Assembly (NCBI GenBank): GCA_018240435.1
Contig: JAFEFT010000054.1
Span: 1-60,225, forward strand
Reading direction: 5' to 3'
Source: Pseudomonadota bacterium
Lineage (GTDB): Bacteria > Pseudomonadota > Gammaproteobacteria > Xanthomonadales > Xanthomonadaceae
DNA: 60,225 nucleotides
The notes under the pieces were generated by a model. The model was not told where the DNA came from. It searched no databases and was given only the letters and a program-made list of their open reading frames with translations. Of the stretch, positions 1 through 60,225 are shown in pieces; the first letter of the stretch is position 1; each line of letters opens with the position of its first letter. The position numbers were made by a program, and so were the translations under genes.

Positions 1-308
1 CCCTGCACCAGCACGTCGTTGACGCACATGCCGACCAGATCGATGCCGATGCGGTCGTGGCGGTTGAGTTGCTGGGCGAGCTTGAGCTTGGTACCGACGC
101 CGTCGGTGCCCGACACCAGCACCGGCTCGCGGTATTTGCCGGCGATATTGAACAGGGCGCCGAAACCGCCCAGGCCGCCCATCACTTCCGGGCGGAAGGT
201 GCGCTGCACCAGCGGTTTGATGCCTTCGACGACGGCGTTGCCGGCATCGATGTCCACCCCCGCGTCGCGGTAGGTGAGCGGAGTGTTGGCGGCGGACGAG
301 GGCGACAA
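1..308 (-). CDS. purM: Phosphoribosylformylglycinamidine cyclo-ligase PurM, N-terminal part (cut by window edge)
   Basis: This is the N-terminal part (about 102 codons) of AIR synthetase, the ATP-dependent ring closure of FGAM to AIR in cytosolic de novo purine synthesis. The reverse strand reads [13 protein letters not shown] near the start, then [18 protein letters not shown] and [13 protein letters not shown], all typical of PurM, and runs off the left edge. No in-frame ATG lies near the conserved N-terminus. TTG at 308 is chosen because GGAG lies about 7 bases before it and it gives a short leader (SPSSAANTP) before the conserved block. The gene is divergent from the DUF2066 gene, with 174 bases between them. 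Identification is very secure; the exact start is less so. Confidence 0.9.
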
Positions 309-426
309 GGCGTGCTCCAGCGAAAGGGCGTGCGGGGGGGGCGGGCAGGGCACGGCGGCAGCCTTGCCCGCCGGCGAAAAATCGCCATCCCGGACCGACC
401 ACGGCCGCTTTTGTCCCGAAGCGATC

Positions 427-435
427 ATTCTACCA
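427..435 (-). promoter_or_regulatory. Putative extended -10 promoter for purM
   Basis: Read on the reverse strand, 435-427 is TGGTAGAAT: an extended -10 (TG, one base, then TAGAAT) with no clear -35. It would give a leader of roughly 110 bases before the purM TTG. This is inferred from sequence match only. Confidence 0.35.
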
Positions 436-482
436 GCCCGGCTGCGGCATAATCGCGAGGTTGCGCCCTCCGGAACCCGCCC

Positions 483-1538
483 ATGCCCGTTGCCACCGTT
501 CGCCACCTCGTCGCCGTGTTGTTCGCCGTGTGCCTGTTCGCGCTCGCCGGCGCTGCCCGGGCCGACGACGACGGGCTCTATGTCGGCAGCGTCCCGGTCA
601 ACAACCAGAGCGATTCCGAGCGCGCCAGCGGCATGCAACGGGCGTTGCTGCAGGTGATCGTCAAGCTCACCGGCCAGCGCGATGCGGCGCGGATGCCGCA
701 GGTACGCGGGCTGCTCGGGGCAGCCGGGCGGATGGCGCTGGACAGCCGCTTCACCACCGAAACCGACAGCCGCAACGGCGCGCCGATCTACCGCCAGCGC
801 ATGGTCGTTCGCTTCGACCACAACGCCGTCGATGGCCTGATTGCCGGTTCCGGCCTGCCGACGTGGCCGGGGCCACGGGCGCCGGTGGTGTTGTGGATGG
901 TGATCAACGACGGCCACGGCCCGCGGCTGGTCGGGGCGGCGCAAACCAGCGTCGTCAAGTCGCTGACCGATCGCGCCAGCGAGCGTGGCCTGCATATGGT
1001 GCTGCCGGCCGGCAGCCCGCTGGAGACGCAGGTGGCGCTGCTGGCGACCAGCGTCGGCCCGGTGCAGGCGATCGTGCTGCCCTCGGCCAACTACGGCCCG
1101 ATCCAGTTGCTCGGCCGGCTCAATCGCACCGCCGCCGGCTGGCGCGCGCAATGGATCGTGTTCGATGGCGGCACCGAACTGGCGCGCTGGGGCGAAACCA
1201 ATGCCGATGCGCGACTGGCGATGGCCGATGGCGCCGATGCCGCCGCCGACGTGCTGGCGAAGAAATACGCCAAGGTGGTCGCGGCCGGCGCGGCCGGCAC
1301 CTTCGCGGTCGAAATCGACGGCATCCGCAACGGCGACGATTACGTGCGGGCGATGGGCTACCTGCAAAGCCTGGGCATCGTCCGCAAGATCGTGCTGACC
1401 GGTACCAGCGGCGATGGCCTGCGCATGCAGCTGGATCTCAGCACCGGCGTCGAGGGTTTGCGCAGCGTGGTCGCGGTCGGGCAGGTGCTGGAGGCCGATG
1501 CCGATCCGGCCCGCACGGTCTTCCATCTGCGGCCGTGA
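483..1538 (+). CDS. DUF2066 family exported protein
   Basis: A 351-residue protein of the DUF2066 family, often found beside purM in gammaproteobacteria; its biochemical function is unknown to me. It begins with a signal peptide (hydrophobic [15 protein letters not shown], probable cleavage after ARA near residue 27), so the mature protein should be periplasmic. The body has the family's LYVGSVPV start and a block around [16 protein letters not shown]. There is no membrane segment beyond the signal. The stop overlaps the start of the next gene (GTGA), which implies translational coupling to the phosphatidyltransferase. The family call rests on overall sequence character and the purM neighbourhood. 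Confidence 0.8.
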
Positions 1539-2098
1539 ACCTGCGCCAACTGCCCAATGTCATCACCGGCGTGCGCATGGCGCTGGTGGTGCCGCTGGTG
1601 TGGAGCCTGCACCAGGGCCGCTACGGGCTGGCGCTGGGCCTGGCGCTGGTGGCGGGCGCCTCCGATGCGATCGACGGCTGGCTGGCGCGGCAGTTCGGTT
1701 GGCGCACGCCGCTGGGCAGTCTGCTCGATCCGATCGCCGACAAGCTGTTGCTGGTCGGCAGCTTTCTCGGCCTGTGGCTGGTCGGCGCCGCGCCGACCTG
1801 GCTGACTGCGCTGGTGATCGGTCGCGATGTCATCATCGTCGCCGGCGCGATCGCCTACCACAACCTGATCGGCCCGCTGCAAGGCCGACCGACCCTGATC
1901 AGCAAGGCCACCACGGTGGCGCAGATCGCGCTGGTGCTGGCCTGGCTGGTCGATCTGGCGCTGCCGCCGCTGCCGGCGCTGGCGGTGCAGGGTCTGCTTT
2001 GGGTGGTCGGCTTGCTGACGGCGGCCAGCGGCATCGACTATGTTGTGCGCTGGGGCCTGCGCGCGCGCCGCGTGTTGCAGGCGCGGCACCATCGCTGA
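1535..2098 (+). CDS. CDP-alcohol phosphatidyltransferase family membrane enzyme
   Basis: A 187-residue integral membrane enzyme that transfers a phosphatidyl group from CDP-diacylglycerol to an alcohol. The full family signature D-x2-D-G-x2-A-R-x8-G-x3-D-x3-D is visible in [18 protein letters not shown] and the following SLLDPIADK, near residues 44-70. Several hydrophobic helices follow. The start is GTG at 1535, overlapping the TGA of the upstream gene by GTGA; it begins [14 protein letters not shown], the usual N-terminus of PgsA-like proteins. It could be a second phosphatidylglycerolphosphate synthase or a CMP-forming cardiolipin synthase. The sequence alone does not decide the acceptor alcohol, so no symbol is given. 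Confidence 0.88.
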
Positions 2099-2120
2099 AA
2101 CGGCTCAGGCGGGCGTGAGG

Positions 2121-3308
2121 ATGACGACGAACGACCCCTCCGGCAACACCACCGCCAGCGACAGCGATCGCAGCCGCCGTCGCGAATGGCTGGCCATCGC
2201 CATCGTCAGCGGCGTCCTGCTTTGGCTGCTGGCGCCGGTGCTGGTGCCATTCGCGATCTCGGCGTTCTTCGGCTACCTCGGCGATCCGCTGGTCGATCGC
2301 CTCGAACGCATGCGCCTGAGTCGCACCTTCGCGGTGTCGCTGGTGTTTTTCGTGATGACGTTCCTGGCGGCGCTGGCGCTGTTCTTCCTGTTGCCGGTGC
2401 TGGGCGCGCAGATCAGCCATTTCGTCGCGCAGATGCCGGTCTACGCCGACTGGATCCGCAGCACCGCGCTGCCGTGGATCGATCGCCAGATCCACCTTGA
2501 TCTGGCGCCTTACCTCGACCCGCAACAGCTCGTGGACATGCTGCGCAAGCACTGGCAGGACGCCGGCGTGGCCACCACCGTGCTCGGGCAGGTGTCGCGT
2601 TCGGGATGGATGCTGATCCAGGTGATCTCCAACGTGCTGCTGGTACCGGTGCTGTCGTTTTACTTCCTGCGCGACTGGGATGATCTGGTCGAGCGCGTCG
2701 ACAGCCTGCTGCCGCGCCAGGCCGAACCGACCATCGCCCGCCTGGCGCGGCAGTCCGACGAGATGCTGGGTGGTTTCGTGCGCGGGCAGCTGTCGGTGAT
2801 GGTGTGCATGGGCATCTGGTATTCGTCGGCGTTGTGGATGGCCGGCCTCGATCTGGCGCTGCTGATCGGCATGCTCACCGGCCTGCTCAGCTTCGTGCCG
2901 TACCTGGGCGTCACCATCGGCATCGTCGTCAGCGTGCTGGCGGCGCTGGTGCAATACGGCGACTTGCAGCACGTGCTGCTGGTGGCCGGCGCGTTCGCGA
3001 TCGGGCAGACGCTGGAATCGTTCGTGCTGGTGCCGCGGCTGGTCGGTGACAAGATCGGGATGCACCCGGTGGCGGTGATTTTCGCCTTGATGGCCGGCGG
3101 GCAACTGTTCGGCTTTCTCGGCGTACTGCTGGCATTGCCGGTGTCGGCCATCGCGATGGTGTTGCTGCGCTACGCGCACGAACGCTACACCGCCAGCAAG
3201 CTGTATGCCGGCCGTGCCGCGACCCACGTCGAGGCAAGCATTCGCGTGGCGGTGGTCGAGCAACGCGTGCGCATCGAAACCGAACCGCCGCCGCCGAGCG
3301 CATCGTGA
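2121..3308 (+). CDS. AI-2E family transporter / PerM-type permease
   Basis: A 395-residue inner-membrane protein of the AI-2E exporter (PerM/UPF0118) family. It has a short charged N-terminus (SDRSRRREW), then about eight hydrophobic segments. The conserved C-terminal region around GLLSFVPYLGVTIG and GDKIGMHPVAVIFALMAGG is typical of the family. The ATG at 2121 follows the end of the previous gene by 22 bases; a longer reading frame extends upstream but would overlap the phosphatidyltransferase. A GAGG sits immediately before the ATG, unusually close. In gammaproteobacteria this gene commonly sits between purM and hda, as here. The transported substrate is unknown. Confidence 0.85.
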   Translation: MTTNDPSGNTTASDSDRSRRREWLAIAIVSGVLLWLLAPVLVPFAISAFFGYLGDPLVDRLERMRLSRTFAVSLVFFVMTFLAALALFFLLPVLGAQISHFVAQMPVYADWIRSTALPWIDRQIHLDLAPYLDPQQLVDMLRKHWQDAGVATTVLGQVSRSGWMLIQVISNVLLVPVLSFYFLRDWDDLVERVDSLLPRQAEPTIARLARQSDEMLGGFVRGQLSVMVCMGIWYSSALWMAGLDLALLIGMLTGLLSFVPYLGVTIGIVVSVLAALVQYGDLQHVLLVAGAFAIGQTLESFVLVPRLVGDKIGMHPVAVIFALMAGGQLFGFLGVLLALPVSAIAMVLLRYAHERYTASKLYAGRAATHVEASIRVAVVEQRVRIETEPPPPSAS

Positions 3309-3339
3309 GAGTGCCGGAGCACGCCAGCGGAGCGGCGCC

Positions 3340-4032
3340 GTGAGTACGCCGCAACTGCCGTTGCGCCTGCGCTGGCCACGCGAGCAAAACTTGGAGAGTT
3401 TCCGCGATCCGCCCGAGGGCCTGCTGGCGGCGCTGGCGGCGCTGGCCGATGGCGGTGGCGGTGGCATCTTTCTCGCCGGCGCCGGCGGATCGGGGCGCAG
3501 TCACCTGCTGCTGGCGACCTGCGCGCGCGCCAGCGCCGGCGGGCGGGCGGTCGCCTACCTGCCGCTGCGGCAATGGCGTGAACGTGCCAGCGCCTGGTTG
3601 CGCGGGCAAGGGGAGGTGCAATTGGCGTGCGTGGACGACGTCGAGGCGATCGCCAGCGACCACGCCGCGCAGATTGCCTTGTTCGATCTGCACAATCGCC
3701 TGCGCGACGGCGGTGGTGGCGTGCTTTACGCCGCTGCGGCGATGCCGGCGCAGCTGGCGTTGTCGCTGCCGGATCTGCAATCGCGATTGGCGCAGTGCGC
3801 GCGTTTCGCGTTGTCGGCGCCGGATGAGGCGCGGCGGCGCGAGATCCTGCGTGAGCGCGCGGTGGCGCGTGGGCTGGAACTGGACGATGCCGTGCTCGAT
3901 TACCTGTTTCGTCGCCACGAACGCGATCTGGCGGCGCTGACCGCCTTGCTCGATCGTCTCGATCGTGCCGCGCTGGCGGCGCAGCGGCGGATCACGGTGC
4001 CGTTTCTGAAGGGCGTGCTCGACGGCGACTGA
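3340..4032 (+). CDS. hda: DnaA regulatory inactivator Hda
   Basis: A 230-residue AAA+ protein homologous to DnaA domain III. With the DNA-loaded beta clamp, Hda stimulates hydrolysis of DnaA-bound ATP and so limits re-initiation of replication. The N-terminus holds the clamp-binding motif (TPQLPLRL, residues 3-10). The P-loop is GAGGSGRSH near residues 47-55; GRS in place of GKS is normal for Hda. Asp-Asp of the Walker B region is in ACVDDVEAI. The start is GTG at 3340, with GGAG about 8 bases upstream; the frame is open further back but lacks a better site. It is convergent with murU, with only 9 bases between stops. Confidence 0.92.
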   Translation: MSTPQLPLRLRWPREQNLESFRDPPEGLLAALAALADGGGGGIFLAGAGGSGRSHLLLATCARASAGGRAVAYLPLRQWRERASAWLRGQGEVQLACVDDVEAIASDHAAQIALFDLHNRLRDGGGGVLYAAAAMPAQLALSLPDLQSRLAQCARFALSAPDEARRREILRERAVARGLELDDAVLDYLFRRHERDLAALTALLDRLDRAALAAQRRITVPFLKGVLDGD

Positions 4033-4041
4033 AACGCGAGC

Positions 4042-5809
<1,768 letters not shown>

Positions 5810-5968
5810 TTTCTGTCCAGAAGGCAGCATGGGAGGGTTCGTCAGGGGCTGCTGGCCGAACGGCTGCGCAAATTGCGTTGTGCCGGTCATCTGTTCATGC
5901 CATGCGCGCAGGTTCATGCATGTGTGCGTCGTCTGGCATGATAAGCGACCATCGCAATCCGTGTGACC

Positions 5969-7429
5969 ATGTCGAAACTCACTGTCGTGCTGCTTTCCGG
6001 CGGCTCGGGGACGCGTTTGTGGCCCCTGTCGCGGGAGGCCTTCCCCAAGCAATTCCTGCCGCTGACCGGCGCGCATTCGCTGTTGCAGGCGACATGGCTG
6101 CGCGTGCGCGACCTGCCGGGCGTCGGCGCGCCGCTGGTGGTGGCCAACGAGGAACATCGATTCCTCGTCGCCGAGCAGTTGCAGGCGCTGGGCGTGAAGG
6201 CGCAGGCGCTGCTGCTCGAACCGGTCGGGCGCAACACCGCGCCGGCGATCGCGGTGGCGGCGATGCAGGCGATGGCCGATGCCGCCCGGGGATGTTCCAA
6301 TGCCGCGGGCGCAGGATGCACCGGAGCGGCGGATTCCGACCCCCTGCTGCTGGTGCTGCCATCGGACCACGTGATCGCCGACGAGGCCGCTTTCCGCGCC
6401 GCCGTGCTGGCGGCGCTGCCGGCGGCCGAAGCCGGAGGGTTGGTGACGTTCGGCATCGTCCCGGATGCGCCCGAAACCGGCTACGGCTACATCAAGGCCG
6501 CCGCCGGGCAGGGCGTGCGTCGCATCGAGCGTTTCGTCGAGAAGCCCGATCTGGCCACCGCGCAGGCGTATCTGGCCGCAGGCGACTATTTCTGGAACAG
6601 CGGCATGTTCCTGCTGCGCGCCTCGCGCTATCTGGAAGAGCTGCAGGCGCGCGCACCGCACATGCTGGCGCGTTGCCGCGAAGCGCTGGCCGGTGCGCAC
6701 GCCGATCTGGATTTCCTGCGCCTGGACCGCGAGGCGTTCGCGGCCTGTCCGGCCGATTCCATCGACTATGCGGTGATGGAAAAGACCGATCGCGGCATGG
6801 TGTTGCCGATCGCGGTCGGCTGGAGCGATCTGGGGTCGTGGTCGGCGCTGGCCGCGCTCGGCGAGCATGACGCACACGGCAACTGCTGTCGCGGCGATGT
6901 GCTGGCGGTCGATACCCGCAACACCCTGGCCTGGTCGGAACGACGGCTGGTGGCGCTGGTCGGCGTGCAGGACATGGTGGTGGTGGATACCGACGACGCC
7001 CTGCTGGTGGCCCATCGCGACCGCGTGCAGGACGTCAAGCAGGTGGTGACGCGGCTCAAGCAGGACGAACGCGCGCACGCCAGGCTGCATCGCAAGGTGT
7101 TCCGTCCGTGGGGCAGCTACGACGGCATCGAGGCAGGTCCGGGCTTCCAGGTCAAGCGCATCACGGTCAAGCCCGGCGCCAGCCTGTCGTTGCAGATGCA
7201 CCATCACCGCGCCGAGCACTGGATCATCGTCAAGGGCAGCGCACGGGTGACCTGCGACGAAAACGTATTCGACCTCGCCGCCAACCAAAGCACCTTCATC
7301 CCGCTTGGATCGAAACACCGCCTGCAGAACCTTGGCAGCGAGATGCTGGAGTTGATCGAAGTGCAGTCCGGCGATTATCTCGGCGAGGACGACATCGTCC
7401 GTTTCGAGGATGTGTATGGCCGCAGATAG
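5969..7429 (+). CDS. Mannose-1-phosphate guanylyltransferase / mannose-6-phosphate isomerase (ManC/XanB type)
   Basis: A 486-residue type II phosphomannose isomerase/GDP-mannose pyrophosphorylase, supplying GDP-mannose for exopolysaccharide and LPS. The N-terminal transferase has [15 protein letters not shown] and FPKQFL (residues about 8-33). The C-terminal cupin (from about residue 374) has [20 protein letters not shown] and the metal-site block [14 protein letters not shown] 5969 is preferred over GTG 5963, which would add two residues. Compared with relatives I remember, there is an extra stretch of about 18 residues ([17 protein letters not shown]) near residues 109-126, between QAMADAA and [12 protein letters not shown]. 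The neighbourhood holds no other mannose pathway gene. Confidence 0.9.
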
Positions 7430-7692
7430 GCCGTGTGCGTGGGCTGTCGCGCATGGCTGTCAACCTCGGCGTGAAACATCGCGCCGGGGCCCATCAGGCT
7501 TCGGCAAAGATGTCCTTTGCGGACTTTGCGGACGGCGTTGACGAGCGAACGGCATCCGCGAATCAGGCAAAGGGCGCGAACGTCGAGAGCATCGGGCTAT
7601 CGCGGGAAGCATCAACTCGCAGCCCATCCTGGCAACCGATCAACGAATACCTCGATCCATTCATGAATCTGCAATACGGGAATCTTCAAGTC
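7430..7692 (+). other. Intergenic leader before cysD
   Basis: This 263-base stretch between manC and cysD holds no gene I can support. It contains a direct duplication of TTTGCGGAC (about 7513-7531). There is also a TTGACG at 7538 with a 17-base spacer to AATCAG at 7561, a weak promoter match that could drive cysD. I could not recognise a CysB site or a riboswitch by eye. Confidence 0.4.
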
Positions 7693-8604
7693 ATGTCGAG
7701 CGAACACCCTCTGTCCCACCTCGATCGTCTGGAGGCCGAGGCCATCCACATCCTGCGCGAGGTCGCCGCCGAGTTTTCCAATCCGGTGATGATGTATTCG
7801 ATCGGCAAGGATTCCTCGGTGCTGTTGCACCTGCTGCTCAAGGCCTTCTACCCGGCCAGGCCACCCATTCCGCTGCTGCATGTGGATACCGGCTGGAAGT
7901 TTCGTGAAATGATCGCCTTTCGCGACCAGCGCGCGAAAGCAACTGGCGTGACGTTGCACGTGCACAAGAACCCCGACGGCGTGCGCGATGGCGTCGGCCC
8001 GTTCACGCACGGCTCGGCGGTGCACACCGACATCATGAAGACGCAGGCGCTCAAGCAGGCGCTGGACAAATACCAGTTCGACGCCGCCATCGGCGGTGCT
8101 CGCCGCGACGAGGAAAAATCGCGCGCCAAGGAGCGCGTGTTCTCGTTCCGTTCCGCGCAGCACCGCTGGGATCCGAAGAACCAGCGCCCGGAGCTGTGGA
8201 ACCTGTACAACGCCCGCATCCACAAGGGCGAGAGCGTGCGCGTGTTCCCGATCAGCAACTGGACCGAGCTGGATGTGTGGCTGTACATCTTCCGCGAAAA
8301 GATACCGGTGCCGTCGCTGTACCTGTCGGCGCTGCGGCCGGTGGTCGAGCGCGACGGCGTGCTGATCATGGTCGACGACGAGCGCATGCCGCTGAAGGAA
8401 GGCGAGGTGCCGATGCGCAAGATGGTGCGCTTCCGCACGCTGGGCTGCTACCCGCTCACCGGCGCGGTCGAATCCGAGGCGGTCACCCTGGAAGAGGTGA
8501 TCTCCGAGATGCTGGTGGCGCGCACCTCCGAGCGCCAGGGCCGGGTGATCGACCACGATCAGGCCGCATCCATGGAAAAGAAGAAGCGCGAGGGCTATTT
8601 CTGA
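7693..8604 (+). CDS. cysD: Sulfate adenylyltransferase subunit CysD
   Basis: The 303-residue catalytic subunit of ATP sulfurylase, which makes adenylyl sulfate (APS) from sulfate and ATP in cytosolic assimilatory sulfate reduction. The N-terminus [20 protein letters not shown] matches CysD closely, and the PP-loop is SIGKDSS near residues 36-42. [11 protein letters not shown] and [15 protein letters not shown] follow in order. ATG at 7693 gives the expected short leader before the conserved block; ATG at 7663 in the same frame would add ten residues. The stop overlaps the cysN start (ATGA), so the two subunits are probably made in a fixed ratio. Confidence 0.95.
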
Positions 8605-10508
8605 TGATTTCCGCAACCGAAACGGCACTGGATCTGCACGAATACCTGCGGATGCACGAAACCAAGGACCTGCTGCGTTTCATCACCTGCGGCAGCGTCG
8701 ACGACGGCAAGAGCACCCTGATCGGTCGCCTGCTGCACGACTCCAAGCTGCTGTTCGACGACCAACTGGCGGCGCTGGAAACCGACAGCCAGAAGCACGG
8801 CACCCAGAACGGGCAAATCGACTTCGCCCTGCTGGTCGATGGCCTGGCCGCCGAGCGCGAGCAGGGCATCACCATCGACGTCGCCTATCGCTTCTTCAGC
8901 ACCGAAAAGCGCAAGTTCATCGTCGCCGATTGCCCCGGCCACGAGCAGTACACCCGCAACATGGCCACCGGCGCCTCCACCGCTGACCTGGCGGTGGTGC
9001 TGGTCGATGCGCGCAAGGGCCTGCTGACGCAGACCCGCCGGCACAGCTACATCGTCTCCCTGCTCGGCATCCGCAAGGTGCTGCTGGCGGTGAACAAGAT
9101 GGACTTGATGGATTATCGCCGCGAGGTGTTCGCGGCGATCAAGCACGATTACCGCGAATTGGCACAACAGCTCGGCATCGCCGAAGTGCAGTGCATCCCG
9201 CTGTCGGCGCTCAACGGCGACAACGTGATGACGCGCTCGTCGGCGATGGATTGGTACGACGGCCCGTCGCTGCTCGAACACCTGGAGAACGTCGACATCG
9301 ACCGCGCCGCGCAGGACGTGGGCTTTCGTCTGCCGGTGCAGTGGGTCAATCGCCCCCACCAGAATTTCCGCGGCTTCGCTGGCCCGATCGTGTCCGGCGC
9401 GGTGGCGGTGGGCGACGAGGTCGTCGCGCTGCCGTCCGGGCGGCGCTCGCAAGTCACCGCCATCGTCACTGCCGACGGCGAACTTGCGCGTGCAGGCGAA
9501 GGCCAGGCGGTCACGCTGACGCTGGCCGACGAAATCGACATCAGCCGCGGCGACGTGATCTGCGCCGGCAAGCAGCCGGCCGAAGTGGCCGACCAATTCG
9601 CCGCGCATGTGCTGTGGATGAACGACGCGCCGCTGCTGCCGGGCCGCCCGTACTGGCTGAAGATCGGCGCCCGCATGGTGTCGGCGACGGTGACCGAGAT
9701 CAAGCACAAGGTCGACGTCAACACGCAGGATCATCTCGCCGCCAAACGGCTCGAACTCAACGAAGTCGGCTACTGCAATCTCAACCTCGACCAACCGATC
9801 CCGTTCGAGCCTTACGCCAACAACAAGGCGCTGGGCGCGTTCATCCTGATCGACCGGCAGACCAATGCCACGGTGGCCGCCGGCACCATCGACTTCGCCC
9901 TGCGCCGCGCCGCCAACATCCATTGGCACTCGCTCGAAATCGACCGCCACGCGCGGGCCGCGACCAAAGGCCAGGCGCCGCTGTGCCTGTGGTTCACCGG
10001 CCTGTCGGGCTCAGGCAAATCGACGATCGCCAACCTCGTCGACCGCCGCCTGCACGCGCTCGGCTACCACAGCTACATCCTCGACGGTGACAACGTCCGC
10101 CACGGGCTGAACAAGGACCTTGGCTTCACCGACGAAGATCGCGTCGAGAACATCCGGCGCGTCGCCGAGGTCGCCAAGCTGATGACCGATGCCGGCTTGA
10201 TCGTGCTGGTCTCGTTCATTTCGCCGTTCCGCGCCGAGCGGCGCATGGCGCGCGAATTGTTTGCCGAAGGCGAGTTCGCCGAAGTGTTCGTCGACACTCC
10301 GCTGGAGGTCTGCGAGCAGCGCGACGCCAAGGGCCTGTATGCCAAGGCGCGGGCCGGGAAGATCCACAATTTCACCGGCATCGATTCGCCCTACGAGCTG
10401 CCCGAGCATGCCGACTTCCACCTGCACAACGTCGACATCGCCGCCGACGCGCTGGCGCAGCAATTGGTGGATCAGGTGGTGGCGCGGATCGGCCAGCACA
10501 AGCGCTAG
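8604..10508 (+). CDS. cysNC: Bifunctional sulfate adenylyltransferase GTPase subunit / APS kinase (CysN-CysC fusion)
   Basis: A 634-residue fusion. Residues about 20-450 are the CysN GTPase, which couples GTP hydrolysis to APS formation with CysD: G1 GSVDDGKST (30-38), G3 [12 protein letters not shown]4 NKMD. Residues about 455-634 are an APS kinase domain with P-loop GLSGSGKST (about 467-475) and [15 protein letters not shown], making PAPS from APS. Fusion of CysN to CysC is known in several proteobacteria, including xanthomonads; E. coli has separate genes. The start overlaps the cysD stop. No reductase genes (cysH, cysIJ) lie nearby, so sulfate activation is a stand-alone unit here. Confidence 0.95.
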
Positions 10509-10800
10509 CTGACCCCATCCCAACCGACCCCCCGCAAGCGGGGGAAGGGGAAAGTCACTGCCCTTCGGAAGGGCAAGCCCCTCTGCCACCGGGAGAGGGG
10601 TTGGGCGGGTTTGCATCGGCCCCTGACAAATCGGAAGGGCAAGCCCCTCTCCCAGCGGGAGAGGGGTTGGGGTGAGGGGCCGCAGTACCCGCCAACTCCA
10701 CGGCAAAGCGCCCCTCATCCGGCGCTGCGCGCCACCCCCGCCTTCGCGGGGGCAGGCTCTTCTCCCGGATGGAGAAGAGCTTGCTCGGCTGTCCGCCCCG
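10509..10800. repeat. Cluster of REP-like palindromic repeats
   Basis: About 290 bases without a gene, filled with hairpins. They are CCCCCGC/GCGGGGG (10529-10544), an imperfect CCCCTCT/AGAGGGG (10578-10600), and a perfect 10-bp CCCCTCTCCC/GGGAGAGGGG with AGC loop (10644-10666). These are followed by CCCCCGC/GCGGGGG with a CTTC loop near 10734-10751 and a perfect 10-bp GCTCTTCTCC/GGAGAAGAGC (10756-10780). The phrase GGAAGGGCAAGCCCCTCT occurs twice with one substitution region. Intergenic palindromes of this general kind are common in xanthomonads. The cluster separates cysNC from the convergent GlsB-type gene and could act in termination or mRNA protection. Confidence 0.75.
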
Positions 10801-10808
10801 GCGAAAGT

Positions 10809-11063
10809 TCAGCGTTTCTTCTTCGGCCTGAGCACCGCAAAAATCGTCAACAACACGATCGCGCCGACCAGTGAGGCCAGAAACGATTTCGCGTCGCCAT
10901 CACCGTACCAGCCCAGTGCCTGGCCGGCATATTTGGCGAGCAGGGCGCCGCCGATGCCGAATGCGGTGGTGGCGAGGATGCCCATGCGATCGTCGCCGGG
11001 CTTGAGTGCGCGCGCGATCAAGCCGACCACGAAACCGACGAGGAGGGTGTAGATGACGATCAT
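10809..11063 (-). CDS. GlsB/YeaQ/YmgE family small membrane protein
   Basis: An 84-residue, very hydrophobic protein of the transglycosylase-associated (GlsB/YeaQ/YmgE) family. It has a first membrane helix YTLLVGFVVGLIARAL, then KPGDDRMGILATTAFGIGGALLA, a polar loop (GWYGDGDAKS), a last helix SFLASLVGAIVLLTIFAVL and a basic tail (RPKKKR). Family members are stress-associated inner-membrane proteins of unknown mechanism. ATG 11063 is chosen because it gives the family's usual short N-terminus; the frame continues upstream into the peptidase gene. It lies 16 bases after the M20 peptidase stop on the same strand, so it may be co-transcribed with it. Confidence 0.85.
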   Translation of the reverse strand: MIVIYTLLVGFVVGLIARALKPGDDRMGILATTAFGIGGALLAKYAGQALGWYGDGDAKSFLASLVGAIVLLTIFAVLRPKKKR

Positions 11064-11079
11064 TGGCCGCAGCGTTGCT

Positions 11080-12585
<1,506 letters not shown>

Positions 12586-12878
12586 GGCGGCGATTCCTGA
12601 TGGCAAGCGATCAGTCTAACGGCACGATGGCGAAAAATGCGCGAAATCGCACACGGTTTGCGCGGCGGCGTTCTGCTGGCGCCGGGTTCGGCGTCACCTG
12701 CGGCGCCGATGGCGGCGCCAAGGCCGATGCGGCGAGGTAGGTAAATCCCTACACGCCGATGCGCCAGCGGCCGACCCGAATTGCGGATGCCGCCGATGGG
12801 ATGGCGACGAACGCGGGCCGACACTGGCTCTCGCCGGCGCATCGCCGCCGACATCCACCCACGAATCCGGAGTCCACC
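12586..12878. other. Divergent intergenic region between the M20 peptidase and ComEA-like genes
   Basis: These 293 GC-rich bases hold no gene I can support. At 12737-12752 there is a short imperfect palindrome, GTAGG-TAAATC-CCTAC, which could be an operator for either divergent gene. I see no convincing -35/-10 pair. Confidence 0.35.
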
Positions 12879-13289
12879 ATGAACATCAGCATGAAAGCCA
12901 TCGCCACCGTGTTGCAATCGCTCGCCCTGTCGTTGCTGCTGGTCGGCGGCGCCCACGCCGCCACCGCACGCGCGCCGCATCCGGCGGCCGCCAACAAGGC
13001 TGCCGTCGTCGCCGCACCCGGCAAGAAGGCGCACCACGCCAGTGCCCGTGCCGGCAAGAAGTCGCCGCGCAAGGTCGACATCAACAGCGCCGATGCCACG
13101 ACCTTGCACGCATCGCTGCTGAACATCGGGCAATCCAAGGCCGAGGCCATCGTTGCCTGGCGCAAGCAGCACGGCGCGTTCCGCAGTGCCGACGAACTGG
13201 CACAGGTCAAGGGCATCGGCCTGAAGACGATCGAAAGGAACCGCTCGTGGATCGTCGTCGGCAGCGTCGCCGGCGCTGCCCATCGCTGA
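12879..13289 (+). CDS. ComEA-like helix-hairpin-helix protein, exported
   Basis: A 136-residue protein with a signal peptide (ATVLQSLALSLLLVGGAHA, cleavage near residue 27). An Ala/Lys/His-rich linker is followed by a helix-hairpin-helix domain in the last 70 residues: VDINSADATTLHASLLNIGQ, then AIVAWRKQHGAF and ADELAQVKGIGLKTIERNR. This is the ComEA/HhH DNA-binding layout; ComEA proteins bind incoming DNA in the periplasm during natural transformation. The HhH domain alone is also found in unrelated small exported proteins, and no other competence gene is adjacent. ATG 12879 gives a clean signal peptide. Confidence 0.85.
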   Translation: MNISMKAIATVLQSLALSLLLVGGAHAATARAPHPAAANKAAVVAAPGKKAHHASARAGKKSPRKVDINSADATTLHASLLNIGQSKAEAIVAWRKQHGAFRSADELAQVKGIGLKTIERNRSWIVVGSVAGAAHR

Positions 13290-13334
13290 GGCCCGGCAGC
13301 GACGCGGCGGGAGTCGTCGGCTAAAATCGGGCGC

Positions 13335-13949
13335 ATGCCATTGCGCCCGATTCCCGCCAACGAATATCGCCGCGTACGCTGGCGCAATGGTCAGGGATGG
13401 ACGCGCGAGATCGCCACCGGTTCGATGCCGGTCGCCGGCACGCCGGCATCCGCGCGCGACTGGGACTGGCGCCTGTCGATCGCCGAAGTAGAGCACGACG
13501 GGCCGTTTTCAGCCTTCGACGGCTGCGATCGGGTGCTGGTGCTGTTGTCCGGTCACGGCATGCGGCTGGATTTCGCCGACGCCGGGCCGGTCGAACTGCC
13601 GCCGCCGCACGGGAAGGTCGCGTTCCGGGGCGAACAAGCGGTGCAATGCGCGCTGCTCGATGGTCCGACCACCGATTTCAACGTGATCGCCCAGCGCGAC
13701 CGCTGCACGCTGCAAGTGCTGCACCGGCCATTGGTCGGCTCGATGGTGTTCTTCGCCGAAGCCGGGGTGCTGTGGGCGATCCATCTGATGGCCGGTCACG
13801 CTCGCGTGCAGGCCGAGGAGAATGCGGTGGTGATGCATGGCGGCGACACCACCTTGATCGACAATCTCGCCGGCGAGTCGTCGTTGCGCAGCATCCTCGA
13901 TGGCAGCGGCGACGCCCTGCTGGTGCGGATCGGGCGGCGCGGCGATTGA
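13335..13949 (+). CDS. HutD/Ves family cupin protein
   Basis: A 204-residue protein of the HutD/Ves family. The N-terminal YRRVRWRNGQGWTREIATGS block and DWRLSIAEVEHDGPFSAFDG are the family signature. The rest folds as a bicupin with FRGEQAVQCALLDGPTTDFN. HutD is encoded with histidine utilisation genes in pseudomonads and Ves is a cold- and stress-related protein in E. coli; neither has an assigned reaction. No hut genes are present here. It is convergent with the GNAT gene; a small hairpin TCCGGC-CAT-GCCGGA lies between the two stops. Confidence 0.85.
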   Translation: MPLRPIPANEYRRVRWRNGQGWTREIATGSMPVAGTPASARDWDWRLSIAEVEHDGPFSAFDGCDRVLVLLSGHGMRLDFADAGPVELPPPHGKVAFRGEQAVQCALLDGPTTDFNVIAQRDRCTLQVLHRPLVGSMVFFAEAGVLWAIHLMAGHARVQAEENAVVMHGGDTTLIDNLAGESSLRSILDGSGDALLVRIGRRGD

Positions 13950-14057
13950 TGCGACGATCGCCGCGGCGCGCCCACCGGTTCGCGTTTGCCGTCCCGCTCC
14001 GGCCATGCCGGAACGCGAGCAGGATCGTTGTTTCCAGGTGGTGATCGTGGATCCGGA

Positions 14058-14597
14058 TCAGAGTCTTTTTTCGAGGAATTCGAAGCGCAGATCGTCCCGC
14101 TTCGGAATGCCAAAGCGCGCATCGCCATATGGAAACGGCTTGCGGATGCCGGTGCGTCGATAGCCTCGGCGTTCATACCAGGCGACGAGTTCATCGCGAA
14201 TGTCGATCACGGTCATGCGCATCGTCGGCAACGACCACTCGTCGCGGACGATACGCTCGGCCTCGGCAAGCACGCGTTTGCCGAGCCCGGCGTTCTGCCG
14301 GTCCGGGCGAACGCAGAACATGCCGAAATAGCCGGCGCCGTCCGCGCAGGCCACGTTCGCGCATGCCAGCAGGGCGGGCGCGGCGCTTGCGTTCGACGCC
14401 TGTTCGGCGAGCAGGACGGCGCTGCGCGGGCCCGTGATCAGCGCCAGCACCTCGTCGATGCCGGTGCGTCGTCCGTCGAGGAAGTCCGCCTCGGTGGTCC
14501 AGCCGATGCGGCTGGAATCGCCGCGATAGGCCGATTCGACCAGAGCGACGATGGCGCCGGCGTCGGCAGCAGTGGCAAGGCGGAAGTGCGTGTCCAT
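14058..14597 (-). CDS. GNAT family N-acetyltransferase
   Basis: A 179-residue acetyl-CoA-dependent acyltransferase of the GNAT fold. It begins FRLATAADAGAIVALVESAY and has the acetyl-CoA pyrophosphate-binding segment as FCVRPDRQNAGLGKRVLAEA (motif A, R/QxxGxG/A). Motif B follows as MRMTVIDIRDELVAWYERRG. ATG 14597 is chosen since it gives the usual start 5 residues before the first strand; AGGGG lies just upstream. The frame stays open much further back but that is GC-rich noise. The substrate cannot be predicted. Confidence 0.87.
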   Translation of the reverse strand: MDTHFRLATAADAGAIVALVESAYRGDSSRIGWTTEADFLDGRRTGIDEVLALITGPRSAVLLAEQASNASAAPALLACANVACADGAGYFGMFCVRPDRQNAGLGKRVLAEAERIVRDEWSLPTMRMTVIDIRDELVAWYERRGYRRTGIRKPFPYGDARFGIPKRDDLRFEFLEKRL

Positions 14598-14699
14598 GGC
14601 CCCTGACCATGATGTGGGTTGGCAACGATACCGCAGCGGCTGCCGGCGATCGCGGCGGCGGCTGCGATGGCGCCGCCGCGGCAGCGCCGCCGCTGCCGC

Positions 14700-14728
14700 T
14701 TGCGCATGAACCGGCCGCCGGCTACACT
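14700..14728 (+). promoter_or_regulatory. Sigma-70-type promoter upstream of the rimP-nusA-infB operon
   Basis: TTGCGC at 14700-14705 and TACACT at 14723-14728 are separated by 17 bases, a good match to a housekeeping promoter. Transcription would start near 14735 and run through the structured leader and terminator before rimP. Confidence 0.6.
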
Positions 14729-14734
14729 CCACGT

Positions 14735-14886
14735 TCTTGCTCGATGGTCGTGGCGTGTCCTGGTGGATGCGCCGATCGGCCTCGATCATCCACGCGACGA
14801 TCGTGAGGTTCCTTGCGGAACGGCGGTCGTGCGGGGCTTGCAGCGGCGGATCACGTGCGCCGTTGCACCGGAACCCGTCGTTACCG
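14735..14886 (+). ncRNA. Structured leader RNA of rimP-nusA-infB (candidate attenuator or small RNA)
   Basis: Between the promoter and the terminator the transcript can form three stem-loops. They are GTGGATG/CATCCAC (14763-14769 with 14787-14793), GTTCC/GGAAC with a TTGC loop (14808-14821), and GCAGCGGCG/CGCCGTTGC with one G-U pair (14840-14848 with 14858-14866). It does not contain a tRNA, although in E. coli a tRNA gene (metY) occupies this place. The product could be a cis-acting leader or a released RNA of about 180 bases. The fold is inferred by eye. Confidence 0.5.
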
Positions 14887-14917
14887 GAAAGGGCCCATCG
14901 GGCCCTTTCGTTTTTTT
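14887..14917 (+). terminator. Intrinsic terminator 23 bases before rimP
   Basis: A perfect 10-bp stem (GAAAGGGCCC with GGGCCCTTTC, loop ATC) is followed by G and seven T at 14911-14917. It is a textbook Rho-independent terminator, yet rimP starts at 14940 with no room for another promoter. This implies controlled read-through. Confidence 0.85.
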
Positions 14918-14939
14918 CGCCGTCCCTTGCCGAATGCCG

Positions 14940-15539
14940 ATGTCCGACCGCGCCACCGAAATCGCCGCCTTGCTCGCGCCGACCGTCGCCGCCCTGCAAC
15001 TGGAGTTGCTGGGCGTCGAGTTCGTGCCGGCCGGAGCGCATGCGCTGCTGCGGCTGTACATCGACGTGCCGCCCGCCGACGCAGCGGCGCGCACGGTGGG
15101 CATCGACGATTGCGAGGCGGTCAGCCGCGAGGTGTCGGCGGCGCTCGACGTCGCCGATCCGATCGCCTCGCGCTACACGCTCGAGGTTTCCTCGCCGGGC
15201 ATCGATCGGCCGTTGTTCTCCGTCGCGCAGTTCGCGCGCCACATCGGCGAGCAGGTGAAGATCGCGTTGCAGATTCCGGTGGCCGGTCGCCGCCGTGTGC
15301 AGGGCGCCATCGTCGCCATTGATGGCGGGCAGATCGTGTTGCACGTGGATGGCCAGGAACTGCGGGTGCCGCACGCGGATGTCGACAAGGCACGCATCGT
15401 CCCCGATTGGGCGGCGCTGGGAATGGGTGGCAAGGGCGAAGCATCAGGAAAGAAAAGGAAAGACCGCGGCGGCCGGCGCGGTCGTGGCAATCAACCCAAC
15501 GGTGCGCCCGATCCGCGCGCCACGGAGCAGGAACGATGA
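14940..15539 (+). CDS. rimP: Ribosome maturation factor RimP
   Basis: A 199-residue cytosolic protein needed for maturation of the 30S subunit. It begins MSDRATEIAALLAPTVAALQ and continues ELLGVEFVPAG, IDDCEAVSREVSAALDVAD and LEVSSPGIDRPL, the RimP signature, with an SH3-like C-terminal domain. A basic tail (GKKRKDRGGRRGRGNQP) extends it past the usual length of about 150. ATG 14940 is preferred to ATG 14934 by homology. The stop overlaps the nusA start (ATGA), so RimP and NusA are translationally coupled. Confidence 0.93.
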   Translation: MSDRATEIAALLAPTVAALQLELLGVEFVPAGAHALLRLYIDVPPADAAARTVGIDDCEAVSREVSAALDVADPIASRYTLEVSSPGIDRPLFSVAQFARHIGEQVKIALQIPVAGRRRVQGAIVAIDGGQIVLHVDGQELRVPHADVDKARIVPDWAALGMGGKGEASGKKRKDRGGRRGRGNQPNGAPDPRATEQER

Positions 15540-17023
15540 GCAAGGAACTGTTGATGGTGATCGATGCGGTCGCCAACGAGAAAGGCGTGGCGCGCGAGGT
15601 CATCCAGCGCGCGATGGAAATGGCGCTGGCCTCGGCGGCGAAGAAGTCCTACCACGATCAGGACGTCCAGATCCGCGTCGCGATCAACCCCAAGGACGGT
15701 AATTACGAGACCTTCCGGCAGTGGGAGGTCGTGGCCGACGACGTGGTGATGGAGTCGCCCGATCGCCAGCTGCGATTGATGGACGCCGTCGACGAGAACG
15801 CCGAAGCCGCCGTCGGCGACATCATCGAAGAGCAGGTCGAAAACGCCAAGATGGGCCGGATCGGCGCGCAGGCGGCCAAGCAGATGATCGTGCAGAAGGT
15901 GCGCGAGGCCGAGCGGGCACAGGTGGTCGACGCCTGGGCCGATCGCGTCGGCGAACTGGTCACCGGCATCGTCAAGCGCGCCGAGCGCGGCAACATCTAC
16001 GTCGACCTCGGCGGCAACGCCGAGGGCTTCATCCCCAAGGACAAGGCCATTCCGCGCGATACCCTGCGTCCCGGCGACCGCGTCAAGGGCATCTTGCTGG
16101 AAGTGCGCGCCGAACAGCGTGGCCCGCAGTTGTTCATCAGCCGGGCGGCGCCCGAGTTCATGATGGAGCTGTTCAAGCTCGAGGTGCCGGAAGTCGGCCA
16201 GGGCCTGGTCGAGATCAAGGCCGCCGCCCGCGATCCGGGTGATCGTGCCAAGATCGCGGTGCTCGCCCACGATCGCCGCACCGACCCGATCGGCGCCTGC
16301 ATCGGCATGCGCGGCTCGCGCGTGCAGGCGGTGTCCAACGAGCTCAACGGCGAGCGTGTCGACATCATCCTGTGGAGCGACAACCCGGCCCAGTTCGTGA
16401 TCAACGCGATGGCGCCGGCGGAAGTGCAGTCGATCATCGTCGACGAGGACAAGCACGCGATGGATCTGGCCGTGGCCGAGGACAAGCTCGCCCAGGCGAT
16501 CGGCAAGGGCGGCCAGAACGTGCGCCTGGCCAGCCGCCTGACCGGCTGGCAGCTCAACGTCATGACCAAGGACCAGGTCACCGCCAAAAGCGAGGCCGAG
16601 CAGGCCAGGGCGCGCCAGTTGTTCATGGACAAACTCGAAGTCGACGAGGAAATCGCCGGCATCCTGGTGGGCGAGGGCTTCAACACGGTCGAGGAAATCG
16701 CCTACGTTCCCACCGCGGAATTGCTGGCGATCGAGGGCTTCGACGAGGACATCGTCGAGGAATTGCGCGCCCGCGCCCGCGACGCCTTGCTCAACGAGGC
16801 GCTGGCGGTCGAAGAGGGCATCGACGGGCAGCCGCCGGCAGAGGATCTGCTTTCGCTCGACGGCATGGACGAGGCCACCGCCTTTGCGCTGGCAGAGCGT
16901 GGAATCGTCAATCGGGAAGATCTGGCGGAGATGGCCGCGTTCGAGATCGAAGATATCGAAGGCATGGGCCGTGATCGTGCGGCGGCGTTGATCCTGGCTG
17001 CCAAGGCGCATTGGTTCGAGTGA
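15536..17023 (+). CDS. nusA: Transcription termination/antitermination protein NusA
   Basis: A 495-residue RNA polymerase-binding factor controlling pausing, termination and antitermination. Domains in order are: N-terminal polymerase-binding domain (SKELLMVIDAVANEKGV), S1 domain (about 130-200, RGNIYVDLGGNAEGFIPK), KH1 (PIGACIGMRGSRVQAV), KH2 (AIGKGGQNVRLASRLTGW), and two C-terminal acidic helix-hairpin repeats, as in E. coli. The start at 15536 has AGGAAC upstream and overlaps the rimP stop. Because NusA promotes termination at many hairpins, the terminator before rimP offers a simple route to feedback control of its own operon; that is inference. Confidence 0.96.
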   Translation: MSKELLMVIDAVANEKGVAREVIQRAMEMALASAAKKSYHDQDVQIRVAINPKDGNYETFRQWEVVADDVVMESPDRQLRLMDAVDENAEAAVGDIIEEQVENAKMGRIGAQAAKQMIVQKVREAERAQVVDAWADRVGELVTGIVKRAERGNIYVDLGGNAEGFIPKDKAIPRDTLRPGDRVKGILLEVRAEQRGPQLFISRAAPEFMMELFKLEVPEVGQGLVEIKAAARDPGDRAKIAVLAHDRRTDPIGACIGMRGSRVQAVSNELNGERVDIILWSDNPAQFVINAMAPAEVQSIIVDEDKHAMDLAVAEDKLAQAIGKGGQNVRLASRLTGWQLNVMTKDQVTAKSEAEQARARQLFMDKLEVDEEIAGILVGEGFNTVEEIAYVPTAELLAIEGFDEDIVEELRARARDALLNEALAVEEGIDGQPPAEDLLSLDGMDEATAFALAERGIVNREDLAEMAAFEIEDIEGMGRDRAAALILAAKAHWFE

Positions 17024-17037
17024 TCGTCCGGTGCAAT

Positions 17038-17053
17038 CGCCGGCTTGCCGGCG
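17038..17053 (+). other. Strong hairpin in the nusA-infB gap
   Basis: CGCCGGC-TT-GCCGGCG is a perfect 7-bp inverted repeat 15 bases after the nusA stop. No T-run follows, so it is not an intrinsic terminator. A TACACT at 17057-17062 could be a weak internal -10 for infB, without a good -35. Confidence 0.45.
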
Positions 17054-17151
17054 CGTTACACTAATCAGCTGCCCGATTCGCGGCCGCCATCGCGGTTGCC
17101 GTCGAATCCATCCGCCGCAGGCCGGCGGGCACCTACAGATCCGGGAATCGC

Positions 17152-19773
17152 ATGTCTGAAGTAACCGTAAGCAACCTAGCCAAGATGGTCGGCACGCCGG
17201 TCGAGAAGCTGCTCGAGCAACTCGCCGAGGCGGGCATGACCTTCAGTGGCCCGGATCAGGTGGTGTCGAGCACCGAGAAGATGAAGCTGCTCGGTTTCCT
17301 GCGTCGCACCCACGGCAAGGGCGACAAGCCGGCCGAGGCGGCGGCGCCACGGCAGATCGTCCTGAACCGGCGCAAGCAGGAAGAGCTGACTGTCAGCAGC
17401 GGCAAGGCCAAGACCACGGTTACCGTGGAGGTGCGCAGCAAGCGCACGCTGATCAAGCGCGAGGCCGTCGAAACTCCAGTGGACGACGAGCGCGAGGAGG
17501 TGCTGCGCAAGCTGGAGGAATCGCGCAAGCTCAATCAGGCCGAGCAGCAGGCGCTGGCCGAGATCGATCGCAAGCGCCGCGAGGAAGAAGCCGCTCGCCG
17601 CGAGGTCGAGGAAGCGGCGCGCCGCGAGCGCGAGCAGGCCGCCGCGGCCGCCCAGGCGCTCGCCGAGGAATCGATCGAATCGCCGCCGCCGGACAAGGCC
17701 GCGGGCAGGAGTCACGGTGCTGCCGAAGTGCGGCACCGCGAATCGGCGCGGGAGCCGCAGCGCGAGGCGCCGCGAGACAGCGCCCGCGACGCCAAGGCCG
17801 GGCACAAGAAGCCCCATCATCGCGGCACGCATGCGATGCCGGCCGAACTGGACGACAACGATCCGGCCAGCCGCTTCTCCAGCCAGTTGCATCTGACCGA
17901 CGCCGAGCGCGCTCGCCGTGGTGCCGGCAAGCGCAAGCCGCGGCCGCGCCTGGTTGAGGCCAGTCGGCAGGCCAGCGGGCAGCACGGCTTTGCACGCCCG
18001 ACCGCGCCAGTGCAGCGCGAAGTGGCGATCGGCGAGAGCATTTCGGTGGCCGACCTGGCGCAAAAGCTTGCGCTCAAGGGCGGCGAGGTGGTCAAGGCGC
18101 TGTTCAAGATGGGCACCATGGTCACCATCAACCAGGTGATCGACCACGACACCGCTGCGCTGGTGGTCGAGGAACTCGGCCACAAGGCAGTCACCGCGGC
18201 CGCCAACGACGCCGAGTCGGCGTTGCTGGCGCACGGTGAGGAAGCCCAGCAGGGCGATCGCCTGGCGCGTCCGCCGGTGGTCACCATCATGGGCCACGTC
18301 GACCACGGCAAGACTTCGCTGCTCGATTACATCCGTCGCACCAAGGTTGCCCACGGCGAAGCCGGCGGCATCACCCAGCACATCGGCGCCTACCACGTGG
18401 AGACGTCGAAAGGCACCATCAGCTTCCTCGACACGCCCGGGCATTCGGCGTTTTCGTCGATGCGCGCGCGTGGCGCCAAGCTGACGGATATCGTGGTGCT
18501 GGTGGTCGCCGCCGACGATGGCGTGATGCCGCAGACGATCGAGGCGGTGCAGCACGCGCGCGCCGCGAACGTGCCGCTGATCGTGGCGATGAACAAGATG
18601 GACAAGGCCGAGGCCAAGCCCGACGTCATCAAGCAGGGGTTGTCGAACGTCGACGTGCTGGCCGAGGACTGGGGCGGCGAGGTGCAATTCGTGCCGGTGT
18701 CGGCCAAGACCGGCATGGGTGTCGATGCGCTGCTCGACGCCATCCTCGTGCAGGCCGAGATGATGGAGCTCACCGCCGTGCGCGACGCGCGGGCATCGGG
18801 CGTGGTGATCGAGTCGAGCCTCGACAAGGGCCGCGGCCCGGTCGCCACCGTGCTGGTCCAGCAAGGCACGCTCAAGAAGGGCGACTACCTCGTCTGCGGC
18901 GTGCAGTATGGCCGCGTGCGTGCGTTGTTCGATGAAACGGGCAAGCAGGTCGAGGCCGCCGGACCGTCGATTCCGGTGCAGGTGCTGGGCCTGTCGGGCG
19001 TGCCCGACGCCGGCGACGATTTCACCGTCGTCGCCGACGAGCGCCTGGCCAAGGACGTCGCGCAGCAGCGCGACGCCAAGCGGCGCGAATCGCGTCTGGT
19101 CAGCCAGGTCGGCAGCCGCATGGAAGACATCATGGCGCAGATGGGCCAGGGCGCCGGCCAGCTCTCGCTGGCGCTGGTGGTCAAGGCCGACGTGCACGGT
19201 TCGGTGCAAGCCTTGCGCGAGGCGCTGGTGGCGCTGTCCAACGAGGCGATCCGGATCAACGTGATCTCCTCTGGCGTGGGCGGCATCACCGAGTCGGATG
19301 CGCAGCTGGCGGCGGCATCCAAGGCCGTGATCATCGGCTTCAACGTCCGCGCCGATGCGTCCGCGCGCAAGGTGATCGAATCCAACGGGCTGGATCTGCG
19401 CTATTTCTCGATCATCTACGACGTGATCGATCAGGTGAAGCAGGTGGCGTCGGGTCTGCTCGGCAAGGAGATCCGCGAGGAGATCCTCGGCACCGCCGAG
19501 GTCGCACAGGTGTTCCGCCACTCCAAGTTCGGCGCGATCGCCGGCAGCACCGTCGTCGAAGGCGTCATCCGCCGCGGCAAGCCCGTTCGCGTGCTGCGCA
19601 ACAACGTGGTGATCTTCGAGGGCGAGCTCGATTCGTTGCGCCGCTTCACCGAAAACGTCGACGAGGTCAAGTCGGGCACCGAATGCGGCATCGGCGTCAA
19701 GGGCTACGATCAGGTCAAGCCGGGCGATCAGATCGAGTGCTTCGATCGGATCGAGATCCAGAGGACGCTGTGA
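17152..19773 (+). CDS. infB: Translation initiation factor IF-2
   Basis: An 873-residue GTPase that places initiator tRNA on the ribosome. The N-terminus has the IF2_N fold ([19 protein letters not shown]), then a long charged Arg/Glu/Ala linker (about 90-290) and a second IF2_N module. The G domain has G1 GHVDHGKT (about 381-388), G3 DTPGH and G4 NKMDKAE, with the IF-2 beta-barrel domains behind (ending [20 protein letters not shown]). GGGAA precedes the ATG. The TGA stop at 19771-19773 forms the first bases of a heptamer array. Gene order nusA-infB-rbfA-truB is conserved in gammaproteobacteria. Confidence 0.97.
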
Positions 19774-19826
19774 ATCGGGAATCGGGAATCGGGAATCGGG
19801 AATTGTGAATCGTGAATCGTGATTGG
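19771..19826 (+). repeat. Heptamer array GGAATCG (8 units) starting at the infB stop codon
   Basis: Eight 7-base units: TGAATCG, GGAATCG three times, GGAATTG, TGAATCG twice, TGATTGG. The first unit contains the infB stop codon. Units vary at the first and last positions only, so the array is degenerate but keeps period 7 exactly. Confidence 0.9.
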
Positions 19827-19866
19827 CAATGACGGGCAAGCCGTGGCGTCGATGTCGGTCGAATCA

Positions 19867-19971
19867 CCAAACGCCAAACGCCAAACGCCAAACGCCAAAC
19901 GCCAAACGCCAAACGCCAAACGCCAAACGCCAAACGCCAAACGCCAAACGCCAAACGCCAAACGCCAAACA
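19867..19971 (+). repeat. Heptamer array CCAAACG (14 perfect copies plus one imperfect)
   Basis: Fourteen identical copies of CCAAACG run from 19867 to 19964, then CCAAACA. The array is 29 bases before the rbfA start and 41 bases after a different heptamer array. Since 21 bases make a full frame cycle, all frames stay open through it on both strands, giving spurious repetitive reading frames. It is the most homogeneous array in the window, so it is probably young or copy-number variable. Confidence 0.95.
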
Positions 19972-19999
19972 CCTGACATCGCAATCACCAATCACGGCC

Positions 20000-20404
20000 A
20001 TGAGCAAACCATTCCACCGCACCGATCGCGTCGCCGCGCAGTTGCGGCGCGAGTTGGGCACGCTGGTGCATGCGCTGGTGCGCGAGCACGGGCTGCCGTC
20101 GGTGAGCGTTTCGGATGTCCAGGTCAGCCGCGACATGGCCCATGCCAAGGTGTTCGTCACTGCCTTGCAGCCCGATCGCGTGCGCGAGGCGATGGCCGGT
20201 CTCAAGGAATACGCAGGCGAAGTGCGGTTTTCGCTGGCGCGGGCGATGAAGCTGCGCCATGTCCCCGAGTTGCACTTCCACTACGACGATTCGGTGGATC
20301 GCGGCGAGCGGATCGATTTGCTGCTGCGCGACGACGTGGCCCGCGAATCGGGAATCGGGAATCGGGAATCGGAAAAGCAGCCTCCCGACGGCTCGGATTC
20401 CTGA
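20000..20404 (+). CDS. rbfA: Ribosome-binding factor A (C-terminus encoded by heptamer repeat)
   Basis: A 134-residue cold-shock and 30S maturation factor with a KH-like fold. It begins [19 protein letters not shown] and has [20 protein letters not shown] and [19 protein letters not shown], the family core. ATG 20000 is chosen by homology; longer frames upstream read through the CCAAACG array and are not real. No clear ribosome binding site is seen. The last 20 or so residues ([21 protein letters not shown]) are unusual: codons 115-124 lie in four GGAATCG repeat units, so the array has become coding and moved the stop. Confidence 0.92.
20344..20371 (+). repeat. Heptamer array GGAATCG (4 units) inside the 3' end of rbfA
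   Basis: CGAATCG followed by three GGAATCG units, the same unit as the array after infB. It is translated as part of RbfA ([10 protein letters not shown]). Confidence 0.9.
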
Positions 20405-20508
20405 TCCGATGCGTCCCTCGGCTTGATCCCTCACGCACTACCCGTCGATTTCCGAAACCGCGTCTTGCGACGTCCATCCCGCAGCTTGCCCGAAGCAGGG
20501 ACGTGATC

Positions 20509-21462
20509 ATGCGCTTCTCCGATTCGCGATTCCCGATTGCCCATTCCCGTCGAGCGCTACACGGCCTCGTGTTGCTCGACAAAGCGACCGGCCTCAGCTC
20601 CAACCAAGCGCTGCAACAGGTGCGTCGCTTATTCCGCGCGGAAAAGGCCGGGCACACCGGCAGTCTCGACCCACTCGCTACTGGCCTGCTGCCGATCTGC
20701 TTCGGTGAGGCGACCAAGATCGCCGGCATCTTGCTCGGCGAGGCCAAGGCCTACGAGACGTTGGCGCGGCTCGGGACGACCACCGACACCGACGACGCCG
20801 ATGGCACGGTGCTGCGCGAACGCCCGCTGCCGGTGCTCGACGAGGCCACGCTGGAGGCCGCGCTGGCGCCCTTGCGCGGGCGCATCCGGCAGCGGCCGCC
20901 GATCTACGCTGCGCTCAAGCAAGGCGGCGAGCCGCTGTACGCCAAGGCGCGCCGGGGCGAGGTCGTGGCGGTGGCCGAGCGCGACGTCCTCGTGCATCGG
21001 CTCCAATGCAGCGAGCGCGGCGCCGACTGGCTGCGCTTGCAGGTGGAATGCGGCAGCGGCACCTATGTGCGCAGTCTGGTGCGCGATCTGGGCGAGGCGC
21101 TGGGCTGCGGGGCGCATGTGGCGGAACTGCGGCGGCTGTGGGTCGAGCCGTTTCGCGCGCCGCGGATGCATGCCCTCGACGACTTGCGGGCACTGGCCGA
21201 GCGCGACTCCGACGCGCTCGACGCCTGCCTGTTGCCGATCGAAGCCGGGCTGGCCGGCTTGCCGGCCGTTGCGCTCGACCGCGAGCAGGCGCGCCGCCTG
21301 GCGCAAGGTCAGGCGCTGCGCCTGGGCACGATGGTGGGCGCGGGCACGGTAGCGGCATTCGGCGAGGACGGGCGCGCGCTCGGTTTGGCGCAGATCGATG
21401 CCGTCGGCGTGTTGCGCGCGCAACGTTTGTTCGTCTGGGCGACGACATCGGCTGCCTGCTGA
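20509..21462 (+). CDS. truB: tRNA pseudouridine(55) synthase TruB (N-terminus encoded by heptamer repeat)
   Basis: A 317-residue enzyme converting U55 of tRNAs to pseudouridine. The conserved start [19 protein letters not shown], the catalytic motif [19 protein letters not shown] (Asp nucleophile) and [21 protein letters not shown] are all present, with a PUA-like C-terminal domain. The only suitable start is ATG 20509, with AGGG 8 bases before it. The first 14 residues ([14 protein letters not shown]) are encoded by four degenerate GATTC-type heptamers, the reverse complement of the array at the end of rbfA. In most gammaproteobacteria rpsO follows truB; here cmk follows instead. Confidence 0.94.
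20519..20546 (+). repeat. Heptamer array CCGATTC (4 degenerate units) inside the 5' end of truB
   Basis: Units CCGATTC, GCGATTC, CCGATTG, CCCATTC. This is the reverse complement of the GGAATCG type found at the other end of the same intergenic interval. Confidence 0.75.
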
Positions 21463-21484
21463 CGGCGGCCGCGACGCGGGAGCT

Positions 21485-21597
21485 CCGACTCCCGACTCCC
21501 GAGTCACCATCCACCAATCACGATTCACCATTCACCATTCACCATTCACCATTCACCATTCACGATTCACGATTCACAGCCTCCCGCCTCCCGAGTC
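21485..21597 (+). repeat. Heptamer array between truB and cmk (about 16 units, ACCATTC core)
   Basis: The period is 7 throughout. Units are CCGACTC twice, CCGAGTC, ACCATCC, ACCAATC, ACGATTC, ACCATTC five times, ACGATTC twice, then ACAGCCT and, one base out of step, CCGCCTC and CCGAGTC. It begins 23 bases after the truB stop and fills most of the gap to cmk. A TACAAT at 21602-21607 just after it could serve as a -10 for cmk. Confidence 0.9.
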
Positions 21598-21637
21598 GCC
21601 CTACAATGACGATTTCCCGCAGGCCCCCTCCCCAGGC

Positions 21638-22321
21638 ATGGACGCGATCATCCCGGTATTGACCATCGACGGCCCCTCGGGCTCGGGCAAGGGCACCATC
21701 AGCCGCATCGTGGCGGCGCGGCTGGGTTGGCATTATCTGGATTCGGGGGCGCTGTATCGGGTGGTTGGTTACGCCGCTGGCCGCGATCGTGCCGATGTCG
21801 CCGATCCGGCGGCGATGGCGGCGTTGGCGGCGCGGGTCGGCATCCGCTTCGTCACCGACCGCGACGCCGAGCCGCGGGTGCTGGTCGATGGCGTCGATGC
21901 CACCGATGCCATCCGCACCGAAACGGCCGGTGCCGCCGCCTCGGTGATCGCGGCGATGCCGCCGGTGCGGCAGGCATTGCTGGAGCGACAGCGCGATTTT
22001 CGCCAGCCGCCGGGCCTGGTCGCCGACGGCCGCGACATGGGTACCGTGGTTTTCCCGGATGCCCCGTGCAAGGTCTTCCTGACCGCCAGCGCCGGGCAGC
22101 GCGCGCAAAGACGCCATAAGCAGTTGAAGGAAAAAGGACTTTCCGTTAACATGGCCGATCTGCTGCGTGACATCCTCGCCCGCGATGCGCGCGATGCCGA
22201 ACGCGCCGTGGCGCCGCTCAAGCCCGCATCCGATGCGGTGCTGATCGACACCACCGACGTGCCGGTCGATCGTGTGGTCGAGCGCGTGCTGGCCGTGCTG
22301 CCCGCTTCCATCCGGGGCTGA
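21638..22321 (+). CDS. cmk: Cytidylate kinase
   Basis: A 227-residue (d)CMP kinase of nucleotide metabolism, cytosolic. The P-loop is [20 protein letters not shown] (about 9-28), followed by [19 protein letters not shown], the CMP-binding region ([20 protein letters not shown]) and the lid. ATG 21638 has only a weak ribosome binding site; the reading frame upstream is repeat sequence. The order cmk-rpsA-ihfB is conserved in gammaproteobacteria and fits here. Confidence 0.95.
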
Positions 22322-22362
22322 AGGCTGCGCGCACGAGTGGGATGCAAGGCGGCAGTACCGTG

Positions 22363-22389
22363 CCGCGGCCAAGGGTGGCCGCGGATTTT
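22363..22389 (+). terminator. Hairpin with short T-run between cmk and rpsA
   Basis: CCGCGGCC-AAGGGT-GGCCGCGG is a perfect 8-bp stem followed by ATTTT at 22385-22389. It is a weak intrinsic terminator or an attenuator in the rpsA leader. A second small stem (GGCGC/GCGCC) follows at 22402-22415, and TATACA at 22438-22443 may be a -10 for rpsA. Confidence 0.5.
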
Positions 22390-22477
22390 CCTCAACCAAC
22401 AGGCGCGCACGCGCCGCACAAGGGTGGGCCGCTGCCTTATACAGCGTGGCCCGTGTGTTCAACCGAGAAATCAACCC

Positions 22478-24154
22478 ATGACCGAATCATTCGCAGAACT
22501 GTTCGAACAGAGCCAGCAGACGATCGCCAAGCTCAAGCCCGGCAGCATCGTCGTCGGCACCATCGTCGAGGTCCGTCCCGACGTCGTGGTCATCAATGCC
22601 GGCCTGAAATCCGAAGGCATCGTGCCGATCGAGCAGTTCCGTACCGACGCCGGCGTGCTCGACGTGAAAGTCGGCGAGCAGGTCAAGGTCGCCCTGGAAT
22701 ACATCGAAAACGGCTTCGGCGAGACCGTGCTGTCGCGCGAGAAGGCCAAGCGTTCGATGGTGTGGGACGAACTGGAAGAAGCGCTGACCGCCAACGCCAC
22801 CATCACCGGCCGCATCAGCGGCAAGGTCAAGGGCGGCTTCACGGTCGACATCAAGGATGTCCGCGCCTTCCTGCCCGGTTCGCTGGTCGATGTGCGCCCG
22901 GTGCGCGATCCGGCCTACCTCGAAGGCAAGGAGCTCGAATTCAAGCTCATCAAGCTCGACCGCAAGCGCAACAACGTGGTCGTTTCCCGCCGCGCCGTCG
23001 TCGAGTCCGAGCACTCCGAGGAGCGCGAGCAGCTGATGGACAAGCTGGTCGAGGGCGCCGTGCTCAAGGGCGTGGTCAAGAACCTCACCGACTACGGCGC
23101 GTTCGTCGACCTCGGCGGCATCGACGGCCTGCTGCACATCACCGACATGGCGTGGAAGCGCGTGCGCCATCCGTCCGAAGTGGTCAACGTCGGCGATGAG
23201 CTCGACGTGCGCGTGCTCAAGTACGACCGCGAGCGCAACCGCGTCAGCCTCGGCCTCAAGCAGCTCGGCGACGATCCGTGGGACAACATCACCCGTCGCT
23301 ATCCGAACGGCGCCCGCCTGTTCGGCAAGGTTTCCAACGTCACCGATTACGGCGCCTTCGTCGAGATCGAGCCGGGCGTCGAAGGCCTCGTGCACGTGTC
23401 CGAGATGGACTGGACCAACAAGAACGTCAACCCGTCGAAGATGGTGCAGGTCGGCGACGAGGCGCAGGTCATGGTGCTCGACGTCGACGAAGAGCGCCGC
23501 CGCATTTCGCTGGGCATGAAGCAGTGCCAGCCGAACCCGTGGGAAGCCTTCGCCGCCATGCACAACAAGGGCGACAAGGTGTCCGGCCAGATCAAGTCGA
23601 TCACCGACTTCGGCATCTTCATCGGCCTGGACGGCGGCATCGACGGCCTGGTGCACCTGTCGGACATCTCGTGGAACTCCACCGGCGAGGATCTGGCACG
23701 CAACTTCAAGAAGGGCGACACCCTCGAAGCGGTGGTGCTGGCGGTCGATCCCGAGCGCGAGCGCATCTCGCTCGGCGTCAAGCAGCTCGAACAGGATCCG
23801 TTCGGCCAGTTCATGGCCGCGCACCCGAAGGGCAGCGTCCTCAAGGGCACGGTGAAGGAAGTCGATGCCCGCGGTGCCGGCATCGATCTGGGCCAGAACA
23901 TGGAGGGCTACATCCGCGCCTCCGACATTGCCAAGGAGCGCATCGACGACGCCAGCCAGCACCTGAAGGTCGGCGACGAGATCGAAGCCAAGTTCATCGG
24001 CATGGATCGCAAGGGGCGGGTGTTGCAGCTGTCGATCCGCGCCAAGGACGAGGCCGAGCAGCAGGCGGCGATCGAGGAATACTCGCAGTCGGCGCATACC
24101 GGCACGACCACCCTCGGCGCCTTGCTGCGTGAGAAGATGAACCGCGGCGAGTGA
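22478..24154 (+). CDS. rpsA: 30S ribosomal protein S1
   Basis: A 558-residue mRNA-binding ribosomal protein made of six S1 domains. Repeated signatures are visible: [80 protein letters not shown]. Its length matches E. coli S1 (557). The start at 22478 is preceded only by a weak GAGA; a poor Shine-Dalgarno is also typical of E. coli rpsA, whose translation S1 represses. The 156-base leader holds two hairpins that could take part in such control; that is inference. The last residues ([16 protein letters not shown]) match the family's end. Confidence 0.97.
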
Positions 24155-24200
24155 GGCGGGTTGCGAGTCCTTGCTTGCGAGTTTCGAGTTGAAGGCAGGG

Positions 24201-24233
24201 CGCCGGCTCGCGGGGCATTCCCGCGGGCCGGCG
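24201..24233 (+). other. Strong GC hairpin downstream of rpsA
   Basis: CGCCGGC-T-CGCGGG pairs with CCCGCG-G-GCCGGCG around a short GCATT loop. It lies 47 bases after the rpsA stop and has no T-run. It may protect the rpsA mRNA end or separate it from ihfB. Confidence 0.5.
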
Positions 24234-24347
24234 TAGTCGCACGCTGCGGCCCGATGCGTCGTCCGGGCTGCAGCGCATCCGCCCCACGGCGCCGCCGCCA
24301 TCGATTCGATCCCGTCGATCGCAATCGCTTCCAGCTACCGTCGACCG

Positions 24348-24382
24348 CTCACGACTCACACCTCACACCTCACAACTCACAC
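24348..24382 (+). repeat. Heptamer array CTCACAC (5 units) before ihfB
   Basis: Units CTCACGA, CTCACAC twice, CTCACAA, CTCACAC, ending 14 bases before the ihfB start. A looser period-7 pattern (TTGCGAG, TCCTTGC, TTGCGAG, TTTCGAG) lies at about 24159-24188, directly after rpsA. Confidence 0.8.
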
Positions 24383-24396
24383 CGCAGCGTCCCCGC

Positions 24397-24696
24397 ATGA
24401 CCAAGTCCGAACTCATCGAATTGCTCGCCCAGCGGCAGGCGCACTTGAGCGCCGCCGACGTCGATCTGTCGGTCAAGACCATGCTGGAAATGATGAGCGA
24501 CGCGCTCAGTCGCGGTGATCGCATCGAGATCCGCGGCTTTGGCAGTTTCTCGCTGCATTACCGGCCGGCGCGGATCGGTCGCAACCCCAAGACCGGCGAT
24601 GCGGTGGCACTGACCGGCAAGCACGTGCCGCATTTCAAGCCGGGCAAGGAATTGCGCGAACGCGTGAACCTGCCGCGAGCCGAAGCGACGCGTTGA
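24397..24696 (+). CDS. ihfB: Integration host factor subunit beta
   Basis: A 99-residue HU/IHF-family DNA-bending protein. It begins [19 protein letters not shown] and has the family signature [20 protein letters not shown] with RNPKTGD and [17 protein letters not shown]. The N-terminus and position after rpsA identify the beta subunit. With IhfA (not in the window) it bends DNA at specific sites in transcription, replication and recombination. No clear Shine-Dalgarno is seen before the ATG; the region just upstream is a heptamer array. Confidence 0.96.
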
Positions 24697-24751
24697 CGGC
24701 GCGACCGCGGCTCGGCCAAGCTTGGCCACTCTTCGCGGCCGATCCGGACCC

Positions 24752-24997
24752 ATGCAAGTCTTCCTGCAAGTGTTGCTGGCGCTGGCCTTCGTCGCCGCCG
24801 GCGTGCTGTTCGGCGCCTTCAATCCGCAGCCGGTGATCGTCGATTTTCATCTGTTCCAGTGGCACGCCGGGCTGGGCGTGGCCTTGCTGAGCGCGCTGTT
24901 GCTGGGCGCCGTGCTGGGTGGCGTGGCGGTGAGCGTGGGCATCGTCTGGCCGCTGCGGCGGCGCCTGCGCAAGCTGGCGCGCGCGAGCGCGTCGTGA
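24752..24997 (+). CDS. lapA: LapA family inner-membrane protein
   Basis: An 81-residue protein with two membrane helices (VFLQVLLALAFVAAGVLFGAF and VALLSALLLGAVLGGVAVSV) separated by NPQPVIVDFHLFQWHAG, followed by a basic tail (RRRLRKLARASAS). This matches LapA/YciS, the partner of LapB in controlling LPS synthesis by LpxC turnover. It sits between ihfB and lapB, 13 bases before lapB, as in E. coli. ATG 24752 gives the family's usual N-terminus; the frame is open for ten codons before it. Confidence 0.87.
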   Translation: MQVFLQVLLALAFVAAGVLFGAFNPQPVIVDFHLFQWHAGLGVALLSALLLGAVLGGVAVSVGIVWPLRRRLRKLARASAS

Positions 24998-25010
24998 TGG
25001 CGGTGGGCGC

Positions 25011-26189
25011 ATGAGCGCGACCTGGCTGCACTACCTGCCGATCCTGCTGCTGCCGGTGGCGGCGCTCAGCGGCTGGTACGCCGGTCGTCGCGGCGGCGCA
25101 TTGCAGACCGGCCGGCGCGTGCGGCGATTGTCCAGCACCTATTTCCGCGGCTTGAACTATCTGCTCAACGAGCAGCCGGACAAGGCGATCGAGCTGTTCC
25201 TGCAACTGCCCGAGGTCGACAAGGACACCGTCGAGACGCAGTTTTCGCTGGGCTATTTGTTTCGTCGCCGGGGCGAGGTCGATCGCGCCATCCGTTTGCA
25301 TCAAGGCCTGATCGCCCGTGGCGGTCTGAGCGAGGAGCAGCGCCGCTACGCGATGCTCGAACTGGGCGAGGACTACATGCGCGCCGGCTTGCTCGATCGC
25401 GCCGAGACCTTGTTCACCGATCTGGTGCAGGCCGCCGTTTCGGTGCCGCAGGCGTTGCGCCATCTGATCTCGATCTATCAGGCCGAGCGCGACTGGGACA
25501 AGGCGATCGCGCATGCGCGCAGCTTCGAGGACGCCACCGGCGAGCCGATGGGCGTGCTGATCGCGCAGTTCCAGTGCGAACTGGCCGAACAGGCGCGCCT
25601 GCAGGGCGATCAGGAGACCGCGCGGGCGCGCATCGCCGATGCCCTCGTGGCCGATCCGCACAGCACGCGCGCCGGCATCCTCGAAGGCCAGATCGAACTG
25701 GCCGCAGGCAACGATGCCGCCGCCATCCGCGCCTTCGAACGGGTGCCACGGCAGGACATCGACTATCTGCCCGAGGTGCTGCAACCCTTGCTCGATGCCT
25801 ATCGGCGCGGTCATGACACGGCGCGCGCCCGCGCCTTCCTGGCCGAGATGGTCGAACGCTATCCGGGCGTCGCCCCGGTGCTCGCGCTCAGCCGCATCGT
25901 GCGCGAGGAGGAAGGGGTCGAGGCGGCGCGCAAGTTCGTTGCCCGGCAAGTCCGGCAGCGGCCGTCGGTGCGCGGTCAGGCGACGCTGATCGATCTGGGC
26001 ATGGAAGCGCCCGGCGATGCCTCGGCGACGCTGGCCCAGATCAAGCAGATCTCCGATCAGCTGCTGGTGCGGGCGCCGGCCTATCGCTGCAATCGCTGCG
26101 GCTTCGGCGCCCGCGCCCACCATTGGCAATGTCCGAGCTGCAAGAACTGGGGCACCATCCGCCCGCAATACAACCTGCTGGGCGAATGA
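25011..26189 (+). CDS. lapB: Lipopolysaccharide assembly protein LapB
   Basis: A 392-residue protein with an N-terminal membrane anchor (LPILLLPVAALSGWYAGR), about nine TPR-like helical repeats (GLNYLLNEQPDKAIELFLQL begins the series) and a C-terminal rubredoxin-type zinc module with two CxxC pairs (YRCNRCGFGARAHHWQCPSC). In E. coli LapB presents LpxC to the protease FtsH and so sets LPS output. The stop overlaps the next start (ATGA). Confidence 0.94.
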   Translation: MSATWLHYLPILLLPVAALSGWYAGRRGGALQTGRRVRRLSSTYFRGLNYLLNEQPDKAIELFLQLPEVDKDTVETQFSLGYLFRRRGEVDRAIRLHQGLIARGGLSEEQRRYAMLELGEDYMRAGLLDRAETLFTDLVQAAVSVPQALRHLISIYQAERDWDKAIAHARSFEDATGEPMGVLIAQFQCELAEQARLQGDQETARARIADALVADPHSTRAGILEGQIELAAGNDAAAIRAFERVPRQDIDYLPEVLQPLLDAYRRGHDTARARAFLAEMVERYPGVAPVLALSRIVREEEGVEAARKFVARQVRQRPSVRGQATLIDLGMEAPGDASATLAQIKQISDQLLVRAPAYRCNRCGFGARAHHWQCPSCKNWGTIRPQYNLLGE

Positions 26190-27196
26190 ACCTGCCCGCT
26201 GGCGCGTGGTGGGCGTGGCTGGTCGCGCCGGCGTCGGCGCTGGCGACGCGGGCGGCGATCGCCTACGCCCGTCGTCGGCGCATGCTCGATCAGCCCGGGC
26301 CGCGGCGCGCCCACCAGCAGGCGACGCCGCGTGGCGGTGGCATCGCGCCGGTGGCGCTGATCGTCCTCGCTGGCGGCGCGCTGGCGCTGGCTCGGGTGCC
26401 GGTCGAGCCGGGGTTGCTCGCCTGCGTCGCGGCGCTGGCTGCGGTCGCCGGCATCGGCTGGGTCGACGACCATCGCCCGCTGCCGGCGACGCCGCGGCTG
26501 GTGGTGCATGTGCTGGCGGCGGCGGTGGCGTGGCTCGCCCTGGTCGGGGTGCCGGGGACGCTGGCCGGGTTCGCCCTTGCCGCGCTGGGCGTGCTGGTCG
26601 TCGCCGGCATGACCAATGCGTGGAACTTCATGGATGGCATCGACGGTCTGGCCAGCAGCCAGGCGATGTGGGTGCTCGCCTTGCCCTTGCTCGCCGGCTG
26701 GCTCGGCGGCGACTGGCAGCTGTGGTGCCTGCTGGCGTTGGCCGCGCTGGCCGGTTTCCTGCCGTTCAACGCGCCGCGGGCACGGATCTTCCTCGGCGAC
26801 GTCGGCAGTGGCGCGCTCGGCTTCCTGGTCGCGATCGTGTTGCTGCAGGCGGTCGTCAAGGGTCATCTGGACTGGCCACTGGCGCTGCTGCCGGTTTCGG
26901 CATTCGTCATCGATGCCGGCCTGACCCTCGCCACCCGCATGTTGCGCGGCCGGCGCTGGTGGCGGCCGCATCGCGAGCATCTCTACCAATGGCTGGTGCG
27001 TCGTCGCCATCGCCACGCGGTGGTTGCCGGCGCCTACACGGCGTGGACGGTATTGGCCAGCGCGATGGCAGTGCTGGCCAATGCGCAGGCAGACGCCGTT
27101 CGGTGGGCGGTCACCTTCGCCGTCCTATCATCGGGTGCTTTGGCCTGGTTCGGCTTGCGGAGATGGCTATGGATCGCGCAGCGGGCGCGGCGATGA
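26186..27196 (+). CDS. Glycosyltransferase family 4, WecA/MraY-type sugar-1-phosphate transferase
   Basis: A 336-residue polytopic enzyme that transfers a sugar-1-phosphate from a UDP-sugar to undecaprenyl phosphate, starting O-antigen or exopolysaccharide units. Family motifs appear in order: RGGGIAP, WVDDHRPLPATPRLVVH, MTNAWNFMDGIDGLA, RIFLGDVGSGALGF and the C-terminal RPHREHLYQ. Its DD is followed by HRPL, and the His motif matches WecA-like proteins more than MraY. It overlaps lapB and capD by ATGA, so it is coupled to both. The sugar specificity is unknown. Confidence 0.88.
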   Translation: MNLPAGAWWAWLVAPASALATRAAIAYARRRRMLDQPGPRRAHQQATPRGGGIAPVALIVLAGGALALARVPVEPGLLACVAALAAVAGIGWVDDHRPLPATPRLVVHVLAAAVAWLALVGVPGTLAGFALAALGVLVVAGMTNAWNFMDGIDGLASSQAMWVLALPLLAGWLGGDWQLWCLLALAALAGFLPFNAPRARIFLGDVGSGALGFLVAIVLLQAVVKGHLDWPLALLPVSAFVIDAGLTLATRMLRGRRWWRPHREHLYQWLVRRRHRHAVVAGAYTAWTVLASAMAVLANAQADAVRWAVTFAVLSSGALAWFGLRRWLWIAQRARR

Positions 27197-29085
27197 ACGC
27201 GGGCATGGCGGCGGCGGTGGCGATGTTGCCGCGCCTGCTGGTGGTGCTGCACGACGTGGCGATGGCATGGCTGGCGTGGGCGGCGCTGGAAGCCCTGCGC
27301 TATCGCATCGGCGCCGGCGACGTCGAGATGATGCTGTTTTCGCCGATGGTGGCGCTGGTGCTGGCGACGCAGACGCTGGCGTTCTGGTGGATGGGTCTGT
27401 ACCGGGGGCTGTGGCGCTTTGCCAGCCTGCCCGACATGGTCAACATCGCCAAGGCCGGCGGCATCGGCCTGCTGGCGATCGCGTTCGAATTGCTGGTGTT
27501 CGACCGCATGGGCCTGGTCTCGCGGGCGATGCTGGCGCTGTATCCGGTGGTGCTGGTGACCTTGGTCGGTGGCCCGCGTCTGTTGTATCGGGCCTGGAAG
27601 GACGAGCGTGCCGCCGTCGATGCCAGCCACCCGGTGGCGCGGGTGCTGGTGCTCGGCGCCGGGCGGACCGGAGAGGCGCTGATCCGGCGGATCGGGCGCG
27701 AGGCGCCTTACCAGCCCGTTGGCCTGCTCGACGACGACCGACGCCTGCACGGACGCCGGGTGCAGGGCGTGCCGGTGCTCGGCGGCATCGACGCGCTGCC
27801 GGCGATCGTGCGCGAAACCGGCGCGCAACTGGTCGCCATCGCCATCGCGTCGCTGCCGGCGACGGCCATGCAGCGGATCGTGGCGCTGTGCGACGAGGCG
27901 GGCGTGGCATTCCGGCGGGTACCGCGGCTGGCCGACCTGCTCGGTCAGGCCGGCGCCGGTGGCGTGTTGCGCGAAGTGGCGATCGAAGACCTGCTCGGCC
28001 GCGAACCGGTAGCCTGCGATCGCGGCGCGATCCGCGCCTGGCTCGCCGGCCGTTCGGTGCTGGTCACCGGCGCCGGCGGTTCGATCGGCGCCGAGCTGTG
28101 CCGGCAGATGCTGCAATGGCAGGTCGGCGCACTCACCGTGGTCGAGCGTGACGAACTGGCGCTGATCACCATCGTCGACGACATCCGCCGCCGCGCCCCG
28201 GGCCTGCCGCTGCATGCCGTGCTCGGCGACTGCGGCGATCCGGCGACCATCGCCCATGCGATCGGCCTCGGGCAGGCGCAGGCGGTGCTGCATGCGGCCG
28301 CCTGCAAGCACGTCCCCTTGCTCGAAGGGCAGGTGCGCGAGGCGGTTCGCAACAACGTGCTGGCGACGCAGACGGTGGTCGCGGCGAGCGTGGCCGCCGG
28401 GGTCGATCGCTTCGTGCTGATTTCCTCGGACAAGGCGGTCGATCCGGTCAACGTGCTCGGCGCCAGCAAGCGGCTGGCGGAGATGGTCTGCCAGGCCGAC
28501 GTGGCCGGCGCCACCCGCATGGCGATCGTGCGCTTTGGCAACGTGCTCGACTCGGCCGGCAGCGTGGTGCCGATCTTCCGCGAGCAGATCCGTCGCGGCG
28601 GCCCGCTGACGGTGACGCATCCGGAAGTGACCCGCTATTTCATGACCATTCCCGAAGCCTGCGAACTGATCCTGCAGGCGGCGGCGATGGGCGAGCAGAA
28701 CTCGGTGTACACCCTCGACATGGGCGAGCCGATTTCGATCCGGCTGCTCGCCGAGCAGATGATCCGGCTCGCCGGACAGGTGCCGGGGCAGGGCATCGAC
28801 ATCGTCTACAGCGGCCTGCGCGCCGGCGAAAAATTGCATGAAACGCTTTATCATCGCGACGAGGAAAGTCGGATGACGATCCATCCGAAGATCTTCGAGG
28901 CGCGCAGTCGCGGTGTCGATGGCGCCGTGGTGCGCCGGCAACTGGCGGCATTGCAGGCCGCTGTCCACGATTACGACGAGGCCCGGCTGCATCGCCTGCT
29001 GCGCGATGCCGTCGGCGATTACCAACCTGCCCGCGCTGCGGTGGTCGTGCCGCTGGCCGCCGGCCGAAGGAACCACAACCGATGA
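27193..29085 (+). CDS. Nucleoside-diphosphate sugar epimerase/dehydratase (CapD/WbpM/FlaA1 class)
   Basis: A 630-residue membrane enzyme with about four N-terminal helices (residues 1-125), a first Rossmann domain (VLVLGAGRTGEALIRRIG) and a second NAD(P)-binding catalytic domain (VTGAGGSIGAELCRQ, from about residue 290). It also has AACKHVPLLEGQVREAVRNN and SSDKAVDPVNVLGASKRLAE. Relatives remove water from UDP-GlcNAc on the way to diamino sugars. In this class a Met normally replaces the Tyr four residues before the catalytic Lys; here I read Leu (LGASK). ATG 27193 overlaps the upstream stop; ATG 27163 is also possible. Confidence 0.88.
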   Translation: MNAGMAAAVAMLPRLLVVLHDVAMAWLAWAALEALRYRIGAGDVEMMLFSPMVALVLATQTLAFWWMGLYRGLWRFASLPDMVNIAKAGGIGLLAIAFELLVFDRMGLVSRAMLALYPVVLVTLVGGPRLLYRAWKDERAAVDASHPVARVLVLGAGRTGEALIRRIGREAPYQPVGLLDDDRRLHGRRVQGVPVLGGIDALPAIVRETGAQLVAIAIASLPATAMQRIVALCDEAGVAFRRVPRLADLLGQAGAGGVLREVAIEDLLGREPVACDRGAIRAWLAGRSVLVTGAGGSIGAELCRQMLQWQVGALTVVERDELALITIVDDIRRRAPGLPLHAVLGDCGDPATIAHAIGLGQAQAVLHAAACKHVPLLEGQVREAVRNNVLATQTVVAASVAAGVDRFVLISSDKAVDPVNVLGASKRLAEMVCQADVAGATRMAIVRFGNVLDSAGSVVPIFREQIRRGGPLTVTHPEVTRYFMTIPEACELILQAAAMGEQNSVYTLDMGEPISIRLLAEQMIRLAGQVPGQGIDIVYSGLRAGEKLHETLYHRDEESRMTIHPKIFEARSRGVDGAVVRRQLAALQAAVHDYDEARLHRLLRDAVGDYQPARAAVVVPLAAGRRNHNR

Positions 29086-30008
29086 CTGCAAGCCCCGTTT
29101 CGTCGCCCGCGCCACGCATCCGCAAGGCGGTGTTCCCGGTCGCGGGCCTGGGCACGCGCTTTTTGCCGGCGACCAAGACGGTGCCCAAGGAGATGCTGCC
29201 GATCGTCGATCGGCCGTTGATCCAGTACGCGGTCGACGAGGCGATCGCTGCCGGCTGCGACACCCTGATTTTCGTCACCAACCGCTACAAGCACGCGGTG
29301 GCCGATTACTTCGACAAGGCCTACGAGCTCGAACACCGGCTGGAAAAAGACGGCAAGGTCGAGCTGTTGCAGCGGGTGCGCGAGGTGCTGCCCGACGGCG
29401 TGCGTGCGGTGTTCGTCACCCAACCCGAGGCGCGCGGGCTCGGCCATGCCGTGCTGTGCGCCAAGCCCGTGGTCGGCGACGAGCCGTTCGCGGTGCTGCT
29501 GCCCGACGATTTGATCTGGAATCGCAACGGCCCCGGCGCGCTGGCGCAGATGGCCGACGTGGCGCAGCAACGCGCCTGTTCGGTGCTGGCCGTGCAGCAG
29601 GTGCCACGGGCGCAGACCGGCAGCTACGGCATCGTCGCCACCGACGCCTTCGCCGAGCGTTGCGGTCGCATCACCGGCATCGTCGAAAAGCCCGACCCGG
29701 GCGTGGCGCCGAGCACGCTGGCGGTGGTCGGCCGCTACATCCTGGATGCATGCATCTTCGCCCTGCTCGAAACCACCCGTCCCGGCAAGGGCGGCGAGAT
29801 CCAGCTCACCGACGCCATCGCCGCGCTGCTCGGCGAACAGGTGGTCAACGCCTATCACTTCCACGGCACGCGATTCGACTGCGGCACCCACATCGGGTTG
29901 ATCGAAGCGACGATCCGTTTCGCCCTCGATCACGAGGCGCTCAGCGACCAGGCGCGGGCGGCGATGACCGGCGCGCTGGCCGAACTGGGCATCGACGACG
30001 GCGACTGA
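29082..30008 (+). CDS. galU: UTP-glucose-1-phosphate uridylyltransferase
   Basis: A 308-residue cytosolic enzyme making UDP-glucose from UTP and glucose-1-phosphate, a precursor for LPS core and exopolysaccharide. The N-terminus RKAVFPVAGLGTRFLPATKT and VPKEMLPIVDRPLIQYAVDE are diagnostic, followed by LPDDLIWN and GIVEKPDPGVAPS. The ATG overlaps the capD stop, with AAGGA about 10 bases upstream. It is the last gene of the lapB-galU run and is convergent with the porin gene, with 24 bases between stops. Confidence 0.96.
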   Translation: MTASPVSSPAPRIRKAVFPVAGLGTRFLPATKTVPKEMLPIVDRPLIQYAVDEAIAAGCDTLIFVTNRYKHAVADYFDKAYELEHRLEKDGKVELLQRVREVLPDGVRAVFVTQPEARGLGHAVLCAKPVVGDEPFAVLLPDDLIWNRNGPGALAQMADVAQQRACSVLAVQQVPRAQTGSYGIVATDAFAERCGRITGIVEKPDPGVAPSTLAVVGRYILDACIFALLETTRPGKGGEIQLTDAIAALLGEQVVNAYHFHGTRFDCGTHIGLIEATIRFALDHEALSDQARAAMTGALAELGIDDGD

Positions 30009-30032
30009 GCAGCCGCCGACGCGCGCGAGGCA

Positions 30033-31304
30033 TCAGAAGGCGATGTCGCCGAAGATGCCGAATTCGCGGGTGATCTGTTCGTTGACGGCGTCGCGCAGGT
30101 CGTCGTGCTTGTAGACCAGCGCCAGCTTGATGTCCTTGCGCGCATCCCATTGCAGGCCGAAGTTGAAATAGCGATCGCGCAGGGTCGGGGCGAGATCCTT
30201 GCTCGGATCGGTTCGATCGACGCGGGTGAACACCGACCACTTCGGCGTGAATCCGTAACTGCCCCACGCCGACCAGCCGCTGGCGCGGTCGCGCAGCGGG
30301 TTGAGCACGGTATTCCAGTTGCCGGCAGTGAAGTACTCGACGCCGATGCGGTTGTTGCCGCGCGCCCAGGCGACCATCACGTCGCCGCGGGTGGCGGTGT
30401 GGATGGCGCTGGTGGTGGCGGTGTCCTTGCCCAAGGTGCCCGAGTAGCCGCCGATGGCGATGCCGAAGCCGGCCGCGGGCGAGAACGCCAGCCGTCCCTC
30501 GAAGTCCATGCCGCTGCTGCGCGTGGGGTTCTTGAAGCTGCCGCCATTGACCACCGCGGCGGCGTAGTCGACGCGACCGCCGGCGAGCGTGCCGTTCGCG
30601 CTCACGCCCCAGTCGGCGGTGTTGGCGACCTTGGCGCGGTCGGTGAGGGTGTTCTCGACGTAGCGATAGCCGTAGTAACCCTCGACGTAGGGCGTCCACG
30701 CCATCGGGATCTCGCCGGCGCGGAACACGAAGGCATCGGAGAACTTGCCTTGCACGTAAAGGTTCTTGATGAACAGCTGGGTCTGGCCATCGAGCGCGAC
30801 GTAATTGAAGTCGGTGGTGAGCGTGGCCGACCAGATGTCGTCGAAGCGATGACTGACGGTCAGGTAGCCGCGCTTGATGTCCAGCCCGTAGCCGCTGGCG
30901 GCGGTGCGCAGGCCATTGCGGGTCTGCGCGATGTCGCTGAGGTCCATGTATACGCGGCCGCTGACGCTGGTGTCGTCGACCAGTTTTTCAAGCTTGTCGG
31001 TCTTTTTTGCGGTCGCCTGCAGGCTCGCCACCTGCTGCCGGGTGCTGGTGTTGACGTCGGTCTGGGTGGCGTTGATGGCGGTCTGGGCGGTATCTCGCTG
31101 TTGCAGGTCGGCGACCTTGGCCTGCAGGTCGGCGACCGCCGCCTGCAGTGCCGCGATCTGGCGATCGCGCGCTGCCAGTTGCGCCTGCACGCTGGTGTCG
31201 GCGCCGACCTTGCGCGCCTGATGCGGCGACTTGGCGGCAACGGTGAGTGCCAGACACGGGCCGAGAGCCAGCATGAGCGCGGCGGCAAGGGCGGTAGGAC
31301 GCAT
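30033..31304 (-). CDS. Outer-membrane porin with N-terminal coiled coil
   Basis: A 423-residue protein with a signal peptide (LAAALMLALGPCLALTVAA), a coiled-coil segment rich in Ala/Gln heptads (residues about 40-105, RQIAALQAAVADLQAKVADL), then a beta-barrel of alternating residues. It ends in the outer-membrane signature Phe (GIFGDIAF). The barrel resembles the phosphate-selective porin (OprO/OprP-like) superfamily of gammaproteobacteria. The substrate is unknown. AGGAG lies 6 bases before the ATG. It is divergent from smc. Confidence 0.85.
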   Translation of the reverse strand: MRPTALAAALMLALGPCLALTVAAKSPHQARKVGADTSVQAQLAARDRQIAALQAAVADLQAKVADLQQRDTAQTAINATQTDVNTSTRQQVASLQATAKKTDKLEKLVDDTSVSGRVYMDLSDIAQTRNGLRTAASGYGLDIKRGYLTVSHRFDDIWSATLTTDFNYVALDGQTQLFIKNLYVQGKFSDAFVFRAGEIPMAWTPYVEGYYGYRYVENTLTDRAKVANTADWGVSANGTLAGGRVDYAAAVVNGGSFKNPTRSSGMDFEGRLAFSPAAGFGIAIGGYSGTLGKDTATTSAIHTATRGDVMVAWARGNNRIGVEYFTAGNWNTVLNPLRDRASGWSAWGSYGFTPKWSVFTRVDRTDPSKDLAPTLRDRYFNFGLQWDARKDIKLALVYKHDDLRDAVNEQITREFGIFGDIAF

Positions 31305-31523
31305 GGACGACTCCTGGCGATGGATGCAACGGACGCTCGCGTGAAGGGTGGGCGGCGCGGCCGGACGCGCATGGAAGCGCAGGGCGGCGGCGCTGTCAAT
31401 GCGACTGCGCCGGCGGTCGAGCCGGCACCGCGCCGGTATCGTGGGCGTGGATGGCCGCGCCGATGTTGACGCAGGTCATGCCGCCGACACGCCGCTGGCG
31501 TGCCGCGGCCGGTCGGCGGGCGC
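31305..31523. other. Divergent region between porin and smc
   Basis: About 220 GC-rich bases before the smc promoter. I see no gene and no clear porin promoter on the reverse strand, apart from the porin ribosome binding site (CTCCT at 31311-31315 on the plus strand). Confidence 0.3.
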
Positions 31524-31532
31524 TGGTATAAT
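31524..31532 (+). promoter_or_regulatory. Extended -10 promoter for smc
   Basis: TGGTATAAT is a perfect TATAAT with the TG extension and no recognisable -35. It would start transcription near 31539, about 80 bases before the smc ATG. Confidence 0.6.
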
Positions 31533-31617
31533 CGCCACGTACGCCGGATCGCTGCGGTGCCTGCCCCGACTGGCGCGCGTTCCCCACGTTCGTCCCCACG
31601 CCCCACGCGCGGTGCCC

Positions 31618-34600
31618 ATGCGTCTGTCCACGATCAAGCTCGCCGGCTTCAAGTCCTTCGTCGATCCGACGACCTTGCACCTGCCCGGCAATCTCACCGG
31701 CGTGGTCGGGCCCAACGGTTGCGGCAAGTCCAACATCATCGACGCGGTGCGCTGGGTGATGGGCGAGAGTTCGGCCAGCCGCCTGCGCGGCGACAACCTG
31801 ACTGACGTCATCTTTTCCGGATCGAGCGCACGCAAGCCGGTGAGCATGGCCACCGTCGAGCTGATCTTCGACAATGCCGACGGCGCCGTCGGTGGCGAGT
31901 TCGCGCGCTTTGCCGAGATTTCGGTCAAGCGCAGCGTCAATCGCGATTCGGTCAGCAGCTACTACCTCAACGGCACCCGTTGCCGCCGCCGCGACATCAC
32001 CGACCTGTTCCTCGGCACCGGCCTTGGCCCGCGCAGCTATTCGATCATCGAGCAAGGCACCATCTCGCAGATCATCGAAGCCCGCCCGGAGGATCTGCGC
32101 GTGTACCTGGAAGAGGCCGCCGGCATCTCCAAGTACAAGGAGCGACGCAAGGAAACCGAATCGCGCATCCGCCAGACGCGCGAGAATCTCGCCCGCCTGA
32201 CCGACCTGCGCGAGGAAGTCGGCAAGCAGCTCGAACACCTCAAGCGGCAGGCGCGGCAGGCCGAGCAGTACCAGGTGCTCAAAGGCGAGGCGCGCGAACG
32301 CCAGGCGCAGGTGCATGGCCTGCAATGGCGCCGGATCGACGAGCAGCTGCGGCGTCTGCGCGCGGTGCTGGCGCAGGACGAAACCCGGCTGCAGGCCTTG
32401 CTGGCCGAGCAGCGTCAGGCCGAGGCGCAGATCGAGGCCGGTCGCGGCAACCACGCTGGCGCCAGCGAGCGCATGAATCGGGCGCAGTCGGCGGTGTATC
32501 GCGTCGCCGGCGAGATCGCCCGCATCGAACAGCAGATCCAGCATCAGCGCGAGCTGACCCGGCGTCTGGCCGAGGCGCATCAGGTGGCGCAGGCGGCGCT
32601 GACGGAAATCGCCGATCTGATCGCCGGCGACGAGGCGCAGCAGGCGCAGGTGCGCGCCGCGATCGCGGCCGCCGAACCGATCCTCGCCGAGTTGCGCCAT
32701 CAGGACGCCAGCGCGCAGGAGGCGCTGCGTGCCGCCGAGGCGGCGCTGGCCGACTGGCAGCAGCGTCAGGATGCCTGCGTCAAGGCGCAGGCCGAATCGG
32801 CGCGTGCGGCCGAGGTCGAGCGCACGCGCATCGACCTGCTCGACCGGCAGCTGCTCGATGGCGCCAAACGGCGCGATCGCCTGCGCGGCGAGCGCGACGG
32901 CCTGGATCTGGCCGCACTGACCGATGCCTTGGCGGCGATCAGCCGCAGCCACGACGAGCAGCGCGCGGCGCTCGATGCGCACAACGCGCAGCTCGACGCG
33001 CGCAAGCAGGAGGTGCTCGACCTGCAAGCCGGCGAGCGCCAACAGCAGGCCGAACTGGCCGGCCTGCGCCAGCAATTGCAGGCGGCGCGGGGCCGGCTGG
33101 GTTCGCTGGAAACCCTGCAACACGCCGCGCTCGGGCAGGAATCCGGCGCCGGCCGGGCCTGGCTCAAGCAGCAGGGCCTCGATGGCGCGGCGCGGCTGGG
33201 CGCGCGCCTGCAGGTCGCCAGCGGCTGGGAAGTGGCGGTCGAGACGGTGCTGGCGCGGCTGCTCGAAGCGGTGATGGTCGATGGCCTCGACCGCCAGCTG
33301 CCGGCACTGGCCGCGCTGGCCGATGGCCGCATTGCGCTGATGGATGCCGGCCAGGCGCCTTTGGCGGTGGCGGCCACCTCGCTGGCGGCGCAAGTCAGCG
33401 GCCCGCGCGCGGCGCGCGCCATCCTGGCGCGCGTGCATTGCGCCGAGGACATCGCCAGCGCCGCCACGTTGTTGCCGACGCTGGCCGACGGCGAGGCGGT
33501 GGTCACTCGCGCCGGCGAATGGGTCGGCAATGGCTGGGCGCGGGTGCTGCGCAGCGGCGAGGCACAGCACGGCAGCCTGGCCAGGGAACGCGAGATCCAG
33601 CAGTTGCGCAGCGACATCGCCGGTCTGGGCAAGCGCGAAACGGCGCTGGTCGAGGCGCTGGCCGGTTTGCGCGCGCGTCTGCAGGAAGCCGAACAGCGGC
33701 GCGAAGATGCCCAGCGCGCGCTGTATCACGCACACCGCAGCGCCGCCGAACTGGCCGGGCAGATGCAGGGCCAGCAGGGCAAGCTCGATTCGGCCAGCGC
33801 TCGCTCGCGGCAGATTGACGCCGAGCTGGCGCAGATCGCGCAGGGCCTGCACAAGGCGCATGAGGACGCCAGCCAGGCGCGGGCGCGGCTGGAGCAGGCG
33901 GTTGCCGAGATGGGCCGGCACGAGTCGGCGCGCCAGCAGCTCGATGGCGAACGGCGTGCGCACGGCCAGCAGCTCGACGCCGTGCGCGTGGCCGCGCGCG
34001 ACGCCCGCGAGTCGAGCCATCGCGCCGCCTTGGCGCTGGAAGCGCAGCGTGCCCGTGCGGCGGCGCTCGACCAGGCGCTGGCGCGCATGAGCGGCCAGCG
34101 CGTGCAGTTGCAGGCGCGCCAGCAGGAACTGGCGCGGCAACTGGCCGAGGGCGAGGCGCCGGTGCCGGCGATGGAGGCCGCGCGCCAGGCCAGTCTCGAA
34201 CAGCGGGTGCTGGTGGACAAGGATCTGGCGGCCGCACGCGCGGCGCTGGAGGAAGTCGATGCGCAGATGCGTGCGCTCGAGCAGACCCGGCAACAGCGCG
34301 ACGCGCAGGCGCTGGCGCAACGCGAGACGATCGCGCGCGCCCAACTCGACGAACAGGCGCTGGCGATGCAGGCCGAGCGCCATGTGCAGGCGATTGCCGA
34401 GGCGCAGCTGGAGCTGTCGGCGGTGCTCGAGGCCCTGCCCGAGGACACCGACATCGAGGCCGCGCAAAAGGCGCTCGACGATCTGCAGGCGCGGATCCGC
34501 CGGCTGGAGCCGGTGAACCTGGCCGCGATCGCCGAATACACCGAGCAATCCGAGCGCAAGCAGTATCTGGACGCGCAGAACGACGATCTGGTCAGCGCGC

Positions 34601-35121
34601 TGGAAACGCTGGAGGCGGCGATCCGCAAGATCGACCGCGAGACCCGTGGCCGCTTCAAGGACACCTTCGACCGCGTCAACGCCGGCGTGCAGGCCCTGTA
34701 TCCGCGCCTGTTCGGCGGCGGCCATGCCTATCTGGAGCTCACCGGCGAGGACTTGCTCGACACCGGCGTGACGTTGATGGCGCGCCCGCCGGGCAAGCGG
34801 GTGGCGCACATCTCGCTGCTCTCGGGCGGCGAGAAGGCGATGACGGCGGTGGCGCTGGTATTCGCCATCTTCCAGCTCAACCCGGCGCCGTTCTGCCTGC
34901 TCGACGAGGTCGACGCGCCGCTGGACGAGGCCAACGTCGAGCGCTTTTGCAACATGGTCAAGGAAATGTCCGACAAGGTGCAGTTCCTGTTCGTGACCCA
35001 CAACAAGAGCACGATGCAGGCCGCGCAGCAGCTTTCCGGCGTGACCATGCGCGAGCCGGGCGTGTCGCGTTTGGTGTCGGTGGATCTGGCCGAGGCGGCA
35101 CGCCTGGCCGGAGCGGCGTGA
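31618..35121 (+). CDS. smc: Chromosome segregation protein SMC
   Basis: A 1167-residue structural maintenance of chromosomes ATPase. Its head is split between the ends: Walker A GPNGCGKSN (residues 31-39) and, at the C-terminus, signature LSGGEKAMTAVAL (about 1069) and Walker B LLDEVDAPLDEANVERF. Two long coiled coils (Ala/Arg/Glu/Gln-rich) flank a hinge near residues 500-650. Length is usual for bacterial SMC. Xanthomonads carry SMC rather than MukB. No scpA or scpB is in the window. The smc-zipA-ligA order is shared with other gammaproteobacteria. The ATG at 31618 lacks a good Shine-Dalgarno. Confidence 0.96.
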   Translation: MRLSTIKLAGFKSFVDPTTLHLPGNLTGVVGPNGCGKSNIIDAVRWVMGESSASRLRGDNLTDVIFSGSSARKPVSMATVELIFDNADGAVGGEFARFAEISVKRSVNRDSVSSYYLNGTRCRRRDITDLFLGTGLGPRSYSIIEQGTISQIIEARPEDLRVYLEEAAGISKYKERRKETESRIRQTRENLARLTDLREEVGKQLEHLKRQARQAEQYQVLKGEARERQAQVHGLQWRRIDEQLRRLRAVLAQDETRLQALLAEQRQAEAQIEAGRGNHAGASERMNRAQSAVYRVAGEIARIEQQIQHQRELTRRLAEAHQVAQAALTEIADLIAGDEAQQAQVRAAIAAAEPILAELRHQDASAQEALRAAEAALADWQQRQDACVKAQAESARAAEVERTRIDLLDRQLLDGAKRRDRLRGERDGLDLAALTDALAAISRSHDEQRAALDAHNAQLDARKQEVLDLQAGERQQQAELAGLRQQLQAARGRLGSLETLQHAALGQESGAGRAWLKQQGLDGAARLGARLQVASGWEVAVETVLARLLEAVMVDGLDRQLPALAALADGRIALMDAGQAPLAVAATSLAAQVSGPRAARAILARVHCAEDIASAATLLPTLADGEAVVTRAGEWVGNGWARVLRSGEAQHGSLAREREIQQLRSDIAGLGKRETALVEALAGLRARLQEAEQRREDAQRALYHAHRSAAELAGQMQGQQGKLDSASARSRQIDAELAQIAQGLHKAHEDASQARARLEQAVAEMGRHESARQQLDGERRAHGQQLDAVRVAARDARESSHRAALALEAQRARAAALDQALARMSGQRVQLQARQQELARQLAEGEAPVPAMEAARQASLEQRVLVDKDLAAARAALEEVDAQMRALEQTRQQRDAQALAQRETIARAQLDEQALAMQAERHVQAIAEAQLELSAVLEALPEDTDIEAAQKALDDLQARIRRLEPVNLAAIAEYTEQSERKQYLDAQNDDLVSALETLEAAIRKIDRETRGRFKDTFDRVNAGVQALYPRLFGGGHAYLELTGEDLLDTGVTLMARPPGKRVAHISLLSGGEKAMTAVALVFAIFQLNPAPFCLLDEVDAPLDEANVERFCNMVKEMSDKVQFLFVTHNKSTMQAAQQLSGVTMREPGVSRLVSVDLAEAARLAGAA

Positions 35122-35189
35122 TGGTCGAGGCGATGGCCTGCGGCGGCCGCTGGCGGGCGATTGGGCTATCCTGACGGATCGTTGCGAGC

Positions 35190-35252
35190 GATGGCGACAG
35201 GGTGGATGGCGACAGGGCTTGATGGCGACAGGGTTTGATGACGACAGGGTCT
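35190..35252 (+). repeat. Four tandem 15-16 bp repeats before zipA
   Basis: Units GATGGCGACAGGGTG, GATGGCGACAGGGCTT, GATGGCGACAGGGTTT, GATGACGACAGGGTCT. Each holds an ATG and an AGGG, so the array offers serial start codons and ribosome binding sites. The final AGGG serves the zipA ATG at 35256. Confidence 0.88.
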
Positions 35253-35255
35253 GGC

Positions 35256-36080
35256 ATGAATGATCTGAATCTGGTGCGCATCATCATCGCCGGCGCGTGC
35301 GTGCTGTTGCTGGTGCTGATCTGGTTGTTCCGCCCGCGCAAGCCGGGGCAGGGCCGGCGGGTCGGCAACCGCAATGCCGAGGCCAGCGGCGAGCGCGCCG
35401 AGCCCTCGCTCGGCGAAGCGCTCGAACGCGATTTCCGCAATGACGGGAAGGCGGCCGCCAGCGCCGACGAAGACGCCCGGCTGGAGTCACTGGAACGCAG
35501 CCTGGCCGGCGAGGACGCCGCTGCGACTCCATCCGGCGCCGTCGCCGGCGGTGCCGACAGTGGCGGTGACGTGGGCTCGCGTCCGCCGCGCGCCAGCCAT
35601 CCCACGCTCGGCATCCGTCAGGACGAGGCGTTCGATCGCATCGTCACGCTCTACGTGGCGGCACGCGCCGGGCAGATGCTCGCCGGCGCCGACCTGGTGG
35701 TCGCTGCCGAACGCGCCGGGCTGGTGCACGGGCACATGAGCATCTACCACCGGCTGGTCGATGGTCGCCCCGAGGCCGGCCCGATCTTCTCTGTCGCCAA
35801 CATGGTCAAGCCCGGCACCTTCGACCTCAGCCGATTGCAGGAATTGCGCACGCCGGGCATCAGCTTCTTCCTGACCTTGCCGGCACCGCTGCCGTTGTCG
35901 GCGCTGGATGCCTGGGATGCGATGCTGCCTACCGCGCAGCGCATGGCCGAGCTGCTCGGCGCGCTGGTGCTCGACGAGGAGCGCAACGCCCTGGGCCGCC
36001 AGCGCATCGCCCATATCCGCGACGAGATGCGCGCCTACGATCGCCGGCGCGAACAGCAAATGATCCGGCCGGGAAGATGA
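35256..36080 (+). CDS. zipA: Cell division protein ZipA
   Basis: A 274-residue bitopic inner-membrane protein that anchors FtsZ at the division site. It begins with one membrane helix (LVRIIIAGACVLLLVLIWLF), then a charged, Gly/Ala-rich linker (about 25-120). The C-terminal FtsZ-binding domain holds IVTLYVAARAGQMLAGADL, PIFSVANMVKPGTFDLSRL and GISFFLTLPAPLPLSALDAW. AGGG lies 6 bases before ATG 35256. ATG 35238 in the same frame would add six residues and is an alternative. It is followed by ligA, a usual neighbour. Confidence 0.92.
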   Translation: MNDLNLVRIIIAGACVLLLVLIWLFRPRKPGQGRRVGNRNAEASGERAEPSLGEALERDFRNDGKAAASADEDARLESLERSLAGEDAAATPSGAVAGGADSGGDVGSRPPRASHPTLGIRQDEAFDRIVTLYVAARAGQMLAGADLVVAAERAGLVHGHMSIYHRLVDGRPEAGPIFSVANMVKPGTFDLSRLQELRTPGISFFLTLPAPLPLSALDAWDAMLPTAQRMAELLGALVLDEERNALGRQRIAHIRDEMRAYDRRREQQMIRPGR

Positions 36081-39595
<3,515 letters not shown>

Positions 39596-39722
39596 ATGAA
39601 AACGCGAGTGGCGTCCTCCCGTCGGCGCCGGCGACGTTGGCATGCAGTGAATCGCCACGCTGGGCGGCAATCGGTTTATAGTCCGGCGCGATGCGGGTTT
39701 CACATCCACAAGGGAGGGGGAG

Positions 39723-40472
39723 ATGGGTATCTCGATGCGATGGTTGGCGGTGGCGGCGGCCGGTTTGTTGGCCTCGCAGGCGCATGCTCAGGCGTATTGG
39801 CGTCCTGGCGACGTGTTCGTCTGCAAATCCAGTGGCTACCAGCAGAATTACTGTCCTGCCGATACCCGCAACGGTGTCGTCCTGCGCCGGCAGTTGTCGA
39901 ATTCTTCGTGCATCAGCGGCCGTACCTGGGGTTTTGACCGCCGCGGTGTCTGGGTGACACAAGGCTGCGCGGCGGAATTCGAGATCGTCGGCCGGTATCC
40001 GCCGTCGCCGCGTCCGAATCAGTCCGGGCCGATCGTCGGCGGGCAGATCGTGGTGTGCCGATCCAGCGGATATCAGCAGGAATACTGCCGTGTCGATACC
40101 CGCGGCGGGGTGCGCCTGCACCGGCAGACGTCGTCCAGTTCCTGCGTGCGTGGTCGTACCTGGGGCTTCGACCGTGGCGGCATCTGGGTCGACGATGGGT
40201 GCCAGGGCGAGTTCATGGTCGGTGGCGGCTGGGATCCTGGCTATCAACCGCTGCCGCCGTCGGTCTTCGTTCCCGAGCGCGTGGTTCGCTGCGAATCGGT
40301 CGATGGGCGGATGTATCGCTGTGGCGCCAACACCCGCGGCGGCGTCCGCATCCACAACCAGCTCTCGCGCACGATGTGCTACGAAGGCCGCAATTGGGGC
40401 TGGGATCGCAACGGCATCTGGGTGTCGGGCGGTTGTCGTGCCGACTTCCGGATCGGCGGTTACTATCGCTGA
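39723..40472 (+). CDS. DUF3011 triple-repeat secreted protein
   Basis: A 249-residue protein with a signal peptide (WLAVAAAGLLASQAHA, cleavage near residue 22) and three DUF3011 repeats. Each repeat has Cys-x9-Cys-x18-Cys-x18-Cys with identical spacing: Cys 34/44/63/82, 112/122/141/160 and 190/200/219/238. Each carries G-R-(T/N)-W-G-(F/W)-D-R and ends G(V/I)WV..GC. These are the only cysteines, so two disulfides per repeat in the periplasm or outside the cell are likely. Function is unknown. A strong ribosome binding site (GGGAGGGGG) precedes the ATG. It is monocistronic, ending in a 12-bp hairpin. Confidence 0.88.
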   Translation: MGISMRWLAVAAAGLLASQAHAQAYWRPGDVFVCKSSGYQQNYCPADTRNGVVLRRQLSNSSCISGRTWGFDRRGVWVTQGCAAEFEIVGRYPPSPRPNQSGPIVGGQIVVCRSSGYQQEYCRVDTRGGVRLHRQTSSSSCVRGRTWGFDRGGIWVDDGCQGEFMVGGGWDPGYQPLPPSVFVPERVVRCESVDGRMYRCGANTRGGVRIHNQLSRTMCYEGRNWGWDRNGIWVSGGCRADFRIGGYYR

Positions 40473-40491
40473 TTGCCGTCGGCGGGGTGGT

Positions 40492-40519
40492 GACGACGGG
40501 GCGGCAGCGCCCCGTCGTC
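40492..40519 (+). terminator. Perfect 12-bp hairpin after the DUF3011 gene
   Basis: GACGACGGGGCG-GCAG-CGCCCCGTCGTC is a perfect stem with a 4-base loop, 20 bases after the stop. It is followed only by GTTG, so termination efficiency is uncertain. Its position argues against the mtnA start candidate at 40524. Confidence 0.6.
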
Positions 40520-40556
40520 GTTGATGGCGTCGGCCTGGGATCGTCGCGAGGCACGG

Positions 40557-41636
40557 GTGAGAACGAAATTCGAAGGTCTCGATCGCGTGCGGCCGATTCG
40601 CTGGCTGGATGGACGGCTGCAGCTGCTCGATCAGCGTCAGCTGCCGTTCGTCGAACACTACGTGCAGTGTGCCGATGCCGCAGCCGTGGCCGATGCCATC
40701 GGCGAGTTGGTCGTGCGCGGGGCGCCGGCGATCGGCATCGCCGCCGCGTGGGGCGTGGTGCTGGCAGCGCGCGCACTGGCGCAGGCCGATCCGGCGATCG
40801 AATCGGGCGCGACCGCGCTGGCGCGCCTGGTGCCGGACTTCGCACGCTTGCTGGCGGCGCGACCGACCGCGGTCAACCTCGCCTGGGCGCTGGCGCGGAT
40901 GCGCCGCGCGCTGGCCGACAGCGGCGTTGATTGGCTGGCGCGGCTCGATGCCGAGGCCGAGCAGATCGTCGCCGAGGATCTGGCCGCCAACCGCGCGATG
41001 GGCCTGGCCGGCGCGCAGTTGATCGAGCCGGGCTCGGGGGTGCTCACCCATTGCAATACCGGTTCGCTGGCGACCGCCGGTTTCGGCACCGCGCTGGGCG
41101 TGATCCGCGCCGGCGTCGCCCAGGGCCGCATCGCCCGCGTGTTCGCCGGCGAGACGCGGCCGTGGCTGCAGGGCGCGCGCCTGACCGTGTGGGAGTTGCA
41201 GCAAGATGGCATCGACGCCACCTTGATCGCCGATGCCGCCGCCGCGCATCTGATGGCGAGCGGGCAGGTGCAATGGGTGATCGTCGGCGCCGATCGCGTC
41301 TGCGCCAATGGCGATGTCGCCAACAAGATCGGCACCCATCAGCTGGCCATCGTCGCCCGTCACTTCGGCGTCAAGTTCATGGTGGTCGCGCCCTCGTCGA
41401 CCGTCGACATGGCCACCGCCACCGGCGCCGACATCCACATCGAGCTGCGTGATGGCGCCGAATTGACCGGCGTGGCCGGCAAGCGCCACGTTGCCGAGGG
41501 CGTGGCGGCGTGGAATCCGGTGTTCGATGTCACCCTGGCACCGCTGATCGACGCCATCGTCACCGAGCGCGGCGTGGTGATGGCCCCTGACGCTGCTCGC
41601 ATGGCGGCTGCGTTCTCGCCCAAATCGCTGGCGTAA
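40557..41636 (+). CDS. mtnA: S-methyl-5-thioribose-1-phosphate isomerase
   Basis: A 359-residue enzyme of the methionine salvage pathway, converting methylthioribose-1-phosphate to methylthioribulose-1-phosphate in the cytosol. The conserved N-terminus ([18 protein letters not shown]), [15 protein letters not shown], catalytic Cys in [11 protein letters not shown] and Asp in [19 protein letters not shown] identify MtnA rather than an eIF2B-like relative. GTG 40557 has GAGG at a good distance. ATG 40524 in the same frame lies directly after a 12-bp hairpin and lacks a ribosome binding site, so it is less likely. No other salvage gene is adjacent. Confidence 0.92.
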
Positions 41637-41693
41637 GTGCCTGTTTCCTGCGCGGTTTTGGCAAGCGCCAAGAGTCCGCGAAACGGCCCGATC

Positions 41694-41702
41694 TGGTACA
41701 CT
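41694..41702 (+). promoter_or_regulatory. Putative extended -10 promoter for gyrA
   Basis: TGGTACACT, an extended -10 of the same style as that before smc, lies 74 bases before the gyrA ATG. No good -35 is visible. Confidence 0.45.
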
Positions 41703-41775
41703 TGAGAGCTTGTGCGAACGGCCCGCTGCGGCATTGCCGCGGGGTCGTCGCTGCCGTTGAAAATCGGATGGACGA

Positions 41776-44367
41776 ATGAGCGAACACGCCAAGGAAATCA
41801 TCCCGGTCAATCTCGAAGACGAGATGCGCAAGAGCTATCTCGACTACGCGATGAGCGTGATCGTCGGCCGCGCGCTTCCCGACGTGCGCGATGGACTCAA
41901 GCCGGTGCATCGGCGCGTGCTGCACGCGATGAGCGAGCTCGGCGCGCACAGCAACAAGCCCTATTACAAATCGGCGCGCATCGTCGGCGACACCGTCGGC
42001 AAATACCATCCGCACGGCGACATCGCGGTCTACGACACCCTGGTGCGAATGGCGCAGCCGTTCTCGCTGCGCTACCTGCTGGTCGATGGTCAGGGCAACT
42101 TCGGTTCGGTCGATGGCGACAGCCCGGCGGCGATGCGTTACACCGAGGCGCGCATGTCGCGGCTGGCGCACGAGTTGATGGCCGACATCGACAAGGAAAC
42201 GGTCGACTTCCAGCCCAACTACGACGAGAAAGAACTCGAACCGACGGTGATGCCGTCGCGGTTTCCGAATTTGCTGGTCAATGGCTCGGCCGGCATCGCG
42301 GTCGGCATGGCCACCAACATTCCGCCGCACAATCTGTCCGAGGTGATCGACGCGGTGCTGGCGCTGATCGACGATCCGGCGATCACCATCGACGGCTTGA
42401 TGCGGCACATTCCCGGCCCGGATTTCCCGACCGCCGCCATCATCAACGGCGCCGCCGGCATCCACGCCGCCTATCACGGTGGCCGCGGCCGCGTGCTGAT
42501 GCGCGCACGCACGCAAATCGAAGTCGACGAGCGCAGTGGCCGCGAGGCGATCATCGTCACCGAGCTGCCGTATCAGGTGAACAAGGCGCGGCTGATCGAA
42601 AAGATTGCCGAACTGGTGAAGGACAAGAAGCTCGAAGGCGTCGGTTCGGATCTGCGCGACGAATCCGACAAGGACGGCATGCGCATCTTCATTCCGGTGA
42701 AGAAGGATTGCTCGGCCGAGGTGCTGCTCAACAACCTGTTCCAGCAGACGCAGATGGAATCGGTGTTCGGCATCAACATGGTGGCGCTGGTCGATGGCCG
42801 GCCGCGCCTGCTCAACCTCAAGGACATGCTCGAAGCCTTCGTGCGCCATCGCCGCGAAGTGGTTACCCGGCGCACGATTTTCGATCTGCGCAAGGCGCGC
42901 GCGCGCGCACACATCCTCGAAGGCCTGACCGTCGCGCTGGCCAACATCGACGCGATGATCGAGCTGATCAAAACCTCGTCCGACGCGGCGCAGGCGCGCG
43001 AACGCATGCTGGCGCGGCGCTGGGATCCGGGCATGGTGGCGAGCCTGCTGGCCGCTGCCGGGGCCAACGCGTCGCGACCGGAAGGGCTGGCTGCGGAAAT
43101 CGGCCTGCGCGCCGATGGCTACCAGCTGTCCGAGACGCAGGCGAAAGAAATCCTCGAGATGCGCCTGAATCGCCTGACCGGGCTGGAGCAGGGCAAGCTC
43201 ACCGACGAATACCGCGCCTTACTCGATACCATCGCCGGCCTGATCGCGATCCTCGAAGATCCCGATCGCCTGCTGGCGGTGATCCGCGAGGAGCTGGCTC
43301 ACATCAAGGCCGAGTTCGGCGACGCCCGGCGCACCGAGATTCGTGCCAGCCAGGAAGACCTCGACGTGCTCGACCTGATCGCACCCGAGGAAGTGGTGGT
43401 CACCCTCTCGCATGCCGGTTACGCCAAGCGTCAGCCGGTCAGCCTGTACCGCGCGCAGCGCCGCGGCGGTCGCGGTCGCAGTGCGACGGCGATGAAAGAC
43501 GAGGATTTCGTCGATCGCCTGTGGATCGCCAACACCCACGACACGCTGCTCACCTTCACCAGCGCCGGGCGCGTGTTCTGGCTGGGCGTGCACCAGCTGC
43601 CCGATGCCGGCCCCGGCGCGCGCGGGCGGCCGATCGTCAACTGGCTGCCGCTGGAAGCGGGCGAAAAAGTGCAGGCAGTGCTGCCGGTGCGCGAGTTCAG
43701 CGCCGATCGCTTCGTGTTGTTCGCCACGCGTCAGGGCACGGTGAAAAAGACGCCGCTGTCGGAGTTCGCCTACCGCTTGCAGCGCGGCAAGATCGCCATC
43801 GACCTCGACGACGGCGATGGCCTGGTCGATGTGCAGATCACCGACGGCAGCCGCGACATCATGTTGTTCGCCAGCAATGGCAAGGCGGTGCGGTTTTCCG
43901 AAGGCGAACTGCGCGCGATGGGCCGCAATGCGCATGGCGTGCGCGGCATCAAGCTGGCGGCCGAGGCGCAGGTATGCAGCCTGATCGTGGTCGAGGGCGA
44001 TGGCGACATCCTCACCGCCAGCGAGAACGGTTACGGCAAGCGCACGCCGGTGGCCGAGTATCCGCGCAAGGGCCGCGGTACGATGGGGGTGATCGCGCTG
44101 GCGGCCAGCGCTCGCAACGGCGCGCTGGTCGGCGCCATCCAGCTCAGCGAGCAGCACGAGATTCTGCTGATCTCGGACAAGGGCACGCTGGTGCGCACGC
44201 GGGCGTCGGAAGTTTCGCAGGTCGGGCGCAATACCCAGGGCGTGACCTTGATGCGGGTCGGCGAGGGCGAGCAGTTGATCGGCCTGCAACGGCTCGATGC
44301 GACCGTGGATGGCGATGCCGACGATGCCGCAGCGGGTGATGACGACAGCCGGCCGCCGACGCCATGA
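41776..44367 (+). CDS. gyrA: DNA gyrase subunit A (Ile at quinolone position 83)
   Basis: An 863-residue type II topoisomerase subunit that introduces negative supercoils with GyrB. The breakage domain has the catalytic Arg121-Tyr122 ([11 protein letters not shown]), and the C-terminal beta-pinwheel carries the GyrA box QRRGGRG, so this is GyrA rather than ParC. Numbering matches E. coli exactly in the quinolone region. Position 83 is Ile (GDIAVYD, codon ATC) where E. coli has Ser; Asp87 is kept. The stop overlaps the start of the next gene (ATGA). GGA lies about 9 bases before the ATG. Confidence 0.97.
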
Positions 44368-46508
44368 CGGCGACGAGGCCGGGCGGGTCTGAATCGATCG
44401 CGCGGGCGAATCCATCCGCCGGCGCGCGCACGATGCGACGCGCGACGGCCTGGCTGCTGGCGATTGGCTTGCTGCTTGCGACCGCGTTCGCGCCGGCCGT
44501 CGCCGCCGATGCCGATCCGCTGCCGCAGCGGGCGTCGGCTGAAGCCACCGGCAGCCGCATCGCCGCCGCTCGCGACGCGGTGATGCCCTACGTGGTGAGC
44601 ATCCTCACCGTCAGCCGCAATTTCCAGCAGGGTGAGCCGACGTTGAGCCTGGCCAGCGGCAGCGGCACGGTGATCTCGCCGCAGGGCTACATCGTCACCA
44701 ATGCCCATGTGGTCGAGCGCGGCACTGCCTTCCGCGTGGTGTTCGCCGACGGCCGCGAATTGCCGGCCAAGCTGATCGGTACCGACACCTTGTCCGATCT
44801 GGCCGTGCTGCAGGCGCTGCCACCGAAGACCGAGGCCTTCCGCCATGCCGATTTCGCCACCGTCAACGATTTGCAGGCCGGCGATACCGTGCTGGCGATG
44901 GGTGCGCCGTGGGGGCTGTCCAATTCGATGAGCGCCGGCATCGTCAACAACCCGCACCGGCTGCTGGTGTCGCTGTTCGATGACGAGGCTGATTACGAGG
45001 ATACGCTCGGCCCCGACCTGCCCACGGGCCGCTATTACGCCTGGATCCAGCACGACGCGGCGATCGCGCCGGGCAATTCCGGCGGCCCGCTGGTGGACAT
45101 GCGCGGCCGCATCGTCGGCGTCAATGCGCGCGGCATGGTGCTCGGCGGCGACCTCGCCTTTGCCATCCCCGGCCCGGATGCGCGGCGCGTCGTCGATGCC
45201 CTGATCGCCTTCCACCGCGTGCCGCGGGCCTGGCTGGGCTTCCGTCTGCGCTCGCTCAAGGGCAGCAACCACGACCACGGCGTGCTGCTCAATGCGGTCG
45301 AGCGTGGCTCGCCGGCCGAGCGGGTGGGGCTGCGTGCCGGCGATCTGCTGCTGTCCGTGGACGGCCGTGCGGTCGATGCGCCACAGCCGGTGGACATCCC
45401 CGAGTTGCAACGCACGATCGCCGAATTGCCGATCGGCAAGATGCTCACCCTCGGCATCGAGCGCGACGGCCGGCGTTCGCAGGTGCAGGTGGCAACCGCG
45501 CCGTATCCGCGTGATGCCGGCGAAGAGTTCGCCTACGCCCCGTTCGGTGCCGCGATGCGCGTGCTCACGCCGGCGATGGCGCGCCGCCGTGTGCTCGATT
45601 TCCAGACCGGCCTGATCGTCACCAGCCTGCGCCCAGGTGGGCCGGCGGCGACGGCGCGGCCGGCGCTGGCCGCCGGCGACGTGATCCGCAGCATCGACGG
45701 CAAGGCGGTGGCGACGGTTGCCGATCTGAAGGCTTGGCTCGACAAGCCGGCGACCATCGCGCCGCTGCGGATCGGATTCGTGCGCAATGGCCAGCAGCTG
45801 CTCAGCTCGCTGCGGCCGAGCTACGGCGACCGTTCGCGCACGCCATTGCCGGAACTGCCGCAGGCCTGGGTGGGGGTGGAAGTGCAGCCGGTGACGGCCT
45901 CGCTGGAAAGCGCGTTCGGCGAGACAGGGCAGGGCTTCCGGATCAGCCGCATCTATCCGGGCAGCCCGCTGGGTGCGGCCGGCGCGCAGGTCGGCGACAT
46001 CGTCACCGCGATTGGCGAGCGTGCGCTCAAGCCGGTCAGCGACGACAACAACGACCTGTTCGATCAGGCCGTGCGCGATCTGGAGATCGGCCGTCCGGCG
46101 AAGGTCGCGATCTTGCGCGGGGCGAGTGCGCGCGTGCTGACGATCGACCCGGCGGCCTCGCCGGTCGCCGACAGCGGGCTGAAGGTGCTGCAGGTGTCGC
46201 GCCTGCGCATCCAGTTGCGCGAACTGAGCTTCTACGATCGCGTCGCCCGCCATCTGCCGGCCGATCAGAAGGGCGTCTATGTCGCCACCGTCGAACGCGG
46301 CGGCCCCGGCGGCCTGGCGCATTTGAAGGACGGCGACATCGTGCTCTCGCTCGGCGGCCAGCCGACGCCGGATCTGGATACCTTCACCGGCGCGCTGGCG
46401 CAGGCCTTGCAATCGCGGACGCCGGCGATCGCCTTCCAGGTGGTGCGCGGCGCCGAGGTGCGCATGCTCTTTCTCGACCGCAGTTGGCTGCAGGATCGCT
46501 TGCCATGA
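44364..46508 (+). CDS. Trypsin-like serine protease with four PDZ domains
   Basis: A 714-residue exported protease. After a signal sequence ([19 protein letters not shown], preceded by about 25 extra residues) comes a DegP-like protease domain with an intact triad: His in [11 protein letters not shown] (about 115), Asp in TLSDLAVLQ, Ser in [12 protein letters not shown] (about 237). Four PDZ modules follow (starting near 290, 410, 495, 620), against two in DegP. ATG 44364 overlaps the gyrA stop; ATG 44433 would put the signal peptide right at the N-terminus and may be the true start. It is coupled by ATGA to a protease-like partner. Confidence 0.87.
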
Positions 46509-47434
46509 CGTTTGCCTTCCCTTCGGCACGCATCGGCGCGCTGCTGCTCGCCTCGCTGCTGGCGCTGGCACCGCGGCCGGCGATGGCGCTCACGCCCGAG
46601 CAAATCGCCGAAATCGCCCAGTTCAAGACGGTGCTGGCCGCGCGCGGTGATACCGCGGTGCCGGTGAAGTTCGTGATGACCGTGCTCGGCGGCGGCAGCG
46701 AGCGTCAGCAGGAAGGCCAGACCCAGGGCACCTTGGTATCGGCCGATGGACTGATCCTCGTGCCCGGGCGGGTGGTCAGCCTCGATCTGTCCTCGTTCGG
46801 TCGCGGCAGCGACATCGGCGCCCTGGCCGGCGCGCTGCCATCGGCCAAATCCGGCCAGTTCCGCGTGCGCCTGCCGGGCAGCGATACCTGGCAACCGGCC
46901 GATCTGGTCACCCGCGACACCGAGCTGGGCGTGGCCTGGCTGCGCCTGCGCCACCCGTCGGGCAAGCTCGCCTTCGTCGATTTTTCGACCCCGGCGACCG
47001 TTGCCGTCGGCACGCAGTTGTTCACCGTGATGCGCACCTCGGATCAATTCGGTGCGGTACCGATCGTGCGCGCCGGGTACGTGCTGGGCGAGACCAGCTC
47101 GCCGCGGCATGAATGGCTGGTCGATGGTTCGCCCGGGATCGCCTTCGATGGCGATGGCAAGCCGGCCGGTTTCGTCGATGTCGATCTGGCCGGGCTGGTG
47201 CGTTCGCGCGGATCCTCCGGCGGCGTCGGCATGGACATGAGCGATTCGGTCTACACCATGATCCCGGCCGAGCGGATCGGGCGGGTGACCGCGCGCGCGG
47301 CGGTGTTGCCGGTGGTCAAGCCGACCGATGGCGATGGTGATGAAGACACCGTGCCGGCGCACGACGCCCACGCCAGCAACCCGCCGACGACGAAAGTGCC
47401 CGCCGGTTCAGGCGAGCCGAAAAGCAGTCACTGA
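46505..47434 (+). CDS. Protease-like exported protein lacking the catalytic triad
   Basis: A 309-residue protein with a signal peptide (IGALLLASLLALAPRPAMA). Its fold appears to be trypsin-like but without catalysis. Where the neighbour has IVTNAHVV this has LILVPGRVV, where it has SDLAVL this has TELGVAWL, and where it has GNSGGP this has DGSPGIAFD, so His, Asp and Ser are all missing. It keeps the phrases SADGLI and GKPAGFVDVDL expected of the scaffold. The start overlaps the stop of the four-PDZ protease (ATGA). It could be a regulatory or scaffolding partner of that protease. The structural assignment is my inference. Confidence 0.7.
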   Translation: MTFAFPSARIGALLLASLLALAPRPAMALTPEQIAEIAQFKTVLAARGDTAVPVKFVMTVLGGGSERQQEGQTQGTLVSADGLILVPGRVVSLDLSSFGRGSDIGALAGALPSAKSGQFRVRLPGSDTWQPADLVTRDTELGVAWLRLRHPSGKLAFVDFSTPATVAVGTQLFTVMRTSDQFGAVPIVRAGYVLGETSSPRHEWLVDGSPGIAFDGDGKPAGFVDVDLAGLVRSRGSSGGVGMDMSDSVYTMIPAERIGRVTARAAVLPVVKPTDGDGDEDTVPAHDAHASNPPTTKVPAGSGEPKSSH

Positions 47435-47556
47435 TTCTGCTGGCGCTCACTCGCCGCTCACCCGCTGCCGATCGTCGCGCCCACGGCGGCCCCGCGAATT
47501 GCGGTCGACCCGCGTGGCCGCTTTGCGCGCGCCTTTCGTTTCCGTAGGCGATTCGT

Positions 47557-47609
47557 GAAAAAATTTTCTTTCGCGGCGGCGTTGGATGGCGGGCTTTGCT
47601 GTCTATACT
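47557..47609 (+). promoter_or_regulatory. Promoter with UP-like A/T tract for the alpha-2-macroglobulin gene
   Basis: TTGGAT (47582-47587) and TATACT (47604-47609) are 16 bases apart. An A/T-rich tract, GAAAAAATTTTCTTT (about 47557-47571), sits just upstream of the -35, where UP elements bind the polymerase alpha subunit. In such GC-rich DNA the tract stands out. Confidence 0.5.
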
Positions 47610-47634
47610 CCAAGGCCCTTGGGGAGTGAGCATC

Positions 47635-52668
<5,034 letters not shown>

Positions 52669-52670
52669 CC

Positions 52671-52733
52671 GGGAGTCGGAAATCGGGAATCGGGAAGCGG
52701 GCACTCGGAACGCGGAACTCGGGCCTCGGGATG
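52671..52733 (+). repeat. Degenerate heptamer array after the alpha-2-macroglobulin stop
   Basis: Nine 7-base units beginning two bases after the TAG stop: GGGAGTC, GGAAATC, GGGAATC, GGGAAGC, GGGCACT, CGGAACG, CGGAACT, CGGGCCT, CGGGATG. The first four resemble the infB-type unit; the rest have drifted. Confidence 0.8.
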
Positions 52734-52791
52734 ACGGCAGGGAAGACGTGCTGGTGTTTGCCAACTCGCGCGCCGCGGTGGTCGAAGCATC

Positions 52792-52815
52792 CCTTCCCCC
52801 GCTCGCGGGGGAAGG
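52792..52815. repeat. REP-like palindrome before pbpC
   Basis: CCTTCCCCCGC-TC-GCGGGGGAAGG is a perfect 11-bp inverted repeat. It shares CCCCCGC/GCGGGGGAAGG with the first hairpin of the cluster at 10529-10550. Confidence 0.75.
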
Positions 52816-52842
52816 TCAGGATGGGGGCGTGTCCGATCGCAA

Positions 52843-55266
52843 GTGACAGATCAACTTTCAACGCCGACCATCCGACTCTTGCCGTCTGAGCACTGCCCTC
52901 CGCCTTCGACTCACCGCAGACTCCGCCGCTGGCTGCGCCGCATCGGCTGGACGTTGCTGGCCGTCGTCGTGCTGGCGGTCGTGCTCGATCGCCTGTTCCC
53001 GCTGCCGCTGCCGGATTCTTCCGATGCCAGCGTGCTGGTGGTGGCGCGCGACGGCACGCCGCTGCGCGCATTTCCCGATCGTGAGGGCATCTGGCGTTAT
53101 CCGGTCACGCCCGAACAAGTCTCGCCGCTGTACATCCAGGCGTTGCTGACCTACGAGGATCGCTGGTACTGGCGGCATCCGGGCATCAATCCAGTGGCAT
53201 TGCTGCGCGCGGCGTGGCAGTGGGGGCGCAACGGCCACATCGTTTCCGGCGGCTCGACGATCACCATGCAGGTGGCGCGGATCATCGACCCTGCCGCCGG
53301 CAACGATCGCTCGATCACCGCCAAGCTGCGGCAGATCGCTCGCGCGCTGCAACTCGAGGCGCATTTGAGCAAGCGGCAGATCCTCACCCTGTATCTGGAC
53401 CGGGCGCCGTTCGGCGGCACCATCCAGGGCGTCGAGGCGGCGAGCTGGGCCTACCTCGGCAAGCCCTCGCAGCAGCTCTCGCATGCCGAAGCGGCGTTGC
53501 TGGCGGTGTTGCCGCAGACGCCCAGCCGCCTGCGCCCGGATCGCAACGCGCAGGCCGCGCGGGTGGCGCGCGACAAGCTGCTGCAGCGCATGGTCGCGCT
53601 GCACGAGTGGACGGCCGCGCAAGCCGCCGATGCGCGCATCGAGCCGGTGATCACCCGCCGCTTGCGCCAGCCGATGCTGGCCGCGTTGCTGGCGCAGCGG
53701 CTCAAGGATCGCTTTCCACGCCAGGCGCGCATCGTCACCACCATCGATGCCGGCCTGCAGCGTGCGCTCGAAGCGCGCGTCACCAGTTATTTCTCCAGCC
53801 TGCCCGAGCGCACTTCGGCAGCGTTGCTGGTGGTCGACAACACCACGCTGGAGGCGCGTGCCTACATCGGCTCGGTGGCGTTCGGCGACATCCCGCGGCT
53901 GGGCCACGTCGACATGGTGCGTGCCTGGCGGTCGCCGGGATCGACGCTCAAGCCCTTCCTGTACGGGCTGGCCATCGACGATGGCTTGATTCATTCCGAA
54001 AGCCTGCTGGTGGATGCGCCACAGTCGTTCGGCGACTACCGCCCGAGCGATTTCGACACCCATTTCGATGGCCCGGTCGGCGCCGCCGAGGCCTTGCGGC
54101 TGTCGCTCAACGTGCCGGCGGTGGACCTGCTCGATCGCGTCGATCCGGTGCGCTTTTTCGCGCGCCTGGCCAATGCCGGGGTGACCTTGAAAATGCCGCG
54201 TGGCGCGCAGCCGAACTTGTCGATGATCCTCGGCGGCGATGGCGTGACGCTGGAAGATCTGGCCGGTGCGTACACGGCGCTGCATCGCGGCGGCATCGCC
54301 GGCCGCGTGCGGCTGACGCCCGATGCGCCGCGGGTCGATCGCCTGCTGCTGTCGCCGGGGGCGGCGTGGATCGTCAAGACCATCCTCGACGCCAATCCGC
54401 GCCCGGGCTCGCGGCCGGATACCTTCGACCCCGGCAACGGCCCGCGGGTGGCGTGGAAAACCGGCACCAGCTATGGCTTTCGCGATGCCTGGGCGATCGG
54501 CGGCACCCAGCGCTACACGGTCGGGGTCTGGGTTGGCCGCCCCGATGGCACGCCGCTGCCGGGGCAGTACGGCGCGATCACTGCGCTGCCGCTGTTCTTC
54601 GAGGTGATCGACAGCCTGCCGCATCACGTTGGCGATGGCATCGCGCCGCCGCCGCCGGCGAGCGTGCGCCGCGTCGATATCTGCTGGCCGCTGGGCGTCG
54701 CATTCGACCCGGCGCATCCCGAATTGTGCGCGCGCAAGATGCAGGCATGGACGCTGGCCGGCAATGTCCCGCCGACCCTGTCCGAGCGCCGCGCCCGGCT
54801 GTGGAGTGCCGGCGTGCAGCCCTTGCGTGTGGACGCGCACAGCGGCGAGCGCCTCGGGCCGGTGTGCAGCAAGCCCCATGACGTGCGCGAAACCGCGATC
54901 GCGCGCTGGCCGGCGCTGGCCTCGCCGTGGCTGGCGGCCGCCGAACGGGCGCAGTCGGCGTTGCCGCCGCTGGCGAAGGATTGCCAATCCGACGGCCTGG
55001 GCGTGACCACGACGATGCAGATCGATGGCGTCGTCGATGGTTCGACGGTGGCGCGCGCACCCAACAGTCCGCGCCCGGTGCGGCTGTCGCTGCGCGCGCT
55101 GGGCGCGCCGGGGCGGGTGATGTGGCTGATCAACGACCGCCTGCAAGGGCAGACGATGGGCAATGGTGCCTTCGTGCACGAATACCCCGATCCGGGCGTG
55201 CAGACGGTGACGGCGATGGCCGAAACCGGGGCCTGGACGCAACTGCGGTTCCGGGTGCTGCGGTGA
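52843..55266 (+). CDS. pbpC: Penicillin-binding protein 1C
   Basis: An 807-residue bifunctional peptidoglycan synthase. After a membrane anchor (RIGWTLLAVVVLAVVLDRLF) come the glycosyltransferase domain (TYEDRWYWRHPGINPVALLR, SGGSTITMQVARI) and the transpeptidase domain with SxxK as SPGSTLKPF (Ser about 367), SxN as LRLSLNVPA, and KTG as AWKTGTSYGF. A C-terminal BiPBP_C domain (about 715-807) is typical of PBP1C. The GTG at 52843 lacks a clear ribosome binding site, so the first few residues are uncertain. It lies 174 bases after the alpha-2-macroglobulin gene, its usual partner. Confidence 0.93.
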   Translation: MTDQLSTPTIRLLPSEHCPPPSTHRRLRRWLRRIGWTLLAVVVLAVVLDRLFPLPLPDSSDASVLVVARDGTPLRAFPDREGIWRYPVTPEQVSPLYIQALLTYEDRWYWRHPGINPVALLRAAWQWGRNGHIVSGGSTITMQVARIIDPAAGNDRSITAKLRQIARALQLEAHLSKRQILTLYLDRAPFGGTIQGVEAASWAYLGKPSQQLSHAEAALLAVLPQTPSRLRPDRNAQAARVARDKLLQRMVALHEWTAAQAADARIEPVITRRLRQPMLAALLAQRLKDRFPRQARIVTTIDAGLQRALEARVTSYFSSLPERTSAALLVVDNTTLEARAYIGSVAFGDIPRLGHVDMVRAWRSPGSTLKPFLYGLAIDDGLIHSESLLVDAPQSFGDYRPSDFDTHFDGPVGAAEALRLSLNVPAVDLLDRVDPVRFFARLANAGVTLKMPRGAQPNLSMILGGDGVTLEDLAGAYTALHRGGIAGRVRLTPDAPRVDRLLLSPGAAWIVKTILDANPRPGSRPDTFDPGNGPRVAWKTGTSYGFRDAWAIGGTQRYTVGVWVGRPDGTPLPGQYGAITALPLFFEVIDSLPHHVGDGIAPPPPASVRRVDICWPLGVAFDPAHPELCARKMQAWTLAGNVPPTLSERRARLWSAGVQPLRVDAHSGERLGPVCSKPHDVRETAIARWPALASPWLAAAERAQSALPPLAKDCQSDGLGVTTTMQIDGVVDGSTVARAPNSPRPVRLSLRALGAPGRVMWLINDRLQGQTMGNGAFVHEYPDPGVQTVTAMAETGAWTQLRFRVLR

Positions 55267-55365
55267 CCGGCGCGGCATTGTCCGTCTCGCCCACGGGCTC
55301 GTCGCCGCTGGCATTTGTTGACGAACGATCGGCTAGAATCATCGGGCCGGCCCGGAGGACGAGGC

Positions 55366-56262
55366 GTGCCAGCGAAGGATGATCCGATCACCAATACCGA
55401 GCGCCACACCGTGGTCGAGGCCACGCGCCCGCTCGTTGGCACGACCCGGCCGCGGCTGGTGGTGGTCAGCGGCATGCTGCTGGGCCTGCAGATGGATCTG
55501 GGCGACGCGCCGATCGTGGTCGGGCGCGCGTCCGACTGCGCGATCGCGATCCCGCATCCGAGCGTGTCGCGCAATCATTGCCGCTTCTGGCGTGAAGACG
55601 GTGCGTTCTGGATCGAGGATCTGGGCTCGACCAACCACACCTATCTCAACGGCGTCCAGGTCACGCGCGCGCAACTGCGCGATGGCGACCAGATCGGCGT
55701 CGGCGGCAACGCCATCAAGTTCTTCGTCGGCGCCAGCCTCGACGCGACGTACCACGCCGAACTGATCGACCTGGCGATCTACGACAGCCTCACCGGCTTT
55801 TTCAATCGCCGCCACTTCTGCGCCGTGCTCGACGAGGAACTGGCCAAGACCGCCGACGGTGCGCCGCTGAGCGTGTTGATCGTCGATCTGGATCTGTTCA
55901 AGCAGATCAATGACCGCCACGGCCATCCGGTCGGCGACCAGGTGCTGGCGACGGTGGCGCGGGTGATGCGCGAGCGCACCCCGGGCGAGTTCGTGATCGG
56001 ACGCCTGGGCGGCGAGGAGTTCGCCGTGCTGCTGCCGGGCCAACTGCGCGAGGCGGCGGCGAATCTGGCCGAAACCCTGCGCGCGGCCGTCGCCGCGCAT
56101 CCGGTGGAAGCGGCCGGGCTGGCCCTGCCGATCACCGTCAGCATCGGCGTGGCCCAGGCCGACGCGCATGAGCGCTCACGCGGGCACCTGCTCAAACTGG
56201 CCGACGATCAGCTCTATCGCGCCAAACAGGAAGGGCGCAATCGGGTGTGCGTGGCAGCGTGA
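55366..56262 (+). CDS. Diguanylate cyclase with N-terminal FHA domain
   Basis: A 298-residue cytosolic signalling protein. Residues about 40-115 form an FHA phosphothreonine-binding domain (VGRASDCAIAI, SVSRNHCRF, GSTNHTYLNGV). Residues about 140-298 form a GGDEF domain with an intact active site GGEEF (RLGGEEFAVLLPG) and the substrate segment DLDLFKQINDRHGHPVGD, so it should make cyclic di-GMP from GTP. No membrane or receiver domain is present; input is presumably a phosphorylated protein partner bound by FHA. GTG 55366 has GGAGG 7 bases upstream, which decides the start. Confidence 0.92.
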   Translation: MPAKDDPITNTERHTVVEATRPLVGTTRPRLVVVSGMLLGLQMDLGDAPIVVGRASDCAIAIPHPSVSRNHCRFWREDGAFWIEDLGSTNHTYLNGVQVTRAQLRDGDQIGVGGNAIKFFVGASLDATYHAELIDLAIYDSLTGFFNRRHFCAVLDEELAKTADGAPLSVLIVDLDLFKQINDRHGHPVGDQVLATVARVMRERTPGEFVIGRLGGEEFAVLLPGQLREAAANLAETLRAAVAAHPVEAAGLALPITVSIGVAQADAHERSRGHLLKLADDQLYRAKQEGRNRVCVAA

Positions 56263-56284
56263 GGGCGGTGGCTGGCGCGCGGGT

Positions 56285-56932
56285 TCAATGCGCCGCCGGG
56301 GAATTCGCGGCCGGCGCGATCTCCAGTTCGAAGCCGCACACCTTGGGTGGGAAGCGGGCGAGGATCGGCAACGTCGAGGTGAACGCGGCATCGCCTTCCG
56401 GGTAGCCCTTGGGCTGGCGACCGCCGGGGAACTCGGGCGGGCACAGCACCACGCCGCTGGCATGACGCAGCCTTCCGCCATGCCAGTCGGAGACGCGGCC
56501 GCCGTAATCCCAATTGAAACCGGTGAAGGTGAACGGCTTGAGGTTGCGTGCCGCCAGTTCGGCGCTGGTCAGGCCCATGTGGACGTTCTCGGGCGTTCGC
56601 CAGCGCGAACCGCGGTCGCGCACCGCCAGCGTGCCCGGATGTTTCCCCTGTTCGTCGAGATAGACGTAGATGCGGCGCTTGGGGTCCTTGGGGTGGATGA
56701 TCCAGCCGGGCTCGGTGTCCTCGGCGCCGGGCACCTCGCCGGCGATGACATGGTCCTGGCCCAGGCGTTGTCGCAGCGTCGCCAGGGTGTCGTTGCCGCG
56801 AACGGTGGTCGCATCGTAGGTCTGGAAGTCGGCCTCGACAGCGGTCTTGCCGGTGTCGGGCCCGGCGCTGGCCGCGGCGGCGGCGAGCAAGGCCAGGGCG
56901 ATGGAGATCGCCGTGATCGGTCGTGCGTGCAT
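56285..56932 (-). CDS. Exported protein of unknown function, coupled to the EF-G-like gene
   Basis: A 215-residue protein with a signal peptide (ITAISIALALLAAAAASA, cleavage near residue 23); I do not recognise the family. Features are GWIIHPKDPKRRIYVYLDEQ, RTPENVHMGLTSAELAARNL, FTGFNWDYGGRVSDWHGGRL and two cysteines (VVLCPPEF, KVCGFELE) that could form a disulfide. The central part is rich in aromatic and charged residues, suggesting a compact periplasmic beta domain. It starts 4 bases after the stop of the EF-G-like gene, whose final codons supply GAGG as the ribosome binding site. The pairing with a translation-factor gene is unexplained. Confidence 0.75.
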   Translation of the reverse strand: MHARPITAISIALALLAAAAASAGPDTGKTAVEADFQTYDATTVRGNDTLATLRQRLGQDHVIAGEVPGAEDTEPGWIIHPKDPKRRIYVYLDEQGKHPGTLAVRDRGSRWRTPENVHMGLTSAELAARNLKPFTFTGFNWDYGGRVSDWHGGRLRHASGVVLCPPEFPGGRQPKGYPEGDAAFTSTLPILARFPPKVCGFELEIAPAANSPAAH

Positions 56933-56936
56933 CGCC

Positions 56937-58988
56937 TCATTCCTCTTCGTGCTTGGGTTTCCACGCCTCGACGAGGTGCCTTTGCACGTTCGCCGGGGCC
57001 GGTTCGTAGTGGCTGAAATCGAGGCTGTAACGGCCGCGGCCGGCGGTCAGGCCCTTGAGTTCGGCGGCATAGCCTTCCAGTTCGGACAGCGGCACCTGCG
57101 CCTTGACGATGATCTCGTCGCCGCCGCCGCTGTCGGTGCCGTTGATGCGCGCGCGCTTGCCGGCCAGGCCGCCGGTGATGTCGCCCATGTGCCGCTCGGG
57201 TGCTGATACTTCGACGATCACGATTGGTTCGAGCACCTGCGGTGCCGCCTTGGCGATCGCATCAAGAAAGGCCTTCTTGCCGGCAGTGACGAAGGCGACT
57301 TCCTTCGAGTCGACGTCGTGGTATTTGCCGTCGTACACGATCACGCGCACGTCCTGCAGCGGATAACCGGCGATGGCACCGCCGTCGAGCACCTGGCGCA
57401 CGCCTTTTTCGACGGCCGGGATGAACTGGCCGGGGATCGTGCCGCCCTTGACCGCATCGACGAATTCGAAGCCACCGCCACGCGGCAGCGGCTCGATGCG
57501 CAGATAGACTTCGCCGAACTGGCCGGCGCCGCCGGTCTGCTTCTTGTGGCGATGATGGCCTTCCGCCTTGGCCGACACCGTCTCGCGATAGGCGATGCGT
57601 GGCGGGTGCGATTTCACCTCGACGCCGTAACGCGCCTTCATGCGCTCGAGCATCACCCGCAGGTGCAACTCGCCGAGGCCGCGAATCACCGTTTCGTTGG
57701 TTTCCTTGTGATGCTCGACGTGGAAGCAGGGGTCTTCTTCGGCCAGCCGTGCCAGCGCCGTCGAAAGTTTCTGTTCCTGCCCGCGGGTGGCCGCTTCGAT
57801 CGCCAGCCCGAACATCGGCTTGGGGAAGAAGTGCGGCTTGAGATGGATGTGATCCTCGTCGTGCGAATCGTGCAGCACGGCGTCAAAGTGGATCTCCTCG
57901 ACCTTGGCCACCGCCACGATGTCGCCGGGGATGGCGTGCTCGATCTCGACGTGATCCTTGCCCTTGAGCTTGAACAGATGGCCGACCTTGAACGGCTTCT
58001 TGCCGTCGTCGATGAACAACTGACTGTCGCGGCGGATCGTGCCCTGGTACAGGCGCAGCACCGACAGCTTGCCGACGAACGGATCGTTGACGATCTTGAA
58101 CACGTCGGCGATGACGTGCAGGGATGGATCGGGCTGGGCGAGGATCGCCTGCGCCTGCTCGCCAATGCCCTTGACGAACGGCGGCGGGTTGGCTTCCGCC
58201 GGATTGGGCAGCAGCCGTGCGGCGATGTCCAGCAACGCCTTGACGCCGGCGCCGGTGCGCGCCGAGGTGAAGCAGATCGGCACCAGATGGCCCTCGCGCA
58301 GGCATTGCTCGAAGGCGTCGTGCAGTTCCTGCGGGCCGAGGCCTTCCTCGCCCAGGTCGAGGTAGTGGTCCATCACCGTTTCGTTGATCTCGACCACCTG
58401 ATCGATGATCTTCTGGTGCCACGGTGCCACCGGGCCGAGGTCGGATTGCCCGTCAGGCTGGAAGAAACAGTCGACGACGTCGCGCCCGCCGTTGCAGGGC
58501 AGGTTGATCGGCAGGCAGATGCTGCCGAATGCTTCACGCAGGGCATCGAGCAGGGCGGCCGGGTCGGCGCCGTCGGCATCGATGCGGTTGACCACGAGCA
58601 TCCGCGAGCGCTCGCGCTGGGCGGCGCGATCCATCATCCGCCGGGTTGAATGTTCGATGCCGGTGACCGCGTTGACGACGATCGCGCAGGTTTCCACCGC
58701 ATCGAGCGCCGACAGCGTCGGGCCGCGAAAATCGGCATAGCCGGGGGTGTCGAGCAGGTTGATGTGAATATCGCCGTGATCGATCGCGGCGATCGCGGTG
58801 TTGAGCGAATGCTGGCGCTCGCGCTCCATCGGGTCGTGGTCGGATACGGTGTTGCCGCGTTCGATGCTGCCTACCGCCTGGATGGTGCCGCCGGCATGCA
58901 GCAGGGCTTCGAACAGGGTGGTCTTGCCGGCGCCGTTGTGGCCCACGAGGGCGATGTTGCGGATCTGCGATGGCGATAGGGCGGGCAT
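56937..58988 (-). CDS. Elongation factor G-like GTPase
   Basis: A 683-residue protein with all five EF-G domains, but diverged from canonical EF-G. G1 is GHNGAGKT (16-23), G3 is DTPGYADF with Tyr84 where EF-G has the catalytic His (DTPGHVDF), and G4 is NRID (134-137) instead of NKMD. Domain IV and V signatures remain (GAGQFGEVYLRIEPLPRGGG, ITGGLAGKRARINGTDSGGG). Such EF-G-like (EF-G2) paralogues occur in several phyla; their role is unclear and some do not catalyse normal translocation. The main fusA, expected in the str operon, is not in this window. AAGGAG lies 7 bases before ATG 58988. Confidence 0.9.
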   Translation of the reverse strand: MPALSPSQIRNIALVGHNGAGKTTLFEALLHAGGTIQAVGSIERGNTVSDHDPMERERQHSLNTAIAAIDHGDIHINLLDTPGYADFRGPTLSALDAVETCAIVVNAVTGIEHSTRRMMDRAAQRERSRMLVVNRIDADGADPAALLDALREAFGSICLPINLPCNGGRDVVDCFFQPDGQSDLGPVAPWHQKIIDQVVEINETVMDHYLDLGEEGLGPQELHDAFEQCLREGHLVPICFTSARTGAGVKALLDIAARLLPNPAEANPPPFVKGIGEQAQAILAQPDPSLHVIADVFKIVNDPFVGKLSVLRLYQGTIRRDSQLFIDDGKKPFKVGHLFKLKGKDHVEIEHAIPGDIVAVAKVEEIHFDAVLHDSHDEDHIHLKPHFFPKPMFGLAIEAATRGQEQKLSTALARLAEEDPCFHVEHHKETNETVIRGLGELHLRVMLERMKARYGVEVKSHPPRIAYRETVSAKAEGHHRHKKQTGGAGQFGEVYLRIEPLPRGGGFEFVDAVKGGTIPGQFIPAVEKGVRQVLDGGAIAGYPLQDVRVIVYDGKYHDVDSKEVAFVTAGKKAFLDAIAKAAPQVLEPIVIVEVSAPERHMGDITGGLAGKRARINGTDSGGGDEIIVKAQVPLSELEGYAAELKGLTAGRGRYSLDFSHYEPAPANVQRHLVEAWKPKHEEE

Positions 58989-59247
58989 TGGGGTGCTCCT
59001 TGGCAATGGGGAGCCGGCCGGCGCGCGAGCGCGCGGCGCGGGCAGGTCAAGCATACGCCGCAGGTCGTCGTCGGCAAGGCAAACCGTGATGGCCGTCGCA
59101 GGTTCTGCGCCCGCCGACGATGGCGCTGGCGGCCGGGCTGTCGCGCGCCTGAACGCATGCATACGGATGCGGATGGATTCAGCCTGCGGACACCGTGCCT
59201 GCCCCAGCATCTGTGCGAACGCAATGGTGCGTCTCGGGGGGAACGAC
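58989..59247. other. Divergent intergenic region
   Basis: These 259 bases lie between the EF-G-like gene and the Gly-rich gene. I see no gene, strong promoter or hairpin beyond the two ribosome binding sites (AAGGAG for the EF-G-like gene; GGGGGAA for the other). Confidence 0.3.
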
Positions 59248-60081
59248 ATGAAACGTTTGATCGCGACTTCGCTGGTTCTGCTGCTGGGCGCTGCCGCCGG
59301 TACGGCGCTGGCCAATCCGCAAGATCGTGGCTTCGCACCGGCCGGTGGACATGGCTGGAACCAGGGCAACCCGCCGCGCGGCACCTATGACCGTGGCGGA
59401 TGGAATCGCGGCAACGGCGCCTGGAATGGCGGCAATCGCGGCAATGGCGGGCAGTGGAGCGGTGGCAACGGCAACCACGGCGGCAACGGCCCGTGGAACG
59501 GCGGTGGCAATCACGGCGGCAACGGCCCATGGAACGGTGGTCACGGCTATCCGGGTGGGTGGAACCAAGGTCGCTGGAATCGCGGCGGCTGGTACGGCGG
59601 CGGTTGGTATCGCGGCGGCTGGTACGGCGGTGGCTGGTATCGCGGCGGTTGGTACGGCGGCGGGTATGGCTGGCCGCGCTATCGTTCCGGCTACGTCAGC
59701 GTGAACATCGGCGCGCCGTATTACTACGGCTCCGGGTACTACTACCCGTCTTCGTATTACTACGGCGGCCCGGCGTATTCCGGCGCCGGCTATTACGGGG
59801 CGGACGATGGCTACGACGGCGGCTACGACACCGGCTACGACGGCGCGCCGGCGTATGGATACGACGCGCGGTACGGCTGCCCGCCGGGCAGCGCGCGCGT
59901 CGTCCGGCGCGACAACTCCGGCGCCAAGCTGCTCGGCGCGGTCATCGGTGGTGCGCTTGGCAACACCGTCGGCAAGGGCGATGGGCGTGCCGCGGCCACG
60001 GTTGCCGGCGCCGCGATCGGTTATGGCGTCGCCGCCGACGCGACCCGTGATCGCGGCTACGAGGTCGATTGCGGGTACTGA
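59248..60081 (+). CDS. Gly/Trp/Tyr/Asn-rich exported protein with C-terminal glycine zipper
   Basis: A 277-residue protein with a signal peptide (LIATSLVLLLGAAAGTALA). Then comes a low-complexity region: Asn/Gly/Trp-rich (residues about 35-110), a five-residue period GGWYR/GGWYG (about 112-135), and a Tyr-rich stretch (YYYGSGYYYPSSYYYGG). The C-terminus has a glycine-zipper (Rick_17kDa-like) hairpin, LLGAVIGGALGNTVGKGDGR and AAATVAGAAIGYGVAADATR, likely to insert in or associate with a membrane, with two cysteines flanking it. The start at 59248 has GGGGGAA upstream. Function is unknown; an outer-membrane or surface-associated role is plausible. Confidence 0.85.
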   Translation: MKRLIATSLVLLLGAAAGTALANPQDRGFAPAGGHGWNQGNPPRGTYDRGGWNRGNGAWNGGNRGNGGQWSGGNGNHGGNGPWNGGGNHGGNGPWNGGHGYPGGWNQGRWNRGGWYGGGWYRGGWYGGGWYRGGWYGGGYGWPRYRSGYVSVNIGAPYYYGSGYYYPSSYYYGGPAYSGAGYYGADDGYDGGYDTGYDGAPAYGYDARYGCPPGSARVVRRDNSGAKLLGAVIGGALGNTVGKGDGRAAATVAGAAIGYGVAADATRDRGYEVDCGY

Positions 60082-60083
60082 GC

Positions 60084-60139
60084 AGAGGACAGAGGACAGA
60101 GGACAGAGGACAGAGGACAGAAGACAGAAGACAGAGGAC
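60084..60139 (+). repeat. Heptamer array AGAGGAC (8 units) after the Gly-rich gene
   Basis: Five copies of AGAGGAC, two of AGAAGAC and one more AGAGGAC, starting 2 bases after the TGA stop. This is the last of the period-7 arrays; its unit differs from all others in the window. Confidence 0.92.
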
Positions 60140-60225
60140 AGAAGGTAGTCGGTGAACAGTGGGCTGTTGGTTGGTGGTGAGTGATGGCGGTCATGCCCCC
60201 TTTCTCCCGCAAACGCGGAACCAAA
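60140..60225. other. Right-edge sequence without a recognised gene
   Basis: The last 86 bases after the heptamer array hold nothing I can assign. The phrase CCCCCTTTCTCCCGCAAACGCGG near the edge resembles the start of a REP-like element (CCCGC followed by GCGG) but is cut off. Confidence 0.25.

Follow-up and report, generated by a model that had tools for sequence, protein, structure and literature searches.

The spacers between bacterial genes are known to contain tandem repeats with a period of seven bases. In the part of the SPADE survey drawn on here, heptamers are the most abundant intergenic tandem repeats across a wide range of prokaryotes and give no clear clue to function (PMC6344855). 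The GGGNATC repeats of Xanthomonas and Nostoc are quadruplex-forming (Rehm et al., 2015; PMC4692102). The sections of that paper used here treat GGGAATC and GGGGAYT, place the repeats within ~50 bp past stops in sense orientation or before starts in antisense orientation, report convergent pairs and positions kept between species while length and sequence change, and refer to a 2007 simple-repeat paper and to Calothrix heptanucleotides. Two further systems are comparable in the parts of their descriptions used here: the TAACTGA repeats of Beggiatoaceae, tandem intergenic 7-mers near start codons (PMC4679880), and the (GATAGRA)n of Chloroflexus, heptamer-derived satellites of one species (PMC6749651). 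PMC4060949 contained no match to heptamer or Xanthomonas terms, and no paper on covarying arms or on heptamer arrays with many units in the family studied here stood out among the matches listed, which covered titles and abstract starts and had subscription papers outside their range.

We analyzed a stretch of 60,225 nucleotides from a member of the Xanthomonadaceae (GenBank assembly GCA_018240435.1, contig JAFEFT010000054.1), hereafter the window, in which a first-pass annotation had listed a scattered set of heptamer arrays. The listed arrays exist, at or a few bases from where they had been placed. The relevant features are given below; Pfam domain assignment in the window covered six genes.

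17152-19773, + strand: infB (IF-2), assigned with Pfam
19770-19830, + strand: GGGAATC/GTGAATC array, the G-rich arm, overlapping the infB stop codon (period scan and arm analysis)
19860-19980, - strand: long, drifted array of CCAAACG units (G-rich strand: GGCGTTT) that includes a stretch of 14.9 perfect copies
19982-19995, - strand: two CAATCAC units directly 5' of the rbfA start, the outermost part of the right arm (read directly)
20000-20404, + strand: rbfA, assigned with Pfam, with an array-encoded tail beyond the RbfA domain, which spans residues 7-109 of 134
20335-20375, + strand: GGGAATC array in the 3' end of the rbfA coding region, left arm of the rbfA-truB pair
20509-21462, + strand: truB, longest frame, assigned with Pfam; array-encoded residues precede the domain, which begins at residue 39
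20520-20548, - strand: CCGATTC array forming the right arm of the rbfA-truB pair, at the 5' end of truB in its longest frame
21480-21577, - strand: CCGACTC, then ACCATTC, then ACGATTC units in a single 7-bp register, upstream of cmk
21638-22321, + strand: cmk (cytidylate kinase), assigned with Pfam
24344-24386, - strand: CTCACAC/CTCACAA array upstream of a called start codon
52665-52730, + strand: drifted CGGGAAT array, running on from the stop codon of a gene for a bacterial alpha-2-macroglobulin
60075-60148, + strand: CAGAGGA (ACAGAGG) array directly after a stop codon
60144-60160, + strand: conserved block adjoining ACAGAGG arrays, matching GGTAGTCRGTAWTCAGT with two mismatches

Three arrays had been said to start within three bases of a stop codon, and they do: the array at 19770 overlaps the infB TGA (19771-19773), and those at 52670 and 60083 begin two positions past the end of a TAG (last base 52668) and of a TGA (last base 60081), respectively. 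Not every array is strictly intergenic: the one at 20345 is inside the 3' end of the rbfA coding region, and the one at 20519 falls within the 5' end of truB in its longest frame.

The main sample comprised 1,108,055 bp, 35% of the window's genome, and provided the unit, spacer and gene-pair counts, while degenerate-array, polarity and arm-match counts for this genome refer to its first 740 kb. Three further genomes (G001-G003) and 80 named loci were included; since all the named loci come from the surroundings of truB, a large share of what they show concerns a single junction, infB-rbfA. Sampling was non-random, with contigs chosen by size and known matches and three stretches of G002 chosen around GGGAATC matches. 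Gene edges were taken from our own codon-usage caller, and some of its starts are wrong.

At lag 7, the window contains 8 runs of at least 13 matched bases, compared with a mean of 0.0 in 20 third-order Markov sequences. The numbers at lags 5, 6, 8 and 9 are 1, 0, 0 and 2, both lag-9 runs falling in called genes, and lags 15, 16, 21, 24, 28 and 30 give one or two runs each. In the 1,108,055-bp sample, 68 noncoding arrays of at least three perfect copies were found at period 7 versus 10 at the other periods from 2 to 16 (three at 6, two at 8, one at 9, three at 14, one at 16, and none at 2-5, 10-13 or 15). Degenerate noncoding arrays in G001, G002 and G003 numbered 9, 17 and 9 at period 7 and 10, 10 and 5 at its double, 14; the remainder were one each at periods 13 and 16 in G001 and at 6 and 12 in G003, with none at 4, 5, 8, 9, 10 or 11. 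The 80 named loci contained 23 degenerate arrays at period 7, 12 at 14, two at 6 and one each at 8, 12 and 13. A period of seven is thus far commoner than 5, 6, 8 or 9 in the sampled genome and its relatives, as the first-pass annotation had anticipated, but its statement that the period never changes is too absolute: a 16-bp array occupies 35190-35249 in a spacer of the window. With one genome per species in the comparison, assembly breaks at arrays give no more than a hint of copy-number variation between strains or cells.

As had also been proposed, the units share no single sequence. Perfect runs of at least 18 bp in the 1.108-Mb sample represent 32 canonical units, some one substitution apart, of which ACAGAGG is the commonest (26 runs) and AATCGGG accounts for 19 runs; TAACTGA is absent from the 32. 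By period and location these arrays belong to the same class as the heptamers of the SPADE survey (PMC6344855), whose part used here does not analyze unit, polarity, arm matching or orthology, as is done below. They share period and intergenic site with the GGGNATC repeats, and the unit is common to the GGGAATC subset, which fits the GGGAATC/GGGANTN pattern; ACAGAGG lies outside the GGGNATC family. Unlike the TAACTGA repeats, described in the part of PMC4679880 drawn on as one fixed unit, mostly upstream of starts, with related heptamers rarely repeated, the arrays here have many units and occupy both gene edges.

The seven-base repeats are real, and they follow one placement rule irrespective of their letters. 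The G-rich strand begins at the gene edge and runs inward, with a G-rich arm after the upstream stop and a C-rich arm before the downstream start. Arrays were oriented by G minus C, which replaced purine content after the latter had left 15/69, 10/41 and 7/23 arrays unoriented. The 5' end of the G strand was nearer the gene edge in 53 of 64 oriented non-genic arrays of this genome (first 740 kb), 33 of 37 in G001-G003 and 26 of 28 in the named loci (112/129 in total), and it lay within 10 bp of the edge in 33, 27 and 17 arrays of the respective sets, as against 0, 1 and 0 for the 3' end. Array pairs within 300 bp in one spacer were convergent in 37 cases, in the same direction in 13 and divergent in none. 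Where a co-directional spacer held a single array, the three sets together gave 20 G-rich at the stop and 17 C-rich at the start, while the opposite placements were found 5 times (C-rich at the stop) and 0 times (G-rich at the start). A G-rich array was nearer the start in 3 of 39 multi-array co-directional spacers, one with a fully reversed order. Placement relative to genes is therefore far from random in the samples, as had been suspected. Together with the dominance of period 7 and the many units, this makes a generator that fixes the period and is indifferent to the letters reasonable; the seven-base template suggested at first may exist but is unnecessary.

The convergent pairing and G-strand position published for GGGNATC repeats are thus found for the arrays as a whole. 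For the GGGAATC arrays the agreement with the part of PMC4692102 used here, where gene-edge placement and convergent pairs are already published, extends to unit, place and pairing. Nevertheless, a role as G-quadruplex elements, which has been suggested for GGGAATC in Xanthomonas, is very unlikely for the arrays. Four or more G tracts are not present in all arrays, ACAGAGG, GTGAATC, GCGAGTT and GGCGTTT being free of GGG, and when oriented by purine content in the first 740 kb, GGACAGA and GTGAATC show the polarity in 15/19 and 10/11 arrays, compared with 7/11 for GGGAATC. Since units without GGG obey the same polarity, quadruplex formation cannot be the common factor and was ruled out as a common cause.

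The stem-loop potential of arrays downstream of stop codons would also suit transcription terminators, which are expected to be common in stop-stop spacers. In this genome, however, arrays are borne by 2 of 102 stop-stop spacers versus 44 of 399 co-directional ones. The contrast is weak in G001-G003 (2/41 vs 19/205), where stop-stop depletion is not significant (p 1.0); nor is co-directional enrichment in the 80 named loci (p 0.15). Several arrays moreover lie within the infB-rbfA-truB gene run. A role as terminators is hardly credible, and intrinsic terminators were rejected for want of abundance at convergent ends. Stop-stop spacers here rarely bear arrays, whereas the part of PMC4692102 drawn on puts 16% of repeats between convergent ORFs.

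Spacers with arrays in one species tend to bear arrays, with other units, in its relatives. Among gene pairs conserved between this genome and G001-G003, an array was present in both in 9 cases (six distinct junctions), in neither in 70, in this genome only in 3 and in G001-G003 only in 0. As an inner flank of GGGAATC/GTGAATC arrays, AAAAGCGG gave 20 matches in this genome, 3 of them array-adjacent; the reversed control gave 25. On visual inspection, arrays are often followed by AAAAGC, which occurs in the consensus of the infB-rbfA alignment A1, whose spacers are orthologous.

For the block that adjoins ACAGAGG arrays, 14 of the 16 matches have an array beside them on their own strand (two of these 14 overlap each other), compared with 2 matches for the reversed control pattern, and three ACAGAGG copies were found in 4 of 119 family genomes, all in this genus. 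The block at unlinked sites and the restriction to a single genus point to ACAGAGG having been carried, within this genus, from locus to locus as part of a compound sequence, comparable to (GATAGRA)n, for which the part of PMC6749651 used here does not describe the gene-edge rule seen in our arrays. The first-pass annotation had preferred one generating mechanism over a dispersed repeat, which is reasonable as far as the period is concerned and is not supported for ACAGAGG.

Such a block could mean that the arrays belong to a REP/MITE-like mobile element and were placed by transposition; the inverted arms resemble terminal repeats. By raw count, a REP-like palindrome lies within 80 bp of an array in 19 of the 37 copies sampled from this genome and in 13 of the 45 copies from G001-G003. 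The palindrome has no match in the 80 named loci, where arrays persist, and arrays are kept in orthologous spacers while their units change. Y1_Tnp (PF01797) gave no match at E 0.001 in this genome, the GGGAATC-richest of four near-complete members of the genus, while G001, G002 and G003 have 3, 2 and 2 (one interrupted) and the 71%-complete G004 has 0. Placement by transposition is accordingly quite unlikely, and a RAYT in the genome was ruled out as a requirement by the GGGAATC-rich genome without a PF01797 match.

The two facing arms of a spacer tend to resemble each other. Arms at most one substitution apart made up 10 of 16 pairs in this genome (first 740 kb; null 4.1), 8 of 11 in G001-G003 (null 2.3) and 10 of 10 in the named loci (null 4.9). 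A doubtful but serious reading takes a conserved intercistronic RNA stem-loop as the primary object, with arrays as one way to build it and pairing selection matching the arms. Predicted folds are strong, with z < -3 in 21 of 29 two-armed, 14 of 38 one-armed and 30 of 180 array-free spacers. On the other hand, a partner arm is missing from 20 of the 33 tested array-bearing co-directional spacers in this genome, and 2 of these 20 fold unusually well. Arm mismatches in 33 pairs (excluding pairs more than one substitution apart or scoring below 8) were G.U-compatible in 41 cases and A.C in 44 (8:17, 13:17 and 20:10 per set), which gives no overall sign of RNA pairing selection; genome-wide, the mismatches do not favour RNA pairing. 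Mirroring of variant units between arms was weak (43 pairs, mean z 0.59, median p 0.43, p <=0.1 in 8), in a set from which uniform right arms and pairs differing by over two substitutions had been dropped, and counts against both recent wholesale copying and strict base-pair selection.

Support for pairing comes from the infB-rbfA junction, where arrays occur in 21 of 83 gene pairs, in both orientations in 17. Units differ between species, and both arms change together. In 22 species, arm similarity was 19.2 within species and 12.5 across, a value reached in 0 of 10,000 permutations, and in 7 of the 22 an arm's own partner scored highest in its row; this test included only 45 of the 83 spacers, those of at least 40 bp, partly through wrong called starts. 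In A1, which holds 17 of the 22 periodic spacers, some trimmed (L037, L068, L076, L122 and the window are omitted), 48 double-change cells were counted versus 17.7 +/- 3.1 after shuffling and 9-16 after sliding, the structure being predicted from that alignment itself. Mismatches were G.U in 22 and A.C in 5 cases (column shuffle 27.1 and 13.3), a difference that is suggestive but not significant (p 0.18). In the window, the left arm has at its inner end GTGATTGG, to which the CAATCAC units at 19982-19995 are complementary (read directly). When four spacers were folded singly, the best fold of L007 differed from the arm-to-arm stem. When the left and right sides of non-periodic infB-rbfA spacers were compared, the median inverted-repeat score (7.0) did not exceed the mean after shuffling (7.8), although this score is blind to a compact stem wholly on one side, and by eye stem-like sequence of that kind lies just past the infB stop in several array-free species. 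Rfam 15 gave no match above the gathering score in window positions 17000-25000, the sole match (17.8 bits, cut-off 37) lying on the opposite strand within cmk. At the level of sequence comparison, a conserved stem at infB-rbfA is supported. Its likeliest job, if it has one, would be to separate or process neighbouring cistrons, for instance as a double-strand RNase site, a guess from position.

With moderate confidence, we favour a combined explanation in which seven-base slippage makes and renews the arrays, selection filters their orientation, facing arms are kept alike, those at infB-rbfA covary, and ACAGAGG has spread as a compound sequence. The arrays would form a family-wide heptamer class, mainly in spacers between co-directional genes, arising and lengthening by replication slippage of whole seven-base units, with point changes spreading along an array. 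Selection would act chiefly against G-rich repeats before start codons, which may be disfavoured as Shine-Dalgarno-like or quadruplex-prone. The arms would be kept alike either because one is copied from the other in a folded-back strand or, at some old junctions (infB-rbfA among them), because an intercistronic stem is selected for; with repeats as its building blocks, a stem could still pair after one arm gains or loses a unit. ACAGAGG, besides changing in place, would have moved between loci in this genus.

More tentatively, and with low confidence, these could be intercistronic stems made of interchangeable heptamer arrays, in which the unit is swappable and both arms are rewritten together by fold-back copying. 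Being made of repeats, the stem would tolerate units being added or lost, and it would persist even as species come to differ in its sequence; seven would be the preferred step of the copying machinery.

Compared with the published parts used here, we observed in addition unrelated units, including those without GGG, under one rule and mostly in co-directional spacers, matching facing arms, the apparent sequence spread of ACAGAGG, and covariation at infB-rbfA, which the sections of PMC4692102 drawn on do not report. Since unrelated units obey one rule, an explanation must act on period and strand and not on one motif. The work on Xanthomonas had linked heptamers to G-quadruplexes. With infB-rbfA as a conserved site at which the units on both arms change between species, the question becomes testable.

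Tandem repeats were analyzed in 1,108,055 bp of this 3.18-Mb, 71-contig genome, comprising the window and 54 other stretches from contigs chosen non-randomly by size and known hits, in partly sampled genomes of three relatives (G001-G003), and in 80 loci around truB from named species. The best named TruB match was that of Lysobacter tabacisoli (72%), and the remaining matches kept belonged mostly to Lysobacteraceae and related families. The heptamer arrays listed by the first-pass annotation were recovered from the window sequence, where 8 lag-7 runs of at least 13 matched bases were found; 20 sequences generated from a Markov model averaged 0.0. Period 7 also prevailed over the neighbouring periods: among noncoding arrays with at least three perfect copies in the 1,108,055 bp, 68 had period 7, while 0, 3, 2 and 1 had periods 5, 6, 8 and 9, respectively. 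With coding arrays included, the same threshold gave 74 arrays of period 7, nine of period 6, two of period 8, three of period 9 and two each of periods 3 (none noncoding) and 5, together with three of period 14 and one of period 16 (all noncoding) and none of periods 2, 4, 10-13 or 15. Noncoding lag autocorrelation in the first 740 kb of this genome peaked at 7, 14, 28 and 35; it was also high at multiples of three, which is explained by missed coding sequence. Unit sequences differed as described, with 32 canonical units in runs of at least 18 bp (coding included), although these do not amount to 32 independent inventions because some differ by one substitution. G001 is without any GGGAATC pair, yet it showed an excess at lags 7, 14 and 28 and nine noncoding heptamer arrays of other units.

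The annotation had further held that the period never changes and that all arrays lie at gene boundaries. Period 7 is dominant but not exclusive, as one window spacer carries a different array:

Window 35190-35249, spacer between two + strand genes: 16-bp tandem array GATGGCGACAGGGCTT, 3.8 copies

The array at 20345 lies in coding sequence, in the tail of rbfA beyond the domain, and the one at 20519 falls within the longest truB frame. A spacer in another stretch (L086, 5258-5304 onward) holds a 14-bp array, AAGGAGCAGGGACC, possibly a doubled heptamer, and repeats of 15, 30, 36 and 45 bp occur within a called gene at window 59470-59663.

Random placement relative to genes was not seen. Arrays outside genes that could be oriented were each assigned a direction by their G-richer strand, at a threshold of 16 of 21 (15 and 17 gave concordant results). 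The 5' end of that strand was the one nearer a gene edge for 53 of 64 arrays in the first 740 kb sampled here, for 33 of 37 in G001-G003 and for 26 of 28 in the named loci. Within 10 bp of an edge lay 33, 27 and 17 such 5' ends, compared with 0, 1 and 0 3' ends. Array pairs at most 300 bp apart in one spacer were convergent in 37 cases, in the same direction in 13 and divergent in none. When the three sets were summed, lone arrays in co-directional spacers were G-rich (20) or C-rich (5) at the stop, and C-rich (17) or G-rich (0) at the start. Of 39 multi-array co-directional spacers, 29 showed precisely the arrangement of G-rich at the stop and C-rich at the start; a G-rich array was nearer the start in three, one of which was fully reversed. 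Units without GGG followed the same polarity (GGACAGA 15/19, GTGAATC 10/11), as did GGGAATC (7/11), GGGACTC (2/3) and other units (5/6), as counted by purine-based orientation at threshold 17 in the first 740 kb. In array-free spacers G/C skew was lacking downstream of stops and slight upstream of starts (0.01 to 0.17); in array-bearing spacers it reached 0.2-0.5 within 30 bp of either edge.

Among the spacers of at least 20 bp in this genome, arrays were present in 44 of the 399 that are co-directional, in 6 of the 136 start-start ones and in 2 of the 102 stop-stop ones, with corresponding values of 19/205, 0/58 and 2/41 in G001-G003 and 18/475, 0/33 and 0/47 in the named loci. For spacers of 60-500 bp, the comparison of co-directional with all others gave p values of 0.001, 0.039 and 0.15 in the three sets, and that with stop-stop spacers only gave 0.04, 1.0 and 0.38. 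The preference for co-directional spacers is therefore firm here, and weaker in the other two sets.

The consensus units of convergent arms, the facing arrays of one spacer, were at most one base apart in 10/16, 8/11 and 10/10 pairs of the three sets, whereas arrays from other places in each set would predict 4.1, 2.3 and 4.9 such pairs. Matching in the named loci largely reflects one junction, because every locus surrounds truB. This junction, infB-rbfA, was surveyed at threshold 15 in 84 loci (the 80 named loci, L120, L121, L122 and the window), yielding 83 called gene pairs; 21 carried arrays, 17 of them in both orientations. Arrays were found in 1 of 79 pairs of infB with its preceding gene (putatively nusA, by position), in 6 of 79 rbfA-truB pairs, in 0 of 77 pairs of truB with a next gene other than cmk, and in 1 of the 2 truB-cmk pairs. 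The truB-cmk order (window 21462-21638) is shared by the window with a single other locus, from this genus, and is a local rearrangement; the gene after truB differs from cmk in the 77 other loci. Units at infB-rbfA vary among species (GGGAATC, GGGATTC, GGGACTC, GGGACCC, GTGATTC, GTGAATC/GTGAATG, GGGAGTG and others), and the two arms mostly agree. Across 22 species the arm score was 19.2 within and 12.5 across species (0/10,000 permutations as high), and left-arm and right-arm similarity correlated (rho 0.40; 0/2000 as high). RNAalifold on a 17-species alignment predicted 19 pairs, 11 with double changes, with 88.5% of 323 cells pairing. Double-change cells numbered 48, against 17.7 +/- 3.1 in shuffled (0/500 as high) and 9-16 in slid alignments, counts that relatedness inflates and that come from a structure derived from the same alignment.

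If pairing were selected in the transcript, G.U would be expected to exceed A.C mismatches. The counts were 41 and 44 in 33 co-directional arm pairs (8:17, 13:17 and 20:10 by set), and 58 each in local alignments scoring at least 18. At infB-rbfA they were 22 and 5 (binomial p 0.0015); composition shuffles gave 27.1 and 13.3, and against these the observed excess had p 0.18. Spacers of 60-320 bp were also folded with 60 array-free controls drawn per set: z was below -3 in 21/29 two-armed spacers (7/13, 4/6, 10/10 by set), 14/38 one-armed spacers (2/20 in this genome, 6/10, 6/8) and 30/180 controls. Four hand-chosen infB-rbfA spacers gave z of -8.0, -4.6, -10.7 and -4.6, the best fold of the fourth (L007) not being the arm-to-arm stem. 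The folding results support a predicted stem at some junctions and its absence at many arrays of this genome.

Comparison of 82 conserved adjacent gene pairs between this genome and the sampled parts of G001-G003 revealed an array in both for nine (six distinct junctions), only here for three, only there for none and in neither for 70. Reciprocal best hits had mean identities of 74%, 64% and 56%, a distance at which unconstrained spacer sequence would be hard to recognise; thus, array position appears to be kept while the unit letters change.

Many of the 30 ACAGAGG-type arrays of the own-genome sample have a common block beside them, GGTAGTCRGTAWTCAGT. Of the 16 matches to this block (at most 3 mismatches), 14 adjoin a same-strand array, two of the 14 overlapping each other; a reversed control pattern gave two matches. 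The block had no match in the G001-G003 samples. Among 119 genomes of the family, three GGACAGA copies are present in 4, every one of this genus, and three GGGAATC copies in 37, covering 18 of 46 genera. We read ACAGAGG as a younger dispersed family within an older class. At L153 185-232, in contig C21, a stretch of ~15 G beside a gene directly adjoins an ACAGAGG array; it may be an artefact of assembly or a different type of repeat. A REP-like palindrome, TCCTTCCCCCGCTTGCGGGGGAAGG, has 37 copies in the own sample (at most 4 mismatches; e.g., after L160:3916) and also lies after 728 of L133 in G002. Nineteen of the 37 have a heptamer array no more than 80 bp away, with one side and one strand favoured. 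A search of this genome for a Y1_Tnp gene found none.

Published work already describes the dominance of heptamers, their location between genes, their bias toward gene edges and the convergent pairing of GGGAATC arrays (PMC4692102; PMC6344855). Relative to the available text of these papers, it is new that the placement rule covers many unrelated units, that arms match and co-vary, that units are exchanged in orthologous spacers, and that one of the units is a compound specific to this genus.

The assembly is interrupted within or close to heptamer arrays at the starts of contigs C7, C8 and C21 and at window 60075-60148. Of the contig termini sampled, 3 of 21 starts and 1 of 3 ends had an array within 200 bp (0.017 expected per end), so that true array lengths are probably underestimated; such breaks agree with active length change. 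Very high mutation rates are stated, in the available text, for Xanthomonas citri typing repeats of up to 7 bp (PMC4045669), and an earlier proposal, as reported in the accessible part of PMC4692102, ascribes the number seven to the stretch of DNA that the polymerase holds. Alongside the observed period, polarity, context, arm matching, persistence of position with unit turnover and spread of one unit, arrays may change by slippage in steps of seven, selection may act against G-rich repeats ahead of starts, and some process would keep the arms alike.
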